Shown here: positions 1 through 64,000 of the stretch, piece by piece
How positions within the stretch are numbered: position 1 is the first letter of the stretch
Layout: each line of letters starts with the position of its first letter
NCBI RefSeq assembly: GCF_001425165.1
Contig: NZ_LMDU01000017.1
Span: forward strand, 95,154-159,153
Direction of reading: 5' to 3'
DNA: 64,000 bases
Source of the DNA: Pelomonas sp. Root405
GTDB taxonomy: Bacteria > Pseudomonadota > Gammaproteobacteria > Burkholderiales > Burkholderiaceae_C
Position numbers and translations under genes: made by a program
The notes under the pieces: generated by a model
Told to the model about the DNA's origin: nothing
What the model saw: the letters and a program-made list of their open reading frames with translations, nothing else
Database searches by the model: none

Positions 1-725
1 GCGCGCCGCGCGACGCCTGGGCCATCGACCACCAGGCCCACCTGCAGGCGCTCGCCGCCGCTCGGCTGGCCGGGGCGGGCCACATGGTGCTGCTGTCGGC
101 GATCTGCGTGCAAAGGCCCCGGCTCGCCTTCCAGCAGGCCAAGCTCGCTTTCGAGCAGGCGTTGATCGACTCGGGCCTCACCTATTCCATCGTGCGGCCG
201 ACGGCTTTCTTCAAATCGCTGTCGGGCCAGGTGGAACGCGTCCGGCAGGGCAAGCCCTTTCTCGTGTTCGGCAGCGGCGAACTGACGGCCTGCAAGCCCA
301 TCAGCGACGGGGATCTGGCGGACTACCTGGCCGACGGCCTGCACCTGCGCGAACGTCGCAACCGTATCCTGCCCATTGGCGGTCCGGGGCCCGCGCTGAC
401 GCCTCGTGCGCAGGGCGAACTGCTGTTCGCAGCACTGGGGCGCGAACCGCGCTTCAAGAGCGTGCCGGTCGGGCTGCTGGACGCCGTCATCGCGACGCTG
501 TCCGCCCTCGGTCGCATCGCCCCCCAGCTCGCCGAGAAGGCCGAGCTGGCGCGCATCGGCCGCTACTACGCCACCGAGTCGATGCTGGTGCTGGACCCGC
601 TCACCGGCCGCTATGACGCCGCCGCCACGCCGTCCACGGGGCGACAGACATTGGCGGACTTCTATGCCGACCTGGCCGGCGGCAGCGAGCAGTTGCCCGA
701 ACGGGGCGACCACGCGGTGTTCTGA
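1..725 (+). CDS. bciA: 3,8-divinyl (proto)chlorophyllide 8-vinyl reductase BciA, C-terminal part
   Basis: The reading frame is open from base 3 and is cut by the window edge; only about 240 C-terminal residues are present. The visible part matches the NmrA-like short-chain dehydrogenase fold of BciA: the catalytic-region stretch QQAKLAFEQALIDSGLTYSI is followed by the substrate-side segment VRPTAFFKSLSGQVERVRQG. BciA uses NADPH to reduce the C8 vinyl group of divinyl (proto)chlorophyllide in bacteriochlorophyll synthesis, in the cytosol. The N-terminal Rossmann glycine motif lies outside the window, so the cofactor site cannot be checked. The gene converges on the BLUF gene with only 4 bp between the stop codons and no terminator visible. 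Identification is from family knowledge and photosynthesis-cluster context. Confidence 0.85.
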   Translation, partial: APRDAWAIDHQAHLQALAAARLAGAGHMVLLSAICVQRPRLAFQQAKLAFEQALIDSGLTYSIVRPTAFFKSLSGQVERVRQGKPFLVFGSGELTACKPISDGDLADYLADGLHLRERRNRILPIGGPGPALTPRAQGELLFAALGREPRFKSVPVGLLDAVIATLSALGRIAPQLAEKAELARIGRYYATESMLVLDPLTGRYDAAATPSTGRQTLADFYADLAGGSEQLPERGDHAVF

Positions 726-729
726 GGGT

Positions 730-1179
730 TCACTGCTGGTCAGCTGGCGGGGGCGTGCGCACCAGCACCCGCAGGATCCCGTCCAAGGCCTGCATCGCCC
801 GCTGGCGGTCCCGACCCATCTCGGCCAGTGTGTCGGGCAGCTCCGTCCTGGCGCTCAGGCCCGCCCAGGCGGCCACCTCGGCGGCGGTGGCGCCGACATG
901 GGCCATCGTCCAGTCAGGGAACGCCGCGGCCCCGATCTCGTGCGCCTGCAGCACCGTGACGGTTTCGTGGCGGGGATCGCGGCGGATCCTGTCCATCAGC
1001 GTCTGCACCGGCCCGGCCGGCCCTTCGAGCACCTGCAGAAAGCAGCCGTCCACGTACACCAGCGCGCCAGTGATGCCGGCGGCGGCGTTCTTGCGTTGTG
1101 CCTGCGCCAGCAGTGCGTCGAGGTCCTCGCTCTGCATGGGCGTCGTCGAGGCGGACGAATAGATCACTTGATAAGGCAT
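730..1179 (-). CDS. stand-alone short BLUF blue-light photoreceptor
   Basis: This 149-aa protein has a BLUF domain over residues 1-95 and a helical C-terminal cap. The flavin-site residues are all visible: Tyr7 (QVIYSS), Asn31 (KNAAAGITG), Gln49 (FLQVLEG) and Trp90/Met92 (FPDWTM). BLUF domains bind FAD and change their hydrogen bonding with blue light. There is no effector domain (no EAL, cyclase or HTH), so it should act through a protein partner, as other short BLUF proteins do. The AGGAGGG ribosome site is 4-5 nt before the ATG. It is the last gene of the leftward run crtI-crtB-hemA-small membrane protein-BLUF, so it is probably under the PpsR site upstream of crtI. The partner is unknown; PpsR/PpaA are inferred candidates. 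Confidence 0.9.
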   Translation of the reverse strand: MPYQVIYSSASTTPMQSEDLDALLAQAQRKNAAAGITGALVYVDGCFLQVLEGPAGPVQTLMDRIRRDPRHETVTVLQAHEIGAAAFPDWTMAHVGATAAEVAAWAGLSARTELPDTLAEMGRDRQRAMQALDGILRVLVRTPPPADQQ

Positions 1180-1206
1180 GTCGCCCTCCTGAGCCTGCGC
1201 TTGCTG

Positions 1207-1338
1207 CTATTCGTCCGGGTCGCGCGACTTCTGCCGCTTGCGCCAGCGCCGCCAGTCCCACCATTGCCAGCCGGCCCAGCCGAGGACCAGGCCGAAGACG
1301 AGCAGCAGCTCGATCAGGCCGAACCAGTGGCTGCTCAC
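1207..1338 (-). CDS. 43-aa single-span membrane protein downstream of hemA
   Basis: A GTG codon 4 nt after the hemA stop opens a 43-aa frame: a hydrophobic span (WFGLIELLLVFGLVLGWAGW), then aromatic and basic residues (WQWWDWRRWRKRQKSRD) and an acidic end. That is a typical small membrane protein with its charged tail in the cytoplasm. A longer frame in the same phase would start inside hemA with Cys/Ser-rich sequence that looks non-coding, so the GTG is preferred. It lies between hemA and the BLUF gene in the crtI operon. No family was recognised; a role in the membrane organisation of pigment synthesis is only a guess. Confidence 0.6.
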   Translation of the reverse strand: MSSHWFGLIELLLVFGLVLGWAGWQWWDWRRWRKRQKSRDPDE

Positions 1339-1342
1339 GCGG

Positions 1343-2638
1343 TCACTCGCGCACCGCGGCGGGCCGCAGGAAGAGCCGCTGCACCGAGTCCATCCACTGC
1401 TGGTGGGCAGGGCCAGCACTGCCGTGCAGCTCGCTTAAAGCGCCGTGGAGCATCTTGCGCGTCAGTGCGGCCGACAGCGTCTCCATCACGGCGTCCACGT
1501 CCTGCCCCTTGGCCAGCGCGCGGCGGGCCTTGGCCAGCTCCGTCTGGCGCCAGTCTTCGGTCTGGCGCTGCAGCGCCTGGATCAGCGGCACGCTGGCGCG
1601 CTGCTCCAGCCATTGCGCAAAGCTGTCCACGCCCGCGCTGACGATGGCCTCGGCCTGAGCCACTGCGGCCTGGCGGCGCTCGCCGCTGGTCTGCACATGG
1701 CGGGCGAGGTCGTCGACGGTGTAGAGGAAGACCCCGTCCAGCCGCGCCACCTCGGGCTCGATGTCGCGCGGCACGGCCAGGTCCAGCATCAGCAGCGGGC
1801 GGCGCTTGCGCGCCTTCATCGCGCGCTCCACGGCGCCCAGGCCGATCAGCGGCAACATGCTGGCGGTGCAGCTGATGACGATGTCGAACTCATGCAGGCG
1901 CTCGCCCAGCTCGGCCAGCGGCAGCCGCTCGGCACCCAGCCGCTGCGCCAGACGCTCACCGCGCTCCCGGCTGCGGTTGGCAACGGTCATCTGCAGCGGC
2001 CCCTGCGAAGCGAAATGAGTCGCCGCCAATTCGATCATCTCGCCCGCGCCGACGAACAGGATGCGCGTGTCGTGCAGGTCCTCGAACACCTGCTGCGCCA
2101 GACGCACGCCCGCTGCCGCAAGGCTCACCGCATGCGTGCCGATCTCGGTGCTGCTGCGCACCTCCTTGGCCACCGCGAAGCTGCGCTGGAAGAGCTGGTG
2201 CAGCGTGGTGCCGAGCGCTCCGGCACTGTCGGCCTCACGCACGGCGACCTTCATCTGGCCGAGGATCTGCGGTTCACCGAGCACCATCGAGTCCAGCCCT
2301 GCGGCGACGCGGAAGGCATGGCGCGCGGCGTCAGCCCCCTGCAGGAAGTAGCTGTGGCTGCGCAGGTTGTCGGGCCGCGTGCCGCCCTGCTCGGCCAGCC
2401 ATTCGATGGCGGGCTCCACCAGCTCCAGCGCATGCCGCGGGCAGCCGGTCGGCGGCAGGCCGACGTACAACTCGGTGCGATTGCAGGTGGACAGGATGGC
2501 GACCTCGGGTTCGGCGCGCGCCAGGTGGCTGCGCAGCCCCTGCACGCTGCGCCCAAGCGCCTCCAGCGGAATGGCGAAGCGACCGCGGAGATCGAGCGGC
2601 GCGCTGCCGTGGTTCAGGCCCAGTGCCAGCACACTCAT
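1343..2638 (-). CDS. hemA: glutamyl-tRNA reductase HemA
   Basis: This 431-aa enzyme reduces glutamyl-tRNA(Glu) to glutamate-1-semialdehyde with NADPH, the committed step of C5-pathway tetrapyrrole synthesis. The catalytic Cys52 sits in ILSTCNRTELYVG near the N-terminus, the NADPH-binding domain contains ILFVGAGEMIELAATHF, and a C-terminal dimerisation helix bundle follows. Length is normal for the family. The start is the ATG in an ATGA overlap with the crtB stop, so translation is coupled to crtB. Its position inside a carotenoid operon behind a PpsR site, rather than beside prfA or hemK as in many proteobacteria, suggests that precursor supply is co-regulated with phototrophy. Whether the genome has a second hemA cannot be seen here. 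Confidence 0.95.
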   Translation of the reverse strand: MSVLALGLNHGSAPLDLRGRFAIPLEALGRSVQGLRSHLARAEPEVAILSTCNRTELYVGLPPTGCPRHALELVEPAIEWLAEQGGTRPDNLRSHSYFLQGADAARHAFRVAAGLDSMVLGEPQILGQMKVAVREADSAGALGTTLHQLFQRSFAVAKEVRSSTEIGTHAVSLAAAGVRLAQQVFEDLHDTRILFVGAGEMIELAATHFASQGPLQMTVANRSRERGERLAQRLGAERLPLAELGERLHEFDIVISCTASMLPLIGLGAVERAMKARKRRPLLMLDLAVPRDIEPEVARLDGVFLYTVDDLARHVQTSGERRQAAVAQAEAIVSAGVDSFAQWLEQRASVPLIQALQRQTEDWRQTELAKARRALAKGQDVDAVMETLSAALTRKMLHGALSELHGSAGPAHQQWMDSVQRLFLRPAAVRE

Positions 2639-3672
2639 GCAACGCTCCTGCCCATGCCCGCCTGGCGATCCTGCCGGCCCAGGCGGTCGAACAGGCCGAT
2701 GACGAAGTCGACCTTGCGGACCGGCGCCGCCGCGGGCGTGGCTGCGACCGCGGCGAGCAACGGGCGGTTGGCGCGCAAGGGCGGTGCGTGCAGCCGCGCC
2801 TGCGCCGGCCACAGGCTGATGGCGGCCTGAAACAGCAGCCGCTGCTTGCGCCGGCGCGGCACGACCGCGCGGCGGCTGACCGAATCGCACCCGGCGCGCG
2901 TCACTTCATGTCCGACAGCGGCATATAGCAACCGCGCCGCGTTGATGCCCGGGCGGCATGCGAGCGGCAGGCTGGCCACGCCGGAAGCGGCACGGGCGTA
3001 GAGCGCATCGGCGGCATCCAGCAGGCGCTGAACCACGCCGGCCAGGGACGGGCAGAAGCGCGGCGCCGCCAGCCAGGCGGCCGGGTCCAGGCCCGCCTCG
3101 CGCAGCCACTGGCGCGGCAGGTAGAGGCGCCCCATCGCGGCGTCCTCGCCGACGTCCCGAGCGATGTTGCTCAGCTGCATGGCCACGCCCAGGTCGCAGG
3201 CCCGCGCCAGCGCATCGGGCGAGCGCACGCCCATCAGCAGACTCATCATGGCACCCACCGTACCGGCCACGCGGGCGGCGTAGTCCTGCAGGTCGTCCAG
3301 CGTCTCGTACTCGCGGCCTTCGACGTCCCACGACAGGCCTTCCAGCAACAGGTCCAGCAGCGCGCGGGGGATGGCGAACTGCGCGACGACGGCCGCCAAC
3401 GCGCGATCTGCAGGCACCGGCTGCGGGCGGCCTTCGAACACCCGGTCCAGCCGGCGGCGCAGCTGCGTGATGGCCAGCCGCCGACCGCCCTCCACGTCGA
3501 CCGTGTCGTCTGCCAATCGGCAGAAGCCGTACAGCACCGTGGCCGGTGCGCGCACGGCAGGCGGCAGCAGCAGCGAGGCGGCGTGAAAAGTCTTGGAGTT
3601 GTGCGCGAGGCTGGCGCGGCAGGCGGCCAGATCCGCGGCGAGCAGCGGCGGGCAATCATGCAGGTCGGACAT
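2635..3672 (-). CDS. crtB: phytoene synthase CrtB
   Basis: This 345-aa squalene/phytoene synthase family protein condenses two geranylgeranyl diphosphates into phytoene, the first committed carotenoid step. Both Asp-rich Mg-diphosphate motifs are visible: ADDTVDVE at about residues 55-62 and NIARDVGEDAAMGRLYLP in the second half. The start chosen is the ATG of MSDLHDC, which overlaps the end of crtI by 17 nt. A longer in-frame start would lie wholly inside crtI and adds sequence unlike the family. The C-terminus extends about 50 residues beyond the catalytic core as an Ala/Pro-rich tail. The stop overlaps the hemA start (ATGA). This is the second gene of the PpsR-linked crtI operon. Confidence 0.95.
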   Translation of the reverse strand: MSDLHDCPPLLAADLAACRASLAHNSKTFHAASLLLPPAVRAPATVLYGFCRLADDTVDVEGGRRLAITQLRRRLDRVFEGRPQPVPADRALAAVVAQFAIPRALLDLLLEGLSWDVEGREYETLDDLQDYAARVAGTVGAMMSLLMGVRSPDALARACDLGVAMQLSNIARDVGEDAAMGRLYLPRQWLREAGLDPAAWLAAPRFCPSLAGVVQRLLDAADALYARAASGVASLPLACRPGINAARLLYAAVGHEVTRAGCDSVSRRAVVPRRRKQRLLFQAAISLWPAQARLHAPPLRANRPLLAAVAATPAAAPVRKVDFVIGLFDRLGRQDRQAGMGRSVA

Positions 3673-5236
3673 GGGCGAAGCCTTCCTCAGCCGGGAGTTG
3701 ATGGGTGCGCGGCAGTTCTCGCGCGTGCGGCACGATGGCATCGAGCACGCGGGCCGACGACAGCACGCCGGGCAGGCCGGCGCCGGGATGCGTGCCGGCG
3801 CCGACGAGGTAGAGGCGCTCCACCTCCTCGCTGCGGTTGTGGGGCCGGAACCAGGCGCTTTGCGTCAGTACCGGCTCCATCGCGAAGGCGGCGCCCTTGT
3901 AGGCATTGAGCCGGTCCTGAAAGTCCTGCGGCGTCAGCATCAGCGAGCTGACGACCTCGTCCTCCAGCCCCGGCAGCAGCGTCTCGGACAGGCGCTTGGC
4001 GATGGCCGCGCGGTAGGGCTCAGCGCGCTCGCGCCAGTCCACGCCGGCGTCGAGGTGAGGCACCGGGGCCAGCACGTAGAACGCGTCGCAGCCGGGCGGG
4101 GCCAGGCTCGCGTCCGTCGCGGTGGGGCGGTGCAGGTAGAGGCTGAAGTCGGCGGCGAGGTGCTTCTTCGTGAAGATGTCGTCGAGCAGGCCCTCGTAGC
4201 GGGGCCCGAGCGAAATGGTGTGATGGGCCACATCCGGGTATTGCCGCTTGGTTCCGAAGTACCAGACGAACAGGCTCATCGAATACCGCGCTTTGGCGAT
4301 GCGGTTGTCCGTCCAGCGACGCCGGTAGCGCCCGGGCAGCAGGTGCTTGTAGGTCCAGGCCGCATCAGCGTTGGACACCACCACGTCGGCCGCCAGCCGC
4401 TGGCCGCCGGCCAGCTTCACGCCGCAGGCCGCGCCGTTCTCGACCAGTATTTCATCTACCGACTGGCCACACAGCACCCGTCCGCCCTGCCCTTCGATCA
4501 GCCCGACGAGACCGCGCACCAGGCTGCCGGTGCCGCCCATCGCGAAGTGCACGCCGAAGCGCCGCTCCAGGAAGGCGATCAGGCAATAGACGGACGTCGT
4601 GGAGAACGGGTTGCCGCCCACCAACAGCGACTGGAACGTCAGCACCACGCGCAGCTTCTCGTCCCGCACGTGCTTGCAAGCCAGGCCGTAGACGGTGCGG
4701 AAGCCCTCCAGCTTCAGCAGGTCGGGCAGCACCTTGGCCATGCTCGTCCAGCTTTCGAAGGACACGTGGCCGAGCTGCTCGAAGCCCACCTTGTAGATCG
4801 CTTCGCTGGCCGCCAGGAAGCGCTCGTAGCCGGCTACGTCGCCGGGCGCCAGCCTGGCCACTTCGGCGCGCATGGCCTCGGCGTCCCCGCTGTAGTCGAA
4901 GCTCGCGCCGTCGTAAAAGCGCACGCGGTAGAACGGCGCCACGGGGCGCAGGTCGACGTCGTCGGCCAGCTTCTTTCCGCACAGCGCCCACAGCTCCTCG
5001 AACAGGAAGGGTGCGGTGATGACGGTGGGACCGGCGTCGAAGGTGAAGCCGTCCTGTTTATGCACGTAGGCGCGGCCCCCGGGGGCATCGAGCTTTTCCA
5101 GCACGCTCACCCGGTAGCCCCGCGCGCCGAGGCGCACCGCCGCCGCCAGGCCGCCGAAGCCGCTACCAATGACCAGCGCGTGCGGGCGCAGGTCGCCTGC
5201 GGCGGCGTGCGAAAGCGACTGGCCATGTGTCAACAT
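3656..5236 (-). CDS. crtI: phytoene desaturase CrtI
   Basis: This 526-aa FAD-dependent desaturase starts with a dinucleotide-binding motif (LVIGSGFGGLAAAVRLGARG, about residues 21-40) and ends with the CrtI-type signature LYLVGAGTHPGAGLPGVLSS. It converts phytoene to neurosporene and/or lycopene; in Rubrivivax one CrtI is known to give both products and so feed both the spheroidene and spirilloxanthin branches. Product range cannot be read from sequence. It is the first gene of the leftward crtI-crtB-hemA-small membrane protein-BLUF unit. A sigma70-like promoter overlapped by a PpsR site ends only 7 nt before this ATG, and no Shine-Dalgarno sequence fits, so the mRNA may be leaderless. Confidence 0.96.
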   Translation of the reverse strand: MLTHGQSLSHAAAGDLRPHALVIGSGFGGLAAAVRLGARGYRVSVLEKLDAPGGRAYVHKQDGFTFDAGPTVITAPFLFEELWALCGKKLADDVDLRPVAPFYRVRFYDGASFDYSGDAEAMRAEVARLAPGDVAGYERFLAASEAIYKVGFEQLGHVSFESWTSMAKVLPDLLKLEGFRTVYGLACKHVRDEKLRVVLTFQSLLVGGNPFSTTSVYCLIAFLERRFGVHFAMGGTGSLVRGLVGLIEGQGGRVLCGQSVDEILVENGAACGVKLAGGQRLAADVVVSNADAAWTYKHLLPGRYRRRWTDNRIAKARYSMSLFVWYFGTKRQYPDVAHHTISLGPRYEGLLDDIFTKKHLAADFSLYLHRPTATDASLAPPGCDAFYVLAPVPHLDAGVDWRERAEPYRAAIAKRLSETLLPGLEDEVVSSLMLTPQDFQDRLNAYKGAAFAMEPVLTQSAWFRPHNRSEEVERLYLVGAGTHPGAGLPGVLSSARVLDAIVPHARELPRTHQLPAEEGFAHVRPA

Positions 5237-5243
5237 GAGCCGG

Positions 5244-5272
5244 ATACTACGAGTGTCTAGTTTTGTTTACAA
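5244..5272 (-). promoter_or_regulatory. crtI operon promoter, sigma70-like
   Basis: Reading leftwards: -35 TTGTAA (5272-5267), a 17-nt spacer, -10 TAGTAT (5249-5244), then 7 nt (CCGGCTC) and the crtI ATG. The PpsR palindrome covers most of the -35 and spacer, the geometry expected for repression by occlusion. The expected start of transcription falls on or next to the crtI ATG. Inferred from sequence only. Confidence 0.65.
5254..5271. promoter_or_regulatory. PpsR/CrtJ binding site between crtI and bchO
   Basis: This is a perfect TGT-N12-ACA palindrome (TGT 5254-5256, ACA 5269-5271), the established CrtJ/PpsR operator. It lies between the divergent crtI and bchO starts. Its first 17 bases, TGTCTAGTTTTGTTTAC, recur exactly upstream of bchF at 20296-20312, including the non-conserved centre. 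Confidence 0.85.
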
Positions 5273-5283
5273 CCGGGTTTAGG

Positions 5284-6183
5284 ATGAGTCGCGATAGCGC
5301 ACTGCCTTTGGAGCTGCAGGCCGGCGGATTGCGCTGGCGGCTGCTGCGCATGGGCAATGAGGGGCCGGGGCTGCTGCTGCTTCACGGCACAGGCTCGTCG
5401 CTGCAGTCTTGGCGCGCCTGCCTGCCCGGGCTGGCGGCGCACTTCAGCCTGCTGGTGCCCGACCTGCCCGGCCACGGCGGCAGCGAGGCCTTTGCCGACC
5501 GCCAGGCCAGCCTGCCGCGCATGGCCGCTGCAGTCGGCGACCTGCTCACCGCGCTGGACTGGCAACCCACGCTGGTGGCCGGGCATTCGGCTGGCGCGGC
5601 GGTGATGGTGCAGATGAACCTGGACGGCCGCCTGCCGCAAGCGCGCGGCCTGCTGGCTGTCAACGGCGCACTGAAGCCGCTGCCCGGCCTGATGGGCCTG
5701 GTGGCGCCGGCCGTGGCCAAGCTCGCATCACGCAGCGCCTGGCTGCCCGCCTGGGTGAGCCGCCACGCCGGCCAGCCCCGGGCACTGACCAACCTGATCG
5801 CCTCCACCGGCTCGCGCCTGGACGACGCCGGCGTGCAGCACTATCGCGAGCTGCTGAAGCAGCCCGAACATCTGCGCGGCGTGCTGGACATGCTGGCGAG
5901 CTGGCAGCTGGATGATCTGCAGGCCCGCCTGGCCGAACTGCACACGCCGCTGTGGCTGGCGGCCGGCCTGGCCGACCGCACGGTGGCGCCGGTGCAGGCA
6001 CTGGAGCTGGCTCGGTGGCTGCCGGGGGCGAGCTTTCATCCGCTGCCGGAGCTGGGGCATCTGGCGCATGAGGAGGCGCCGGAGCGGATCAATGCGTTGC
6101 TGTTGGCGTTGCGGGAAGCGACCTGCGATGCGCGTGAGGGGACTGTCAGTGCAGTTCTGCCGCGGCCCCGCAGCACCTCTTGA
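5284..6183 (+). CDS. bchO: BchO, alpha/beta hydrolase associated with Mg-chelatase
   Basis: This 299-aa alpha/beta-hydrolase fold protein has an oxyanion-side HGTGSS motif, the nucleophile elbow GHSAG, an acid residue in LADRTVAP and the His in ELGHLAHEEAP. BchO proteins accompany BchI/BchD in phototrophs; the exact role in Mg insertion is unproven. The ATG at 5284 is used because an upstream in-frame TTG lies inside the PpsR site. Normally bchO follows bchD in a bchIDO operon. Here it is on the opposite strand, about 3 kb from bchD, and shares a control region with crtI. The last 20 or so residues (ATCDAREGTVSAVLPRPRSTS) run over the end of a broken antisense gene, so the C-terminus may be altered by the rearrangement. 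Confidence 0.9.
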   Translation: MSRDSALPLELQAGGLRWRLLRMGNEGPGLLLLHGTGSSLQSWRACLPGLAAHFSLLVPDLPGHGGSEAFADRQASLPRMAAAVGDLLTALDWQPTLVAGHSAGAAVMVQMNLDGRLPQARGLLAVNGALKPLPGLMGLVAPAVAKLASRSAWLPAWVSRHAGQPRALTNLIASTGSRLDDAGVQHYRELLKQPEHLRGVLDMLASWQLDDLQARLAELHTPLWLAAGLADRTVAPVQALELARWLPGASFHPLPELGHLAHEEAPERINALLLALREATCDAREGTVSAVLPRPRSTS

Positions 6184-6650
6184 ACTTCTGGCCGCTGCCG
6201 CAGGGGCGCGGCTCGGTGCGGCCGACCTTGGTGCTGATGCGCGGTGCCGGCTCGCGCTCAAGAACCGCTTGCCCCAACAGCAGCCAGAACCCGTGGATGC
6301 TCAGCAGGCTCTCCTCGACCTGCTCCGCCAGCGCCGCGCGTTGCACGGCGGTGCGGCTCAGCTCATCCTGGTCGGGTGAGAAATCGACTTCGCCCAGCAA
6401 GCCGATAGGCCGGTACCAACCCCGGCGGTCAGGGTGATCGAATAGCGCCTGCCAAGCCGCAGTGCTAAGGCTCACGGCATCGGTGAAGCCAAAGGTCCAG
6501 GCTTCTGCATCCTCAAATTCCTCATCGATAGCCGTAGAGCATCTCCAGCGTCATGTTCTCTTCGGCATCCAGCTCCAGCAGGAACATGTCCAGCTGTTCA
6601 AGCTCCTCCTTCGACAGCGGCTTCATCATGTCTTGCATGCCGGGCTGCAT
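6146..6650 (-). pseudogene. UPF0149 (YgfB/YecA-like) protein with SEC-C tail, broken by deletion and frameshift
   Basis: The N-terminal piece (ATG at 6650, stop at 6522-6524) reads MKPLSKEELEQLDMFLLELD...ENMTLEMLYGYR and ends where the family consensus (ML-DG-F/Y-L) goes on. The C-terminal piece continues at once in another frame (DEEFEDAEAWTFGFTDAV...) and ends in a SEC-C zinc motif, EPRPCGSGQKFKRCCG, in which the usual first Cys is Arg. The middle of the UPF0149 domain, roughly 60 residues, is missing at the junction near 6520. The gene begins 15 nt after the stop of the small unknown gene upstream. Its end overlaps the bchO end by 38 nt on the opposite strand. It is part of the island between bchO and bchD. 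Confidence 0.75.
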
Positions 6651-6665
6651 CGCGGGGTGCTCGAT

Positions 6666-6968
6666 CTACGACAGCCGGCGCAATAGCTCGGGCTCGTCGG
6701 TCACGGAAGCGTGAACCCCACCTTCCGCCTCGGTCGCCTCGAACGCCGCAGCCAAGGCGGCGGTGTCGGTCTCGAAGTGGTCGCTCCACACGGTGGACGT
6801 GCCGATCTCTTCTTCAATCTCCAGAATCCATGGCTCCCCCGCGCCACGGTAGATCTCGATGAGCAGCGTGTGCCCCTCGGCGCTATCGGTCTGAGACAGC
6901 GATGAGTAGATGAGTTCGATGCCCTCGCCGGCATGGATCTGCTCGGCGAGCTTGGCCAATGTCGACAT
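6666..6968 (-). CDS. hypothetical acidic 100-aa protein
   Basis: Small soluble acidic protein with no signal peptide or membrane span. It is rich in Glu, Thr and Ala, with a beta-like centre (TLLIEIYRGAGEPWILEIEEEI) and an acidic helix (FETDTAALAAAFEATEAEGG). No family was recognised. It lies between hipA and the broken UPF0149/SEC-C gene on the same strand and reads into the latter with a 15-nt gap, so the two probably formed a unit. No strong ribosome site is visible upstream of the ATG. The coding-like composition makes it likely real. Confidence 0.55.
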   Translation of the reverse strand: MSTLAKLAEQIHAGEGIELIYSSLSQTDSAEGHTLLIEIYRGAGEPWILEIEEEIGTSTVWSDHFETDTAALAAAFEATEAEGGVHASVTDEPELLRRLS

Positions 6969-7074
6969 GGGCGACTCATCGAGCAGCGTGCCTGCCCTCG
7001 ATGCGCGCTACAGGTTTGGCGACGCCGTGGGGCTCCGGCTAGCCTGGCGCGGGTCCATGCCCGACGCCAGCGCG

Positions 7075-8328
7075 CTACCTGGAGAGGCCCGGCGTTTTGC
7101 TGGCGATGAACTCGGCGCGCTGCGCCTTCAGATTCGGGCCATCGATGTATTGGGTCATCTGGTCCAAATCGCGTTTGCTTACGCCGAGCCCCCGGAAGAA
7201 CTCCTTCCATCCATCCACAGCGACTGCCACGCCCGTGACAGTCTCCACCGCCACGTCCTTGGTGAGCCCAAATGCTTGCGCCTCTGACAACGCATTTTCG
7301 ATCGACGCATCGGCTTGGTCCTTGCCAACCCTGAGCTGCTGTTGACCAAGTCCCTGAACCGACGGCACCACGTCATAGGCCGGGGACAGGTCGTAGAACC
7401 CGTCTGCCGCGCGCACAAAGGCGTGGTTCTTTTCATGGTCATCCGTGTTGTCCATCAGGATGTTGAAAACCATGCGGCTGAACAACTCCTTCTGTTGCCC
7501 GCGAATGGCCTGCGCTCGGCCGATCCGACGCAGGCTTTGCGCGAGTTCGGGGTAGCCCATGGGCAGGCCGTTGGCACGCAACACGGTGTTAGCCGAAATC
7601 ACATGCGAGCGTGTATCACCGGAGCGATCGAACCGCCTCACTGCGATCGCGTGCCCGCGTGCCAAGGCAAGGGCGCGCGTCTGCGCAACGTTCAGCCCGC
7701 ACTGGCTGGCCAGGCGCATGGTGGCGTGCTCGACAAGCTCCGTGTTGAAGTCCTCTCCTTCGGAGAACTTCACGACCCACTGCGCGCCTTCCATCTCGAT
7801 CAAGGACTTGGGCCGAGCGCCGCCAAACGACGGGCCGGGCTTGACCAAGCGCACCAACCGCTCGTCCACCTTCTCGTCGGCCAGGACCGCAGCAACCGCA
7901 CGCTGCATGTCGTCGAGGTTCGCCAAGCTGGCGATGGCACCCCCGCTGCTGGGCCGATAGCCGCCGGCATCTGTCGACACACCCAGCGCGCCGAAGCGGT
8001 CATCGCCCGCAAAGTAGAGGTACTCCAGCACCGACAGCCGTGAGGGTTTGTAGAGGTTGCGAATCACACGCTCGCCCCAGCGATCCGGGCGCGCATCGTC
8101 AACGGCGCCGGCAGCCATGTCTCGCTCCTTGGGCACGTAGACGCCGCGGCCCAAGGGCAGGTCTTCGCTGAGGGGGAAGCCGTACCGCAGCCAGTCGGCC
8201 GAATACTCCAGGCCGACTTTGCGGTTGCCCTCGGTCAGGAATATCTGGCCGACGCTTCGCGGCGACGCCGGCCCGTCACCAAGCCACCACAGGCTCATGG
8301 TGTCTTGCGGCTTGTAGGCGCTATTCAC
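7075..8328 (-). CDS. hipA: HipA-type serine/threonine kinase toxin
   Basis: This protein of about 417 aa has the HipA fold: an N-terminal beta domain (GQIFLTEGNRKVGLEYSADW), the glycine-loop region GGARPKSLIE where HipA kinases are autophosphorylated, the catalytic NTDDHEKNHAF and the metal-binding YDLSPAYDVVPS. HipA toxins phosphorylate translation factors (GltX in E. coli) to induce dormancy; the substrate here is unknown. The GTG at 8328 is chosen because GGGGAG lies 7-8 nt upstream and the frame overlaps the hipB stop by 8 nt; an ATG at 8298 lacks a ribosome site. All kinase motifs are intact, so the toxin looks active. Base composition is visibly less GC-rich than the neighbouring bch genes, which fits acquisition by transfer. 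Confidence 0.9.
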   Translation of the reverse strand: MNSAYKPQDTMSLWWLGDGPASPRSVGQIFLTEGNRKVGLEYSADWLRYGFPLSEDLPLGRGVYVPKERDMAAGAVDDARPDRWGERVIRNLYKPSRLSVLEYLYFAGDDRFGALGVSTDAGGYRPSSGGAIASLANLDDMQRAVAAVLADEKVDERLVRLVKPGPSFGGARPKSLIEMEGAQWVVKFSEGEDFNTELVEHATMRLASQCGLNVAQTRALALARGHAIAVRRFDRSGDTRSHVISANTVLRANGLPMGYPELAQSLRRIGRAQAIRGQQKELFSRMVFNILMDNTDDHEKNHAFVRAADGFYDLSPAYDVVPSVQGLGQQQLRVGKDQADASIENALSEAQAFGLTKDVAVETVTGVAVAVDGWKEFFRGLGVSKRDLDQMTQYIDGPNLKAQRAEFIASKTPGLSR

Positions 8329-8647
8329 GGCGTCGGCTCCCCTTCTTCTCAATGGCCAGGATCTCCTGCGCCAAAGCCTGGGCGTCGTGCTCTGGCGCCG
8401 CCAGATCCCGCAGCGCGCCATCTCGGCCGAGCAGCCACAAAGCGGTGGCATACACGCCCATACTGACGCGTGGATCGCCTTTCTCCATTGCAGCCAAGGT
8501 CGGAACGGAGACATCCATCCGCAAGGCCCAAGCGCGGAGCGACTCCTTCCGTCGCTTTCGGCCGAGCCGCAGATGGCCTCCAAGGACTTCTAAGGAGATC
8601 TGTACAGGACCGGGCAGGCTCGCTACTGAAAAGGCGGCTTTAGGCAT
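8321..8647 (-). CDS. hipB: HipB-like XRE-family antitoxin and repressor
   Basis: This 108-aa protein has an XRE helix-turn-helix at about residues 24-70 (LGGHLRLGRKRRKESLRAWA, then MDVSVPTLAAMEKGDPRVSM) and a charged C-terminal tail. HipB antitoxins bind HipA and repress their own operon. It precedes hipA with an 8-nt overlap, as expected of a hipBA pair. A sigma70-like promoter ends 6 nt before the ATG and no Shine-Dalgarno sequence is visible, so the mRNA may be leaderless. An inverted repeat CACAA-N10-TTGTG lies inside the promoter spacer as a candidate operator. Confidence 0.85.
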   Translation of the reverse strand: MPKAAFSVASLPGPVQISLEVLGGHLRLGRKRRKESLRAWALRMDVSVPTLAAMEKGDPRVSMGVYATALWLLGRDGALRDLAAPEHDAQALAQEILAIEKKGSRRRE

Positions 8648-8653
8648 TAATCA

Positions 8654-8682
8654 AGATTACACAAGAAGCCTATTTTGTGCAA
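8654..8682 (-). promoter_or_regulatory. hipBA promoter with candidate operator
   Basis: Reading leftwards: -35 TTGCAC (8682-8677), a 17-nt spacer, -10 TAATCT (8659-8654), then 6 nt to the hipB ATG. The inverted repeat CACAA (8660-8664) / TTGTG (8675-8679) fills the spacer, where a HipB-type repressor would block polymerase. The stretch is markedly AT-rich against its surroundings. Confidence 0.6.
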
Positions 8683-8699
8683 TTTTGGTTTTACAAACT

Positions 8700-8913
8700 G
8701 CAATGCCACCGAATGCCAGAAAGGACAGCAGGTCTGCAGCCTGCACAACCGCCTGGCCGACACCATCTTGAGCTGACTCCGCTGGACTCCGAGTCGAGGC
8801 ACGAGCTCGCTCGACGTGATGGCAGAGACGGTCAGCCGGCCGGCGTTGTCGTTGAATTTGCCCGTCACTTGATGACAGAGATGGCGGAGTTCGTGTCGCG
8901 GGTACTTCAACAT
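8700..8913 (-). pseudogene. vapC: vapC PIN-domain toxin remnant
   Basis: Starting at the ATG at 8913, 13 nt after the old vapB stop, the first codons read MLKY; the next frame gives RDTNSAISVIK (family: LDTN-x-V-I-Y-V-I-K), and the first frame then resumes with FNDNAGRLTVSAITSSELVPRLGVQRS (family: F-N-x-N-A-G-x-L-x-I-S-x-I-T-L-S-E-L). The start therefore carries a frameshift pair or small indels, and the C-terminal half with the remaining PIN acidic residues is unrecognisable. The left boundary is approximate. It is a dead toxin beside a nonsense-mutated vapB. Confidence 0.6.
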
Positions 8914-8926
8914 CGCGGCACAGCCG

Positions 8927-9160
8927 TCAGAGCGCCTCGTGATTCGGCTGCTGCTGGTCGGCGCGCGTCGCCATGAAATCATCCGAGGCGCGGCGACCGT
9001 TCTTGAAGAACTCGTATTAGCTGTGGCGCACCGGCGAAATGATGAGTTCGAGGCCTCGGGCGTGCACCTGCACCTTCTTGACGCCGTCAGTCAGCGGCGC
9101 GTCCGCCGGCAAGCGCACAGCGTGGGAGCCGTTGTTGGTGAAGACGGTGGTGATGCTCAT
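8927..9160 (-). pseudogene. vapB: vapB antitoxin with in-frame stop codon
   Basis: The ATG at 9160 has an AAGGA ribosome site. The frame reads MSITTVFTNNGSHAVRLPAD...VKKVQVHARGLELIISPVRHS, then TAA at 9017-9019, then in the same frame YEFFKNGRRASDDFMATRADQQQPNHEAL and a natural stop at 8927-8929. The VapB family has a Trp-Asp pair where the TAA now stands, so this is a 77-codon AbrB/MazE-fold antitoxin truncated by a nonsense mutation. The N-terminal DNA-binding half could still be made. Confidence 0.8.
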
Positions 9161-9212
9161 GGGCCATCCTTGAAGGGACATGACGGAAATACATGGCGCT
9201 GCCACCCGACCG

Positions 9213-10982
9213 TTAAACCGCTACCGCCACCGCCACCGCGGCATAAACATCCACCGCCTGCCCCTGCGGCAACGGCACATAGCGCGCCGCCATCGCCTGA
9301 GCCAGCGCCATCGCGGCGGGCTGGGGGCGGGGGGACGTGTCGATGAGCACGCTGGCCAGGCCAGCCGCGCGCAGGCGACGGGCGGCGGCCAGCGCATCCT
9401 GCATGGCGGCGCCCCGGCCGGGGCTGCCGTCGCGGGCGATGTTGGCGCGGGCGTCGGTGAGGAAGACGAGCACGGCCCGGCCGCCTTCGCGCGACTGCAG
9501 ACTGCTGCCGAGCAGCCATGCGGCTTCGATGCCCGCTGCCAAGGGCGTACCGCCGCCACCCGGCAGGCCCGAGAGCGAACGCCGTGCGTGGACCAGCGAG
9601 CGGGTGGGCGGCAGCAACACCTCGGCGCCATCGCCGCGAAAGGCGATCAACGCCACGCGGTCGCGCCGCACGTAGCAGTCGGCCAGCAGCAGTTCCACCG
9701 CGCCCTTGGCCTCGGCCAGGCGGTTGAGCGCCTGGGAGCCGGAGGCGTCGACGACGAAGACGGTGGTCGTCTCGTCGGGGCGGCGGTAGCGCTTGATGTG
9801 GAAATCGTCGCGACACAGCAGCAGGCGGGCCGGCGCCGGGCCGAGGCCTCGCTGCTCCCGCTCCAACAGACGGAGGCGCTGCCAGGGGATGGCGGCGCGC
9901 ATCGTGGCGAGCAGGTCCAACCGGGCGCTGGCGCGCAGGCTGCCGCGACGCGAGGCCAGCGGCCGGCCGCTTTGCGCCGGGCGGGCGGCGGCACCGCGCC
10001 GGCCGGCGCCTGCGCCGCCTTGGGTGGACGTGCCGGCCAGGCTGTCCAGCAAGCCGGGCGGAATGGCGGCCTGGGTGGCGGCGATCATCTGCTCTTGCAC
10101 CGCCTTGGCCTGCTGCGCCCCGGCGCTCGGGTCGGGCGGTGGCGCGTCGCCAGATTCGGCCTCGGGCTGTGGCTCCAGCGGGTTCAGCTCGGGCGGCGCG
10201 GACGACTCAGGTTCGGGTGCAGACTCGTCTTCCGCCGACGACTGCGGCAAGGCGCGCGCACGCGGCGCCAGCACCAGCCGCGCGGCCAGTTCGGCATCGG
10301 CCTGCGTCACTTCATCTCGCCCCGCGATGGCCGCCGACGCGCAAGCCGCGCGCCAGGCCTGCCACGGCGCGCGCAGCGACCGCAAACCCAACGCGGCGGC
10401 CGTGCCGCAAAGCGCCTGCACGGTGGCGTCGTCGTAAGGGATGCGGGCCAGCCGCTGCCGCGCTTCGACCAGATCAAACGGCAAGCCCTGACCCTCGCCC
10501 AGCCGGTCGAAGCCCGCCGCAAGGTCGGGCGCTGCGGGGCTCGCGATCAACGCCAGCCGCTCCAGCAGACTATGCGGCAACTGCTCCTCGGCCGACTGGC
10601 CTTCGTCCAGCGCCACGACGCAGAAGCGGGACGAGCCCTGTTCCAACGCGGACGCGAGCTTGGCCGCCAGCCCGGCATCGACGCGCTCCGCCATGGGCAG
10701 CACCAGCACGCCGCCAGCGGCCTCGGCCAGCAAGCCGGCCTGCGCCACGGGCCGGCCGGCGGCCAGGCTCAGGCCGAGGTCAAGGCCGCCGAGCAGGCGT
10801 TCATCGTCGACCTGCAGCGGCAGGCGGCGCCAGGGGGTATCGGCAGGCAGCGCAAGGCGCAAGGTGGCCAGCAGCGCGTCGCGCGCCGGGCCGGCCGGGC
10901 CGCGCAGGCACAGGCCGCCCAGGCCCGCTGGGTCGACCGCCAGCAACCATGTGGCCTGGGTGGCGGGGTCGGCGGCGGTCAT
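9213..10982 (-). CDS. bchD: magnesium chelatase subunit D (BchD)
   Basis: This 589-aa protein has three parts: a degenerate AAA+ N-terminal half, a Pro/Glu-rich linker at about residues 240-310 (EDESAPEPESSAPPELNPLE), and a von Willebrand A domain with the MIDAS motif FVVDASGSQAL at about residue 410. With BchI it forms the ATPase ring that drives BchH to insert Mg into protoporphyrin IX. It is the last gene of the leftward bchG superoperon. An unusual repeat-encoded tail (AVAVAVAV) ends the protein. A 17-bp inverted repeat lies in the gap between bchI and bchD. The usual next gene, bchO, is missing from this strand and the toxin-antitoxin island follows instead. Confidence 0.95.
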   Translation of the reverse strand: MTAADPATQATWLLAVDPAGLGGLCLRGPAGPARDALLATLRLALPADTPWRRLPLQVDDERLLGGLDLGLSLAAGRPVAQAGLLAEAAGGVLVLPMAERVDAGLAAKLASALEQGSSRFCVVALDEGQSAEEQLPHSLLERLALIASPAAPDLAAGFDRLGEGQGLPFDLVEARQRLARIPYDDATVQALCGTAAALGLRSLRAPWQAWRAACASAAIAGRDEVTQADAELAARLVLAPRARALPQSSAEDESAPEPESSAPPELNPLEPQPEAESGDAPPPDPSAGAQQAKAVQEQMIAATQAAIPPGLLDSLAGTSTQGGAGAGRRGAAARPAQSGRPLASRRGSLRASARLDLLATMRAAIPWQRLRLLEREQRGLGPAPARLLLCRDDFHIKRYRRPDETTTVFVVDASGSQALNRLAEAKGAVELLLADCYVRRDRVALIAFRGDGAEVLLPPTRSLVHARRSLSGLPGGGGTPLAAGIEAAWLLGSSLQSREGGRAVLVFLTDARANIARDGSPGRGAAMQDALAAARRLRAAGLASVLIDTSPRPQPAAMALAQAMAARYVPLPQGQAVDVYAAVAVAVAV

Positions 10983-10996
10983 GCAGCGTGGCCGGG

Positions 10997-11077
10997 GTAG
11001 GTTGGGGTGAGCCTTGCGAACCCCAACTTCGAGCGATGCAGTCGGCGTCGGAGTTCGCGGGGCTCACCCCAACCTAC
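10997..11077. repeat. REP-like palindrome between bchI and bchD
   Basis: A perfect 17-bp inverted repeat, GTAGGTTGGGGTGAGCC at 10997-11013 against its complement at 11061-11077, encloses a second pairing (GCGAAC 11016-11021 / GTTCGC 11053-11058). The outer arm resembles the widespread GTAGGTTGGG...GAACCCAAC type of bacterial REP element. It fills nearly all of the 109-bp bchI-bchD gap, so any polycistronic mRNA carries a large hairpin there. It has no T-tract, so it is not a simple terminator; it could stabilise the bchI 3' end. Confidence 0.85.
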
Positions 11078-11091
11078 GAACCCATGCGCTT

Positions 11092-12111
11092 TCATGCCCA
11101 CAGCTCAGCGACCGCACGCTCGATGCGCTCGCCGGAACCGGTGTCGTCCAGCGGGTTGCGGCGCAGCCGGTGGCGCAAGGCAGGCACGGCGATCTGGCGC
11201 AGGTGGTCGAGCGTGACCTCGGCCGCGGCCTGCAGCGCCGCGAGCGCGCGAGCGGCGCGCATGAGCGTCAGCTCGCCGCGCAGGCCGTCGCTGCCCACGG
11301 CCACGCAGAGTTCGGCGGCGCGGTGCAGGATGACGTCACCCACGCGCAGGTCGGTCAGCCGGTCGCGGGCTTGCAGGATCTGGCGGCGGACCTTGGCGTC
11401 CTGCTTCGCCCAGGTCGTGGTGAAGGCGACGGGGTCACGCTCGAAGGCATCGCGGCGGCGCACGACCTCCACGCGCTGGGCGATGTCGCTGGGCGTGCGC
11501 ACTTCAACCGACAGGCCGAAGCGGTCCAGCAACTGTGGCCGCAGCTCGCCCTCCTCCGGGTTGCCGCTGCCCACGAGCACGAAGCGCGCGGGGTGGCGCA
11601 CGCTGAGGCCCTCGCGCTCGATGACGTTCTCGCCGGACGCAGCCACGTCGATGAGCAGGTCGACGAGGTGGTCCTCCAGCAGGTTGACTTCATCGATGTA
11701 GAGAAAACCGCGGTGGGCGCGCGCCAGCAGACCGGGCTCGAAGACCTTGATGCCTTGCGAGAGCGCGCGCTCCAGGTCCAGCGCGCCGAGCACGCGGTCC
11801 TCGCTCGCGCCCAGCGGCAGGTCCACCACGGGCACCGGCAGGTCCTCGGTCTTAATACGGCCGGCGGCCTTCAGCCGCGCGCAGTCCTCGCACGCAGATG
11901 AGGACGCCGGGTCGCAGTGGTAGCGACAGCCCTGCACGGCGCGCATCTTCGGCAGCAGCGCCGCCAGGCCGCGCACAGCGGTGGACTTGCCGGTGCCGCG
12001 GTCGCCCAGCACCAGCAGGCCGCCGATCGCCGGCTCCACCGCGGCGATCAGGATGGACAGCTTCATCTCGTCCTGGCCGACTATTGCCGAGAAGGGGAAC
12101 GGTGTGCTCAT
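11092..12111 (-). CDS. bchI: magnesium chelatase ATPase subunit I (BchI)
   Basis: This 339-aa AAA+ ATPase has a Walker A GDRGTGKSTAV near residue 40, Walker B GFLYIDEVNLLEDHLVDLL, sensor region FVLVGSGNPEEGELRPQLLDRFG and arginine-finger region. It powers Mg insertion into protoporphyrin IX with BchD and BchH. The ATG at 12111 (MSTPFPFSAIVGQD) is chosen because the family starts close to F-S-x-I-V-G-Q-D; an upstream in-frame start lies inside the DUF3422 gene. It is 7 nt downstream of that gene and is separated from bchD by the palindrome, so bchI and bchD levels may be set separately. Confidence 0.96.
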   Translation of the reverse strand: MSTPFPFSAIVGQDEMKLSILIAAVEPAIGGLLVLGDRGTGKSTAVRGLAALLPKMRAVQGCRYHCDPASSSACEDCARLKAAGRIKTEDLPVPVVDLPLGASEDRVLGALDLERALSQGIKVFEPGLLARAHRGFLYIDEVNLLEDHLVDLLIDVAASGENVIEREGLSVRHPARFVLVGSGNPEEGELRPQLLDRFGLSVEVRTPSDIAQRVEVVRRRDAFERDPVAFTTTWAKQDAKVRRQILQARDRLTDLRVGDVILHRAAELCVAVGSDGLRGELTLMRAARALAALQAAAEVTLDHLRQIAVPALRHRLRRNPLDDTGSGERIERAVAELWA

Positions 12112-12118
12112 CGCAGTC

Positions 12119-13408
12119 TCAGACGGCCTCTTGGTCACTTGCACGCCGCCGGGCACGGCGAACCGCCCGGAATGCCAGCAGCGCCAGCACTGGCACGCTC
12201 AGGCCCACGAACAGGTCCACGTCGAGCGGGGCGCCCAGCGATTGCCCGCCCTTGGCGAGGTAGCCCACGACGCCGGCCATGTAGTAGACGATGGCGGCAA
12301 CGGACAGGCCCTCGACCGTCTGCTGCAGCCGCAGCTGCACCTTGGCCCGCCGATCCATCGAGGCCAGCAGCGCATGGTTCTGGTGCTCACGAGCGATGTC
12401 CACGCGGGTCGACAGCAGATGACTGGCCTGGGCGACGCGTTCGGACAGGTCGCGCATGCGTTGCGACACGGTCGCGCAGGTGGCCACGGCCGGCGCGAAG
12501 CGGCGCGACATGAACTCGTCGACAGTCTGCAGACCGTGCAGCCGGCGCTCGCGCAGCTCGGCGATGCGAGTGCGCACCAGCTCGGCGTAGGCGCGGCAGG
12601 CGCCGAAGCGGAACTGGCTGGCCGACAGGCCGCTCTCGATCTCCGCGGCCAGGCGCGTCAGCTCGTGCAGCAGGGTCTCGTCGCGGCCGCCGTCGCGGGC
12701 AATGTCGTCGGTCAGGCCGGCGAGCGCGCGCTCGATGGCCAGCAGGCGCGGCGACAGCCGGCGCGCCACCGGAAAGGCCAGCAAGGCCATCGTGCGGTAG
12801 GCCTCGATCTCGAACAGGCGCTGCAACATGCGGCCGGCCATCAGCGGCGTGAAGCCCTGGTCCACCAGCAGCAGGCGGCCAAAGCCGTCGGGCTGGATCA
12901 GGAAGTCGGAATAGGCCAGGCCTGCCCCATCGCCGACCGCGCTGCCCACAACGGGGCGCCCGCCGAAGAAACCCTGCTGCAGTTCGGACAGCGCCTCGGG
13001 CGCCTCCTCGGCCTGCAACAGTTCGGCATGCCCGGCATAAGCCGTCATGCCCGGCACCGCGGCCAGCCAGCCGGGTGGCAGATGAACAGCCGGGGGGTCG
13101 CCGAAGGGAACGGTAGCGCGCCCGGGCATCAGCAGCGTGTAGCTGGAGAACTCGCCATGCCGCTCCCACTTGAGCCGCACGTCGCCGATGTGGCCGCTCC
13201 AATGCACGGCATCCGGCGGCGGCGCAGGCTGGCCGTGGGCGCGGCACAGGCGGGCCAGATGCGCCAGCTCACGCTCGCGCTCATCGGCGTCGACAAGCAC
13301 CGCCACATAGCTTGCGCGGCCGGGCGCCGCCAGCGGCTCGGAGGGGCGCGCATGCACCTCCAGCGACAGGGCCGCTCGCTCGGGGAGATCGGCCGGCAGC
13401 AGCCTCAT
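12119..13408 (-). CDS. DUF3422 family membrane-anchored protein
   Basis: This 429-aa protein matches the DUF3422 family: an N-terminal soluble domain (LPERAALSLEVHARPSEPL; VHWSGHIGDVRLKWERHGEFSSY), a central helical region and two membrane helices near the C-terminus (about residues 365-415) followed by an Arg-rich end. The biochemical role of the family is unknown. It lies between the HiPIP gene (20-nt gap) and bchI (7-nt gap), all on one strand, so it is co-transcribed with bacteriochlorophyll genes here. The family also occurs in non-phototrophs, so the link to photosynthesis may be incidental. Confidence 0.8.
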   Translation of the reverse strand: MRLLPADLPERAALSLEVHARPSEPLAAPGRASYVAVLVDADERERELAHLARLCRAHGQPAPPPDAVHWSGHIGDVRLKWERHGEFSSYTLLMPGRATVPFGDPPAVHLPPGWLAAVPGMTAYAGHAELLQAEEAPEALSELQQGFFGGRPVVGSAVGDGAGLAYSDFLIQPDGFGRLLLVDQGFTPLMAGRMLQRLFEIEAYRTMALLAFPVARRLSPRLLAIERALAGLTDDIARDGGRDETLLHELTRLAAEIESGLSASQFRFGACRAYAELVRTRIAELRERRLHGLQTVDEFMSRRFAPAVATCATVSQRMRDLSERVAQASHLLSTRVDIAREHQNHALLASMDRRAKVQLRLQQTVEGLSVAAIVYYMAGVVGYLAKGGQSLGAPLDVDLFVGLSVPVLALLAFRAVRRARRRASDQEAV

Positions 13409-13428
13409 GCGGCGATGCTGTCAGCCAC

Positions 13429-13731
13429 TCAAGGCTTCTTCGCGTAGGCGCTGCACCAGCCCTTGGCCGCCACCTGCTTGCCCTGGAAGAGCGCACACGG
13501 CCCGGCGGCCGAGCCGGCCTTGCCCTGGTACAGCGCACAGTTGCCGCACAGCTGGCCGGCCGCGTACTTGGGGTACTTGGCCTTGTTGACCTTGGTGGCG
13601 TCGGCCACGTAGCCGAGCGAGACGGCCATCGGGTCTTTCTCGTCCACCATGGCCTGGGACCAGGCGCTGGTGGCCAGCAAGCCGGCGCCTGCAGCGGGAA
13701 TCAGGCGGATGAAACGGCGGCGTGAATTCAT
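13429..13731 (-). CDS. hip: high-potential iron-sulfur protein (HiPIP)
   Basis: This 100-aa protein has a twin-arginine signal (MNSRRRFIRLIPAAGAGLLATSAWS) and a HiPIP domain with the four [4Fe-4S] ligands Cys62, Cys65, Cys79 and Cys93 (CGNC...PC...WC). In Rubrivivax-type phototrophs, periplasmic HiPIP is a main electron donor to the reaction-centre cytochrome. Its ATG overlaps the stop of the upstream 103-aa membrane protein (ATGA), so translation is coupled. Location inside the bchG-bchP-bchI-bchD run means it is expressed with pigment synthesis, an unusual place for this carrier and a useful pointer to its photosynthetic role. Confidence 0.95.
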   Translation of the reverse strand: MNSRRRFIRLIPAAGAGLLATSAWSQAMVDEKDPMAVSLGYVADATKVNKAKYPKYAAGQLCGNCALYQGKAGSAAGPCALFQGKQVAAKGWCSAYAKKP

Positions 13732-14039
13732 GGTGTTGGCTTTCCTTGCCCGGTGGGCGGGATGGCTGAAAAGACGTCAGGGTGGCGTCGGCGTGCCAGC
13801 AGGTCCAGCAGATGGGACAGGCCGGCGGCGGTCAGGCAGAGCACGATCAAGGCGCTCGCTGAACCCACAAGGCTCAGACGCAGCGCCAGGGTCAGGCTCA
13901 GCCCGGCGAGCAGATTGGGCGCCAGATTCGCCAGCCCCGTAGGACGTCGCAGGCAAAGCCAGAGCAATTCGATCAGGCTGACCGCCAGCACCAGGTCCAC
14001 CAGGTACAGCAGCAGTTGGGCGTCGATCAGGTCGGCCAT
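13728..14039 (-). CDS. 103-aa multi-span membrane protein between bchP and HiPIP
   Basis: Start at the ATG sharing one base with the bchP stop (TGATG); the stop overlaps the HiPIP start (ATGA). The protein has three or four hydrophobic helices (LLLYLVDLVLAVSLIELLWL; NLLAGLSLTLALRLSLVG; ALIVLCLTAAGLSHLLDLL) and a short polar C-terminus. No family was recognised. Tight coupling to both neighbours suggests a role in HiPIP maturation, membrane docking or pigment handling; that is inference from position alone. Confidence 0.7.
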   Translation of the reverse strand: MADLIDAQLLLYLVDLVLAVSLIELLWLCLRRPTGLANLAPNLLAGLSLTLALRLSLVGSASALIVLCLTAAGLSHLLDLLARRRHPDVFSAIPPTGQGKPTP

Positions 14040-16540
14040 CACACGCGAGCCAACCCGAGCAGGTGGGCCACGTCCTTGAAGAAGATGCGCGCATGCGCCA
14101 TGGGCCGCGCGCGCACCAGGCGCTTGTGCATGTAGGCGTCGAAAGTGAGCTGCTGCACGTCGCGGTCGCGGCAGATGCTGACGAAGCGCTCGCGGCGCTT
14201 GTCGCTGCTGTACCAGAAGCGCTGCATCAGGCCGAGGATCCAGAACACCCGGCCGTGCTCACGCATGAAGCGTTTGCGGGCCAGGGCGAGCGACTTCACA
14301 TCGCCGGTCTGCAGCAGCTGCTGCACCGCCTCGGCAGCCAGGCGGCCGCCGAGCATGGCGTAGTAGATGCCCTCGCCCGACGCCGGTGCGACGACACCGG
14401 CGGCATCGCCGGCCAGCACGACGTCGCGGCCGTTGTCCCAGCGCGGCAGCGGCTTCATCGGAATGGGCGCGCCCTCGCGTCGGAGCGTTCGTGCATGTGC
14501 CAGGCCGGCAGCGGCGCGCAACTGCATCACGCCGCGGCGCAGCGAGAAGCCCTTGTCGGCGCTGCCGGTGCCGATGCTGACGCTGGCGCCATGCGGGAAC
14601 ACCCAGCCATAGAAGTCGGGCGACAGCTCGCCGCGGTAATGCACCTCGCAGCGGCTGCCAAGGTAGCCGGCTGGCGCCACGTCGGGGACGGCGACGATCT
14701 CGTGATACGCGAACACGAAGCGGCCCTGGTCTGCGCCGGGCACGCACTGCTGCGCCACCTGCGAGCGTGCGCCGTCGGCGCCGATGACGGCGCGGGCGCG
14801 CACGCTTTGCGACCCGCCGTCGGCGCTGTAGTGCAGAACGCTGATGCCGTCCGGATCGCGGGCCACGCGCTCGAAGCTGCCGGTGCGGCGCACGGCGCCA
14901 TGCGAGGCGGCGCGCTCTCTGAGCCATTCGTCGAAGTGCTCGCGGTCCACCATGCCGACGAAGCCGCCTTCGATGGGGATGTCCACCTCGACCGCGCGTG
15001 GGGAAATCATGCGCGCCGCTGTGGCGCGCGCGACCAGCATGTGCTCGGGGATGGCGAAGTCCGCTATCAACCGCGGCGGAATCGCGCCGCCGCAGGGCTT
15101 GATGCGGCCGGCGCGGTCGAGCAGCAACACGCGCAGGCCCTGCAGCGCCAGGTCATCGGCCGCCGTCGCGCCGGCAGGACCACCGCCGACGACCACCGCA
15201 TCAAAGTCCACCGGCTGGCTGAGGTTCATACCGCTCTCCCAAGTTGATGCGCGCGGACCTGGCTCAGGCTCCACGCGCGCGGCCAGGCGGGCAGCCCACA
15301 AGAACAGCGCCGCGTCGAGCAGGAAGACCAGCGCATAGGCCATGCCGGCGTCGGCCAGCAGCCAGCGCGTCAGGTCACTGGCTGCGGTGCCCAGCACACC
15401 ACCCAGCGCAAAAGCCATCGCCTGCGCCGCGCCCCACAGGCCCATGCGCACGCCCTCGTGGCCGCCTTCCGGCGCGTCACCGGCACCGGCCAGGCCCATC
15501 ATGGAACCGATGGCCGCGATGGAAAACGCACCGGTCGCCAGGCCCAGCGCAAAGACATTTGCCTGAAGCGGCCAGGTCGGGCCCACCAGGCTGGCACACA
15601 CCAGCCCGCCCAGCGCCAGCGCCGAGGCCGCACAGCCCCAGACAGTCCAACTGCGCAGCGAGCCCCACTGCCGACCCGCCCAGCGGCTGCCGGCCGCGGC
15701 GGCCAGCAGCATGCCGACCAGCGCGCCGCCATGCTGTGTGCCGGACAGCTTGGTGGTGGCGCCAGGGGTCAGGCCGAACACCAGGCCAGCGAAGGGCTCC
15801 AGGATCAGGTCCTGCATGCTGAAGGCCAGCATGGACACGAAGACGAAGATGGTGAAGCGCCGCGCGCGCGGCTCGGCCCAGGCGTCCTGCAGGGCTTGCT
15901 TGAAGGACAGGGCGACGGCTGGCTGGGGTGACGGTTGCGCCGCCCCTTCCAGGCCGATCAGCGCCAGCGCGGTCAGCAACACGGCCGACACCGCCACGCC
16001 GCCCGCGACCCACAGCAGCCGCTCGGCCGAGAACGGGTCGAGCAGGCTGCCAGCCACGCCCGCCGTCACGACGAAGCCGGCAATCATCATGATCCAGACT
16101 GTCGTGGCCGCCGCTGCGCGCCTGTCGGCCGGCGCGCGCTTGGCCAGCAACGCCAGCAGCGAGGTGCCGCTTGCGGCCACGCCTAAGCCGATCAGCGTGT
16201 AGGCCAGCACCGCCAGCGCGATGCCGCCGGCGGTGCTGCTGCCCATCCACACCGTGGCCAGCGCCGCCAGCCAGCCACCTGCGGCGAGCGTGACCATGCC
16301 GCCCATGATCCAGGGCGTGCGGCGCCGGCCCAGGTCCGAGCCATGCCCCATGCGCGGACGACTGACCTGCACGACGTAGTGCAGGGCCAGCAGCAGGCCC
16401 GGCAGCAGCGCCGGCAGCGCCATCTCCACGACCATCACGCGGTTCAACGTCGACGTGGTCAGCACGACGACGGCGCCGAGGCTGGCCTGAACGAGGCCAA
16501 GGCGAAGGATGCTGGCCCAGCCGAATGAGCTGCTGCTCAT
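14039..16540 (-). CDS. bchP: fused PucC/LhaA-family transporter and geranylgeranyl reductase BchP
   Basis: One uninterrupted 833-codon frame encodes two proteins. Residues 1 to about 420 form a 12-span MFS protein of the bacteriochlorophyll-delivery family (TLNRVMVVEMALPALLPGLL; FSMQDLILEPFAGLVFG), the counterpart of ORF428 beside bchP in Rhodobacter. After a short linker (RVEPEPGPRASTWESG), residues 438-833 are BchP, with the FAD motif VVVGGGPAGATAADDLALQG and the GGR motif DRAGRIKPCGGAIPP. BchP reduces the geranylgeranyl tail to phytyl. No stop separates them. A strong internal ribosome site precedes Met438, so free BchP may also be made. The start overlaps the bchG stop (ATGA). The homologous genes are normally separate, so this is either a true fusion or stop-codon loss. 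Confidence 0.85.
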   Translation of the reverse strand: MSSSSFGWASILRLGLVQASLGAVVVLTTSTLNRVMVVEMALPALLPGLLLALHYVVQVSRPRMGHGSDLGRRRTPWIMGGMVTLAAGGWLAALATVWMGSSTAGGIALAVLAYTLIGLGVAASGTSLLALLAKRAPADRRAAAATTVWIMMIAGFVVTAGVAGSLLDPFSAERLLWVAGGVAVSAVLLTALALIGLEGAAQPSPQPAVALSFKQALQDAWAEPRARRFTIFVFVSMLAFSMQDLILEPFAGLVFGLTPGATTKLSGTQHGGALVGMLLAAAAGSRWAGRQWGSLRSWTVWGCAASALALGGLVCASLVGPTWPLQANVFALGLATGAFSIAAIGSMMGLAGAGDAPEGGHEGVRMGLWGAAQAMAFALGGVLGTAASDLTRWLLADAGMAYALVFLLDAALFLWAARLAARVEPEPGPRASTWESGMNLSQPVDFDAVVVGGGPAGATAADDLALQGLRVLLLDRAGRIKPCGGAIPPRLIADFAIPEHMLVARATAARMISPRAVEVDIPIEGGFVGMVDREHFDEWLRERAASHGAVRRTGSFERVARDPDGISVLHYSADGGSQSVRARAVIGADGARSQVAQQCVPGADQGRFVFAYHEIVAVPDVAPAGYLGSRCEVHYRGELSPDFYGWVFPHGASVSIGTGSADKGFSLRRGVMQLRAAAGLAHARTLRREGAPIPMKPLPRWDNGRDVVLAGDAAGVVAPASGEGIYYAMLGGRLAAEAVQQLLQTGDVKSLALARKRFMREHGRVFWILGLMQRFWYSSDKRRERFVSICRDRDVQQLTFDAYMHKRLVRARPMAHARIFFKDVAHLLGLARV
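15230..15242 (-). promoter_or_regulatory. internal ribosome binding site before the BchP domain
   Basis: GGGAGAG (15240-15234) lies 4 nt before the ATG at 15229 within the fused frame, exactly where free-standing BchP proteins begin. It points to possible internal initiation of a separate 396-aa BchP. Confidence 0.55.
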
Positions 16541-17415
16541 GACACCACCCCGCGCAGCGCAAAGGCGCTCACCAGCATCCCCGACACGTACAGCGGAACG
16601 CCGGCTCCGCTGTACCAGACGGCGCGCTCCAACGGGCTGGCGACGAAGCGCTTCATCATCAGCAACTGCACACCCAGCAGGCCGACGACGGCCAGCCCGT
16701 GCCAGCCCTGCCCCCACTGCCAGAGCAGCAGGGCCACCAACACCTGAGGCGCGGCCATGACCAGGGAGGCCACCCAGGCGGCCCGCGAGGCGCCGAGCAT
16801 GACGGGCAGGGAGTCGATTCCCATCTGCCGGTCACCCTTGATGGATTTGAAGTCGTTGAGGGTCATGATGCCGTGCGCGCCCAGGCTGTAGAGCAGCGCC
16901 AGCGTCAGCGAGCGGGCATCGGGCCAGGTGCCCATGGCCATCACGGCCGCGCCGGTGATCCAGGCCAGGCCTTCGTAGCACAGGCCACAGGCGGCGTTGC
17001 CCCACCAGCCATTGCGCTTGAGGCGCAGCGGCGGCGCGCTATAGGCCCACGCCAGCAGAAGGCCGACCACGCCGGCCAGAAAGCCCGCCGTGCCGAGTTG
17101 CCAAGCCAGCAGCAACGACAGCAGCGTCCAGAGGATCGCGATGTACAGGCCCCAATGGCCAGGCATGCGGCCAGATGGGATTGGGCGCTGCGGTTCGTTT
17201 ATCGCGTCGACATGGCGGTCGAACCAATCGTTGACGGCCTGACTGGTGGCACAGACGAAAGGCCCGGCCAGCAACACACCGGCGACGATCAGCGGCCAGC
17301 GCCCTTCGACGGGCATGCCCGACGCCACGACCCCGCAGGCAAAGGCCCACATCGGCGGAAACCAGGTGATGGGCTTGAGCAGTTCGGCGACAGCCGAAAG
17401 AGCGGGGCGCTGCAT
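16537..17415 (-). CDS. bchG: bacteriochlorophyll a synthase BchG
   Basis: This 292-aa UbiA-family prenyltransferase has eight or nine membrane helices and the two Asp-rich motifs NDWFDRHVDAINEPQRPIPS (about residues 62-81) and LNDFKSIKGDRQMGIDSLP. It esterifies bacteriochlorophyllide a with geranylgeranyl diphosphate in the membrane. The family N-terminus (ELLKPITWFPPMWAF) begins only 12 residues in, so this ATG is well supported. It heads the leftward superoperon to bchD. The perfect PpsR site and a sigma70-like promoter end 7 nt before the ATG, with no room for a Shine-Dalgarno sequence. Confidence 0.96.
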   Translation of the reverse strand: MQRPALSAVAELLKPITWFPPMWAFACGVVASGMPVEGRWPLIVAGVLLAGPFVCATSQAVNDWFDRHVDAINEPQRPIPSGRMPGHWGLYIAILWTLLSLLLAWQLGTAGFLAGVVGLLLAWAYSAPPLRLKRNGWWGNAACGLCYEGLAWITGAAVMAMGTWPDARSLTLALLYSLGAHGIMTLNDFKSIKGDRQMGIDSLPVMLGASRAAWVASLVMAAPQVLVALLLWQWGQGWHGLAVVGLLGVQLLMMKRFVASPLERAVWYSGAGVPLYVSGMLVSAFALRGVVS

Positions 17416-17422
17416 GCAGCCT

Positions 17423-17450
17423 ATTCTGAGCTGACGCAGTCAAATGTCAA
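17423..17450 (-). promoter_or_regulatory. bchG superoperon promoter, sigma70-like
   Basis: Reading leftwards: consensus -35 TTGACA (17450-17445), a 16-nt spacer, -10 CAGAAT (17428-17423), then AGGCTGC and the bchG ATG. The -35 is also one half of the PpsR palindrome, which extends upstream from it. The predicted transcript start lies at or next to the start codon. Confidence 0.6.
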
Positions 17451-17462
17451 TCTAGATTTACA
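17445..17462. promoter_or_regulatory. PpsR/CrtJ binding site upstream of bchG
   Basis: Perfect TGT-N12-ACA (TGT 17445-17447, ACA 17460-17462) with a palindromic TCTAGA-type centre. It lies between the bchG start and the ppsR stop. TGTCAA on its left arm is the complement of the bchG -35 element. Confidence 0.85.
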
Positions 17463-17488
17463 CAGGCCGGAGGAACGGCCCGCTGACG

Positions 17489-18961
17489 CTACTCGGCGCC
17501 GGCCGGTCCCATGTCCTGGATGCCGTAACGACGCAGCTTCACATAGAGGCTTTGCCGCGACAGCCCGAGCATTTCGGCAGCAGAGGCCCGGTTATCGCGG
17601 GTCAGCTCCAGGGCCGCCTCGATGCACAGGCGCTCGATCAGGTCCGTCGTCTCGCCGACGATGTCCTTGAGCGGCAGGCGCCCCACCAAGCCGGTGAGCT
17701 GCTCGGCCGAGCGGGGCAGCTGACGGCTGGAACGCCCATCCGCCGGCAGGCGGCGTGCGACATCGCGGATGGAGAAACCCAGGCAGGCCTGCGGGCCGTC
17801 GGGCACGGCCACCGCCGAGATCTCGACCGCGCCCGGCTCGCCGTAGCCGTTACGCAAGGTGGTCGGGAACAGCCGCAGAACACCGTGCTGGCGCAGGTTG
17901 CCGATCAGCACATTCAGGTCCACCGAGGAGCGACCCAGCCAGCGATCCAGTGACTGGCCGACGACAGACTCGCCCACGCCCAACTGCAGCATGTCGCTGA
18001 AGGCTTGGTTGGCACTAAGGACGCGGCCTTGCATGTCGGTCAACACAAAGGCGTCAGGCATCGCGTTGACGACATCGAGCAGCGACGGCACGTTCGGCGC
18101 ATTGCTCGCAGCGGGGCCGACGATCAGCGCACCCGTGGGCGACAGGCGTACCAGCAGCGAGGTGGTGCTGTCCTGCTTGAAGACGGTTGCGGCCAGCTTC
18201 AGCTCGGTATGGCCATTGGCCAAGCGAACCAGCATGTCCGTACTGCGCCCAGCGCTGCGCGCCTGCGAAAACTTGGCGTAGGCCTCGGCCTGGCTTTCCA
18301 CGGCCAGTAGTTCGGTGAAGCTGCGACCGACGATGCGCTTGGACGAATCGCCGAGCACGCGCGCCGCCGCAGCATTGTGTTCGAACACGACGAGCGAGGT
18401 GGCGTCCAACACCAGGACGGCCTCGTCGACGGCTTCGAAGAGCAGACGGTAGCGTGCCTCGGTGTGACGCAGGCGCAGGTAGTCGCGCTCCATGGACTGC
18501 TGGGCGTCCACCAGGCGCTGCTGCACGGCAGCCACCTCGCGCAGGTCGCGGCCCAGGGCCAGCACGTGGCCCTGAACGCCCATGGGCACCATGCTGTAGC
18601 TGACTGGCAGTTCGAGGCCACCTGCCAGCGCATGGTTGACCTGGCGCTCCGGCCGCTCGCCCTGGTTCTCGGGGCTGTTGCCGGCCGTCGCCGCAGCCAG
18701 CATGGCCGTGACCTTGCCGCGGTTCTCGATGGTGACGGTTTCAGCCCAGCGCCGGCCGACCCATTGACGAAGCTCGCCGAGCTCCTTGGTGTGGCTGGTC
18801 CCCAGGGAGATGTCGCGGATCACGCCTTGGCTGTCCAGCACCAACGCCAGATCAGCGGCAGCCGCGACCACGGCGGCAAGGACGTCGGCATTCAGATCAG
18901 CAAAATAAAGCTCGGGAGCTTCAAACAGCTGATTGGTGGCCGATGTGCCAAGCTTGTGCAT
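17489..18961 (-). CDS. ppsR: PpsR/CrtJ photosynthesis regulator
   Basis: This 490-aa protein has PAS domains (about residues 25-140, 165-275 and 290-400) and a C-terminal Fis-type helix-turn-helix (DNRASAAEMLGLSRQSLYVKLRRYGI). It binds TGT-N12-ACA sites, found here upstream of crtI/bchO, bchG and bchF. PpsR of Rubrivivax is known to act both negatively and positively. Only two cysteines exist: Cys446 next to the HTH, equivalent to the redox Cys of other PpsR proteins, and Cys393 in the last PAS domain. The partner Cys between the first PAS domains in Rhodobacter is absent (SLLVRLSPTG). AGGGAG precedes the ATG. It follows ppaA by 94 bp. Confidence 0.95.
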   Translation of the reverse strand: MHKLGTSATNQLFEAPELYFADLNADVLAAVVAAAADLALVLDSQGVIRDISLGTSHTKELGELRQWVGRRWAETVTIENRGKVTAMLAAATAGNSPENQGERPERQVNHALAGGLELPVSYSMVPMGVQGHVLALGRDLREVAAVQQRLVDAQQSMERDYLRLRHTEARYRLLFEAVDEAVLVLDATSLVVFEHNAAAARVLGDSSKRIVGRSFTELLAVESQAEAYAKFSQARSAGRSTDMLVRLANGHTELKLAATVFKQDSTTSLLVRLSPTGALIVGPAASNAPNVPSLLDVVNAMPDAFVLTDMQGRVLSANQAFSDMLQLGVGESVVGQSLDRWLGRSSVDLNVLIGNLRQHGVLRLFPTTLRNGYGEPGAVEISAVAVPDGPQACLGFSIRDVARRLPADGRSSRQLPRSAEQLTGLVGRLPLKDIVGETTDLIERLCIEAALELTRDNRASAAEMLGLSRQSLYVKLRRYGIQDMGPAGAE

Positions 18962-19055
18962 CGAGCTCCCTGAGTTGCGAGAGGCAGCATCAGGGACGCC
19001 GCCGGAAGATATAGAAGACAGCCGGGACCGCTGGGGCGATGCATTTCAGCACCAG

Positions 19056-20060
19056 TCAGGCTGGCCTGACGCTGCTGACGCCGGCGTTTGCGGCTTCGAC
19101 CGCGCTGCAGGCTTCGCTGGCCATGGCGTCGGCACCGCAGAGCGCTGCCAGATTCGCCAATTCGCCGGCCATCGGTCCGCCGACCATCACAAAAAGATCG
19201 CGATTAGCTGACGCTTCTCGCATGTCAAGAATAGCAGACGCTACGTGAGGAATGCTGTCCCCCGTGGCGATGGACAGTCCGAACATGTCGAACCAGTTGC
19301 CGGTCAGCCGGCTCCGCAAATCTGTCCAGTCGGCCTTGGGTTCGCATTCGACGTCCCAGCCGGCCCGGCTGAAGAACTCCGCCGCCATGACCACACCGAA
19401 GGTGTGTTGCGCGCCCGGCACAGCGGCCAGCAGGGCGCGATGGCTGTCGGCATCGGGCCGGGCCACCTGGTTGAATCGGCTGCCCTGCTCGTGCAGGACC
19501 CTCTGCAGACGCCACAGGCCGATGGTGACCTGCGAGAAATCGTAGCGATCCTCTTCCCACATCTCACCCATCCAGCGCGCGCAGGGCGCCAGCAGGTCCA
19601 GGAAGACCTGCTCCTGCGACGCGCCGGCATCCAGCAGCGCCCGCACATAGCTGCTTGCGCTGTCAGCATCGCCTTCGGCGGCCAGTCGCGCCAACGTGTG
19701 CACATGCTCCGTCGTCAAGGTGAGCGGCGGCAGCGGCGGGCGGTCCTGCAGGGGCTGCGCGCTGTGCATCAACATCAGGCGCGGGATGATCTCCAGCTCG
19801 ACGATGCGTGAGAGCTGCATGTCCTGTGATGTGTTGCTCGCCACCAGATGCGGTGAAGTGAGGCGCGGCCTTTCGCCGTCGTCGAGCGGCGCCAGCCGAC
19901 CTGACAACTCGGCGCTTTTAAGTGCCAGCATCTCTGCCAGCGTCAAGGGGTCGGCCTGAATCGGCAACTGACCCCTGGCTGCACCGCGGGAAGCCGCGGC
20001 CATGGCACGCGGCGCTTGCTGGCGCTTGGCCAGCCTGTTGATCGTCCATCCAGCCACCAC
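19056..20060 (-). CDS. ppaA: PpaA/AerR, cobalamin-binding-type regulator of PpsR
   Basis: This protein of about 334 aa has a helical cap with the B12-cap motif MGEMWEEDRYDFSQVTIGLWRLQ cut at about residues 164-186, then a flavodoxin-like cobalamin-binding domain (SCHIC type) with His219 in GAQHTFG, the position of the cobalt ligand in AerR. AerR/PpaA proteins modulate CrtJ/PpsR in response to light through adenosylcobalamin. The usual start is one of two adjacent GTG codons (20060 or 20057) behind GAGGAG. Shorter isoforms from internal starts, known for AerR, are possible. It sits directly upstream of ppsR on the same strand. Confidence 0.9.
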   Translation of the reverse strand: MVAGWTINRLAKRQQAPRAMAAASRGAARGQLPIQADPLTLAEMLALKSAELSGRLAPLDDGERPRLTSPHLVASNTSQDMQLSRIVELEIIPRLMLMHSAQPLQDRPPLPPLTLTTEHVHTLARLAAEGDADSASSYVRALLDAGASQEQVFLDLLAPCARWMGEMWEEDRYDFSQVTIGLWRLQRVLHEQGSRFNQVARPDADSHRALLAAVPGAQHTFGVVMAAEFFSRAGWDVECEPKADWTDLRSRLTGNWFDMFGLSIATGDSIPHVASAILDMREASANRDLFVMVGGPMAGELANLAALCGADAMASEACSAVEAANAGVSSVRPA

Positions 20061-20295
20061 GGTCTCCTCGTGGGCTGGTTGGCAGCAAGGGTTCCATTTG
20101 AGCGGCCGGAATCGTCTGTTCCAGTCCTCGGCGCTGGGTGGCGTCAGAAATCGCTACTGCTAACCGTTTTGTTCGTTGATCTGTTCTTGTTGATGACTGC
20201 GGCGTCGCGCGCCAACGGGGGCTGACAGGCGGCTGAGGCAATGTCGAGGATGCCGCCGACTTGCGTCAAGCTGATTTTCCCGATTTCTGGTTATT
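20061..20295. other. intergenic control region between ppaA and bchF
   Basis: Non-coding stretch between the divergent ppaA and bchF. Its right end holds the bchF control sites. In the remainder only a modest AT-rich patch (about 20155-20195) could be a ppaA promoter; no clear -35/-10 pair, Fnr site (TTGAT-N4-ATCAA) or terminator was found. Confidence 0.4.
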
Positions 20296-20329
20296 TGTCT
20301 AGTTTTGTTTACGTCAATTCTAATTGACA
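20296..20329. promoter_or_regulatory. two overlapping PpsR sites upstream of bchF
   Basis: Site 1 is TGT-N12-ACG (20296-20313); site 2 is CGT-N12-ACA (20312-20329). Each misses one base of the consensus, and they share the two bases CG. Site 2 is otherwise a strong palindrome, GTCAATT-CT-AATTGAC. Two adjacent sites are expected to allow cooperative PpsR binding, as known for CrtJ. Confidence 0.75.
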
Positions 20330-20352
20330 GTCGGCTGCCGCAGGCCTAGATT
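20324..20352 (+). promoter_or_regulatory. bchF superoperon promoter, sigma70-like
   Basis: Consensus -35 TTGACA (20324-20329), a 17-nt spacer, -10 TAGATT (20347-20352), then CGGCTCC and the ATG at 20360. The -35 forms the right arm of PpsR site 2. The gap from -10 to ATG is again 7 nt. Confidence 0.65.
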
Positions 20353-20359
20353 CGGCTCC

Positions 20360-22179
<1,820 letters not shown>

Positions 22180-22191
22180 ATCGAACGCACC

Positions 22192-23725
22192 ATGCAACTC
22201 ACCCTCTGGACCTACGAAGGCCCGCCCCATGTCGGCGCGATGCGAATCGCCACGGCCATGCGTGATGTGCACTACGTGCTGCACGCGCCGCAGGGCGACA
22301 CCTACGCCGATCTGCTGTTCACGATGATCGAGCGCGCCAACAAGCGCCCGCCCGTCACCTACACCACCTTCCAGGCCCGAGACCTCGGCGGCGACACCGC
22401 GCAGCTGTTCAAGGACGCCGCCCGCGATGCCTACGAGCGCTTCAAGCCGCAGGCGCTGCTGGTGGGTGCCTCCTGCACGGCCGAGCTGATCCAGGACGAC
22501 CCCGGCGGCCTGACCCAGGCCCTGTGCCTGCCGGTGCCGGTCATTCCGCTGGAGCTGCCGGCTTACCAGAAGAAGGAAAACTGGGGCGCTGCCGAAACCT
22601 TCTACCAGCTGGTGCGCCACCTGGCAGTCAAGCCCTCGCAGCCGCGCGTGGAGGGCGACAAGCCCCGCTGCAACATCCTCGGGCCTACGGCCCTGGGGTT
22701 CCGCCACCGCGACGATGTGCGCGAAATCCGACAGCTGCTGGAGCTGATGGGCATCACGATCAACGTGGTTGCGCCCCAAGACGCGTCGCCCGCTGACCTG
22801 GCGCGGCTGGCCGATGCCGACTTCAACGTCGTGCTCTACCCCGAGGTCGCGCACCAGGCCGCCAGCTGGATGACACGCAACCTCGGCCTGCCCGCCACCA
22901 AGACCATCCCCATCGGCGCCGCCGCCACGCGCGAATTCATCCGCGAAGTGGCCGCGCTGGCCGGGCTCGACCCCGACCTGACCGCTGCACAGGCCCAGTC
23001 CCGCTCGCCCTGGTACGCCAAGTCAGTCGACTCCAACTACCTGACTGGCAAGCGCGTGTTCGTTTTCGGTGACGCGACGCACGCCATCGCCGCCGCGCGC
23101 GTGGCCGCCACCGAGTTCGGCTTCAAGGTCGTGGGTCTCGGAACCTACAGCCGCGAGTTTGCCCGCGACGTGCGCGAGGCCGCCGCGCGGTACGGCGTCG
23201 AAGCCCTCATCAGCGACGACTACCTCGACGTGGAAGCCGCCATCACGGCCGCCGGCCCCGAGCTGGTACTGGGCACGCAGATGGAGCGCCACATCGCCAA
23301 GCGCCTGGGTCTGCCCTGCGCGGTCATCTCGGCGCCGGTGCATGTACAGGACTTCCCGGCGCGCTACTCGCCGCAGATGGGGTTCGAGGGCGCCAACGTG
23401 TTGTTCGACACCTGGGTCCACCCGCTGATGATGGGGCTGGAGGAGCACCTGATCGGCATGTTCCGCGGTGACTTCGAGTTCCACGAGGACGCCTCGCCCT
23501 CCCACCTTGGCGGCGCGGCCATCAAGCCGCAGGCCGCGCCGGCGCTCATCGAAGTCCCAGCGGAGGCGCCGGAGGTGAGCGCAACCCCGACCGCCGCAGC
23601 GTGGGCACCGGACGCCGAAAAGGAGCTGCGCAAGATCCCCTTCTTCGTGCGCGGCAAGGCCCGTCGCAACACCGAGGCCTACGCGCTCAGCCAGAGCGTG
23701 GCGGTCATCACCATCGAGACGCTGT

Positions 23726-23754
<29 letters not shown>
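22192..23754 (+). CDS. bchB: light-independent protochlorophyllide reductase subunit B (BchB)
   Basis: This 520-aa protein starts [20 protein letters not shown]. Asp36 ([13 protein letters not shown]), the unusual fourth ligand of the NB [4Fe-4S] cluster, and the segment [19 protein letters not shown] are present. The C-terminal domain ([20 protein letters not shown]) is the conserved BchB cap that covers the substrate. Partner of BchN. It overlaps the bchH start by 29 nt if the first bchH ATG is used. Confidence 0.96.
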
Positions 23755-28445
<4,691 letters not shown>

Positions 28446-28446
<1 letters not shown>

Positions 28447-29147
28447 TGGACTCCCCCAACTACACCGCGCGCCGCGGCGAGATCGAGACCTACTTCGACC
28501 GCACCGCCGCCGATGCCTGGGCGCGGCTGACGTCCGATGCACCCGTGGGCCGCGTGCGCGCCACCGTGCGCGCCGGCCGCGACCGCATGCGCGCCACGCT
28601 GCTGTCCTGGCTGCCCGATGACCTGCGCGGCCGCCGCGTGCTGGATGCCGGCTGCGGCACCGGCGCGCTGGCCGTCGAGGCGGCCTGCCGCGGCGCAGAG
28701 GTGCTGGCCGTCGACCTCTCGCCCACGCTGGTGGACCTGGCCCAACAGCGCCAGCCGGCGTTCAACGGCGGGGGGCGCATCGACTTCCGCTCGGGCGACA
28801 TGCTGGACCCGGCACTCGGCGAATTCGATTTCGTCGTGGGCATGGACTCATTGATCCACTACGAGCCCGCCGATGCGGTCGAGGTCATCGCCGGTCTGGC
28901 CCAGCGCACGCGGTGTTCGCTACTGTTCACTTTTGCACCCAGCAGCCCGGCGCTGCAGTTGTTCAAGGCGGCCGGCAAGCTGTTCCCCCACGGCAACCGT
29001 TCGCCGTCGATCGTGCCGGTGGCCGAGCGCCAACTGCACCGTCGCCTGGACGCCCACCCCGGGCTGTTGGCCTGGGACGTACGCCGCAGCCAACGCGTCT
29101 CCAGTGGGTTCTATACCTCGCAAGCCATGGAGCTGGTGCGGTCATGA
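28446..29147 (+). CDS. bchM: Mg-protoporphyrin IX methyltransferase BchM
   Basis: This 233-aa SAM-dependent methyltransferase esterifies the ring-C propionate of Mg-protoporphyrin IX. The SAM motif RVLDAGCGTGALAVEAACRG, the acidic LAVDLSPTLVDLA and the BchM-type HYEPADAVEVIAGLA are visible. The ATG is in TGATG overlap with bchL; the lhaA ATG overlaps its stop (ATGA). It sits logically between chelatase (bchH) and cyclase (acsF) in the same transcript. Confidence 0.95.
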
Positions 29148-30598
29148 AATCCGTTCTCCAGCTCAACCAGCGCCTGGCCCTGAAGTGGTCGCGGTTGAGC
29201 GTGGAGTTCCTGCCCTTTGCCGATGTGGCCAGCACCGAGCTGCCGCTGTCGCGCCTGCTGCGGCTGGCGTTGTTCCAGGTGTCGGTGGGCATGGCCTATG
29301 CGCTGCTGGTGGGCACGCTGAACCGGGTCATGATCGTCGAGCTGGGCGTGCCGGCGTGGCAGGTGGCGCTGATGGTCGCGCTGCCGCTGCTGGCCGGGCC
29401 TTTCCGCGCGCTTGTGGGCTACCGCTCGGACACGCACCGGTCCGCACTGGGCTGGCGGCGCGTGCCCTATCTGTGGTTCGGCTCGTTGCTGCAGTTCGGC
29501 GGCCTGTCGATCATGCCGTTCGCCCTCATCCTGCTGCAGCCGGGCGCCGAGGCCAGCGCCCAGCCGGGCGGCGTCGTTGTCGGCCATCTCGCCGCTGCAC
29601 TCGCCTTCGTCATGGTGGGCGCCGGCATGCAGACGACGCAGACCGCCGGCCTCGCCCTGGCCACCGACCAGGCGAGTCCCGAGACACGGCCACGCGTCGT
29701 CGCCCTGATGTACGTGATGCTGTTGCTGGGCATGGTCATGGCGAGCACGGTATTCAGCCTGGTGCTGCAGGACTTCAGCGCCACGCGCCTGGTCGGCGTG
29801 GTGCAGGGTGCGGCCCTCCTCACCGTGGTGTTCAACGCCGTCGCGTTGTGGAAGCAGGAGGCACGGGGCAGTGCTTTGCGCGGCGCGGGCGCACGGCCCG
29901 AGTCTTTCGCCGATGTGTGGCAGCGCTTTGCCGGGCAGCCACGCACGCGCCGTTTCCTCGTCGCCGTGGCGCTGGGTACGGCGGCCTTCAACATGCAGGA
30001 CATCGTGCTGGAACCCTACGGCGGCGCCATCCTGAAGCTGTCGGTGGCCGCCACCAGCCTGCTGACGGCGGGCATGGCGCTGGGTTCGCTGCTGGGCTTC
30101 GCCATCGCGGCGCGGCTGCTGCAGCGCGGCTTCGACGCGCACCGCCTGGCGGCCATCGGCCTGCTGGTCGGCATCTGCGCCTTCTCCGCCGTCATCTTCG
30201 CGGCGCCGCTCGATTCGGGGCTGCTGTTTCGCTTCGGCAACTTCCTCATCGGCTTGGGCGGCGGCCTGTTCGCCGTCAGCACGCTGGTCGTCGCGATGGG
30301 GCTGGAGCAAAGCGGTTGCGCAGGGCTTGCGCTAGGCGCCTGGGGCGCCATGCAGGCCACTGCGGGCGGCATTGCCGTGGCGCTGGGCGGGACGCTGCGC
30401 GACGGCTTCGAGGCGCTGGCCGCTCACGGCTGGCTGGGCACGGCGATGTCCGAGCCGCAGGTGGCCTACAGCGTCGTCTATCACCTGGAGATCGCGCTGC
30501 TGTTCGGCACGCTGATCGCCATCGGTCCGCTGGTGCGCCCCGCCGGCGCGCCCCATTCATCCCGCCAGCGCTTCGGCCTGGCTGAGTTCCCTGGCTAG
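29144..30598 (+). CDS. lhaA: LhaA, light-harvesting 1 assembly protein (PucC family)
   Basis: This 484-aa MFS-fold protein has about 12 membrane spans. Family signatures include VGTLNRVMIVELGVPAWQVA, YRSDTHRSALGWRRVPYLW and AFNMQDIVLEPYGGAILKLS. LhaA is needed for LH1 assembly and probably delivers bacteriochlorophyll to nascent antenna polypeptides. It lies directly upstream of puhA (9-nt gap with AGGAG), as in most purple bacteria. It is a second PucC-family member in this window besides the transporter half fused to BchP; the two have clearly different sequences. Confidence 0.93.
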   Translation: MKSVLQLNQRLALKWSRLSVEFLPFADVASTELPLSRLLRLALFQVSVGMAYALLVGTLNRVMIVELGVPAWQVALMVALPLLAGPFRALVGYRSDTHRSALGWRRVPYLWFGSLLQFGGLSIMPFALILLQPGAEASAQPGGVVVGHLAAALAFVMVGAGMQTTQTAGLALATDQASPETRPRVVALMYVMLLLGMVMASTVFSLVLQDFSATRLVGVVQGAALLTVVFNAVALWKQEARGSALRGAGARPESFADVWQRFAGQPRTRRFLVAVALGTAAFNMQDIVLEPYGGAILKLSVAATSLLTAGMALGSLLGFAIAARLLQRGFDAHRLAAIGLLVGICAFSAVIFAAPLDSGLLFRFGNFLIGLGGGLFAVSTLVVAMGLEQSGCAGLALGAWGAMQATAGGIAVALGGTLRDGFEALAAHGWLGTAMSEPQVAYSVVYHLEIALLFGTLIAIGPLVRPAGAPHSSRQRFGLAEFPG

Positions 30599-30607
30599 GA
30601 GATCCCT

Positions 30608-31372
30608 ATGCAAACCGGTGCCATCACAGGCTATGTCGACGTTGCCCAGCTCGTGCTCTACGCGTTCTGGATCTTCTTCGCGGGCTTGATCTACTACCTC
30701 CATCGCGAGAACAAGCGCGAGGGCTACCCGCTGGAGTCTGACCGCTCGCGGTCCATCACCGTGCAGGGCTGGCCGGCCGTGCCAGACCCCAAGACCTACC
30801 GCCTGGCCAACGGCGACACGGTGCAGGTGCCCAACCAGCGCCGCGACGACCAGCCGCCGCTGCATGAGGGCGCCTACCGAGGCGCGCCGCTGCAGCCCGA
30901 AGCCAGCACGGATGACCTGCTCTTGGCCGGCGTGGGGCCAGGCAGCTGGAGCAACCGCGCCGACGTAGCCGACCTGACCTACGAAGGACTGCCCAAGATC
31001 GTGCCGCTGCGCGCTGCAACCGGCTTTGGCGTGGCCCACCAGGATGTCGACCCGCGCGGCCTGCCGGTGCTGGGCGACGACGGCGCCGAGGGCGGCCGGG
31101 TGGTGGACCTGTGGGTCGACCGCTCGGAGATGCTGTTCCGATACCTGGAGCTGGAGGTCGTGGGCGGCGCGCGCGTGCTGTTGCCGATGAACTTCGCCCG
31201 CGTCGAGCAGCGCCGCATCCGCGTGAAGTCCATCCTCAGCCACCAGTTCGCCCGCGTGCCCAAGACGCGCGTCGCCGACCAAGTCACGCTGCTGGAGGAA
31301 GAAAAGATCATGGCCTACTACGGCGCCGGCACCCTCTACGCCACGCCGGGCCGCCAGGAGCCGCTGCTGTGA
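30608..31372 (+). CDS. puhA: photosynthetic reaction centre H subunit PuhA
   Basis: This 254-aa protein has one N-terminal membrane helix (VAQLVLYAFWIFFAGLIYYL) and a cytoplasmic PRC-barrel domain (VDLWVDRSEMLFRYLELEV; MNFARVEQRRIRVKSILSHQ). It caps the L and M subunits and takes part in proton delivery to quinone B. AGGAGATCCCT precedes the ATG, the strongest ribosome site in this operon, consistent with the need for a structural subunit in bulk. The stop overlaps the puhB GTG start (GTGA). Confidence 0.96.
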   Translation: MQTGAITGYVDVAQLVLYAFWIFFAGLIYYLHRENKREGYPLESDRSRSITVQGWPAVPDPKTYRLANGDTVQVPNQRRDDQPPLHEGAYRGAPLQPEASTDDLLLAGVGPGSWSNRADVADLTYEGLPKIVPLRAATGFGVAHQDVDPRGLPVLGDDGAEGGRVVDLWVDRSEMLFRYLELEVVGGARVLLPMNFARVEQRRIRVKSILSHQFARVPKTRVADQVTLLEEEKIMAYYGAGTLYATPGRQEPLL

Positions 31373-32079
31373 AGGCCGTATCCACGCTGGTGGACGTGCT
31401 GGCTCCAGCACACGAACATGAGTTCGAAGCCACCCACGGCTTGCCTGAGGCGCTACCGGCCAACGAGACGCAGCTCTGGCAAGGCAGTCCCGATGCCCTG
31501 CTGCTGGCGCGTCAGGCCCTGCACCTGGACCTGGTGCTGTACTACTTCGGCACGCTGCTGGCATGGCGCGGGATCGGCAGTGCGTACGACGGCGCAGGCG
31601 TCGGCCCGACACTGCTGGCGATGGCGGGCATGCTGCCGCTGATTACGTTGGCACTGGCCTTGCTGGGCGGCATCGCCTGGTTGATGGCGCGCACAACGGT
31701 CTACACCGTCACCACCCGGCGCATCGTCATGCGCGTCGGCGTGGTGCTCAGCATCACCTTCAACCTGCCGTTCTCGCAGATCGCCTCGGCTGGCTGGCGC
31801 CCGCGCGGTGAACATGGTGGCGACATCGTGCTCAATCTGGCTGGCGATGACCGCATCGCCTACCTGCACCTGTGGCCCCACGCACGGCCCTGGCAGCTCA
31901 AGCGCACCCAGCCGATGCTGCGCGGACTGAGCAACGCCAAGGCCGTGGCCGAGATCCTGGCCACCGCGCTGCAGCAGGCCGAAGCGGCCCGCGAGCACCT
32001 GCCGTTGCGGGCCGTTGGCAGCGTTGATGCACACAGCGGCGTGCCCACCCTGGTCGCCAGGCCGCTGGCCCACGCCTGA
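31369..32079 (+). CDS. puhB: PuhB, reaction centre assembly protein
   Basis: This 236-aa protein starts at a GTG in a GTGA overlap with puhA. It has three membrane helices (VLYYFGTLLAWRGIGSAY region; LLAMAGMLPLITLALALLGG; IAWLMARTTVYTVTTRRIVM) and a PH-like domain (RVGVVLSITFNLPFSQIASA) followed by a soluble C-terminus. In Rhodobacter, PuhB is a dimeric factor that aids assembly of the reaction centre. Length and order after puhA are typical. Confidence 0.9.
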   Translation: MKAVSTLVDVLAPAHEHEFEATHGLPEALPANETQLWQGSPDALLLARQALHLDLVLYYFGTLLAWRGIGSAYDGAGVGPTLLAMAGMLPLITLALALLGGIAWLMARTTVYTVTTRRIVMRVGVVLSITFNLPFSQIASAGWRPRGEHGGDIVLNLAGDDRIAYLHLWPHARPWQLKRTQPMLRGLSNAKAVAEILATALQQAEAAREHLPLRAVGSVDAHSGVPTLVARPLAHA

Positions 32080-32089
32080 GGCGCGCATC

Positions 32090-32560
32090 ATGAGCACAAG
32101 CCTGCAAGCCCGATTGCCCGTGTTTCCGCTCACGGCCATGGCCGCCCTGGTGCTGAGCTGCCTGGTCGGCGTCAGCGCCGTGCGCTTGTCCGGTCAGAGC
32201 GCCGTGCAGCAGGCCGACGCTGCCACGGCAAGCAGCCGGCAACTGCGCTTTGAAGACCGCGATGACGGTGGCATTGCCGTGCTGGACGCGGCCAGCGGTC
32301 AGCTGCTCGATACCGCAGCGCCCGGTACCAACGGTTTCCTGCGCAGCACCATGCGTGGCCTGGTGCGCGAACGCAAGCGCCAGGGCCTGGGGCCAGAGCT
32401 GCCCTTCCAACTGCTGGGCCGGGCCGATGGCCGGCTGACGTTGCTCGACCCGGCCACCGGCCGCCGCATCGACCTCGAATCCTTCGGCCCCACAAATTCG
32501 GCCGTATTCGCGCGGCTGCTTCCCTTCCCGCAAGGAGTCGACCATGTCGCCCAGCGCTGA
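32090..32560 (+). CDS. puhC: PuhC, photosynthetic complex assembly protein
   Basis: This 156-aa protein has one N-terminal membrane anchor ([20 protein letters not shown]) and a periplasmic domain with [20 protein letters not shown] and a [18 protein letters not shown] segment typical of PuhC. PuhC helps organise LH1 around the reaction centre. Its end overlaps acsF by 17 nt. Confidence 0.9.
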
Positions 32561-33620
32561 ACTGCACACCCCCGACGACGCGGCCAAGCTGGCCAAGGCC
32601 GAGACGGTGCTGACGCCGCGCTTCTACAAGACCGACTACGCCGCCATGGACCGCTTGGACATGAGTCCCGTGCGCGCCGAGTGGGACGCGATGCTGGCCG
32701 AGTACGAGGGCGACAACAACCACGACCACTTCCAGCGCACGCCAGCGTTTGCGGCCGAGGTGGCGGCGCTGTCGGCGCAGTGGTCGCCGCAGCTCCGCCA
32801 GGACTTCCAGGAGTTTCTCGTCAGCTCGCTGACCAGCGAGTACTCGGGCTGCGTGCTCTACAACGAGATCCAGAAGAACGTCAGCAATCCCGACATCAAG
32901 CAGCTGATGCGCTACATGACGCGCGATGAATCGCGGCATGCCAACTTCCTGAACCAATCCCTGAAGGACTTTGGCCTGGCCGTCGACCTGGTCAACCTCA
33001 AGCAGAGCAAGGCCTACACCTACTTCAAGCCCAAGTACATCTTCTATGCGACCTACTTGTCCGAGAAGATCGGCTACGCGCGCTACATCACCATCTTCCG
33101 CCAGCTGGAGCGCCACCCCGAGAAGCGCTTCCACCCAATCTTTAAGTGGTTCGAGCGCTGGTGCAACGACGAGTTCCGCCACGGCGAGTCGTTCGCGCTG
33201 ATGATGCGGGCCCAACCCGGCCTGCTGCAGGGAGGCAACAAGCTGTGGATCCGCTTCTTCCTGCTGGCCGTCTACGCCACCATGTATGTGCGCGACCACA
33301 CGCGACCGTGGCTGAGCGAGGCCCTGGGCATGGACCCGACCGACTACGACTACCGCGTCTTCCAGATCACGACCGAGATCACGCGCCAGGTCTTCCCGAT
33401 CAGCCTGGACACCGAGCACCCGGTCTTCCGCGCAGGCATGGACAGGCTTTGCGCCATCTCCGCCGCGGCCGAGCGCGCCAAGGCGCGCGGCGGCTTGCTG
33501 GGGCGGCTGCAGCAAGGCGTTTGCGCCGCACGTGCTGCGCTGTGCTTCGCGCGCCTGTTTCTGCTGCCTACGCACAAGCACGAGCTGCCTCGCGAGATGC
33601 GTGTGGCGCCGAGCTGGTAG
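32544..33620 (+). CDS. acsF: aerobic Mg-protoporphyrin IX monomethyl ester cyclase AcsF
   Basis: This 358-aa diiron oxygenase uses O2 and NADPH to close ring E and form divinyl protochlorophyllide. The iron-binding motifs are intact: [15 protein letters not shown], the ERH-type [11 protein letters not shown] and [11 protein letters not shown]. The enzyme was first defined genetically in Rubrivivax gelatinosus. Its place between puhC and puhE is the conserved one. The oxygen-independent BchE is not in the window, so anaerobic capability cannot be judged. The C-terminal 40 residues ([19 protein letters not shown]) are more variable. Confidence 0.96.
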
Positions 33621-33646
33621 GCCGCGCCGCGCAACGGAATCCTGTG

Positions 33647-34414
33647 ATGCAACACGGCTGGCCTGCGCTCTACACCTTGCTGCTATGGTGGTTCAGCACC
33701 GGCGTGATCCTCTACTTGAACGGCCTGCCGCGGGCCACCCATCGGTGGACGATGGGCGCAGCGACCGTGCTGCTCGGCGTATCGCTGCTGGGCGTGGCCG
33801 TGTCGGCGTCTGACACACGGGTCACCGGCGCCTACCTGGCCTTCACGGCCGCCTTGATGGTCTGGGCGTGGCAGGAAATCGGCTTCCTGCTCGGCTATGT
33901 GACCGGTCCGCGCCGGCAGGCCTGCCCACCTGACGCGCGCGGCTGGCGCCGCGCCGGGCACGCGGTGATGGCCATCCTGTATCACGAGCTCGCCCTCATC
34001 GTGCTCGGCGCAGCCATCCTGGCGCTGACCTGGCAGCAACCCAACCAGCTCAGCGCCTGGACCTTCGGCGTGCTGTGGCTGATGCGCCTGTCGGCCAAGC
34101 TCAACGTCTTCCTGGGCGTGCGCAACCTCAACGAGCAGTTCCTGCCCGAGCACCTGCGCTACATGCACAGCTACTTCCGCCAGCGACCGAGCAATGCCCT
34201 CTTCCCGGTCTGCGTCATCGCGATCACCGCGCTGGCGGCCTGGGCCTGGCACAGCGCGGTGGCGACGCAGTTGGGCGCCTTCGAGGTAGCCGCCTGCAGC
34301 TTCGTCGCGATGCTGCTCAGCCTGGCACTGCTGGAACACTGGTTCATGGTGCTGCCACTGCCGAGCGAGAAGCTCTGGGACTGGGGCATGCGCTCGCGGG
34401 CGCCTCACGCCTGA
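33647..34414 (+). CDS. puhE: PuhE, seven-span photosynthetic complex assembly protein
   Basis: This 255-aa protein of the DUF3623/PuhE family has about seven hydrophobic helices and the conserved cytoplasmic stretch LMRLSAKLNVFLGVRNLNEQ followed by FLPEHLRYMHSYFRQRP. PuhE is implicated in controlling pigment and LH1 levels in Rhodobacter. The start is an ATG directly after a GTG (GTGATG), 26 nt downstream of acsF. It is the last gene of the superoperon; the 39-nt gap to the convergent acetyltransferase gene shows no clear terminator. Confidence 0.9.
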   Translation: MQHGWPALYTLLLWWFSTGVILYLNGLPRATHRWTMGAATVLLGVSLLGVAVSASDTRVTGAYLAFTAALMVWAWQEIGFLLGYVTGPRRQACPPDARGWRRAGHAVMAILYHELALIVLGAAILALTWQQPNQLSAWTFGVLWLMRLSAKLNVFLGVRNLNEQFLPEHLRYMHSYFRQRPSNALFPVCVIAITALAAWAWHSAVATQLGAFEVAACSFVAMLLSLALLEHWFMVLPLPSEKLWDWGMRSRAPHA

Positions 34415-34453
34415 AACGCAGGGCACGGCCGCTCGAGATGGGCAACCAGGCCT

Positions 34454-35038
34454 TCAGCTTGTTCCAGCCCTGATCTGCGAATACACGGCTGTGTCGCGCA
34501 GTGTGCGGTCCACGGCGAGCGCCTCGCAGCGCAGAACGCCCTCCAGCTCGAAGCCACAGCGCTCCGCGACGGCCCGGCTCTTCAGGTTGCGCGTGTCGCA
34601 GCGGATCTCGACACGCCTTGCGTCCAACTTGTCAAAGGCCAGCGCCGTCAGCAAGCGCACCGACTCGCTGACATGACCCCGGCCGGCCGCCTCGGGGCGG
34701 ATCCAGTATCCGATCTCGAACTTGCGCACCACCCAGTCCATGCGGTGCAGACCGGTGCCGCCCAGCAGCCGGCCGGGGCTGCCGTCCGCTCGCCGGGCAT
34801 AGATCTGGAAGCACAGGTCGCGGCGAGCGATGAAGTCGGCCTGCATGCGCCGCACCACCAGCTCCGAACTCTCGGCCGTCGGCGCGTCCTGCGCCCAGGG
34901 CATCCATGGCCGCAGGTGCGACAGCGACTGCGCGATGACCACGGCCATCTCCGCACCGGTACCGGCGCGCGGGGCGAGCAGCAGCGTGCGTTCGCCTTCC
35001 AGCCGCTCAGGGATGTCGATCAACAGGGGATCCGTCAT
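34454..35038 (-). CDS. GNAT family N-acetyltransferase, RimJ/RimL type
   Basis: This 194-aa protein has the GNAT core: beta strand FQIYARRADGSPGRLLGGTG, the acetyl-CoA loop EIGYWIRPEAAGRGHVSESV and the C-terminal KSRAVAERCGFELEGVLR. Such proteins acetylate ribosomal-protein or other amino groups; the substrate is not predictable. The start overlaps the upstream MFS gene's stop by 4 nt (ATGA). Confidence 0.85.
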   Translation of the reverse strand: MTDPLLIDIPERLEGERTLLLAPRAGTGAEMAVVIAQSLSHLRPWMPWAQDAPTAESSELVVRRMQADFIARRDLCFQIYARRADGSPGRLLGGTGLHRMDWVVRKFEIGYWIRPEAAGRGHVSESVRLLTALAFDKLDARRVEIRCDTRNLKSRAVAERCGFELEGVLRCEALAVDRTLRDTAVYSQIRAGTS

Positions 35039-36306
35039 GCCGTCACCACTTCAACAGGCTTGGGCAGCTCGCGCACATCGCGGATGACCTCATTGCGCCA
35101 GGCCCACAGCGCCAGCAGGCAGCCGCCCGCACCGGCAAAACCCAGCGCCGCGCGCAGGCCGACATGCTCGCCCAGCCAGCCGCCGATCAGGGCGCCCGGC
35201 CCCGCCGGCAGCAGGATGAGCCAACGCATCGTGCTCGTCATGCGGCCCAGCATGGGCGCGGGCGTGACGGCCTGGCGCAGCGAAAGGAAGTTGATGAAGA
35301 TCAGCACCGCGCCAAAGCCAAAGGCGAACAGCATCACGCAGAAGCTGACGACACCTGCCGCGCCGGCGGGTGCCAAGGCGAGCTGGCCCCAACCCAAGCC
35401 GCAGGCTGCGTAACCCAGCACCAGGCAAGGCCCGGGGCCGATGCGGCGGCTGATGCGATGCCCGAAGATGCTGGCCAGCACCGTGCCCGCTCCCAGCGCG
35501 ATGTATGAGAGGCCGACAGTCTGCGGTGACAGTTTCAGCTCGCGCGTGGCGAACAGGATCTGTGCGACCAGGGCCGCGTTGTGAAAGAGCTGCCAGCCGC
35601 CAGTGGCCGTGGCGAGGCTGACGAGCAAGGGGCGCTCGCCCACAAACCGCAGGCCCGCCTTGAGTTCGGTCCAGAAGCCCTGGCCGCTGCGCGTCGCCAG
35701 CGTCTCCTTGACCTGGATGCCGCGCAGGATGGCCGCCGACACCAGCAGCAGCAGGGCATCCACCGCGAGGGCCAGCGGCGCACCGAAGAGCTTGATCAGG
35801 GCGCCAGCGACGCCAGGGCCGGCCACCTCGGCACCCGAGGACGCCAGGGCATTCTTCGCATGCGCCTCGACCAAGCGCTCTCGCGGGACGACCTGGGTCA
35901 GCACGATCTGGGCGGCGCTGCCAGCCACCGTGTAGACACAGCCAAGCACGAAGCCGACGACATAGAGCCAGTGCATGCTCAGCACGCCCAGCCAGGCCGC
36001 CAGCGGCACGGTGGCCACGGCAACCGCCAGCAGCGTCTCGCCCCAGATGTAGACGGGCAACTTGCGCATGCGGTCCAGCAGCACGCCGGCCGGCAGCGAG
36101 AACAGCACGAACGGCAGGATCTCCATGGCCTGCAGCGTGCCCATCTGCGTGGGGCTGGCGTTGAGCAGCACGGCCGCTGTCAACGGCAGGGCCAGCATGG
36201 TGATCTGGCCACCAAGCGAGGAGATGAGGATGGACGACCACAGCCGCCGGTAGACCGCGTCGCGCAGCAGGTCGCCGGGCGCGAGGGTGAAGAACTTGGA
36301 GAACAT
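35035..36306 (-). CDS. MFS transporter, likely drug or siderophore exporter
   Basis: This 423-aa protein has about 12 membrane helices, with the MFS loop LLDRMRKLPVYIWGE between helices 2 and 3 and an EntS/TetA(P)-like pattern (LYVVGFVLGCVYTVAGSAAQ; LSPQTVGLSYIALGAGTVLA). The family pumps small molecules out with protons; the substrate is unknown. It forms a two-gene unit with the overlapping acetyltransferase, which could modify the exported compound or be unrelated. No photosynthesis link. Confidence 0.85.
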   Translation of the reverse strand: MFSKFFTLAPGDLLRDAVYRRLWSSILISSLGGQITMLALPLTAAVLLNASPTQMGTLQAMEILPFVLFSLPAGVLLDRMRKLPVYIWGETLLAVAVATVPLAAWLGVLSMHWLYVVGFVLGCVYTVAGSAAQIVLTQVVPRERLVEAHAKNALASSGAEVAGPGVAGALIKLFGAPLALAVDALLLLVSAAILRGIQVKETLATRSGQGFWTELKAGLRFVGERPLLVSLATATGGWQLFHNAALVAQILFATRELKLSPQTVGLSYIALGAGTVLASIFGHRISRRIGPGPCLVLGYAACGLGWGQLALAPAGAAGVVSFCVMLFAFGFGAVLIFINFLSLRQAVTPAPMLGRMTSTMRWLILLPAGPGALIGGWLGEHVGLRAALGFAGAGGCLLALWAWRNEVIRDVRELPKPVEVVTA

Positions 36307-36431
36307 GACGCTGAAGGCTCCGACAGGACTCGACAGGCGGGAGAGCCCCGCCGGGATGGGCGACGCGTTGAAGCGTCAGTCGAGGTCGAGCAGCTTGGTC
36401 ATGCGCCGCATGCTAGCAGCGCGGCCGAGCG

Positions 36432-36806
36432 TCAGCTGTCGCGAACGCGCAGCTCGGCGTGGCCGGTGGCGGCGTCGAACTCGCGCCCGAGCGAGCCGGC
36501 CGGCAGCGGTGATATGAGCAGTTCGACCGTCGTGCGCACCTCGCAGCCCGCGCAGACGTGGCCGCCCAGCACGCGCCCCGAGGCGTCGGACACGCTGGCG
36601 TGCAGGTGCGCACCATCGCGCGTCAGACTACCGCTCAGCGTCAGGATTTCGAGCGGTCCGTCGATGCGGGTGGGGGCCAGTTCACCCGCGAAGCGCAGCT
36701 GCGCATGGGCCAGGCTGCCGATGCCGGCGACGACGAAGCCGGTACGCCCATCGAGCTGCAAAGCCAGCCGCACGTCATCGCCCGGCTCTAGGCGCAGCGC
36801 CTGCAT
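36432..36806 (-). CDS. PPC (DUF296) domain protein
   Basis: This 124-aa protein is a single PPC domain: LRLEPGDDVRLALQLDGRTG, the glycine pair in FVVAGIGSLAHAQLRFAG, EILTLSGSLTRDGAHLHASV and GGHVCAGCEVRTTVELLI. The His-rich HLH and GGH motifs could bind metal. In plants the domain is in AT-hook DNA-binding proteins; bacterial single-domain versions form trimers of unknown function. It lies 2 nt downstream of the gamma-glutamyltransferase gene, so the two are probably co-transcribed. Confidence 0.85.
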   Translation of the reverse strand: MQALRLEPGDDVRLALQLDGRTGFVVAGIGSLAHAQLRFAGELAPTRIDGPLEILTLSGSLTRDGAHLHASVSDASGRVLGGHVCAGCEVRTTVELLISPLPAGSLGREFDAATGHAELRVRDS

Positions 36807-36808
36807 TG

Positions 36809-38422
36809 TCAGTAGCCCACGGCGGCGCCATCGCGGCGCGGGTCGCTGGCCGCCACATAGCCTTCAACACTGGTATCGCCCAGCCGCCAGATGAACTGGC
36901 CGGCGCCGAAGTCCTGGTAGCTGTCGTGGATGTCGCCGATCTCGTGGCCCCGCGCACGCAGGCCCTCGATGGTGGCGGCAGGCATGTGCGGCTCGATGTT
37001 GATCGACAGGCCGTCGTTGAAGCGCCAGCGCGGTGCATCGCAGGCGGCCTGCGGGTTCTGCCCGTAGCAAAGCATGCGCACGAGCGTCTGCATATGCCCT
37101 TGCGGCTGCATGTTGCCGCCCATGACGCCAAAGCTCATCACCGGCACGCCGTCTTTGGTCAGGAAGGCGGGGATGATGGTGTGGAAAGGCCGCTTGCCCG
37201 GTGCGACCTGGTTGGGGTGGCCGGCTTCCAGCGTGAAGCAGTGGCCGCGGTTCTGCAGGCTGACGCCGTAGCCCGGCAGCACCAGGCCGGAGCCGAAGCC
37301 CATGTAGTTGCTCTGGATGAAGCTCACCATCATCCCGGACTCGTCGGCCGCGGTCAGATAGATGGTGCCGCCCTTGATGGGGTTGCCGGCGCCATGGACC
37401 TGGGCACGGGCCGGGTCGATGAGCTTGACCCGCTCGGCCAGGTAGGCGGGGTCCAGCAACTGCGCCGCGCTGATCTTCATCGCGCCCGGCTCTGCCACAA
37501 AGCGGTAGACGTCCGCAAAGGCCAGTTTCATCGCCTCGATCATCAGGTGCTGGGCCTCCGCGCTGTCCACAGCATGCGCCGTGACATTGCAATGCTCCAG
37601 CAGCCCCAACGCCATCTGCGCGGCGATGCCCTGGCCGTTGGGCGGTATCTCGTGCAGCGTGTGCCCAGCGAAGTCCTTGGCCAGCGGCGTGACCCATTCG
37701 GGTTGGTAGGCGGCCAGGTCGGCCTCGGTCAGCGCGCCGCCGGTCTCGCGCGCAAAACGGGCCAGCGCCTGCGCGATCTCGCCCCGGTAGAAGGCCTCGC
37801 CGCCTGATTCGGCGATCAACCGCAAGCTGCGCGCCGCATCGGCAAAGCGGAACAGTTCGCCGACTTCCGGCGCACGGCCCCGCGGCAGAAACGCTTCGGC
37901 AAAGCCGGGCTGGGACGTCAGGTCATCCAGTGCCGCGGCCATCGCCCATTTGCCCTGGACGATGGGCGGCACGGCATAGCCACGCTCGGCGATCTCGATG
38001 GCCGGCTGCATCAGGTCGGCAAACGGAAGCTTGCCAAAGCGCTTGCTCAGTGCGGTCCACGCGCCGACCGCACCCGGTACCGTGACCGAGCCCCAGCCGC
38101 GCTTGGGCATGGTTTGACCCGAGAAGAACGCCGGCGTCCACGCGGCCGGCGCCGGCCCCGAGGCGTTCAGGCCGTGCAACTGCTGCCCGTCCCACAGGAT
38201 GCAGAAAGCATCCGAGCCCAGGCCGTTGCTGCAGGGCTCGACCAGCGTCATGCAGGCCGCGGTGGCAATGGCCGCGTCGACCGCATTGCCGCCCTGCCTG
38301 AGCATCTGCAGGCCGGCCTGCGCTGCCAGCGGATGCGAGGTGGAGACGATGTTGCGCGCGAACAGCGGGCTGCGACGGCTCGGATAGCCGGCAGCCCAAT
38401 CGAAGCGGGACGTCATGTTCAT
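36809..38422 (-). CDS. gamma-glutamyltransferase family protein
   Basis: This 537-aa Ntn-hydrolase precursor resembles the YwrD/GGT group. The autocleavage and catalytic Thr is in KGGTIYLTAADESG in the second half, with QNRG and GKRPFHTIIPAF of the small subunit. N-terminal conserved segments include GGNAVDAAIAT and GLGSDAFCILWDGQ. There is no clear signal peptide, unlike periplasmic E. coli GGT, so the protein may be cytoplasmic. It would hydrolyse or transfer gamma-glutamyl groups of glutathione or related amides; the exact substrate is unclear. Confidence 0.88.
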   Translation of the reverse strand: MNMTSRFDWAAGYPSRRSPLFARNIVSTSHPLAAQAGLQMLRQGGNAVDAAIATAACMTLVEPCSNGLGSDAFCILWDGQQLHGLNASGPAPAAWTPAFFSGQTMPKRGWGSVTVPGAVGAWTALSKRFGKLPFADLMQPAIEIAERGYAVPPIVQGKWAMAAALDDLTSQPGFAEAFLPRGRAPEVGELFRFADAARSLRLIAESGGEAFYRGEIAQALARFARETGGALTEADLAAYQPEWVTPLAKDFAGHTLHEIPPNGQGIAAQMALGLLEHCNVTAHAVDSAEAQHLMIEAMKLAFADVYRFVAEPGAMKISAAQLLDPAYLAERVKLIDPARAQVHGAGNPIKGGTIYLTAADESGMMVSFIQSNYMGFGSGLVLPGYGVSLQNRGHCFTLEAGHPNQVAPGKRPFHTIIPAFLTKDGVPVMSFGVMGGNMQPQGHMQTLVRMLCYGQNPQAACDAPRWRFNDGLSINIEPHMPAATIEGLRARGHEIGDIHDSYQDFGAGQFIWRLGDTSVEGYVAASDPRRDGAAVGY

Positions 38423-38431
38423 GAGGCGCTC

Positions 38432-39424
38432 TCAACGAAGGGGGGGCAGTTCACGCAGGGCCTTCACCGCGCCTGCGCCGACGCCCGCGCCGAAGCGCTT
38501 GGCCAGGCGCTCGGCGACATTGTCGCGTGGCGTGTAGTCGATGACCTCCTCGGCCTTGACAACCTCACGGGCCACGTAATCGAGATTGCCCTGGTGGTCG
38601 GCCAGGCCGAGCTTGACGGCCTGCTCGCCGTTCCAGAACAGGCCCGAGAAGGTTTCGGGCGTTTCCTTCAGGCGCTTGCCCCGTCCTTCGCGCACAACGG
38701 CGACGAACTGCTGGTGGATTTGGTCCAGCATGGCCTGGGCATGGGCGCGCTGCTTGGGGTCTTCGGGGCTGAACGGGTCGAGCATGCCCTTGTTCTCGCC
38801 GGCGGTCAGCAGACGGCGCTCGACGCCAAGCTTGTCCATCAACCCCGTGAAGCCGAAGCCGTCCATCAGCACGCCGATGGAACCGACGAGGGAGGCCTTG
38901 TCGACGAAGATCTCGTCCGCCGCGGCAGCGATGTAGTAGGCGCCGGATGCGCACATCTCCTCGACGACGGCATAGACCGGCTTGTCGTACTGCTTCTTCA
39001 GGCGCTTGATTTCGTCATAGACGATGCCGGCCTGCACGGGGCTGCCGCCCGGCGAATTGATGCGCAGCACGACGGCCTGCGAGCCCTCGTCCTTGAAAGC
39101 GTCCTTCAGCGCGGCCACCAGCAGCTCGGCGCTGGCCTCGGTGTCGACGGCGATCTCGCCGCGGACCTCGACCAAGGCTGTGTGCGGCGCCGCGGATGGC
39201 GTGACATGCCGCCCCTGCAACCACACGCTGTAGACCAGCAGCGCAGCGAGCACCAGCCAAAACAGCCGGAACACCGTCCGCCAGCGCCGCTCCACGCGCC
39301 GCTCGCGCAGGAAGTCGCGTGCCAGCTGGGCCAGCACGGCCTCCTGATGCGGCGCCACCGCGGGCGGCGGCACGCCGACGGGCTCTTGCATGGGGGGCGG
39401 CAGGTCGTCGTTCGAGGTGGTCAT
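38432..39424 (-). CDS. sppA: S49 family signal peptide peptidase (SppA-like)
   Basis: This 330-aa protein has one N-terminal membrane anchor (VFRLFWLVLAALLVYSVWLQ), an S49 protease domain with the oxyanion motif RINSPGGSPVQ, the nucleophile region MCASGAYYIAAAADEIFVDK and the general-base Lys in GENKGMLDPFSPE. It is the short (36-kDa) form. It degrades signal peptides in the inner membrane. The start is the ATG 1 nt after the Rieske gene stop; an earlier in-frame start is inside that gene. Confidence 0.9.
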   Translation of the reverse strand: MTTSNDDLPPPMQEPVGVPPPAVAPHQEAVLAQLARDFLRERRVERRWRTVFRLFWLVLAALLVYSVWLQGRHVTPSAAPHTALVEVRGEIAVDTEASAELLVAALKDAFKDEGSQAVVLRINSPGGSPVQAGIVYDEIKRLKKQYDKPVYAVVEEMCASGAYYIAAAADEIFVDKASLVGSIGVLMDGFGFTGLMDKLGVERRLLTAGENKGMLDPFSPEDPKQRAHAQAMLDQIHQQFVAVVREGRGKRLKETPETFSGLFWNGEQAVKLGLADHQGNLDYVAREVVKAEEVIDYTPRDNVAERLAKRFGAGVGAGAVKALRELPPLR

Positions 39425-39425
39425 G

Positions 39426-39812
39426 TCAATCTTCGAAAGCGGGTTTGGTGTCGCGGGTGGGCTGCCAGTAGATCTGGCCATCACGCTCGCTGAGTTCGAT
39501 CTTGGTCAGGCGGCCGCGAGTGCAAGGGCCCATCAGACAGTGGCCGGTCAGCGGGTCGTAGACGGCGCCATGGATGCTGCACATGATGAAGCGCTTGTCG
39601 CCGTCGAGGAACTCGCCTTCCTGCCAATCCATCTCGGTGGGCACATGGGCGCAGCGGTTCAGGTAGGCCACAGCCTGGCCGTCGAAGCGCAGCGCGAAGG
39701 CGCGCACGGGCTCGCGCCACTGGATGACGTCGAAGCTGACCGCCTTGCCGCGCTCGGGCAGTTCATCAGAAGCGCACAGGCGCTGCAGCGGTGCAATCTC
39801 TGGCTCAGGCAT
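39426..39812 (-). CDS. Rieske [2Fe-2S] ferredoxin-like protein
   Basis: This 128-aa soluble protein has the Rieske ligands C-x-H (RCAHVPTEMDW) and C-x2-H (MCSIHGAVYDPLTGHCLMGPC). Extra cysteines (HCLMGPC) follow the second box. It is of the small ferredoxin type found with HAD phosphatase and S49 peptidase genes in Burkholderiales; the redox partner is unknown. It overlaps the HAD gene by 8 nt. Confidence 0.88.
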   Translation of the reverse strand: MPEPEIAPLQRLCASDELPERGKAVSFDVIQWREPVRAFALRFDGQAVAYLNRCAHVPTEMDWQEGEFLDGDKRFIMCSIHGAVYDPLTGHCLMGPCTRGRLTKIELSERDGQIYWQPTRDTKPAFED

Positions 39813-40470
39813 GCGTGATCAGCCAATCGTGCAGCTCGCGCGTCGAATGGGCGACGAATAGCGGGTTGAACTCGGCAAAGGTTGCATGGTCATGCGCGCC
39901 GAAGCTGACGGCGACGCACGGCGTGCCGGCGTTCGCGGCCAGTTGCAGGTCGTGCGTCGTGTCACCGATCATCAGCGTGCGCTCGGGCTCGGCGCCGAAC
40001 TCGCGCATCAGCTCAAGCAGCATCTGCGGATGTGGCTTGGAACGCGTCTGGTCAGCCGTGCGGGTGGCGTCGAACAGATGGCCCAGCTCGCTGGACGCCA
40101 GCACCCGGTCCAGGCCCACGCGGTTCTTGCCGGTGGCCACGGCCAGCCAGTGGTGGCGCGCCTTGAGCGCCTCCAGCATTTCCAGGGTGCCTTCGAACAG
40201 CGACAGCTCGTGCTCGGAGGCCAGGTAGTGGTGGCGGTAGCGCAGGCCCAGCTCGGGATAGCGGTCTTCGGCCAAGCCGGGCACGGCATGTTCCAGCGCA
40301 TCGCGCAGGCCTAGGCCGATGACATAGCGGCAGTTCTCGAAGCCAGGCTCGGGCAGGCCGATGTCGACTGCGGCCCGCTGGATGCAGCGGGCGATCAGCG
40401 CGGTGGAATCGAACAAGGTGCCGTCCCAGTCGAAGGCGATCAGGTCGAAGCGTTGGGGGCGGGAGGTCAT
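39805..40470 (-). CDS. gph: HAD-IA phosphatase, phosphoglycolate phosphatase-like
   Basis: This 221-aa protein has motif I DWDGTLFDS (about residues 14-22), motif II VATGKNR, motif III Lys in RSKPHPQML and motif IV MIGDTTHDLQLA. HAD-IA enzymes of this type dephosphorylate 2-phosphoglycolate or related sugars; the precise substrate is not provable from sequence. It is part of the rluC-unknown-HAD-Rieske-S49 operon. Confidence 0.85.
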   Translation of the reverse strand: MTSRPQRFDLIAFDWDGTLFDSTALIARCIQRAAVDIGLPEPGFENCRYVIGLGLRDALEHAVPGLAEDRYPELGLRYRHHYLASEHELSLFEGTLEMLEALKARHHWLAVATGKNRVGLDRVLASSELGHLFDATRTADQTRSKPHPQMLLELMREFGAEPERTLMIGDTTHDLQLAANAGTPCVAVSFGAHDHATFAEFNPLFVAHSTRELHDWLITHA

Positions 40471-40481
40471 GGGTCGGATTT

Positions 40482-41759
40482 TCAGCGCTGCGGGACCTGC
40501 CTGAAGTGGGAGGGGTCCCCCGGCATGGGTTCAAGCCGGCATTGCCAGCCGCTCAACGCCGCGCCTGGCGTCGTCATGGCCTTCACGCCAGGCGATTCAG
40601 GCATGACACCTGAGGGGCTGAGCAACTGCCAGAGGCTTTCGAAGCGCGCGGCTTCCTCTTCCGGCCAGTTGGCGCAGTAGGCGCTCACGAGCACCGTGGC
40701 AAAAGGATCGCAAGCGGTGGGTCCCCTGGGGGGCTTGTAACTCGGGTCGACGCCACGCACCCAGTTCGAGACATGGGGCAGCCAGGCCCGGAACCTCTCT
40801 TCGGTGGCTCCGATATATCGGAAGGCGCCGTCCACGAGGCAGGCCTTGGCGGGCCCGGCGGCGTCGATGAGCCGGCCAAAGGATTCCAGCTCACCCCGCT
40901 CCGCGGCAACACCGACAAGCCATTGCTCCTGCGGGCCGGCGGAAGGCGCAAGGTCGCCATAGGCCTTCATCACCTGCGGTTCGAGCAGGCGTCGCTCGAT
41001 CACGGCCCACGGGAGAGGGCTCGCGATCAACGCGTCCGCTGCGTAGGCGCGCTCGTCGACCGTCAGCGTCCCCTCACCCAGGCCTTGTTCCAGGCGCTCC
41101 ACATCCTCGTCGTCGCCGATTTGCCAGCTCGTCCGCAGCCATTGGCGCCGGCGCGCGGGAAGCTCGCGCCGCGCGATCTCGGCCACCAGCCAATGGAAAG
41201 TCGCTTGGCCACGGGCGCATGCCTCGCCTTGAAGGCAGTAGGCCTTGATGGCCAGGGGCAGCGCCAGCTCACGCCGGCCTTCGTGTGTCATGCGCCGCCA
41301 GAATGCGGGCGCTCCCAGGGCGGGGTTGTCGACGTAGCGGCCCATGCTGTCGGCCCAGACCGCCAAGTGGCGCCGCTTGTGGCCGCTGCACCAAACACCC
41401 TGGTCGGAATCCACCGTTGCCCGCACAAACTCGCGGTTGCGCGCCGCCCACTTGGCAGGTGCGAGCGCGTAAGTGGGCTGCAGCCCTAGCTGCCACAGGC
41501 GGCGACGCACACTGTCTAGCCGCGCGGTGGCCAGTTCTGCGGGCAGCGAGGCGTCGTGCCGCAGCTGGATGCTGATCTTGTCGGCTGAACACTCGGCGAC
41601 GCGCAGTGCCAGACTGTCCACAGCCACCTGGCCATCACGGGTGAGGCGGCCGCGTCCTGCTTCGAAGCCGATGGCGATGGGATCGGGTTCCGCCAGGGTC
41701 AGCGCCACGGCAGGCGCCATGCTCAGCAATAGCGCAAGCGCTGCAACGAGGTGGCGCAT
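40482..41759 (-). CDS. hypothetical secreted 425-aa protein within the rluC operon
   Basis: An N-terminal signal peptide (MRHLVAALALLLSMAPAVALTLA) is followed by an alpha/beta-looking stretch (IAIGFEAGRGRLTRDGQVAV; DKISIQLRHDASLPAELATA), faintly OmpA-like in pattern, and a long helical remainder with several cysteines. No family was recognised. The ATG shares one base with the rluC stop (TGATG). In related genomes rluC is usually followed directly by the HAD phosphatase, so this looks like a lineage-specific insertion into the operon; that comparison is from memory. Confidence 0.6.
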   Translation of the reverse strand: MRHLVAALALLLSMAPAVALTLAEPDPIAIGFEAGRGRLTRDGQVAVDSLALRVAECSADKISIQLRHDASLPAELATARLDSVRRRLWQLGLQPTYALAPAKWAARNREFVRATVDSDQGVWCSGHKRRHLAVWADSMGRYVDNPALGAPAFWRRMTHEGRRELALPLAIKAYCLQGEACARGQATFHWLVAEIARRELPARRRQWLRTSWQIGDDEDVERLEQGLGEGTLTVDERAYAADALIASPLPWAVIERRLLEPQVMKAYGDLAPSAGPQEQWLVGVAAERGELESFGRLIDAAGPAKACLVDGAFRYIGATEERFRAWLPHVSNWVRGVDPSYKPPRGPTACDPFATVLVSAYCANWPEEEAARFESLWQLLSPSGVMPESPGVKAMTTPGAALSGWQCRLEPMPGDPSHFRQVPQR

Positions 41760-42763
41760 CAGCTTCCCACTTTCAGGAGCACAAGACAGGCTTCAGGCAA
41801 AGGCGCCTCGCAGGTCACCGCCTCCCCCGTCGCCGGATGCTGGAACTGAAGCCTCCGCGCATGCAGGAACATCCGATCAAACTTCTTCGGACCGCGTGCC
41901 AGCTCACGGTTGCGCTCGAAGTCGCCGTACTTGGGGTCGCCCACTATTGAATGGCCGGCTTGTTGCAGGTGGACGCGGATCTGGTGGGTGCGGCCGGTCT
42001 TGATGGTCACATCGAGCAGGCTGAACTGCGGCGTCCTCTGCATCACCTTCACCAGGCTGATCGACCGCTTGGCGTCTTCTTCATCCAGCTTGCCCGGGCG
42101 CACCCAGCGCTCGCCGTCGCTGCCGACGAACTTCACCAGCGGCACGTCGATGACCTTGAGCTTGGCCGGCCAGTCACCCCAGACCAGGGCGGCATAGGTC
42201 TTGCCGGTCTCGCGCTCGCGCAACTGGTCCTGCAGGGCAACCAGGGCGCTGCGCTTTTTGGCAATCATCAAAAGGCCCGAGGTTTCCTTGTCGAGCCGGT
42301 GCACCAGTTCCAGGAACTTGGCCGTCGGCCGTGAGCGGCGCAGCGCCTCGATGACGCCGTAGCTGACGCCCGAGCCGCCGTGCACCGCCACGCCGGCCGG
42401 CTTGTCGATGACGAGCAGGTGTTCATCCTCGAAGATGACCGGGAACTCGCGCGCCGGCGCTTCCGGCAAAGTCGCGCGTTCGGGCAGGCGCACGGGCGGG
42501 ATGCGCACCTCGTCGCCGATCTCCAGCCGGGTATCGGCATGCGCCCGGCCCTTGTTGACGCGTACTTCGCCCGCCCGGATGACCCGATAGACATGGGTCT
42601 TGGGCACCCCCTTGAGCTCGCGCAGCAGGAAGTTGTCCAGCCGCTGGCCCGCCGAGCCCTCGTCCACCGTGACCCGGCGCACGGCCGGTGCCGTGCTCGC
42701 TGGAGGCGGGGTTTGCGTGGTGTCGGGCGGCACTTGGCCTGCCCCTATAATCCTTTTCACCAC
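41759..42763 (-). CDS. rluC: 23S rRNA pseudouridine(955/2504/2580) synthase RluC
   Basis: This protein of about 334 aa has an N-terminal S4 domain (SAGQRLDNFLLRELKGVPKT) and an RluA-type catalytic domain with the Asp in LELVHRLDKETSGLLMIAKK and the C-terminal GRTHQIRVHLQQAGHSIVGD. It isomerises three uridines in 23S rRNA. No ATG is available near the family N-terminus; adjacent GTG codons at 42763 and 42760 or the GTG at 42733 (AGGGG upstream) are the choices. It is divergent from rne, a widely conserved arrangement. Confidence 0.9.
   Translation of the reverse strand: MVKRIIGAGQVPPDTTQTPPPASTAPAVRRVTVDEGSAGQRLDNFLLRELKGVPKTHVYRVIRAGEVRVNKGRAHADTRLEIGDEVRIPPVRLPERATLPEAPAREFPVIFEDEHLLVIDKPAGVAVHGGSGVSYGVIEALRRSRPTAKFLELVHRLDKETSGLLMIAKKRSALVALQDQLRERETGKTYAALVWGDWPAKLKVIDVPLVKFVGSDGERWVRPGKLDEEDAKRSISLVKVMQRTPQFSLLDVTIKTGRTHQIRVHLQQAGHSIVGDPKYGDFERNRELARGPKKFDRMFLHARRLQFQHPATGEAVTCEAPLPEACLVLLKVGS
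42746..42751 (+). promoter_or_regulatory. candidate -10 element of the rne promoter
   Basis: A perfect TATAAT in GC-rich surroundings, facing rne. No convincing -35 lies 16-18 nt upstream. If used, the rne leader would be about 615 nt. It overlaps the first codons of rluC on the other strand. Confidence 0.45.
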
Positions 42764-43373
42764 GTTGCTGCCGTAAGTATTTGATTTGGTTGATTTTAGC
42801 GGCGGCAACGTGTGGTCGACGCGGCTCAGCCGCGGCGACCACAGGCGATGCAACGCGAAAGGCGGTCGGCAGGTTTCCTCCCCGAGTGAGTGAACGGCCC
42901 ACTGCCCGACGCGGCAGAGCGATGACACAAGAACCCGTGAGTCCCGCTGCGAATCAGCAAGCGGCGCTCACAGACAACAAGGTTTCCATGGCGACAGAAC
43001 GCTCAGGCCTCACGGCCGAGCGAGCTGTCACCAGCGTCCAGCAGCCCACGCGGATGAGCATTCCCCTCCCCCCACACGCACCCCTGCGGCCCCGGCTCGA
43101 TGCCGGCGTGGCCGCCCTGCCCCGGCCTGCCTTCAGGCATGCCGGGCGGGTGCGCGCGGGAGCCGGCGGCTCGGCTCGCTTGAGTGCTGCTGAGGCGCAC
43201 GCGCCAACGCCGAGGGCAGGCTGACCCTCACGGTCAGCTGCGCTTTCGGTCCAGGGCGATTCCTTCCTCGGTTCTCAGCCATCGCCCGTGCATCTTGATG
43301 CTGCCTTTGGCAGCGTGATGAACGTGCGCGTTTTGCGGCGGCTCGATGCCAGCCCGGCGCGCGAGGAGATGAC
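42764..43373 (+). other. long rne leader region between rluC and rne
   Basis: About 610 bp without a convincing gene. RNase E genes typically have long, structured 5' untranslated regions through which RNase E controls its own mRNA. A strong hairpin at 42812-42842 (GTGGTCG...CGACCAC enclosing GCGGC-TCA-GCCGC) and a downstream GC-rich block (43060-43230) fit this. A frame starting at 42922 is open to 43224 but has no good ribosome site and Pro/Ala/Arg-biased composition. Confidence 0.5.
42812..42842 (+). other. strong hairpin in the rne leader
   Basis: Outer stem GTGGTCG (42812-42818) with CGACCAC (42836-42842), inner stem GCGGC (42821-42825) with GCCGC (42829-42833), loop TCA. Candidate element for RNase E autoregulation; no T-tract, so it is not a terminator. 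Confidence 0.5.
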
Positions 43374-46361
43374 ATGAAACGCATGCTGATCAATGCGACG
43401 CAGCCGGAAGAGCGGCGCCTCGCAATCGTTGATGGCCAGAAGCTGTTGGACTTCGAGACCGAGATCGAAGGCCGCGAACAGCGCAAGGGCAACATCTACA
43501 AGGCCGTCGTGACGCGGGTCGAGCCTTCGCTCGAAGCCTGTTTCGTGGACTACGGTGAGGACCGCCACGGCTTCCTGCCGTTCAAGGAAATCTCGCGCTC
43601 GTTCTTCCGCGAAGGTACCGACGTCAAGAACGCGACGATCAAGGACGCGATCAAGGAAGGCCAGGAACTGCTGGTCCAGGTCGAGAAGGAAGAGCGCGGC
43701 AACAAGGGCGCGGCACTGACGACCTTCGTGTCGCTGGCCGGCCGTTACCTTGTGCTGATGCCCAACAACCCGCGAGGCGGTGGCGTGTCGCGCCGCATCG
43801 AGGGCGAGGACCGCGAGGAACTCAAGGAGAACCTCGACCAGCTCGAGTACCCCAAGGGCATGAGCCTGATCGCCCGCACGGCCGGCATCGGCCGGTCGGC
43901 GCCCGAGCTGCAGTGGGACTTGAACTACATGCTCAAGCTCTGGACCGCGATCGACGACGCGGCCAAGGGCGGCAAGGGCGCCTACCTGATCTACCAGGAG
44001 TCGTCGCTCGTGATCCGCGCGATCCGCGACTACTTCACCGCGGACATCGGCGAGATCCTGATCGACACGGATGACCTGTTCGAGCAGGCCCACCAGTTCA
44101 TGAACCACGTGATGCCCGACCAGGGCCATCGCGTGAAGCGCTACCGTGACGACGCGCCGCTGTTCAGCCGCTTCCAGATCGAGCATCAGATCGAGACTGC
44201 CCACAGCCGCACGGTGACCCTACCGTCCGGCGGCGCCATCGTCATCGACCACACCGAGGCGCTGGTGTCTGTCGACGTCAACTCGGCCCGCTCGACGCGC
44301 GGCACCGACATCGAGGAAACCGCCACCCGCACCAACCTCGAAGCGGCCGACGAGATCGCCCGCCAGATGCGCCTGCGCGACCTTGGCGGCCTGATCGTCG
44401 TCGACTTCATCGACATGGAGGAGAGCAAGAACCGCCGCGACGTGGAACAGCGCCTGCGTGACGCGCTGCGCAGCGACCGCGCCCGCGTGCAGTTCGCCTC
44501 CATCAGCAAGTTCGGCCTGCTCGAAATGAGCCGCCAGCGCCTGCGTCCGGCGCTCAGCGAGGGCAACCACATCACTTGCCCGCGCTGCAATGGCACCGGC
44601 CACATCCGCGACACCGAGTCGTCGGCCCTGCAGATCCTGCGCATGGTCCAGGAAGAGGCCATGAAGGACAACACCGCCGCCGTGCACGTGCAGGTGCCGG
44701 TCGAGGTCACTTCATTCCTGCTCAACGAGAAGCGCACCGAGATCACCAAGATCGAGCTCAAGCAGCGCGTGACCGTGCTGCTGGTGCCCAACAAGCACCT
44801 CGAGACGCCGAACTACAAGCTCGAGCGCCTGCGCCACGACGATCCGCGCCTGGAGAACCTCCAGGCCAGCTACACGATGATCGAAGAGCCGACCGACGAG
44901 GTCGGCATCACGCGCCGTGGCGACGTCGAGAAGAAGAACAAGCAAGAGCCGGTCATCAAGGGCATCCTGCCCGAGCAGCCCGCGCCCATGCCCGTGCCTG
45001 CACCGGTGGCGCCCGCCCCCGTGGTGGCTGCGCCTGCGCCGGTCGCGGTGGTCGCGCCCCCGGCCCCAGCTGCCAAGGGCTTCTTCAGCCGCCTGATGAG
45101 CTTCTTCGGCGGTGGCGAAACGTCTGAGGCGGCACCGGCGCCGGTTGTTCAGGCCCCTGCCGCGGCACCGGCCGCAACCGACAAGCCCAAGCGCGAAGGC
45201 GGCCGCGACGGCCGCCGCGACGGTGGCCGCCGTGGTGAGCGCGGCGAACGTGGCGAACGCAGCGAGTCGCGTGGTGGTGGTCAAGGTGGCCGCCGCGACG
45301 GCAAGCCGGGCGAGCCGCGTGCCGAGCGCGCCGAACGTGGGGACCGCGCTGAGCGCGGCGACCGCAGCAAGCGTCCTGAAGCCGCGGGCGACAAGCCCGA
45401 GCAGCAGCAACGCCCGGAGCGCGCGGAGCGCGGTGAGCGCGGTGAGCGCGGTGAGCGCAACGACCGCGGTGGTGAGCGTGGCGAGCGTGCTGAACGTGGC
45501 GAACGCCGCCCGCGCGGCGAGCGCCAGGAACGCCCGGCCACCGAGACGACGGCCGCAATGTCGGTTGCCGCGCCCTTGAGCGATGAGCTGGCCGCCGTCC
45601 ACGACGCGCCGCCGGCTTTCGTGGACAGCCAGGCCGAGGCCGCCCTGCCGCCGACCGGTGACACCCCTGCCGGTGAAGAGCGCCAGGGCCGTGGCCGCCG
45701 CCGCCGCCGTGGTGGCCGTGACCGTGAGGACCAGGCCGGTGCCGACGGTGGCGCCGAAGTGGGTGCGGAAGCAGGCGCCGAAACGCCGGCTGAAACCACC
45801 GCGAGCGTTGCCGACATCGCCCCCGAAACCGCACCGCAAGTCGAAGGCGACGACAGCGGCGAAGGCCAGGGTCGTGAGAGAAGCCGCCGTGGTGGCCGCA
45901 ATCGCAACCGCAATCGCCGCGAGGAAGGCGCTGTCGACGGCCAGGACGCCCCGGCCAGCGAGGAAGCTGCCGTTGCCGCCGACACTGCGCCGCTGCAGAG
46001 CTCGCTGATTGAGAACGCCATGGCTGGCAGTGCTGCGCCTGCGCCGGCACCGGTCCCAGTTGCACCGGCACCGGTTGCAACTGCACCCGCACCCGCTCCA
46101 GTCGCCGCCCCGGCGCCCGTGGTTGAAGCGTTCAAGCTGCCGATGGATCAGTTGCAAGCCATCGCCGAGGGCGCAGGCCTTCAGTGGGTCAACTCGGACG
46201 CCGACAAGATTGCCGCCGCTCAGGCCGCCATTGCTGCCGAGCCCGCGCCCACCGCGCCGGGCCGCGAGCCGGCGGCTGTGGTCAGCGTCGACGAGGGCCC
46301 GCTGGTGCTGGTCGAGACCCGCAAGGACTTGAGCCAGGTGAAGCTGCCGTTTGAAGCCTGA
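43374..46361 (+). CDS. rne: ribonuclease E
   Basis: This 995-aa endoribonuclease has an N-terminal catalytic half with an S1 domain (about residues 35-120: [20 protein letters not shown]), a DNase I-like subdomain with the Mg ligands in [12 protein letters not shown] (about 300) and VVDFIDMEE (about 343), and the Zn-link [12 protein letters not shown] (about 401). From about residue 530 it is disordered: Pro/Ala repeats, a large Arg/Gly/Glu tract and acidic stretches, the scaffold region for the degradosome and RNA binding. A short conserved C-terminal peptide ([11 protein letters not shown]) may be an interaction motif. GAGGAG precedes the ATG. Confidence 0.97.
45181..45560 (+). repeat. Arg/Gly/Glu-rich repeat tract in RNase E
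   Basis: Imperfect tandem GAGCGCGGT-type repeats encode runs of R-G-E-R, R-A-E-R-G and R-D-G-R. This is the arginine-rich RNA-binding region of the scaffold half. It is prone to slippage and length change between strains. Confidence 0.8.
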
Positions 46362-46396
46362 CAAAGCCTGATCTACAGCTTTTGATCTTCCCCATG

Positions 46397-46430
46397 AACG
46401 CCGCCGGCCAAAAGCCGCGCGGCGTTTTCT
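46397..46430 (+). terminator. rho-independent terminator after rne
   Basis: Stem AACGCCGC (46397-46404) with GCGGCGTT (46419-46426), extended inside by CGGC/GCCG, followed by TTTTCT. It lies 36 nt after the rne stop. Confidence 0.85.
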
Positions 46431-46457
46431 CTTGAGCCCCACGACCACGAGGCTTTC

Positions 46458-47987
46458 ATGACGACGACCACGACCGCGGCCAAGATGCCGCCTCAGATCC
46501 CCTACATCATCGGCAACGAGGGATGCGAGCGCTTCAGCTTCTACGGCATGCGCAACATCCTGACGGTCTTCATGATGACCAGCCTGCTGCTGGCCATCCC
46601 CGAGGACCTTCGCAAGGCCGAGGCCAAGGAGGTGTTCCACACCTTCGTCATTGGCGTCTACTTCTTCCCGCTGCTGGGCGGCTGGCTGGCCGACCGCTTC
46701 TTCGGCAAGTACCCGACCATCTTCTGGTTCAGCGTCATTTATTGCGCCGGACACGCCTGCCTGGCGATCTTCGAGAACAACCTCAAGGGCTTCTACTTCG
46801 GCCTCTTCCTGATCTCGCTCGGCTCAGGCGGCATCAAGCCGCTGGTCACCAGCTTTGTGGGCGACCAGTTCGACAAGAGCAACCGCACGTTGGCGCAAAA
46901 GGTCTACGACGCCTTCTACTGGATCATCAACTTCGGCAGCTTCTTTGCGTCGCTACTGATGCCGGTTGTGCTGAAGCACTATGGCGCCAGCGTCGCCTTC
47001 GGCCTGCCGGGCCTGCTGATGCTGCTGGCCACCGTGATCCTTTGGAGCGGCCGCAAGAAGTATGTGCACCAGCCGCCGCGCGGCGCCAACCCGCACAGCT
47101 TCATGTGGGTGGTGTGGACGGCGCTGAAGGCCGGTGGGCTGGGCATGGGCGTCGCGGCTCTGGGCCTGCTGCTGGCGGCTTTCAGCCTGAGCCAGATCGG
47201 CAGCCTCGGCATCGTCGCGGCCGTCTGCCTGGCGCTGGTGCTGGTGATGGGCTTCGGCGGTGTCGGCGCGTCACTGCAACTGCACCGTGCGCGCGGCATC
47301 CATCCCGATGAGGCCGTGGACGGCGTGCGTTCGGTGCTGCGCGTGCTGGTGCTGTTCGCGCTGGTCACGCCGTTCTGGTCGCTGTTCGATCAGAAGGCCT
47401 CGACCTGGGTCCTGCAGGCCGACCAGATGAGCAAGCCCGAATGGTTCCAGTCGTCCATGATGCAGGCGCTGAACCCGCTGCTGGTGATGATCCTCATCCC
47501 CGTCAACAACCTCGTGCTCTACCCGCTGCTGGAGCGCATGGGCTTGCGCGTGACGCCGCTGCGCCGCATGGGCGCTGGCATCGCACTGGCGGGCTTTGCC
47601 TGGATCGCGGCCGGTGTGCTGCAGCTGTGGCTGGACGAGGGCTCGGCGGTGAGCATCGTCTGGCAGGTACTGCCCTATGCGCTGCTCACCCTGGGCGAGG
47701 TGCTCGTCTCGGCCACCGGCCTGGAGTTCGCTTACAGCCAGGCGCCGCTGACGATGAAGGGCACCATCATGAGCTTCTGGAGCCTGTCGGTGACGGTGGG
47801 CAACCTGTGGGTGCTGCTGTCCAACGTCAGCATCAAGAGCCCGGCGGCGCTGGCCGCGATCCAGTCCACAGGCTACAGCGAGACGGCCTGCCTGATGTTC
47901 TTCTTCGCCGGCTTCGCGCTGGTGGCCGCCGCGCTGTTCGCGCTGGTGGCGCGGCGCTACCCGATGCAGAACAATTACCGCGGCTGA
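46458..47987 (+). CDS. POT/PTR2 family proton-coupled oligopeptide transporter
   Basis: This 509-aa protein has about 14 hydrophobic helices. Its N-terminal ExxERF proton-coupling motif (NEGCERFSFYGMRNILTVFM), the POT signature (GGWLADRFFGKYPTIFW), SLGSGGIKPLVTSFVGDQF and the helix-7 Asp of SLFDQKASTWVLQAD are visible. It imports di- and tripeptides with protons. It stands alone after the rne terminator. Confidence 0.92.
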   Translation: MTTTTTAAKMPPQIPYIIGNEGCERFSFYGMRNILTVFMMTSLLLAIPEDLRKAEAKEVFHTFVIGVYFFPLLGGWLADRFFGKYPTIFWFSVIYCAGHACLAIFENNLKGFYFGLFLISLGSGGIKPLVTSFVGDQFDKSNRTLAQKVYDAFYWIINFGSFFASLLMPVVLKHYGASVAFGLPGLLMLLATVILWSGRKKYVHQPPRGANPHSFMWVVWTALKAGGLGMGVAALGLLLAAFSLSQIGSLGIVAAVCLALVLVMGFGGVGASLQLHRARGIHPDEAVDGVRSVLRVLVLFALVTPFWSLFDQKASTWVLQADQMSKPEWFQSSMMQALNPLLVMILIPVNNLVLYPLLERMGLRVTPLRRMGAGIALAGFAWIAAGVLQLWLDEGSAVSIVWQVLPYALLTLGEVLVSATGLEFAYSQAPLTMKGTIMSFWSLSVTVGNLWVLLSNVSIKSPAALAAIQSTGYSETACLMFFFAGFALVAAALFALVARRYPMQNNYRG

Positions 47988-48106
47988 TGTCACGGCTGAC
48001 GCTGCAAGGGTGAAATTACCTTCGCCCGCTGAGGCGCGCCCTGCCCGCCGCGATCTACGATGCCGCCCGGTGGCCTGATCGGCGGCATCTTCTTGACGGC
48101 ATTCGC

Positions 48107-49783
48107 GTGACTGAGCGTCCCTACATCGATCCCACGTCGGCGGCTGCTGACGGGCCGCGGCCACCCACCCAGGCGCCACCGGCGGCCTGGCAGCAAGCCT
48201 CGCACCGGCCACGGCCAGCGCCAAGCCGCCGCCCGCGCGTTGTCCAAGTCGCCACCGGGAGTTATTTCAAGCGGCACTGGCGGGGCGAGCAGAGCCTGCC
48301 TCGAAGCTATTGGGTCAACAACTTCCTGATCGCGGTGCCGCTGTCGATGGCGCTGGCAGGCGTGATGAGCTGGATCAGCGTCAAGGGCGACTCATTGCAG
48401 GTCAGCGCCATCGTGCTGCTGCTGGGCATGCCGCTGCTGCTGGCGCTGGACGCGTGGTGCAAGGTCGGCGCATGGCGCGCCGCGACGAACTACCTGCGCG
48501 AAAGCGGCTCGCTGCTGTGGGGCTGGCTGGCGCGCATCACGCTCGCCCTGGGTGTGCTGCACCTGCTGCTGTTCACGTTGTTCGGCTTCTTGCCCGAGGT
48601 CGGCGAATACTGGCAGATGGCGCGCGGCATCGACCCCATCGGCCACGCCAAGATGAGCTTGTCGGCCGACGGCCGCAGCCTGCGGCTGGACGGCGTCATC
48701 GGCATGGGCGACGGCGAGCGCCTGAAAGCGATGTTGGGCAGCGAGGCGGCACGTGGGCTCAAGCGTGTGGAGCTGTCATCACCCGGCGGCCGCGTGCGTG
48801 AGGCCGAGCGCATGGCGAGCGCCTTGAAGGAGCACCGGCACGAGGCCCGCGCCGTCGGCACCTGCGCCAGCGCCTGCACCCTGGTCTTCCTGGCCGGCAG
48901 CCCGCGCCAGCTGGCGCCCACGGGTCAGCTTGGCTTTCACCGCGCGTCCACCGGCACCTACAACCCGGTGTTCGAGGAGCTGGCCAATCAGGAGCTGGCC
49001 AAGACCTATCGCGAACTCGGCCTGCCGCAGGTCATGATCGACAAGACCCTGGACACGCCGTCGCGCAGCATGTGGTTTGCGCCTCGCGCGGACCTGCTGG
49101 CGTATTCGCTGATCGCGCCATCGCCGCAGACGCTGGCCATCCCGTTGCCGGCGGCGAATGCCGGCCTGGCCGATTTCGATGATGCGCTGCGCATGCACCC
49201 GGTATGGGAGGCGCTGGCGCGGCGCAATGCGGGCACCGTTGAGGCGGTTGCCCAGCGCATGTTGGCCGCCCGCTCGGCAGGCGCCGCCGATGAGGACGTG
49301 CAGGCCGCCGCACTGCCAGCGCTGGCCCAGCAGATGCCGGCCCTCGTCAACGGCAGCGACCCGATCTTGCGCCGGCGCTATGTACAGCTTGTCGCCGACC
49401 AGGTGAAAGCGCTGCGCACGCCGGCCAAGCCCGGCACGCGGCCGCCCTGCCGCGACCTGCTGGACGGCCTGCTGAGTGCACGCCAGCAGCTGCCACTGGC
49501 TCTTCAGGTGCGCGAGGCCCAGTGGCTGCTCGACGCCGCCAACGGCGCACCGCCGCGTTGGCTACCCCGTCCACCCAGCGCCATCGAGGTTGAGGTGCTG
49601 AGTCGCACCGTCGGGGCGAACGCCCTTGGCATGCTGGCCCGAATGTGGGCCGATGCGCCGGACACGACCAACACCGCTGCGGGCGCGTCGTGTGAGCCGG
49701 TGATCGCAACGCTGGACCGCCTGCCCGCCCAGCCACCCGCGCGGCGGGAATTGGCCGAGCGTTTGGTGTTTCAGACGCGTTGA
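48107..49783 (+). CDS. membrane protein with ClpP/crotonase-fold domain (COG3904-like)
   Basis: A GTG start gives 558 aa: a Pro-rich cytoplasmic N-terminus, three membrane helices (about residues 68-165: [55 protein letters not shown]), then a ClpP-like domain with [33 protein letters not shown], the nucleophile-like [19 protein letters not shown] and GQLGFHRAS, which together resemble a Ser-His arrangement. The C-terminal 250 residues are helical and unknown. Proteins of this type are predicted membrane-bound proteases without known targets. The start is uncertain. Confidence 0.7.
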
Positions 49784-50184
49784 GCTGCCCCGGCAATACG
49801 CTCGACGACGACAAAGGCGACCGCGTAGTCCTGCTCGTCACTGACCGTCACATGGGCGCTCAAGCCCCGCGAGACGAACCAGTCGGCCAGCTCACCATGC
49901 AATGCCACCTCGGGCTTGCCGCTGGCAGCCTTGACGACCTCCATGGCCCGCCAGGTCATGGGCATGCGCATGCCCATGCCAATCGCTTTAGAGAACGCCT
50001 CCTTGGCGGCGAAGCGCGTCGCGAGGTAGGCCACGCCCCGCGCCTCGACCTTGCCGCGGCGCTCACGGAACACGGCCAGCTCATGCGGGCCCAACACCTT
50101 CTCCGCAAAGCGCTCACCGCGCCGCGCCAGCGTCTCGCGGATGCGGCGGATGTCGCAGACGTCGGTGCCGATGCCGTAGATCAC
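49771..50184 (-). CDS. acpS: holo-[acyl-carrier-protein] synthase AcpS
   Basis: This 137-aa protein transfers phosphopantetheine from CoA to ACP. Mg ligands are in [12 protein letters not shown] (Asp8) and [14 protein letters not shown] (Glu near 58), with the C-terminal [15 protein letters not shown] strand. It starts by a 4-nt overlap with pdxJ. Its target AcpP is encoded near the right end of the window. Confidence 0.95.
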
Positions 50185-50951
50185 TGGTTATAGGCGCCAG
50201 CGATGGCGCGCAGATAGCCGCGCACGGTCTCGGCATAGCCCAGCTCCAGCGCATCGGCGATCAGCGCGTGGCCGATGGACACCTCTTGGACGCCGGGCAC
50301 TGCGCTCAGAAAGACCGTCAGGTTGTCGCGGTTGAGGTCGTGACCAGCGTTGATGCCGAGGCCGACCTTCAGCGCAGCCTCCGCCGTGGCCGTGAAGCCG
50401 GCCAGCACCGCATCGCCGTTCGGCGTACCAAAGGCACTGGCGAAGGTCTCGGTGTAGAGCTCGATGCGCTCAGCGCCCAGCTCGGCCACGGCAGCCATCG
50501 CGGCCGGATTCGGGTCCATGAAAAGACTGACGCGCACGCCGAGATCCCGGGCCTCCTGGATCAGCGGTCGCAGACGCTCGGCATCGGCCGGCAGCGTCCA
50601 ACCGTGGTCAGACGTGAACTGCTCTTCGGAATCCGGCACGAAGGTGACCTGCTGCGGTCGGTGTCGACGTACGAAGTCCATCAGGTTCTGCGTCGGGTTG
50701 CCTTCGATGTTGAACTCGGCCTGGGGCCAGTCCTTCAGGAAGGCGGCGAGGTCGTCGACATCGCTGGCGCGGATGTGGCGCGCATCAGGCCGCGGATGCA
50801 CCGTGATGCCGTGGGCGCCGGCCAGCAGGCATTGCTCGGCGGCACGCAGCACGCTGGGGATGCCGAGGTGGCGCGTGTTGCGTAGCAGCGCGACCTTGTT
50901 GACGTTGACCGACAGGGCGCAGCGGGCGCCGGCGTGGGCGAAGGGATTCAT
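50181..50951 (-). CDS. pdxJ: pyridoxine 5'-phosphate synthase PdxJ
   Basis: This 256-aa TIM-barrel enzyme condenses 1-deoxyxylulose 5-phosphate with 3-amino-2-oxopropyl phosphate. Recognised segments: [63 protein letters not shown] and [12 protein letters not shown]. pdxJ-acpS order is usual in proteobacteria, where pdxJ normally follows recO directly. Confidence 0.96.
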
Positions 50952-50999
50952 GGGCCGGCATCGTAGTGGAGCCGGCCCGCCCGCGCGGCCTGTGCGGGG

Positions 51000-51521
51000 T
51001 CAGCGCGCCGGGACCGTGCGCAGCACCATCAGCAGGCCGTCGCGCACCTCGCCGGCGGCCGGCAGCCAGACCACGGCGAAGCGCTGGCCGGCGTCCTCGG
51101 CCGCCGTGAAGCGCTGCTGCCGGGCCGGATTGGCGGTGTCGACACCGGCAGCGCCGGTCTCAGGTCGCCAATGCGGACCAGCGCTCTGTTTGTAGTGATC
51201 GAGCAGCTGCTCCCAGCCGACATCACCCGGGAGGCGATAGAGCCGGGTGTCCACCGCCGAGGCAGCGCCAGGCGCCTGCAGCGCGCGGCTCGCCGCCACG
51301 TTGGCGCGGCGCGCCGTGGACAGCGAAGGCTCGCCAAAATGGTCCCAGTCCACCGCCTGGGCACCGGGGAGCGGCGCCGGCAAGGCGATGGCGGGCGCGG
51401 CGATGGCCATGCCGCTGATCATTGGCAGACCAGCCAAGAGCAGGCTGGCGCCCGTAAGCAGGTGGGCGCGACGGGTGGGATGGGCGGGATGGGCGACGGA
51501 GTCGGTGTCATGGCTTGGCAT
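51000..51521 (-). CDS. hypothetical exported 173-aa protein
   Basis: The ATG at 51521 lies 14 nt inside the end of the upstream gene. The N-terminus (TRRAHLLTGASLLLAGLPMI) resembles a Sec or Tat-like signal, then AIALPAPLPGAQAVDWDHFG and a compact domain (LYRLPGDVGWEQLLDHYKQS...FAVVWLPAAGEVRDGLLMVL). No family was recognised. Translation is coupled to the 483-aa gene, so they probably act together; a periplasmic partner or immunity role is conjecture. Confidence 0.6.
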   Translation of the reverse strand: MPSHDTDSVAHPAHPTRRAHLLTGASLLLAGLPMISGMAIAAPAIALPAPLPGAQAVDWDHFGEPSLSTARRANVAASRALQAPGAASAVDTRLYRLPGDVGWEQLLDHYKQSAGPHWRPETGAAGVDTANPARQQRFTAAEDAGQRFAVVWLPAAGEVRDGLLMVLRTVPAR

Positions 51522-52959
51522 GTTCGCGGGTGACGATCCAGGTGCCGTTGAAAGCCGAGCCGGCGCCACTGCTGGCAGCCTGCTCCAGGTCAGGGCGACC
51601 GTTCGGCAGCGTACGCGAAGCGACGCTGGGCACCAAGGCCCAGAACAGCTTGTCGTCGGCGCTCACCTGGCCGCTGATCTTCGCGTCCATGGCCGCCTTG
51701 ACGCCAAACTGCGTCCATTCCTTCAGCACCGAGGCGCCGATGCCGACCGCTGGATGGGCACGGCCGGCGGTCTTGTCGACGATGGTGAGCACGCTCTTCA
51801 GCGTGGCGTTGATCAGGTCGCCCTGCTCCTTGGCGTCCTGGGTGATGTCCTTGACCGCCGCGCTCACGGCGCCCGCGTAGTAGCCGGCCGTCTCCGCATT
51901 GACGAAGCGCTGGCCGCCGCCGGGCGCCTGCACCTGTGCCTCGAAGCGCGCGACGGGGTTCTCGTTCTTGGCATTGCCAAGCGAGATCTGCGCCTGGATT
52001 TCGCCGAGGGCGTTGAAGTCCTCGGCGTTCAGCGAGGCCTTGGCGTAGGAAGCCAGCGCCGAGCCATTGGCCGTCTCGCGATTGGCGGCCAGTTCGCGCA
52101 TCACGCCGTTGGTGTCGCTGAGGATGAGTTGGCCCATGGCGCGCCGCACGTTCTCGGCGGCCTCGGGACGGCCGCGGCCGGCGAGGTCGGTCATCACGGA
52201 CGCCGCGTCGGCGAAGACACGGGCCTTGGTGTCGGCGTCGCCGATGCCGCTGGCGACCTTGAGCAGTTGCTCCAGCGGCTTGGTGTCGGTGAGCACGGCA
52301 CCCGAGCCGCCCATGGCGCCCCCCACCCGGAGGACCTCGTTGGTGGCCGCCTTCAGCACCGCCTGGCGCTGCTCGGGCTGCAGGCTCTGCAGCGCCTGCT
52401 GAGCGGTGGCGGGGCTGTTGCCCATGCTGCCGATGACTTCGGCGATGGCGCGTGCCTGCGGGTCGTGCAGACGCGACTCCTGCATCGTTTCGATGGACGA
52501 CTGATCGGTCGAGGCGCCGGCCAGCTGGCCGATGAAGTCCAGCTTGGTCTGGTTGCTGCCATGCTGGCCGACAGCGGCGCCGAGCGCGGTGATGTTGTCG
52601 TCAGCGAGCAGGCGGTCGCGCGATGTCTGGCGCCCTGTGGTGCGGTCGAAGGCCTGCGACAGCTTGGCCAGCTCTGCGCCGCCGAGGTCGCGCGCCATCT
52701 CGTTGAAGAAGTCCCGGCGCTCGCCCTGGCTCAGCCCGCCATTGCCGAACCACGAGTCATCGTTCATCTCGTCGGCGATCTGGCGCAGCTCGTCGGCGCT
52801 CAGCTTGCCGACCACCGCACGGGTGTCGGCCGCGTTGAGGTTGGACAGGATGGACTTCACCGTCTGGATTTCGCCGTTGGTGATCGGGTTGATCCAGCCG
52901 GAGGTGTCCATCTGCTGGCGGATGTTGCTGACGGCGGTATCGACGGTGTTCGGCGGCAT
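51508..52959 (-). CDS. hypothetical 483-aa helical protein, possible secreted effector or scaffold
   Basis: Hydrophilic, Ala/Gln/Asn-rich and mostly helical, with no signal peptide or membrane span. It begins MPPNTVDTAVSNIRQQMDTS, then a repeated style of 40-50-residue units (LNAADTRAVVGKLSADELRQ; LQPEQRQAVLKAATNEVLRV; AKVASGIGDADT-like), and ends in GWIV-type TWIVTREHAKP. No catalytic motif was recognised. Such helical N-terminal arrays occur in large secreted toxins, but no toxin domain is visible here. It is inserted, with its small coupled partner, between recO and pdxJ, genes that usually adjoin. Confidence 0.6.
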   Translation of the reverse strand: MPPNTVDTAVSNIRQQMDTSGWINPITNGEIQTVKSILSNLNAADTRAVVGKLSADELRQIADEMNDDSWFGNGGLSQGERRDFFNEMARDLGGAELAKLSQAFDRTTGRQTSRDRLLADDNITALGAAVGQHGSNQTKLDFIGQLAGASTDQSSIETMQESRLHDPQARAIAEVIGSMGNSPATAQQALQSLQPEQRQAVLKAATNEVLRVGGAMGGSGAVLTDTKPLEQLLKVASGIGDADTKARVFADAASVMTDLAGRGRPEAAENVRRAMGQLILSDTNGVMRELAANRETANGSALASYAKASLNAEDFNALGEIQAQISLGNAKNENPVARFEAQVQAPGGGQRFVNAETAGYYAGAVSAAVKDITQDAKEQGDLINATLKSVLTIVDKTAGRAHPAVGIGASVLKEWTQFGVKAAMDAKISGQVSADDKLFWALVPSVASRTLPNGRPDLEQAASSGAGSAFNGTWIVTREHAKP

Positions 52960-53085
52960 GGGGCGCTTTCGGGGTGGGATCCGCCCATTGTTCGCAGCAG
53001 CTCAGATGGCCGAAAGCTGCGTCTGGCCCTAGTCGCGACGCAACCCTAGCTGGGGCCGACCCTAGCCATGGTCCGTTCGGCCTGC

Positions 53086-53838
53086 TCAGCTGTCGAGCAG
53101 TTGCTGCACATCGACCATCAGCGCGCGCGTGCGCAGCGGCTGGTGGCCGAGGTGGAAGTGAAGCAGACCGCGCAGCGTCGTCTTCAGGCTGGGCTGGTCG
53201 CTCAAGCAGGCGTGGCGCAACGCTGCCGGGCTGCCGTGCAGCAGGGCGGCTTGCAACTGGATCAGCAGGGCGCCGGGCAGGCTGGCATCACCGGTCGGCG
53301 GGATGAGCCCGGACTCGGGCGAGAGCTGGTAGCGCCGCGCCGGGTCGACGCTCGCCTGGGTGGGGGTGACGACGCTGAGGTCGGGCAGCAGGCCCAGCTC
53401 GGCCAGCAGCTTGAGCTCGAAGGCGCGCAGCGCCGCGTCGCCTTCAGCCAGGTGGGCCAGCGCATCGGCATAGGCATCGAAGAGCTGGGGATGCGGGTCG
53501 TGGCGAGCCAGCAGCTTGAGCAGCAATTCGTTCAGGTAATAACCCGAAAACAGAGCGGCACCGCTGGGCAGCGTGGCACCGCCACCCCATTCTGCGCTTC
53601 GCAACGTCTGCACCTCACCACCGTCGGCCTTGGCGGGCTTGCTGAGGCTGACCGAGATGCGCTGCAGCGGCAGCAGCACCGCTCGCAACTGCGAATAAGG
53701 GCGCTTGGCGCCCTTGGCCGCCACAGCCACGCGGCCGGACTCCCGGGTGAACAGGTCAAGGATGAGACTGGACTCGCTCCAGTCGTGCTGGTGCAGCACG
53801 TAGGCGGGCTGGACCGCGGGCGGTCTCGTCAGCCTCAT
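53086..53838 (-). CDS. recO: DNA repair protein RecO
   Basis: This 250-aa protein has an OB-fold N-terminal domain (AYVLHQHDWSESSLILDLFT; VAVAAKGAKRPYSQLRAVLL) and a helical C-terminal domain (GYYLNELLLKLLARHDPHPQ). It helps RecA load on SSB-coated gaps. The zinc-binding cysteines of some RecO proteins are absent, as in other beta- and gammaproteobacteria. It follows era by 34 nt. Confidence 0.93.
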   Translation of the reverse strand: MRLTRPPAVQPAYVLHQHDWSESSLILDLFTRESGRVAVAAKGAKRPYSQLRAVLLPLQRISVSLSKPAKADGGEVQTLRSAEWGGGATLPSGAALFSGYYLNELLLKLLARHDPHPQLFDAYADALAHLAEGDAALRAFELKLLAELGLLPDLSVVTPTQASVDPARRYQLSPESGLIPPTGDASLPGALLIQLQAALLHGSPAALRHACLSDQPSLKTTLRGLLHFHLGHQPLRTRALMVDVQQLLDS

Positions 53839-53872
53839 GCCTGCCGCTCAGGGAACAAGCCCAACTGGTCGA

Positions 53873-54790
53873 TCACTCGTAGCCGTAGCTGCGCAGATGC
53901 TCTTCTGTGTCCGCCCAGCCGGAGCGCACCTTGACCCACAGCTCCAGGAAGACCCGGCCGTCCATCAGGTGCTCCAGCTCCTGACGCGACTCCGAGCCGA
54001 TGCGCTTCAGACGCTCGCCGCCCTGGCCGATGATCATGCCCTTGTGGGCATCGCGCTCGACGACGATGCTGGCGCTGATGCGGCGCAGCTCGCCCTCCTC
54101 TTCCCATTTGTCGATGACGACGGTGGAGGTGTAAGGCAGCTCGTCGCCGGTCAGTCGGAAGAGCTTCTCGCGGATGATTTCGCTGGCGAGGAACTTCTCG
54201 CTGCGGTCGGTCAACGCGTCCTCGGCATAGAACCAGCCCTGCTCGGGCAGGTAGGGCTTGAGGATCTTGAAGAGGCGTGTCACATCGCCCTCCTTCTTGG
54301 CCGACAGCGGCACGAACTCGGTGAAGTTGCGGCGCTCCTGCATGCCCTTGAGCCAGGGCGCCAGCTCGGCGCGGCGGTGCACGGCGTCGAGCTTGTTGGC
54401 GATCAGCACGACCGGCTTGTCCTCGGGCAGCAGGCCCAGCACCTTGGCGTCGTCCAGGCCGAAGCGGCCCGCCTCGACGACAAAGAGCACCAGGTCCACG
54501 TCGCCCAGCACGCCGTGCACGGTGCGGTTCAGCGTGCGGTTGAGCGCGGCGTTGTGCTTGGTCTGAAAGCCCGGGGTGTCGACGAAGACGAACTGCGCCT
54601 CCTCCACGGTGCGCACACCGGTGATGCGGTGTCGCGTGGTCTGCGCCTTGTCGGAGGTGATGCTGACTTTCTGGCCAACGAGGGCGTTGAGCAGTGTCGA
54701 CTTGCCGACATTGGGCCGGCCGACGATGGCAATGAGGCCACAGCGCTGCGGTGGGCCTTCGGCGGCGGGGGGAACAGCGTCGGTGGTCAT
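53873..54790 (-). CDS. era: GTPase Era
   Basis: This 305-aa protein has G1 [13 protein letters not shown]2 region TRHRITGV, G3 [11 protein letters not shown]4 NKLDAV and a C-terminal KH domain ([20 protein letters not shown]). It is needed for 16S rRNA maturation and 30S assembly. The ATG overlaps the rnc stop by 4 nt, the classical rnc-era coupling. Confidence 0.97.
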
Positions 54791-55491
54791 GGTTTGCCTC
54801 GTTCGGCGGTCAATCGGTCCTGAAGGCGATCAAGCAGGCGGCGGGCTGCCTCCTGCTCGGCGGTGCGGCGGGAGCGACCTTCGCCCAATGCGGCCACGTC
54901 CAGCGCAGGCACCGCGCATTCGACTTCGAAGGTCTGCGCGTGAGCCTGGCCGCGCGTGGCGACGATACGGTAGCTTGGTACGGCGATGCGGCGAGCCTGC
55001 AGCCATTCCTGCAACGCGGTCTTGGCGTCCTTGGCGAAGTCGCCGGCGCTGGAGGCCGTGGCGATCGTCTCTCCGAGCAAACGGCGCAGGATGGCCAGGG
55101 CCGCGTCGTAGCCGGCGTCGATGTAGGCCGCGCCAAGCACGGCTTCGACCGCATCGGCCAGGATGGAGGGCCGCTGCGCACCGCCGCCGCGGGCCTCGCC
55201 GTCCGACATCTTCAGCACCGCCGGCAAGCCCAGCGCGAGGCCCAGCTTGTGCAGGCTTTCCTCGCGCACCAGGTGGGCGCGAACGCGCGTCAGGTCCCCT
55301 TCGTCGGAGCCGGCATAGCGTTCGTAGAGCAGGCTGGACACTGCCAGGCTGAGCACGGCGTCGCCAAGGAATTCGAGGCGCTCGTTGTGGTCGGCGCCAT
55401 AGCTGCGGTGGGTCAGCGCGCGCGCCAGCAGCTCGGGTCGCTGGAAACGATGCCCCAGGCGGCGTTGCAGGTCGTCCAGCGCAGCGCTCAT
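54787..55491 (-). CDS. rnc: ribonuclease III
   Basis: This 234-aa protein has the RNase III signature [14 protein letters not shown] with the acidic catalytic residues, [15 protein letters not shown] in the second acidic motif, and a C-terminal dsRNA-binding domain ([37 protein letters not shown]). It cleaves rRNA precursors and other double-stranded RNA. The ATG of [14 protein letters not shown] is chosen over an upstream start that lies inside the DUF4845 gene. Confidence 0.97.
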
Positions 55492-55516
55492 CGTCGCGGC
55501 GGCACCATCAACGGAG

Positions 55517-55906
55517 TCAACGAGACTTGCCTCGGTACTTGATGAGCAGATAGACCGGCCCGGCCAGGTCGACTTCCTTGTCCCAGGCGAACTCGATGAC
55601 GACACGGTCGTTGCCATCCTTGGTGACTGTCAGGTCGCTGCCCTTGATGCTTTGGATGGAGTACTCGACCTGGGTGGCGGTGTCGAACTGCTGGCGCACC
55701 TGCGGCACCGTGGCGGGGTTGCCGGCCGCGATGCGGTCGACCACACGCTGCACGGTGTAGTACTCGAGCACGGTCGGGAAGACCTTCATGGCGACGACAG
55801 CCATCACGGCGATCACGCAGCCCCAGAACAGCAGACCCATCAACGAGAGACCGCGTTGATGCTGCCGCGAAGCGGCAGGGATGGTGCGAGCAGTGCAATG
55901 GCTCAT
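55517..55906 (-). CDS. DUF4845 family membrane protein
   Basis: This 129-aa protein has an N-terminal membrane helix (GLSLMGLLFWGCVIAVMAVV), then KVFPTVLEYYTVQRVVDRIA and a beta-rich end (VIEFAWDKEVDLAGPVYLLI). It matches the DUF4845 proteins found between lepB and rnc. The helix with preceding RGLS resembles a type IV pilin-like N-terminus. The ATG at 55906 is used; an in-frame TTG at 55915 is less likely. Confidence 0.85.
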   Translation of the reverse strand: MSHCTARTIPAASRQHQRGLSLMGLLFWGCVIAVMAVVAMKVFPTVLEYYTVQRVVDRIAAGNPATVPQVRQQFDTATQVEYSIQSIKGSDLTVTKDGNDRVVIEFAWDKEVDLAGPVYLLIKYRGKSR

Positions 55907-55911
55907 CTGTA

Positions 55912-56937
55912 TCAATCGAAGAAGGTGCCGACGCGCTTGAGGTTACCGAAATTCATCCACACCAAGAAGGCCCTGCCGACGATGTTCTCGTCGGGCACGA
56001 AGCCCCAGAAGCGGGAATCGCGGGAGTTGTCACGGTTGTCGCCCAGCATGAAGTAGTGGCCGGCCGGCACTTTGCAGGTCACGCCTTCAATCGTGTAGCG
56101 GCAGTTCTCGTTGAACGGGAAGGGGCCGTCGGCACGGTCGGCGCGGAAATAGCGCTGGGCTTCTGGCTGGACGAGGATCTGGTGCTCCTTCTCACCGAGC
56201 TTTTCGAGGAAGCGCTGCCGGTAGACGCGACCGTCCTCGTCGTAGTAGTTGCCCAGCGACTGCAGAGGCGCCGGCTGGCCGTTGATATAAACCTTCTGGT
56301 TGATATAGGCCACTTCGTCGCCGGGAATGCCAACCACGCGCTTGATGAAGTCGGTGCTGGTGTCTTCGGGGTAACGGAAGACCATCACGTCGCCACGCTT
56401 GACGTCGTTGTTGGCGACGATCTTCTTGTTGATCACCGGCAGCCGGATGCCGTAGTGGAACTTGTTGACGAGGATGAGGTCGCCGACCAGCAGCGTCGGC
56501 ACCATGGAGCCGGACGGGATCTTGAAGGGCTCGAACAGGAAACTGCGCAGCAAGAAGACGACCAGGATCACCGGGAAGAGGCCGGCGGTCCAATCCAGCC
56601 ACCAGGGCTGCTGCAGGATCTGCTGTCGGGCTGGCTCGATGTCCCCATCGACGCGGGCGATGCCCTGCGCCGCCAGCGTTTCGCGGCGCTTGGCGTCGCT
56701 GGCCGCCAGGGCATCGGCGGCCGCACGGCGGGCCGGTGCGAAATGGAAGCGCTCGGCCAGCCAATAGAACAGCGTGACCGAGGTCAAAACGAAAAGCAGC
56801 AACGCGAAATTGCCGTTCCATCGACCGATATACCAGCCGCCCAGATAGGCCACCAGGGCCGCGTACAAAACACCGGTCAGAGCGCTCATCAGGGAGGTTT
56901 TCAAGGCGGAGGATTCGGGCAGTGGGGATTCAGTCAT
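55912..56937 (-). CDS. lepB: signal peptidase I (LepB)
   Basis: This 341-aa protein has two N-terminal membrane helices, a further hydrophobic segment ([20 protein letters not shown]) and the catalytic Ser in [16 protein letters not shown], with the Lys general base in [20 protein letters not shown] and a C-terminal [17 protein letters not shown] box. It removes signal peptides at the outer face of the inner membrane. It overlaps the lepA stop by 8 nt. Confidence 0.96.
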
Positions 56938-58738
56938 CGACCTGCAGGATGGCGAGGAAGGCTTCTTGCGGCACTTCGACGGAGCCGATCTGCTTCATGC
57001 GCTTCTTGCCGGCCTTCTGCTTTTCGAGCAGCTTGCGCTTGCGGGTGATGTCACCGCCATAGCATTTTGCCAGCACGTTCTTGCGCAGCGCCTTGATGTT
57101 CTCGCGGGCGATGATGTTGGCGCCGATGGCCGCCTGGATGGCCACGTCATACATCTGGCGCGGGATCTGCTCGCGCATCTTGGCGGCCACGCCGCGGCCA
57201 CGGTACTGGCTCTGGCTGCGGTGCACGATCATCGACAGCGGGTCGACCTTCTCGCCGTTGATCATGATGTCCACCTTGACGACGTCGGCCGCGCGGTATT
57301 CCTTGAACTCGTAGTCCATGGAGGCATAGCCGCGCGAGGCGCTCTTGAGCTTGTCGAAGAAGTCCAGCACGATCTCGGCCAGCGGGATCTCATAGGTCAG
57401 CATGACCTGCTTGCCGTGATAGGCCATGTTGAGCTGCACGCCACGCTTCTGGTTGGCCAGCGTCATGACGACACCGACATAGTCCTGCGGCATGTAGAGG
57501 TGCACCGTGACGATGGGCTCGCGGATCTCCCGCATGGCGCCGATCTCGGGCATCTTGGACGGGTTCTCGACCTGGATGACCTCGCCGGTGTTCAGCTCCA
57601 CCTCGTAGATGACGCTGGGCGCGGTGGTGACGAGGTCCTGGTCGAACTCGCGCTCCAGGCGCTCCTGCACGATCTCCATGTGCAGCAGGCCCAGGAAGCC
57701 GCAGCGGAAGCCGAAGCCGAGCGCCTGGCTCACTTCCGGTTCGTAGCGCAGCGAGGAGTCGTTCAGGCTGAGCTTCTCCAGCGCGTCGCGCAGCTGGTCG
57801 TACTCGCTCGCCTCGGTCGGGTACAGCCCTGCGAAGACCTGCGGCTGGATCTCCTTGAAGCCGGGCAGCGCCTCCGTGGCCGGGCCGGCATTGTTGGGCA
57901 GCTTCTTTTCAAGCGTGACCGTGTCGCCGACCTTCGCTGCGGCCAGTTCCTTGATGCCGCAAATGATGAAGCCCACTTCGCCGGCCTTCAGGGCATCGCG
58001 GTTCTCGCTCTTGGGCGTGAAGACGCCCATGTGCTCTACCGGATAGACGGTGTTGGTGTTCATCATGCGGATGCGCTCGCCCTTCTTGAGCTCACCATCC
58101 ACCACGCGCACCAGCATGACGACGCCGACGTAGTTGTCGAACCAAGCGTCGATGATCATCGCGCGCGGTGCGCCGTCGGGGTTGCCGCGAGGCGCCGGCA
58201 TGCGGGCGATGACCGCCTCGATGATCTCGTCGATGCCCATGCCGGTCTTGGCCGAACAGGGGATGGCATCGTCGGCGTCGATGCCGATGACGTCCTCGAT
58301 CTCGGCCTTGGCGTTGTCGGGGTCGGCCGACGCCAGGTCCATCTTGTTGAGCACCGGCACGACCAGAACGCCAAGGTCCAGCGCCGTGTAGCAATTGGCC
58401 ACGGTCTGGGCTTCCACACCCTGACTGGCGTCGACGACGAGCAGGGCGCCTTCGCAGGCCGACAGTGACCGGCTGACTTCATAAGAGAAGTCCACATGGC
58501 CGGGCGTGTCGATGAGGTTGAGGTTGTAGATCTGGCCGTCTTTGGCCTTGTACTGAAGCGCGGCGGTCTGCGCCTTGATCGTGATGCCTCGCTCGCGCTC
58601 AAGGTCCATCGAGTCCAGAACCTGCGCTTCCATCTCGCGGTCGCTCAAACCCCCGCAGCGCTGAATGATGCGGTCGGCCAACGTGCTCTTGCCGTGGTCG
58701 ATGTGGGCAATGATGGAGAAGTTGCGGATGTGATTCAT
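56930..58738 (-). CDS. lepA: elongation factor 4 (LepA)
   Basis: This 602-aa translational GTPase begins [20 protein letters not shown] with the P-loop, then [12 protein letters not shown] (G3) and [11 protein letters not shown] (G4), the EF-G-like domains and the LepA-specific C-terminus ([20 protein letters not shown]). It acts on stalled or back-translocated ribosomes. The ATG at 58738 matches the family N-terminus; longer frames upstream are non-coding. Confidence 0.97.
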
Positions 58739-58846
58739 GGAGTCTGCAGCGCGCGAGGCCGGAAGCTTCAACGGCGCGAGCCGTTGCATGGAAGGCTCAT
58801 ATCGCGCAGCGATGTGAAGGCGCAAAAGGCGCCGTGCCGAACATAA

Positions 58847-58880
58847 AAAAAAGGCACGTCGAAGAGGCGACGTGCCTTCC
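58847..58880 (-). terminator. intrinsic terminator downstream of mucD (leftward)
   Basis: An 11-bp stem AAGGCACGTCG (58853-58863) with CGACGTGCCTT (58870-58880) around a 6-nt loop. On the minus strand it is followed by eight T residues (A-run 58847-58854 on the plus strand). It separates the rpoE-rseA-mucD unit from lepA. Confidence 0.85.
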
Positions 58881-58990
58881 AACAAAAGGTATGGCAACTG
58901 CTTGTTGGGCCTTCATTGTAGTCAAAAGGCCCGGCCGGGAAACCGCACCAGCATTGGTTTTCCGGCCGTTGCAGGCTGCCAACAAGAACT

Positions 58991-59036
58991 TTAACCACAG
59001 CTTATCCACAAGTTCTTGTGGATCACCTGTGGATCA
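58991..59036. other. cluster of four DnaA-box-like sequences
   Basis: TTAACCACA (58991-58999), a perfect TTATCCACA (59002-59010), and two reversed TGTGGATCA copies (59017-59025, 59028-59036) within 46 bp. Consensus is TTATCCACA. Spacing is close and regular. No dnaA, dnaN or AT-rich unwinding block is next to it, so it is more likely a DnaA titration or regulatory site than the origin. Confidence 0.6.
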
Positions 59037-59251
59037 AATCAGGTCCGCCAGAGAAGCTGGGAATTCAACCGCGGAACGTCATTTTTCGAACAAGCCGAGA
59101 ACCCATTTTAGCGGCTGGCGCGAACAATCCGCCACCCGGCCCTCAAGTTAGCCGGTGCCAACTTCGCCAAACGGTGGACAACCTGTGGAGGGTCCGAATC
59201 GGGCTTGCCGCATCGCGGAAAGCCCGACCTTCGAGCAAAGGTTCTCCAGGG

Positions 59252-60721
59252 CTAGCGCCCTGGCTTAAGCAGCACGAAGCTGACAACGTCGTCCCGGCGA
59301 ACCACCAGATTGATGACCTTGGCCTTGTCGGCCTTGGCAATTTGGGCTTGGAAGACCTTGACCGAGGGCACTTCGACGTTGTCCACCGACAAGATGAGGT
59401 CGCCCTCACGCAGGCCGGCGCGCGCAGCGGCTCCGGTCGCGCCATCCACCTTGACGCCACCCTTGAGCTTGAGATCCTTGCGTTGCGCCTCGGTCAGCTC
59501 CGACACCTTGAGGCCCAGCGCTGCGCTGGGCGCAGAAGCGGCGGGCGCTGGCTCCGCGCTGCTCTCCGCGCTGCCGCCCGGCTTCCTGCTGCGCTCGTCC
59601 TCACCGATGGTGACGACGAGATCCTTGGTCGCACCTCGGCGGAACACCGTCAGCGTCGTCTTGGCACCGGGCTTCACATTGGCCACCAGCCGGCGCAGGT
59701 CGGCCGCCTTGTCGACGATCTTGCCGTCAACCTTGGTGACCACGTCTCCACCTTCCACGCCGGCTTTCTCGGCCGGGCTGCCCGCGATGACCGAGCGAAT
59801 CACCGCACCTTGCGGTTTGCCCAGACCAATGGCCTCGGCAACCTCCTTGGTGATGTCGTCGGGCAGCACCCCCAGATAGCCGCGCACGACGCGGCCACCC
59901 GTGCGTAGCTCGTCAGCCACGCGGATCGCCTCGCCGATGGGAATCGCGAACGAGATGCCCATGTAGCCACCGTTCTGGCTGTAGATCTGCGAGTTGATGC
60001 CGATCACCTCGCCGCGCAGATTCACCAGCGGCCCGCCCGAGTTGCCGGGATTGATGGCCACGTCGGTCTGGATCAGCGGCAGCAGGTCGCCGGTGTCGCG
60101 CTGCTTGGCGCTGACGATGCCGGCCGTCACGGTGTTCTCGAGGCCGAAAGGCGAGCCGATGGCCATGACCCATTCGCCGACGCGGACCCGGTCGCTGTCG
60201 CCAACCTTGACGAATGGCAGGCCGGTGGCCTCGACCTTCACGACGGCCACGTCGGACCGCTGGTCAGCGCCGATGAGCTTGGCCTTGAGCTCGCGCTTGT
60301 CGGTCAGCGTGACGATGACCTCGTCGGCGCCCTGCACGACGTGAGCATTGGTCAACACATAGCCATCGGCGCTGAGGATGAAGCCCGAGCCGACGCCGCG
60401 GCGCATCGGGCCATCGTCGTCGGGCGTGCCGCCACCTCGCGGCGCACCGCGGCGCTGGTTGGGCACGGGGATCCCGAAGCGGCGCAAGAACTCCTGCATT
60501 TGCTCGTTCATCTCCGCCTGACCCTCGGTCATCTTGACCTTCTCGGCAGTGCGGATGTTGACGACGGCCGGGCCGACACGCTCGACCAGTGCGGCGAAGT
60601 CCGGCAACTCTCGCGTCTGCGCCGTGGCGGGCGCCTGGCCCAGCGCCAGCGCAAAGGCCAGGACCGTGCTTGAAAGCAGGAAGCGCGCGCGCGCGGGATG
60701 GAGGCGGGTCTCAGCGTGCAT
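59252..60721 (-). CDS. mucD: periplasmic serine protease MucD/DegP (Do family)
   Basis: This 489-aa protein has a signal peptide (FLLSSTVLAFALALGQAPATAQ), a trypsin-like domain with His in LTNAHVVQGADE, Asp in DQRSDVAVVKVEA and Ser in AINPGNSGGPLVNLRG, and two PDZ domains (about residues 285-370 and 400-485). It degrades misfolded envelope proteins. Downstream of rseA in the sigma-E unit, it should be part of the envelope stress response. Confidence 0.95.
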   Translation of the reverse strand: MHAETRLHPARARFLLSSTVLAFALALGQAPATAQTRELPDFAALVERVGPAVVNIRTAEKVKMTEGQAEMNEQMQEFLRRFGIPVPNQRRGAPRGGGTPDDDGPMRRGVGSGFILSADGYVLTNAHVVQGADEVIVTLTDKRELKAKLIGADQRSDVAVVKVEATGLPFVKVGDSDRVRVGEWVMAIGSPFGLENTVTAGIVSAKQRDTGDLLPLIQTDVAINPGNSGGPLVNLRGEVIGINSQIYSQNGGYMGISFAIPIGEAIRVADELRTGGRVVRGYLGVLPDDITKEVAEAIGLGKPQGAVIRSVIAGSPAEKAGVEGGDVVTKVDGKIVDKAADLRRLVANVKPGAKTTLTVFRRGATKDLVVTIGEDERSRKPGGSAESSAEPAPAASAPSAALGLKVSELTEAQRKDLKLKGGVKVDGATGAAARAGLREGDLILSVDNVEVPSVKVFQAQIAKADKAKVINLVVRRDDVVSFVLLKPGR

Positions 60722-60801
60722 GTTTGATTTCCAGGGGTTCAGCGAGAGGCAGGACGAAAGCAGCAGATGGGGTGGCAGGGCGGCGCTTCAAGGACGCGGC
60801 T

Positions 60802-61344
60802 TCAACGGGCCGGCTGTGAAGCCGCGGGCTCGGGCAGAGCCAAGCCCCAGTCGATGGTTTCCGGCGATTGATCGCCGGGCAAGCCGGCCTCCCGCTCACC
60901 CACCACCGGCAGCGTACGGCCAGCCGCCGTCTGAGCAAAGCTCAGGCCGCTAAGCCCTTGCGCACGGGGTGGCGCGGCGGGCGCTGCAGCGACGACGGCG
61001 TCCGGTGTGGGTGTTGGTCCCAACACACTGACGCCGAGCGCCATGGCCACAAAGCTGGCCGCCACCGCAAAGGGCGCGAACCAGCGCCGGCGTGGCTGCT
61101 CGGCAATCGGCGTCGGCAGCTGCGCGTGCAGTGCCGCAAGCAGCGCCTCCGGTTCACGGTGCCGGCCCGGCAACTCCGCCGAGCGCAGGGCGTCTGCCGC
61201 CGCCTGCCAAAGCGCCCAACGCTCGCGCAGGCCCGGATCAGTCGCCCAGGCCGCGTTGACGCGCGCCCACTCCGCCGGCGTCGCCCGGCCGTCCATGACG
61301 GCGGACAAGGCCTCACCCACGCGGTCGTCGACAGCGGTCACCAT
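60802..61344 (-). CDS. rseA: anti-sigma-E factor RseA-like
   Basis: This 180-aa protein has an N-terminal RseA-type sigma-binding domain (RVGEALSAVMDGRATPAEWA), a membrane span (FAPFAVAASFVAMALGVSVL) at about residues 88-107 and a Pro/Ala-rich periplasmic tail. It holds RpoE at the membrane until cleaved under stress. It overlaps the end of rpoE by 7 nt. Confidence 0.85.
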   Translation of the reverse strand: MVTAVDDRVGEALSAVMDGRATPAEWARVNAAWATDPGLRERWALWQAAADALRSAELPGRHREPEALLAALHAQLPTPIAEQPRRRWFAPFAVAASFVAMALGVSVLGPTPTPDAVVAAAPAAPPRAQGLSGLSFAQTAAGRTLPVVGEREAGLPGDQSPETIDWGLALPEPAASQPAR

Positions 61345-61922
61345 CGCCGCCCTCCTCTATCGCCTAGCAGCGGCCGCAGCCGCGCAGCGACGGCCTCGCG
61401 GGCGCGAAAGATTCGCGAGCGCACCGTGCCCGCTGGGCAAGCCAGCAGATCGGCGATTTCTTCGTAGCTCAAACCATCCACCTCTCGCAGCAGCAACGCC
61501 CGGCGCTGGTCCTCGGCCAGGGACTCGACCGCCTCGTCCAGCTCTCGCGCCAATTGGCGGCTTGCGAGCAGGGCTTCAGGGGTCGCATCGTCGCTTGGAG
61601 TCGCATCGGTGCCGAAAGTTCCCCCGTCGTCGTCCAGTAATTCGAGCGGCCGCCGCCGGGCGCGGTGACGCTTGGCGGCATTGATCGCGATGCGGTAGAT
61701 CCAGGTGTAGAAGGCGCTCTCGCCGCGGAAGGCTGGCAGCGCGCGATAGGCCGACAGGAACGCCTCCTGGCAAAGGTCGGCGACGTCAGCGGGGTCGTGC
61801 ACGCTGCGCGAAAGCAGTCGCTCGACACGGCGCTGGTACTTCAGCACCAGCATGTCGAAGGCGGCACGGCTGCCCGCCTGCGCCTCGCGGACCAGCAGCG
61901 CGTCGGCGTCGGCGTCACTCAT
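61338..61922 (-). CDS. rpoE: RNA polymerase sigma factor RpoE (ECF)
   Basis: This 194-aa ECF sigma factor has region 2 (AAFDMLVLKYQRRVERLLSR; DVADLCQEAFLSAYRALPAF; FYTWIYRIAINAAKRHRARR) and region 4 (LREVDGLSYEEIADLLACPA; GTVRSRIFRAREAV). It directs the envelope stress regulon. The ATG of MSDADADALLVREAQ overlaps the upstream gene by 4 nt; a longer in-frame start is inside that gene. Confidence 0.93.
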   Translation of the reverse strand: MSDADADALLVREAQAGSRAAFDMLVLKYQRRVERLLSRSVHDPADVADLCQEAFLSAYRALPAFRGESAFYTWIYRIAINAAKRHRARRRPLELLDDDGGTFGTDATPSDDATPEALLASRQLARELDEAVESLAEDQRRALLLREVDGLSYEEIADLLACPAGTVRSRIFRAREAVAARLRPLLGDRGGRRW

Positions 61923-62332
61923 TGCGGCGCCTGCGGGGCTGAGAACAGCGTCGCACGCAGCGCCGTCCATTGCGCCCGCTGCTGGCGGCGCGACAACGGC
62001 AGCCAGCGCGGGCCGGGGCTGGCGCGCAGCAGCAACCAGGTGTCCAGGTCGATCAGCACGGCCAGCTGCACCTCGGCCTCGTCAGAGCGGCCGGGCTCGG
62101 CCAGCCACCACGCCTGGCCATCCCAGCGCAGGCGGCGCGGCAGCACGGACGCTGCGCGCCAAGCCCAGACAGCGGCCAAAGGCGCGGCAAGCATTAGGGG
62201 CCACGCGAGCGGTTGGTGACCGATCGCCGCGGCGGCAGGGCCGCCGCAGGCCAGCGTCGCGATCAAGGCAACGAGACCCTGAACAGCCGGCTGGGCTTGC
62301 AGCTGCACGGCGACCGGCGGCGTGCGGCGCAT
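61919..62332 (-). CDS. hypothetical 137-aa membrane protein between fabF and rpoE
   Basis: Two hydrophobic helices (GLVALIATLACGGPAAAAIG; PLMLAAPLAAVWAWRAASVL) and a soluble C-terminus (RRLRWDGQAWWLAEPGRSDE; LAVLIDLDTWLLLRASPGPR). It resembles the small membrane proteins found at this place in Burkholderiales; no function is known. Translation is coupled to rpoE by an ATGA overlap. fabF ends 18 nt upstream. Confidence 0.7.
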   Translation of the reverse strand: MRRTPPVAVQLQAQPAVQGLVALIATLACGGPAAAAIGHQPLAWPLMLAAPLAAVWAWRAASVLPRRLRWDGQAWWLAEPGRSDEAEVQLAVLIDLDTWLLLRASPGPRWLPLSRRQQRAQWTALRATLFSAPQAPQ

Positions 62333-62350
62333 CGCCGGGGCGCAGCGTCG

Positions 62351-63595
62351 TCAGACGCGCTTGAAGATCAGCGTGCCGTTGGTGCCGCCGAAACCGAAAT
62401 TGTTCTTCGCCGCGACGTCGATCTTCATCGGCCGCGCCTCGTTGGCGCAGTAGTCCAGGTCGCACTCGGGATCCTGGTTGAAGATGTTGATCGTCGGCGG
62501 GGCGACCTGGTCTCGGATGGCCAGGGCGGTGAACACCGACTCGATGCCGCCCGCGCCGCCGAGCAGGTGGCCGGTCATGGACTTGGTCGAGCTGATGACC
62601 ATCTGCTTGGCGTGGTCGCCGAAGGCCAGCTTGATCGCATTGGTCTCGTTCACGTCGCCGAGCGGCGTGGACGTCCCATGGGCGTTCATGTAGTTGACCT
62701 GGTCAGGATTCAGCCCCGAGTTGCGCAGCGCCGCGCGCATGGAGCGCTTGGGGCCGTCGACGTTCGGCGCGGTCATGTGGAAGGCATCCGCGCCCATGCC
62801 GAAGCCTGCCAATTCACAGTAGATCTTGGCGCCACGTTTCTTGGCGTGTTCGTACTCTTCGAGCACCAGCACGCCGGCACCTTCGCCGAGCACGAAACCG
62901 TCGCGGTCCTTGTCCCAGGGGCGGGACGCGGTCGCGGGGTCGTCGTTGCGGGTGGACAGCGCCCGGGCCGCGGCAAAACCGCCGATGCCCAGCGGCGACA
63001 CCGCGCCTTCGGCACCACCGGCGATCATCACGTCGGCATCGCCATACTCGATGAGGCGGCCGGCTTCACCGATCGCATGCAGGCCCGTTGTGCAGGCCGT
63101 CACGATCGCCAGGTTGGGGCCTTGGAAGCCGAACTGGATGGAGACGTGGCCTGAGATCATGTTGATGATCGAGGCCGGGATGAAGAAAGGCGAAATACGG
63201 CGCGGGCCGCGGTTCACCAGCTCGGTCTTGGTGTCCTCGATCAGCGGCAGGCCACCGATACCGGACCCGACCAGCACGCCGATGCGCTCGGCCTGTTCTT
63301 CCGTCAGTTGGTCACCGGTCGGAAGACCGGCGTCGCGCACCGCCTGCATGGATGCCGCCAGGCCGTAATGGATGAAGTTATCCATGTGCCGGGCTTCCTT
63401 GGCGGGGATGTAATCCTCGATCTTGAAGCCCTTGACCTCGCCCGCGAAGTGGCACGCCATGTTGCTGGCATCGAAGCGGGTGACGGTGGCAATGCCGGAA
63501 CGCCCGGCGAGGATGTTGGCCCAGCCCTCGGCAACGGTATTGCCGACGGGACTGATCAGGCCAAGACCGGTGACGACGACGCGGCGACGGCTCAT
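62351..63595 (-). CDS. fabF: 3-oxoacyl-[acyl-carrier-protein] synthase II (FabF)
   Basis: This 414-aa KAS II has the nucleophile Cys in [16 protein letters not shown] (about residue 165) and two catalytic His in [11 protein letters not shown] and [13 protein letters not shown]. It elongates acyl chains and sets the temperature response of unsaturated fatty acids. It follows acpP by 34 nt, with a hairpin/T-tract between them. Confidence 0.97.
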
Positions 63596-63618
63596 GCGGT
63601 ACGGATCAGAGTTGCGAG

Positions 63619-63911
<293 letters not shown>

Positions 63912-63958
63912 CTAAGGGCTCTAGATGGGCGTCCCTAAATCAGGACTCCCGGGCCAAA

Positions 63959-64000
63959 TCAGCCCATGTACATGCCGCCATTGACATGCAGCTCAGACCC
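63959..64000 (-). CDS. fabG: 3-oxoacyl-[acyl-carrier-protein] reductase FabG, last codons
   Basis: The final 13 codons read SELHVNGGMYMG and a stop, the characteristic C-terminus of FabG. The rest lies beyond the window. fabG-acpP-fabF order is the standard fatty-acid cluster. Confidence 0.85.
   Translation of the reverse strand, partial: GSELHVNGGMYMG

Follow-up and report, generated by a model that had tools for sequence, protein, structure and literature searches.

Predicted leaderless mRNAs at the head of the crtI, bchG and bchF operons of Pelomonas sp. Root405

Introduction

Burkholderia cenocepacia and Cupriavidus metallidurans belong to the Burkholderiales, the same order as Pelomonas sp. 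Root405. In the transcription start site (TSS) map of B. cenocepacia a TA-rich promoter motif lies directly upstream of leaderless genes (PMC4603805), and in that of C. metallidurans 4.67% of the primary TSSs are leaderless (PMC7563307). Both leaderless sets are enriched in transcriptional regulators, and photosynthesis genes are not mentioned in the passages of the two papers that describe them (PMC4603805, PMC7563307). Proteobacterial leaderless genes are in general best known as regulators (PMC3017554, PMC4603805).

A similar described case is the acuR-acuI-dddL operon of Rhodobacter sphaeroides, a repressor-controlled operon whose first gene is transcribed from its AUG, without a convincing Shine-Dalgarno sequence and with an ATG that is conserved in homologues (PMC3017554). 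This single operon serves acrylate catabolism under the TetR-family repressor AcuR, its 5' end was mapped by RACE, and translation of the leaderless gene is lower than that of the genes that follow it (PMC3017554). The locus described here differs in that three photosynthesis operons with PpsR-type control are concerned and in that leaderlessness is deduced from sequence. For the crtI gene of Rubrivivax gelatinosus, footprints revealed binding of PpsR to two TGT-N12-ACA-like sites 8 bp apart, and deletion of ppsR derepressed the crtI promoter; the paper states that the promoter elements had yet to be determined, and its sections on this work are silent on leader length (PMC4452267). Among the matches listed from the open-licence literature we recognised no report of leaderless photosynthesis mRNAs. 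The bchG start point is likewise absent from the available portions of four Rhodobacter papers (PMC6199135, PMC6238624, PMC7471390, PMC5362033), one of which names a published TSS set for R. sphaeroides (GSE150944; PMC7471390).

Results

Three operons with a start codon 7 nt past the -10 element

The window analysed is a stretch of 64,000 nt from contig NZ_LMDU01000017.1 of Pelomonas sp. Root405. Wherever gene names are finer than the Pfam domains (crtI, bchG, bchF, ppsR, ppaA/aerR-like), they are our own assignment. The relevant features are as follows.

3656..5236, minus strand: crtI coding sequence (Pfam Amino_oxidase, crtI-like)
5228..5233, minus strand: TTGACA in crtI codons 2-3, putative right PpsR half-site in the coding sequence, from codon conservation in orthologs
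5234..5236, minus strand: crtI ATG, predicted mRNA 5' end, 7 nt past the -10
5244..5249, minus strand: crtI -10 TAGTAT (string match)
5254..5271, no strand: predicted PpsR palindrome TGT-N12-ACA between crtI and the divergent bchO-like gene (exact match)
5267..5272, minus strand: crtI -35 TTGTAA, overlapping the left PpsR half-site
16537..17415, minus strand: bchG coding sequence (Pfam UbiA), ATGA overlap with the lhaA-like gene
17413..17415, minus strand: bchG ATG, predicted mRNA 5' end, 7 nt past the -10
17423..17428, minus strand: bchG -10 CAGAAT (string match)
17445..17450, minus strand: bchG -35 TTGACA (string match)
17445..17462, no strand: predicted PpsR palindrome TGT-N12-ACA of bchG (exact match), ACA half within the -35
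17489..18961, minus strand: ppsR-like regulator gene (Pfam PAS, PAS, HTH_8)
20296..20329, no strand: two PpsR-like sites of bchF, each one base off, with two bases in common
20324..20329, plus strand: bchF -35 TTGACA (string match)
20347..20352, plus strand: bchF -10 TAGATT (string match)
20360..20362, plus strand: bchF ATG, predicted mRNA 5' end, 7 nt past the -10
20360..20899, plus strand: bchF coding sequence (Pfam BCHF), ATGA overlap with bchN at 20896-20899

The original prediction of promoters ending 7 nt before these three start codons agrees exactly with the strings, which are σ70-like and read TTGTAA-N17-TAGTAT-N7-ATG for crtI (minus strand, 5272-5234), TTGACA-N16-CAGAAT-N7-ATG for bchG (minus strand, 17450-17413) and TTGACA-N17-TAGATT-N7-ATG for bchF (plus strand, 20324-20362). 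The spacers of 17, 16 and 17 bp lie within the 16-18 bp of σ70-type promoters. The bchG -10, CAGAAT, is a weak element. At all three genes the end of the -10 takes the place of a Shine-Dalgarno sequence 6-8 nt before the start, and the gap of 7 nt leaves no room for one, as had been anticipated. Coupling of the downstream genes, also part of that prediction, is borne out by the ATGA shared by bchF and bchN and by bchG and lhaA, and by a possible crtB start 17 nt inside crtI.

Divergent genes precede both crtI and bchF in the window, the one next to crtI being bchO-like. Between bchG and bchF lie the PAS/PAS/HTH_8 gene (ppsR) and a gene with a B12-binding Pfam domain (ppaA/aerR-like). The annotations of NZ_CP140001 and NC_015741 likewise place a ppsR gene immediately before chlG, unlike those of the other stretches checked.

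With approximate E. coli-type weights, seven promoter-like sites of the window score at least 11, and the crtI, bchG and bchF promoters are three of them. The arrangement exceeds chance: as background, 378,636 nt of this genome were scanned in 20 stretches with 266 long ORFs. They contained no site scoring at least 12.5 that lay 6-7 nt before an in-frame start of a long ORF, and two sites scoring at least 11 at this distance from an in-frame start (one ATG, one GTG).

The distance is conserved in relatives

Conservation of the distance between -10 and ATG, a check set beforehand, was assessed in 80 related phototroph genomes by measuring from the best promoter to the next in-frame start. It holds for most bchG orthologs, 67 of 79 having this start 6-8 nt past the -10, whereas the distribution for bchF has two peaks: 41 of 80 orthologs fall at 6-7 nt and 25 at 28-40 nt, with just seven between 8 and 27 nt. 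Of the 76 crtI orthologs, 32 have the start at 6-7 nt. Every start at these short distances (6-8 nt for bchG, 6-7 nt for bchF and crtI) is ATG. Among the 32 crtI orthologs with a TTGTCA or TTGTAA promoter, 31 conform to TTGTCA/TTGTAA-N17-TANNAT and 31 have the start at 6-7 nt, the exception in distance being G652 with 10 nt. At bchF, TTGACA with a 17-nt spacer is present in all 80 orthologs. Shuffling of the upstream sequence gave an expectation of 1.4 (bchF), 1.7 (bchG) and 1.0 (crtI) cases at 6-8 nt, compared with 41, 73 and 31 observed.

Near starts as a whole are ATG in 41 of 42 bchF, 71 of 71 bchG and 32 of 32 crtI orthologs of the 80 genomes; the one deviating case, a bchF TTG 5 nt past the -10 in G083, was judged to be false. 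Other loci include a few non-ATG near starts (GTG in L056, L103 and L296, TTG in L068). A C directly precedes the ATG in 39/42 bchF, 54/71 bchG and 16/32 crtI orthologs. The GGCT that the original prediction singled out in the gap as a common motif was dismissed, being rare in the gaps of the relatives (4/42 bchF, 8/71 bchG and 1/32 crtI, the window included). The core of the original prediction, leaderless first genes, withstands this conservation check; the shared motif is not supported.

The bchG layout extends to 49 of 64 named loci, some of which are genomes of the 80 again, with alpha- and gammaproteobacterial loci among them, and, beyond the Burkholderiales, to 16 of 30 additional loci. 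Since 39 of 80 bchF orthologs fall outside the leaderless class, leaderlessness is not essential for bchF; 27 of 38 orthologs outside the class carry a Shine-Dalgarno-like 4-mer or longer. A single clade for leaderless bchF was rejected because parsimony requires ten changes on a quick tree, in which long branches were flagged and well-supported branches force two of the switches. The first 40 nt of the mRNAs would fold at -6 to -8 kcal/mol as compared with -13 to -14 inside the genes, which is no proof of leaderlessness given that leadered bchF folds just as weakly.

Predicted PpsR sites overlap the -35 elements

The predicted sites are arranged like PpsR/CrtJ-type operators, with the palindrome lying over promoter elements, and the proposed overlap of a PpsR half-site with the -35 was seen at all three genes. 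The bchF sites, TGT-N12-ACG (20296-20313) and CGT-N12-ACA (20312-20329), each deviate by one base. An exact palindrome with a half-site on the -35 was found in 3/41 bchF, 49/71 bchG and 30/32 crtI orthologs; at most one mismatch was found in 41/41, 71/71 and 31/32, a count that is inflated as TTGACA itself contains ACA.

Codons 2-3 of crtI probably harbour an additional, intragenic PpsR half-site. In the 32 orthologs with this promoter class these codons are TTG in 26 and ACA in 24, whereas in the rest of the window's crtI TTG accounts for one of 60 leucine codons and ACA for none of 21 threonine codons. A complete second palindrome over the crtI start (ATC-N12-ACA in the window, 8 bp past the first) was rejected. 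Its right half, TTGACA, alone is conserved, and the gap of 6 nt in 23 of the 32 relatives alters the spacing, so that the claim is limited to a half-site.

Discussion

Leaderless transcription of the first genes crtI, bchG and bchF is very likely on these grounds, and we hold with considerable confidence that the three genes head leaderless mRNAs made from compact modules of PpsR operator, promoter and ATG. Each operon would be headed by one such module, in which about 60 bp comprise the operator, a promoter of the housekeeping type and the ATG. Once bound to TTGACA or TTGTAA and the -10, RNA polymerase would initiate on the A of this ATG, give or take one or two bases. The mRNAs would then be translated from a 5'-terminal AUG, and downstream genes would initiate by overlap. 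Repression by PpsR may consist in occupation of the -35, because the half-site TTGACA is also the -35 consensus sequence, and the additional half-site in crtI codons 2-3 would extend the operator into the gene. Promoter use, start point, PpsR binding and mode of translation are all read from the DNA here and are to be taken as predictions.

The dominant transcripts might begin further upstream, with the close promoter being minor or unused. Another promoter-like site upstream of bchF (score 12.4, with the -10 TCTAAT at 20319) would yield a leader of about 28 nt, yet a site scoring at least 11 occurs in this stretch in just 6 of the 42 relatives (counting the window), compared with the TTGACA/17-nt promoter in 80 of 80. 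Read-through could reach bchG from the co-directional ppsR 73 nt upstream, but is unlikely as a general source of bchG mRNA because bchG is divergent from crtI in 12 genomes, where no upstream gene can be read through; 11 of these 12 score as leaderless class. The genes preceding crtI and bchF in the window are also divergent, and we regard upstream starts as quite improbable. Translation from an internal codon behind an ordinary leader, with the near ATG not being the true start, is hardly credible, even though another in-frame ATG follows 42 nt later in the window's bchF and the bchF near ATG of G283, one of the 41 cases, is doubtful and may be incidental because the near-identical relative G732 lacks it. 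Between codon 2 and the conserved block, 43/71 bchG (window included), 23/42 bchF and 18/32 crtI orthologs lack any further in-frame start, many bchG products resemble one another from residue 3 onwards, and the near starts in the 80 genomes are, G083 excepted, invariably ATG.

A different question is whether bchF is read by the RpoH-family σ factor SP70 instead of σ70, which we consider unlikely. This alternative overlaps with the preferred one because the leaderless geometry would be identical. Most genes of the cluster fell in Roseateles depolymerans without SP70, bchF being in the table row that we take to list fallen genes; the exceptions were crt genes, ppaA, ppsR and some of the bch genes (PMC10037100). 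A C immediately precedes the -10 of 70 of 80 bchF orthologs, which might also fit SP70. However, both bchF elements match σ70 well, the effect of SP70 may be indirect, and the authors report finding no known RpoH-type promoter sequences in the cluster (PMC10037100).

Returning to leaderless modules read by a housekeeping-type polymerase, one possible, tentative history is that leaderless bchG is an old trait shared by alpha-, beta- and gammaproteobacteria, to which crtI and bchF were joined in the Burkholderiales, bchF switching between leaderless and leadered forms around a fixed operator-promoter core. On this tentative view the entry into pigment synthesis would hinge on 5'-AUG (70S-type) initiation, for instance in starving or stressed cells with plentiful free 70S ribosomes. 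The bchF gene offers a natural experiment in which the same -35 and spacer are combined with no leader or a longer one. The modules also provide PpsR-controlled promoters with exact predicted start points, and the promoter position marks start codons that are worth trusting in annotation. What appears leaderless here are the first genes of central pigment operons, in a layout that many genera retain.

Probable leaderless heads of three operons

Photosynthesis genes are present in the window, which lies in a genome of 5.8 Mb (C17:95154-159153) whose closest titled BchF relatives bear Burkholderiales titles, e.g. Burkholderiales bacterium PBB2 and Paucibacter sp. PLA-PC-4. The following start codons each lie 7 nt past a -10 element:

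5234-5236, (-) strand, ATG of crtI
17413-17415, (-) strand, ATG of bchG
20360-20362, (+) strand, ATG of bchF

As predicted from promoter layout, the first genes of the three operons are very likely leaderless. In σ70 promoter geometry, a -10 element ending 6-8 nt ahead of an ATG places initiation on or beside its A, and a leaderless transcript is thus the natural reading. The three promoter-ATG strings of the original prediction match the sequence exactly, and its view that a Shine-Dalgarno sequence cannot fit holds since a gap of 6-8 nt leaves no room. By contrast, GGCT as a shared feature of the gap had to be abandoned.

With approximate σ70 weights, the promoters reached 13.8 (crtI), 13.5 (bchG) and 16.3 (bchF); no more than seven sites in the 64-kb window, counting both strands, scored at least 11. 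Twenty other stretches of the same genome, together 378,636 nt drawn from all 18 contigs and containing 266 long ORFs, held no site of at least 12.5 located 6-7 nt ahead of an in-frame start of these ORFs, and two of at least 11, one before an ATG and one before a GTG.

Regarding read-through, crtI and bchF in the window are preceded by divergent genes, and bchG is divergent from crtI in 12 of 80 related genomes, 11 of which scored as having a bchG start codon 5-8 nt past the -10. In 43 of 71 such orthologs no other start precedes the conserved block, which makes the bchG ATG secure there; the N-termini of many bchG products are similar from the third residue. The A of the ATG directly follows a C in 39/42 bchF and 54/71 bchG, but only 16/32 crtI orthologs.

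Several neighbouring genes deserve mention. At 5237-5283, (+) strand, no promoter-like site of at least 11 serves the bchO-like gene divergent from crtI on its own strand. A HipA-like ORF (7075-8583, (-) strand; PF07804, PF13657) lies near crtI/bchO, and hip genes likewise adjoin the photosynthesis cluster in Roseateles (PMC10037100). PucC/LhaA-like and BchP-like domains, annotated as separate genes in four plasmid records, share a single 892-aa open frame without intervening stop (14039-16717, (-) strand), for which a fusion and a lost stop are candidate readings.

Conservation of the promoter-ATG distance

BchF was detected by protein search in 7/20 genomes of the genus, and PF07284 matched in 63/399 genomes of the family and 49/399 of the order, the own genome being included in each. 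The ortholog set comprised 80 genomes, 68 of the family (own included) and 12 from other families of the order, with 33 further order genomes outside it; bchG was found in 80/80 and crtI in 76/80. For each ortholog we took the best promoter within 260 nt upstream and the first in-frame ATG, GTG or TTG at least 3 nt past its -10.

The spacing is retained in many relatives, with an ATG at 6-7 nt in 41/80 bchF (16 at 6 nt, 25 at 7 nt) and 32/76 crtI (23 and 9), and at 6-8 nt in 67/79 bchG (29, 32 and 6; 71 if any start at 5-8 nt is accepted; one ortholog, at a contig end, was unscored). All three genes share the layout in 24 genomes. When the 60 nt upstream of the ATG were shuffled, the numbers expected at 6-8 nt were 1.4 (bchF), 1.7 (bchG) and 1.0 (crtI), as against 41, 73 and 31 observed. 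One further bchF has a TTG at 5 nt (G083), judged to be a false start; the remaining 38 have first starts at 8-27 nt (7), 28-40 nt (25) or farther (6), and 27 of these 38 carry an SD-like sequence ahead of a start that lies at least 20 nt away. Among the remaining 44 crtI, 31 lack a site of at least 11 within 260 nt; other first starts lie at 10 nt (2), 4 nt (1) and 67-69 nt (5).

A second survey covered 80 titled loci, several being genomes of the first set again. For bchF, 24 loci had an ATG at 6-7 nt as first start, with no alpha- or gammaproteobacterial title among these 24; near starts other than ATG occurred at 7 nt in L103 (GTG) and L068 (TTG). For bchG, 64 of the 80 loci were scorable, and 49 had an ATG at 5-8 nt, including loci titled Methylocystis, Rhodoblastus, Rhizobium, Hyphomonadaceae, Sphingomonas, Luminiphilus and Halieaceae; the 15 without this layout include five Chromatiaceae as well as L056, which has a GTG. 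In a third sample of 30 more bchG loci outside the order (26 genomes of the phylum, four plasmids), 16 had an ATG at 6-7 nt, including a Chromatiaceae plasmid (L315), one had a GTG, and 13 lacked the layout by their top site. Single out-of-order cases are weaker because promoter scores fall to about 9. In six loci (L285, L289, L291, L294, L300, L316) the bchG module takes a variant form, in which a -35 of TTGCCG or TTGCCC is paired with a TA-type -10 and the ATG follows at 6-7 nt.

Putative PpsR operators and the bchF promoter

An exact PpsR palindrome (TGT-N12-ACA) that places one half on the -35 occurs in 3/41 bchF, 49/71 bchG and 30/32 crtI orthologs with the near ATG, and one with at most one mismatch in 41/41, 71/71 and 31/32. 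Codons 2 and 3 of crtI are TTG in 26/32 and ACA in 24/32 of these orthologs; elsewhere in the window's crtI, TTG encodes 1/60 leucines and ACA 0/21 threonines. We read this TTGACA as a putative operator half-site inside the gene. The bchG genes of L289, L291, L294, L300, L283, L284, L286 and L287 begin ATGAGTGT, whose TGT in codons 2-3 is perhaps again an intragenic operator half. For Rubrivivax gelatinosus crtI, PpsR footprints and derepression upon PpsR loss are documented, and the authors describe its promoter elements as not determined (PMC4452267).

The bchF state, leaderless or leadered, changed at least 10 times on a quick BchF+BchG tree versus 27 with shuffled labels, only two changes being forced by well-supported branches. 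TTGACA and a 17-nt spacer occur in 80/80 bchF promoters. Of two near-identical genomes, G732 and G283, only the latter has a near ATG, which makes its leaderless bchF doubtful. A C directly 5' of the -10 (20346 in the window) is found in 70/80 bchF versus 33/71 bchG and 10/32 crtI, and may mark use of an RpoH-family σ factor.

Relation to known leaderless systems

Leaderless genes are already described in the order (PMC4603805, PMC7563307), and no report of leaderless photosynthesis mRNAs was recognised among the matches listed from open-licence literature. In mycobacteria, one study reports protein per mRNA without systematic dependence on leader status (PMC7148126). Rhodobacter sphaeroides has a proven leaderless operon head, which is translated below the level of its downstream genes (PMC3017554). 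The proposed link of leaderless starts to 70S initiation is a hypothesis, to which lower translation of the leaderless gene, as in R. sphaeroides, represents an alternative outcome.
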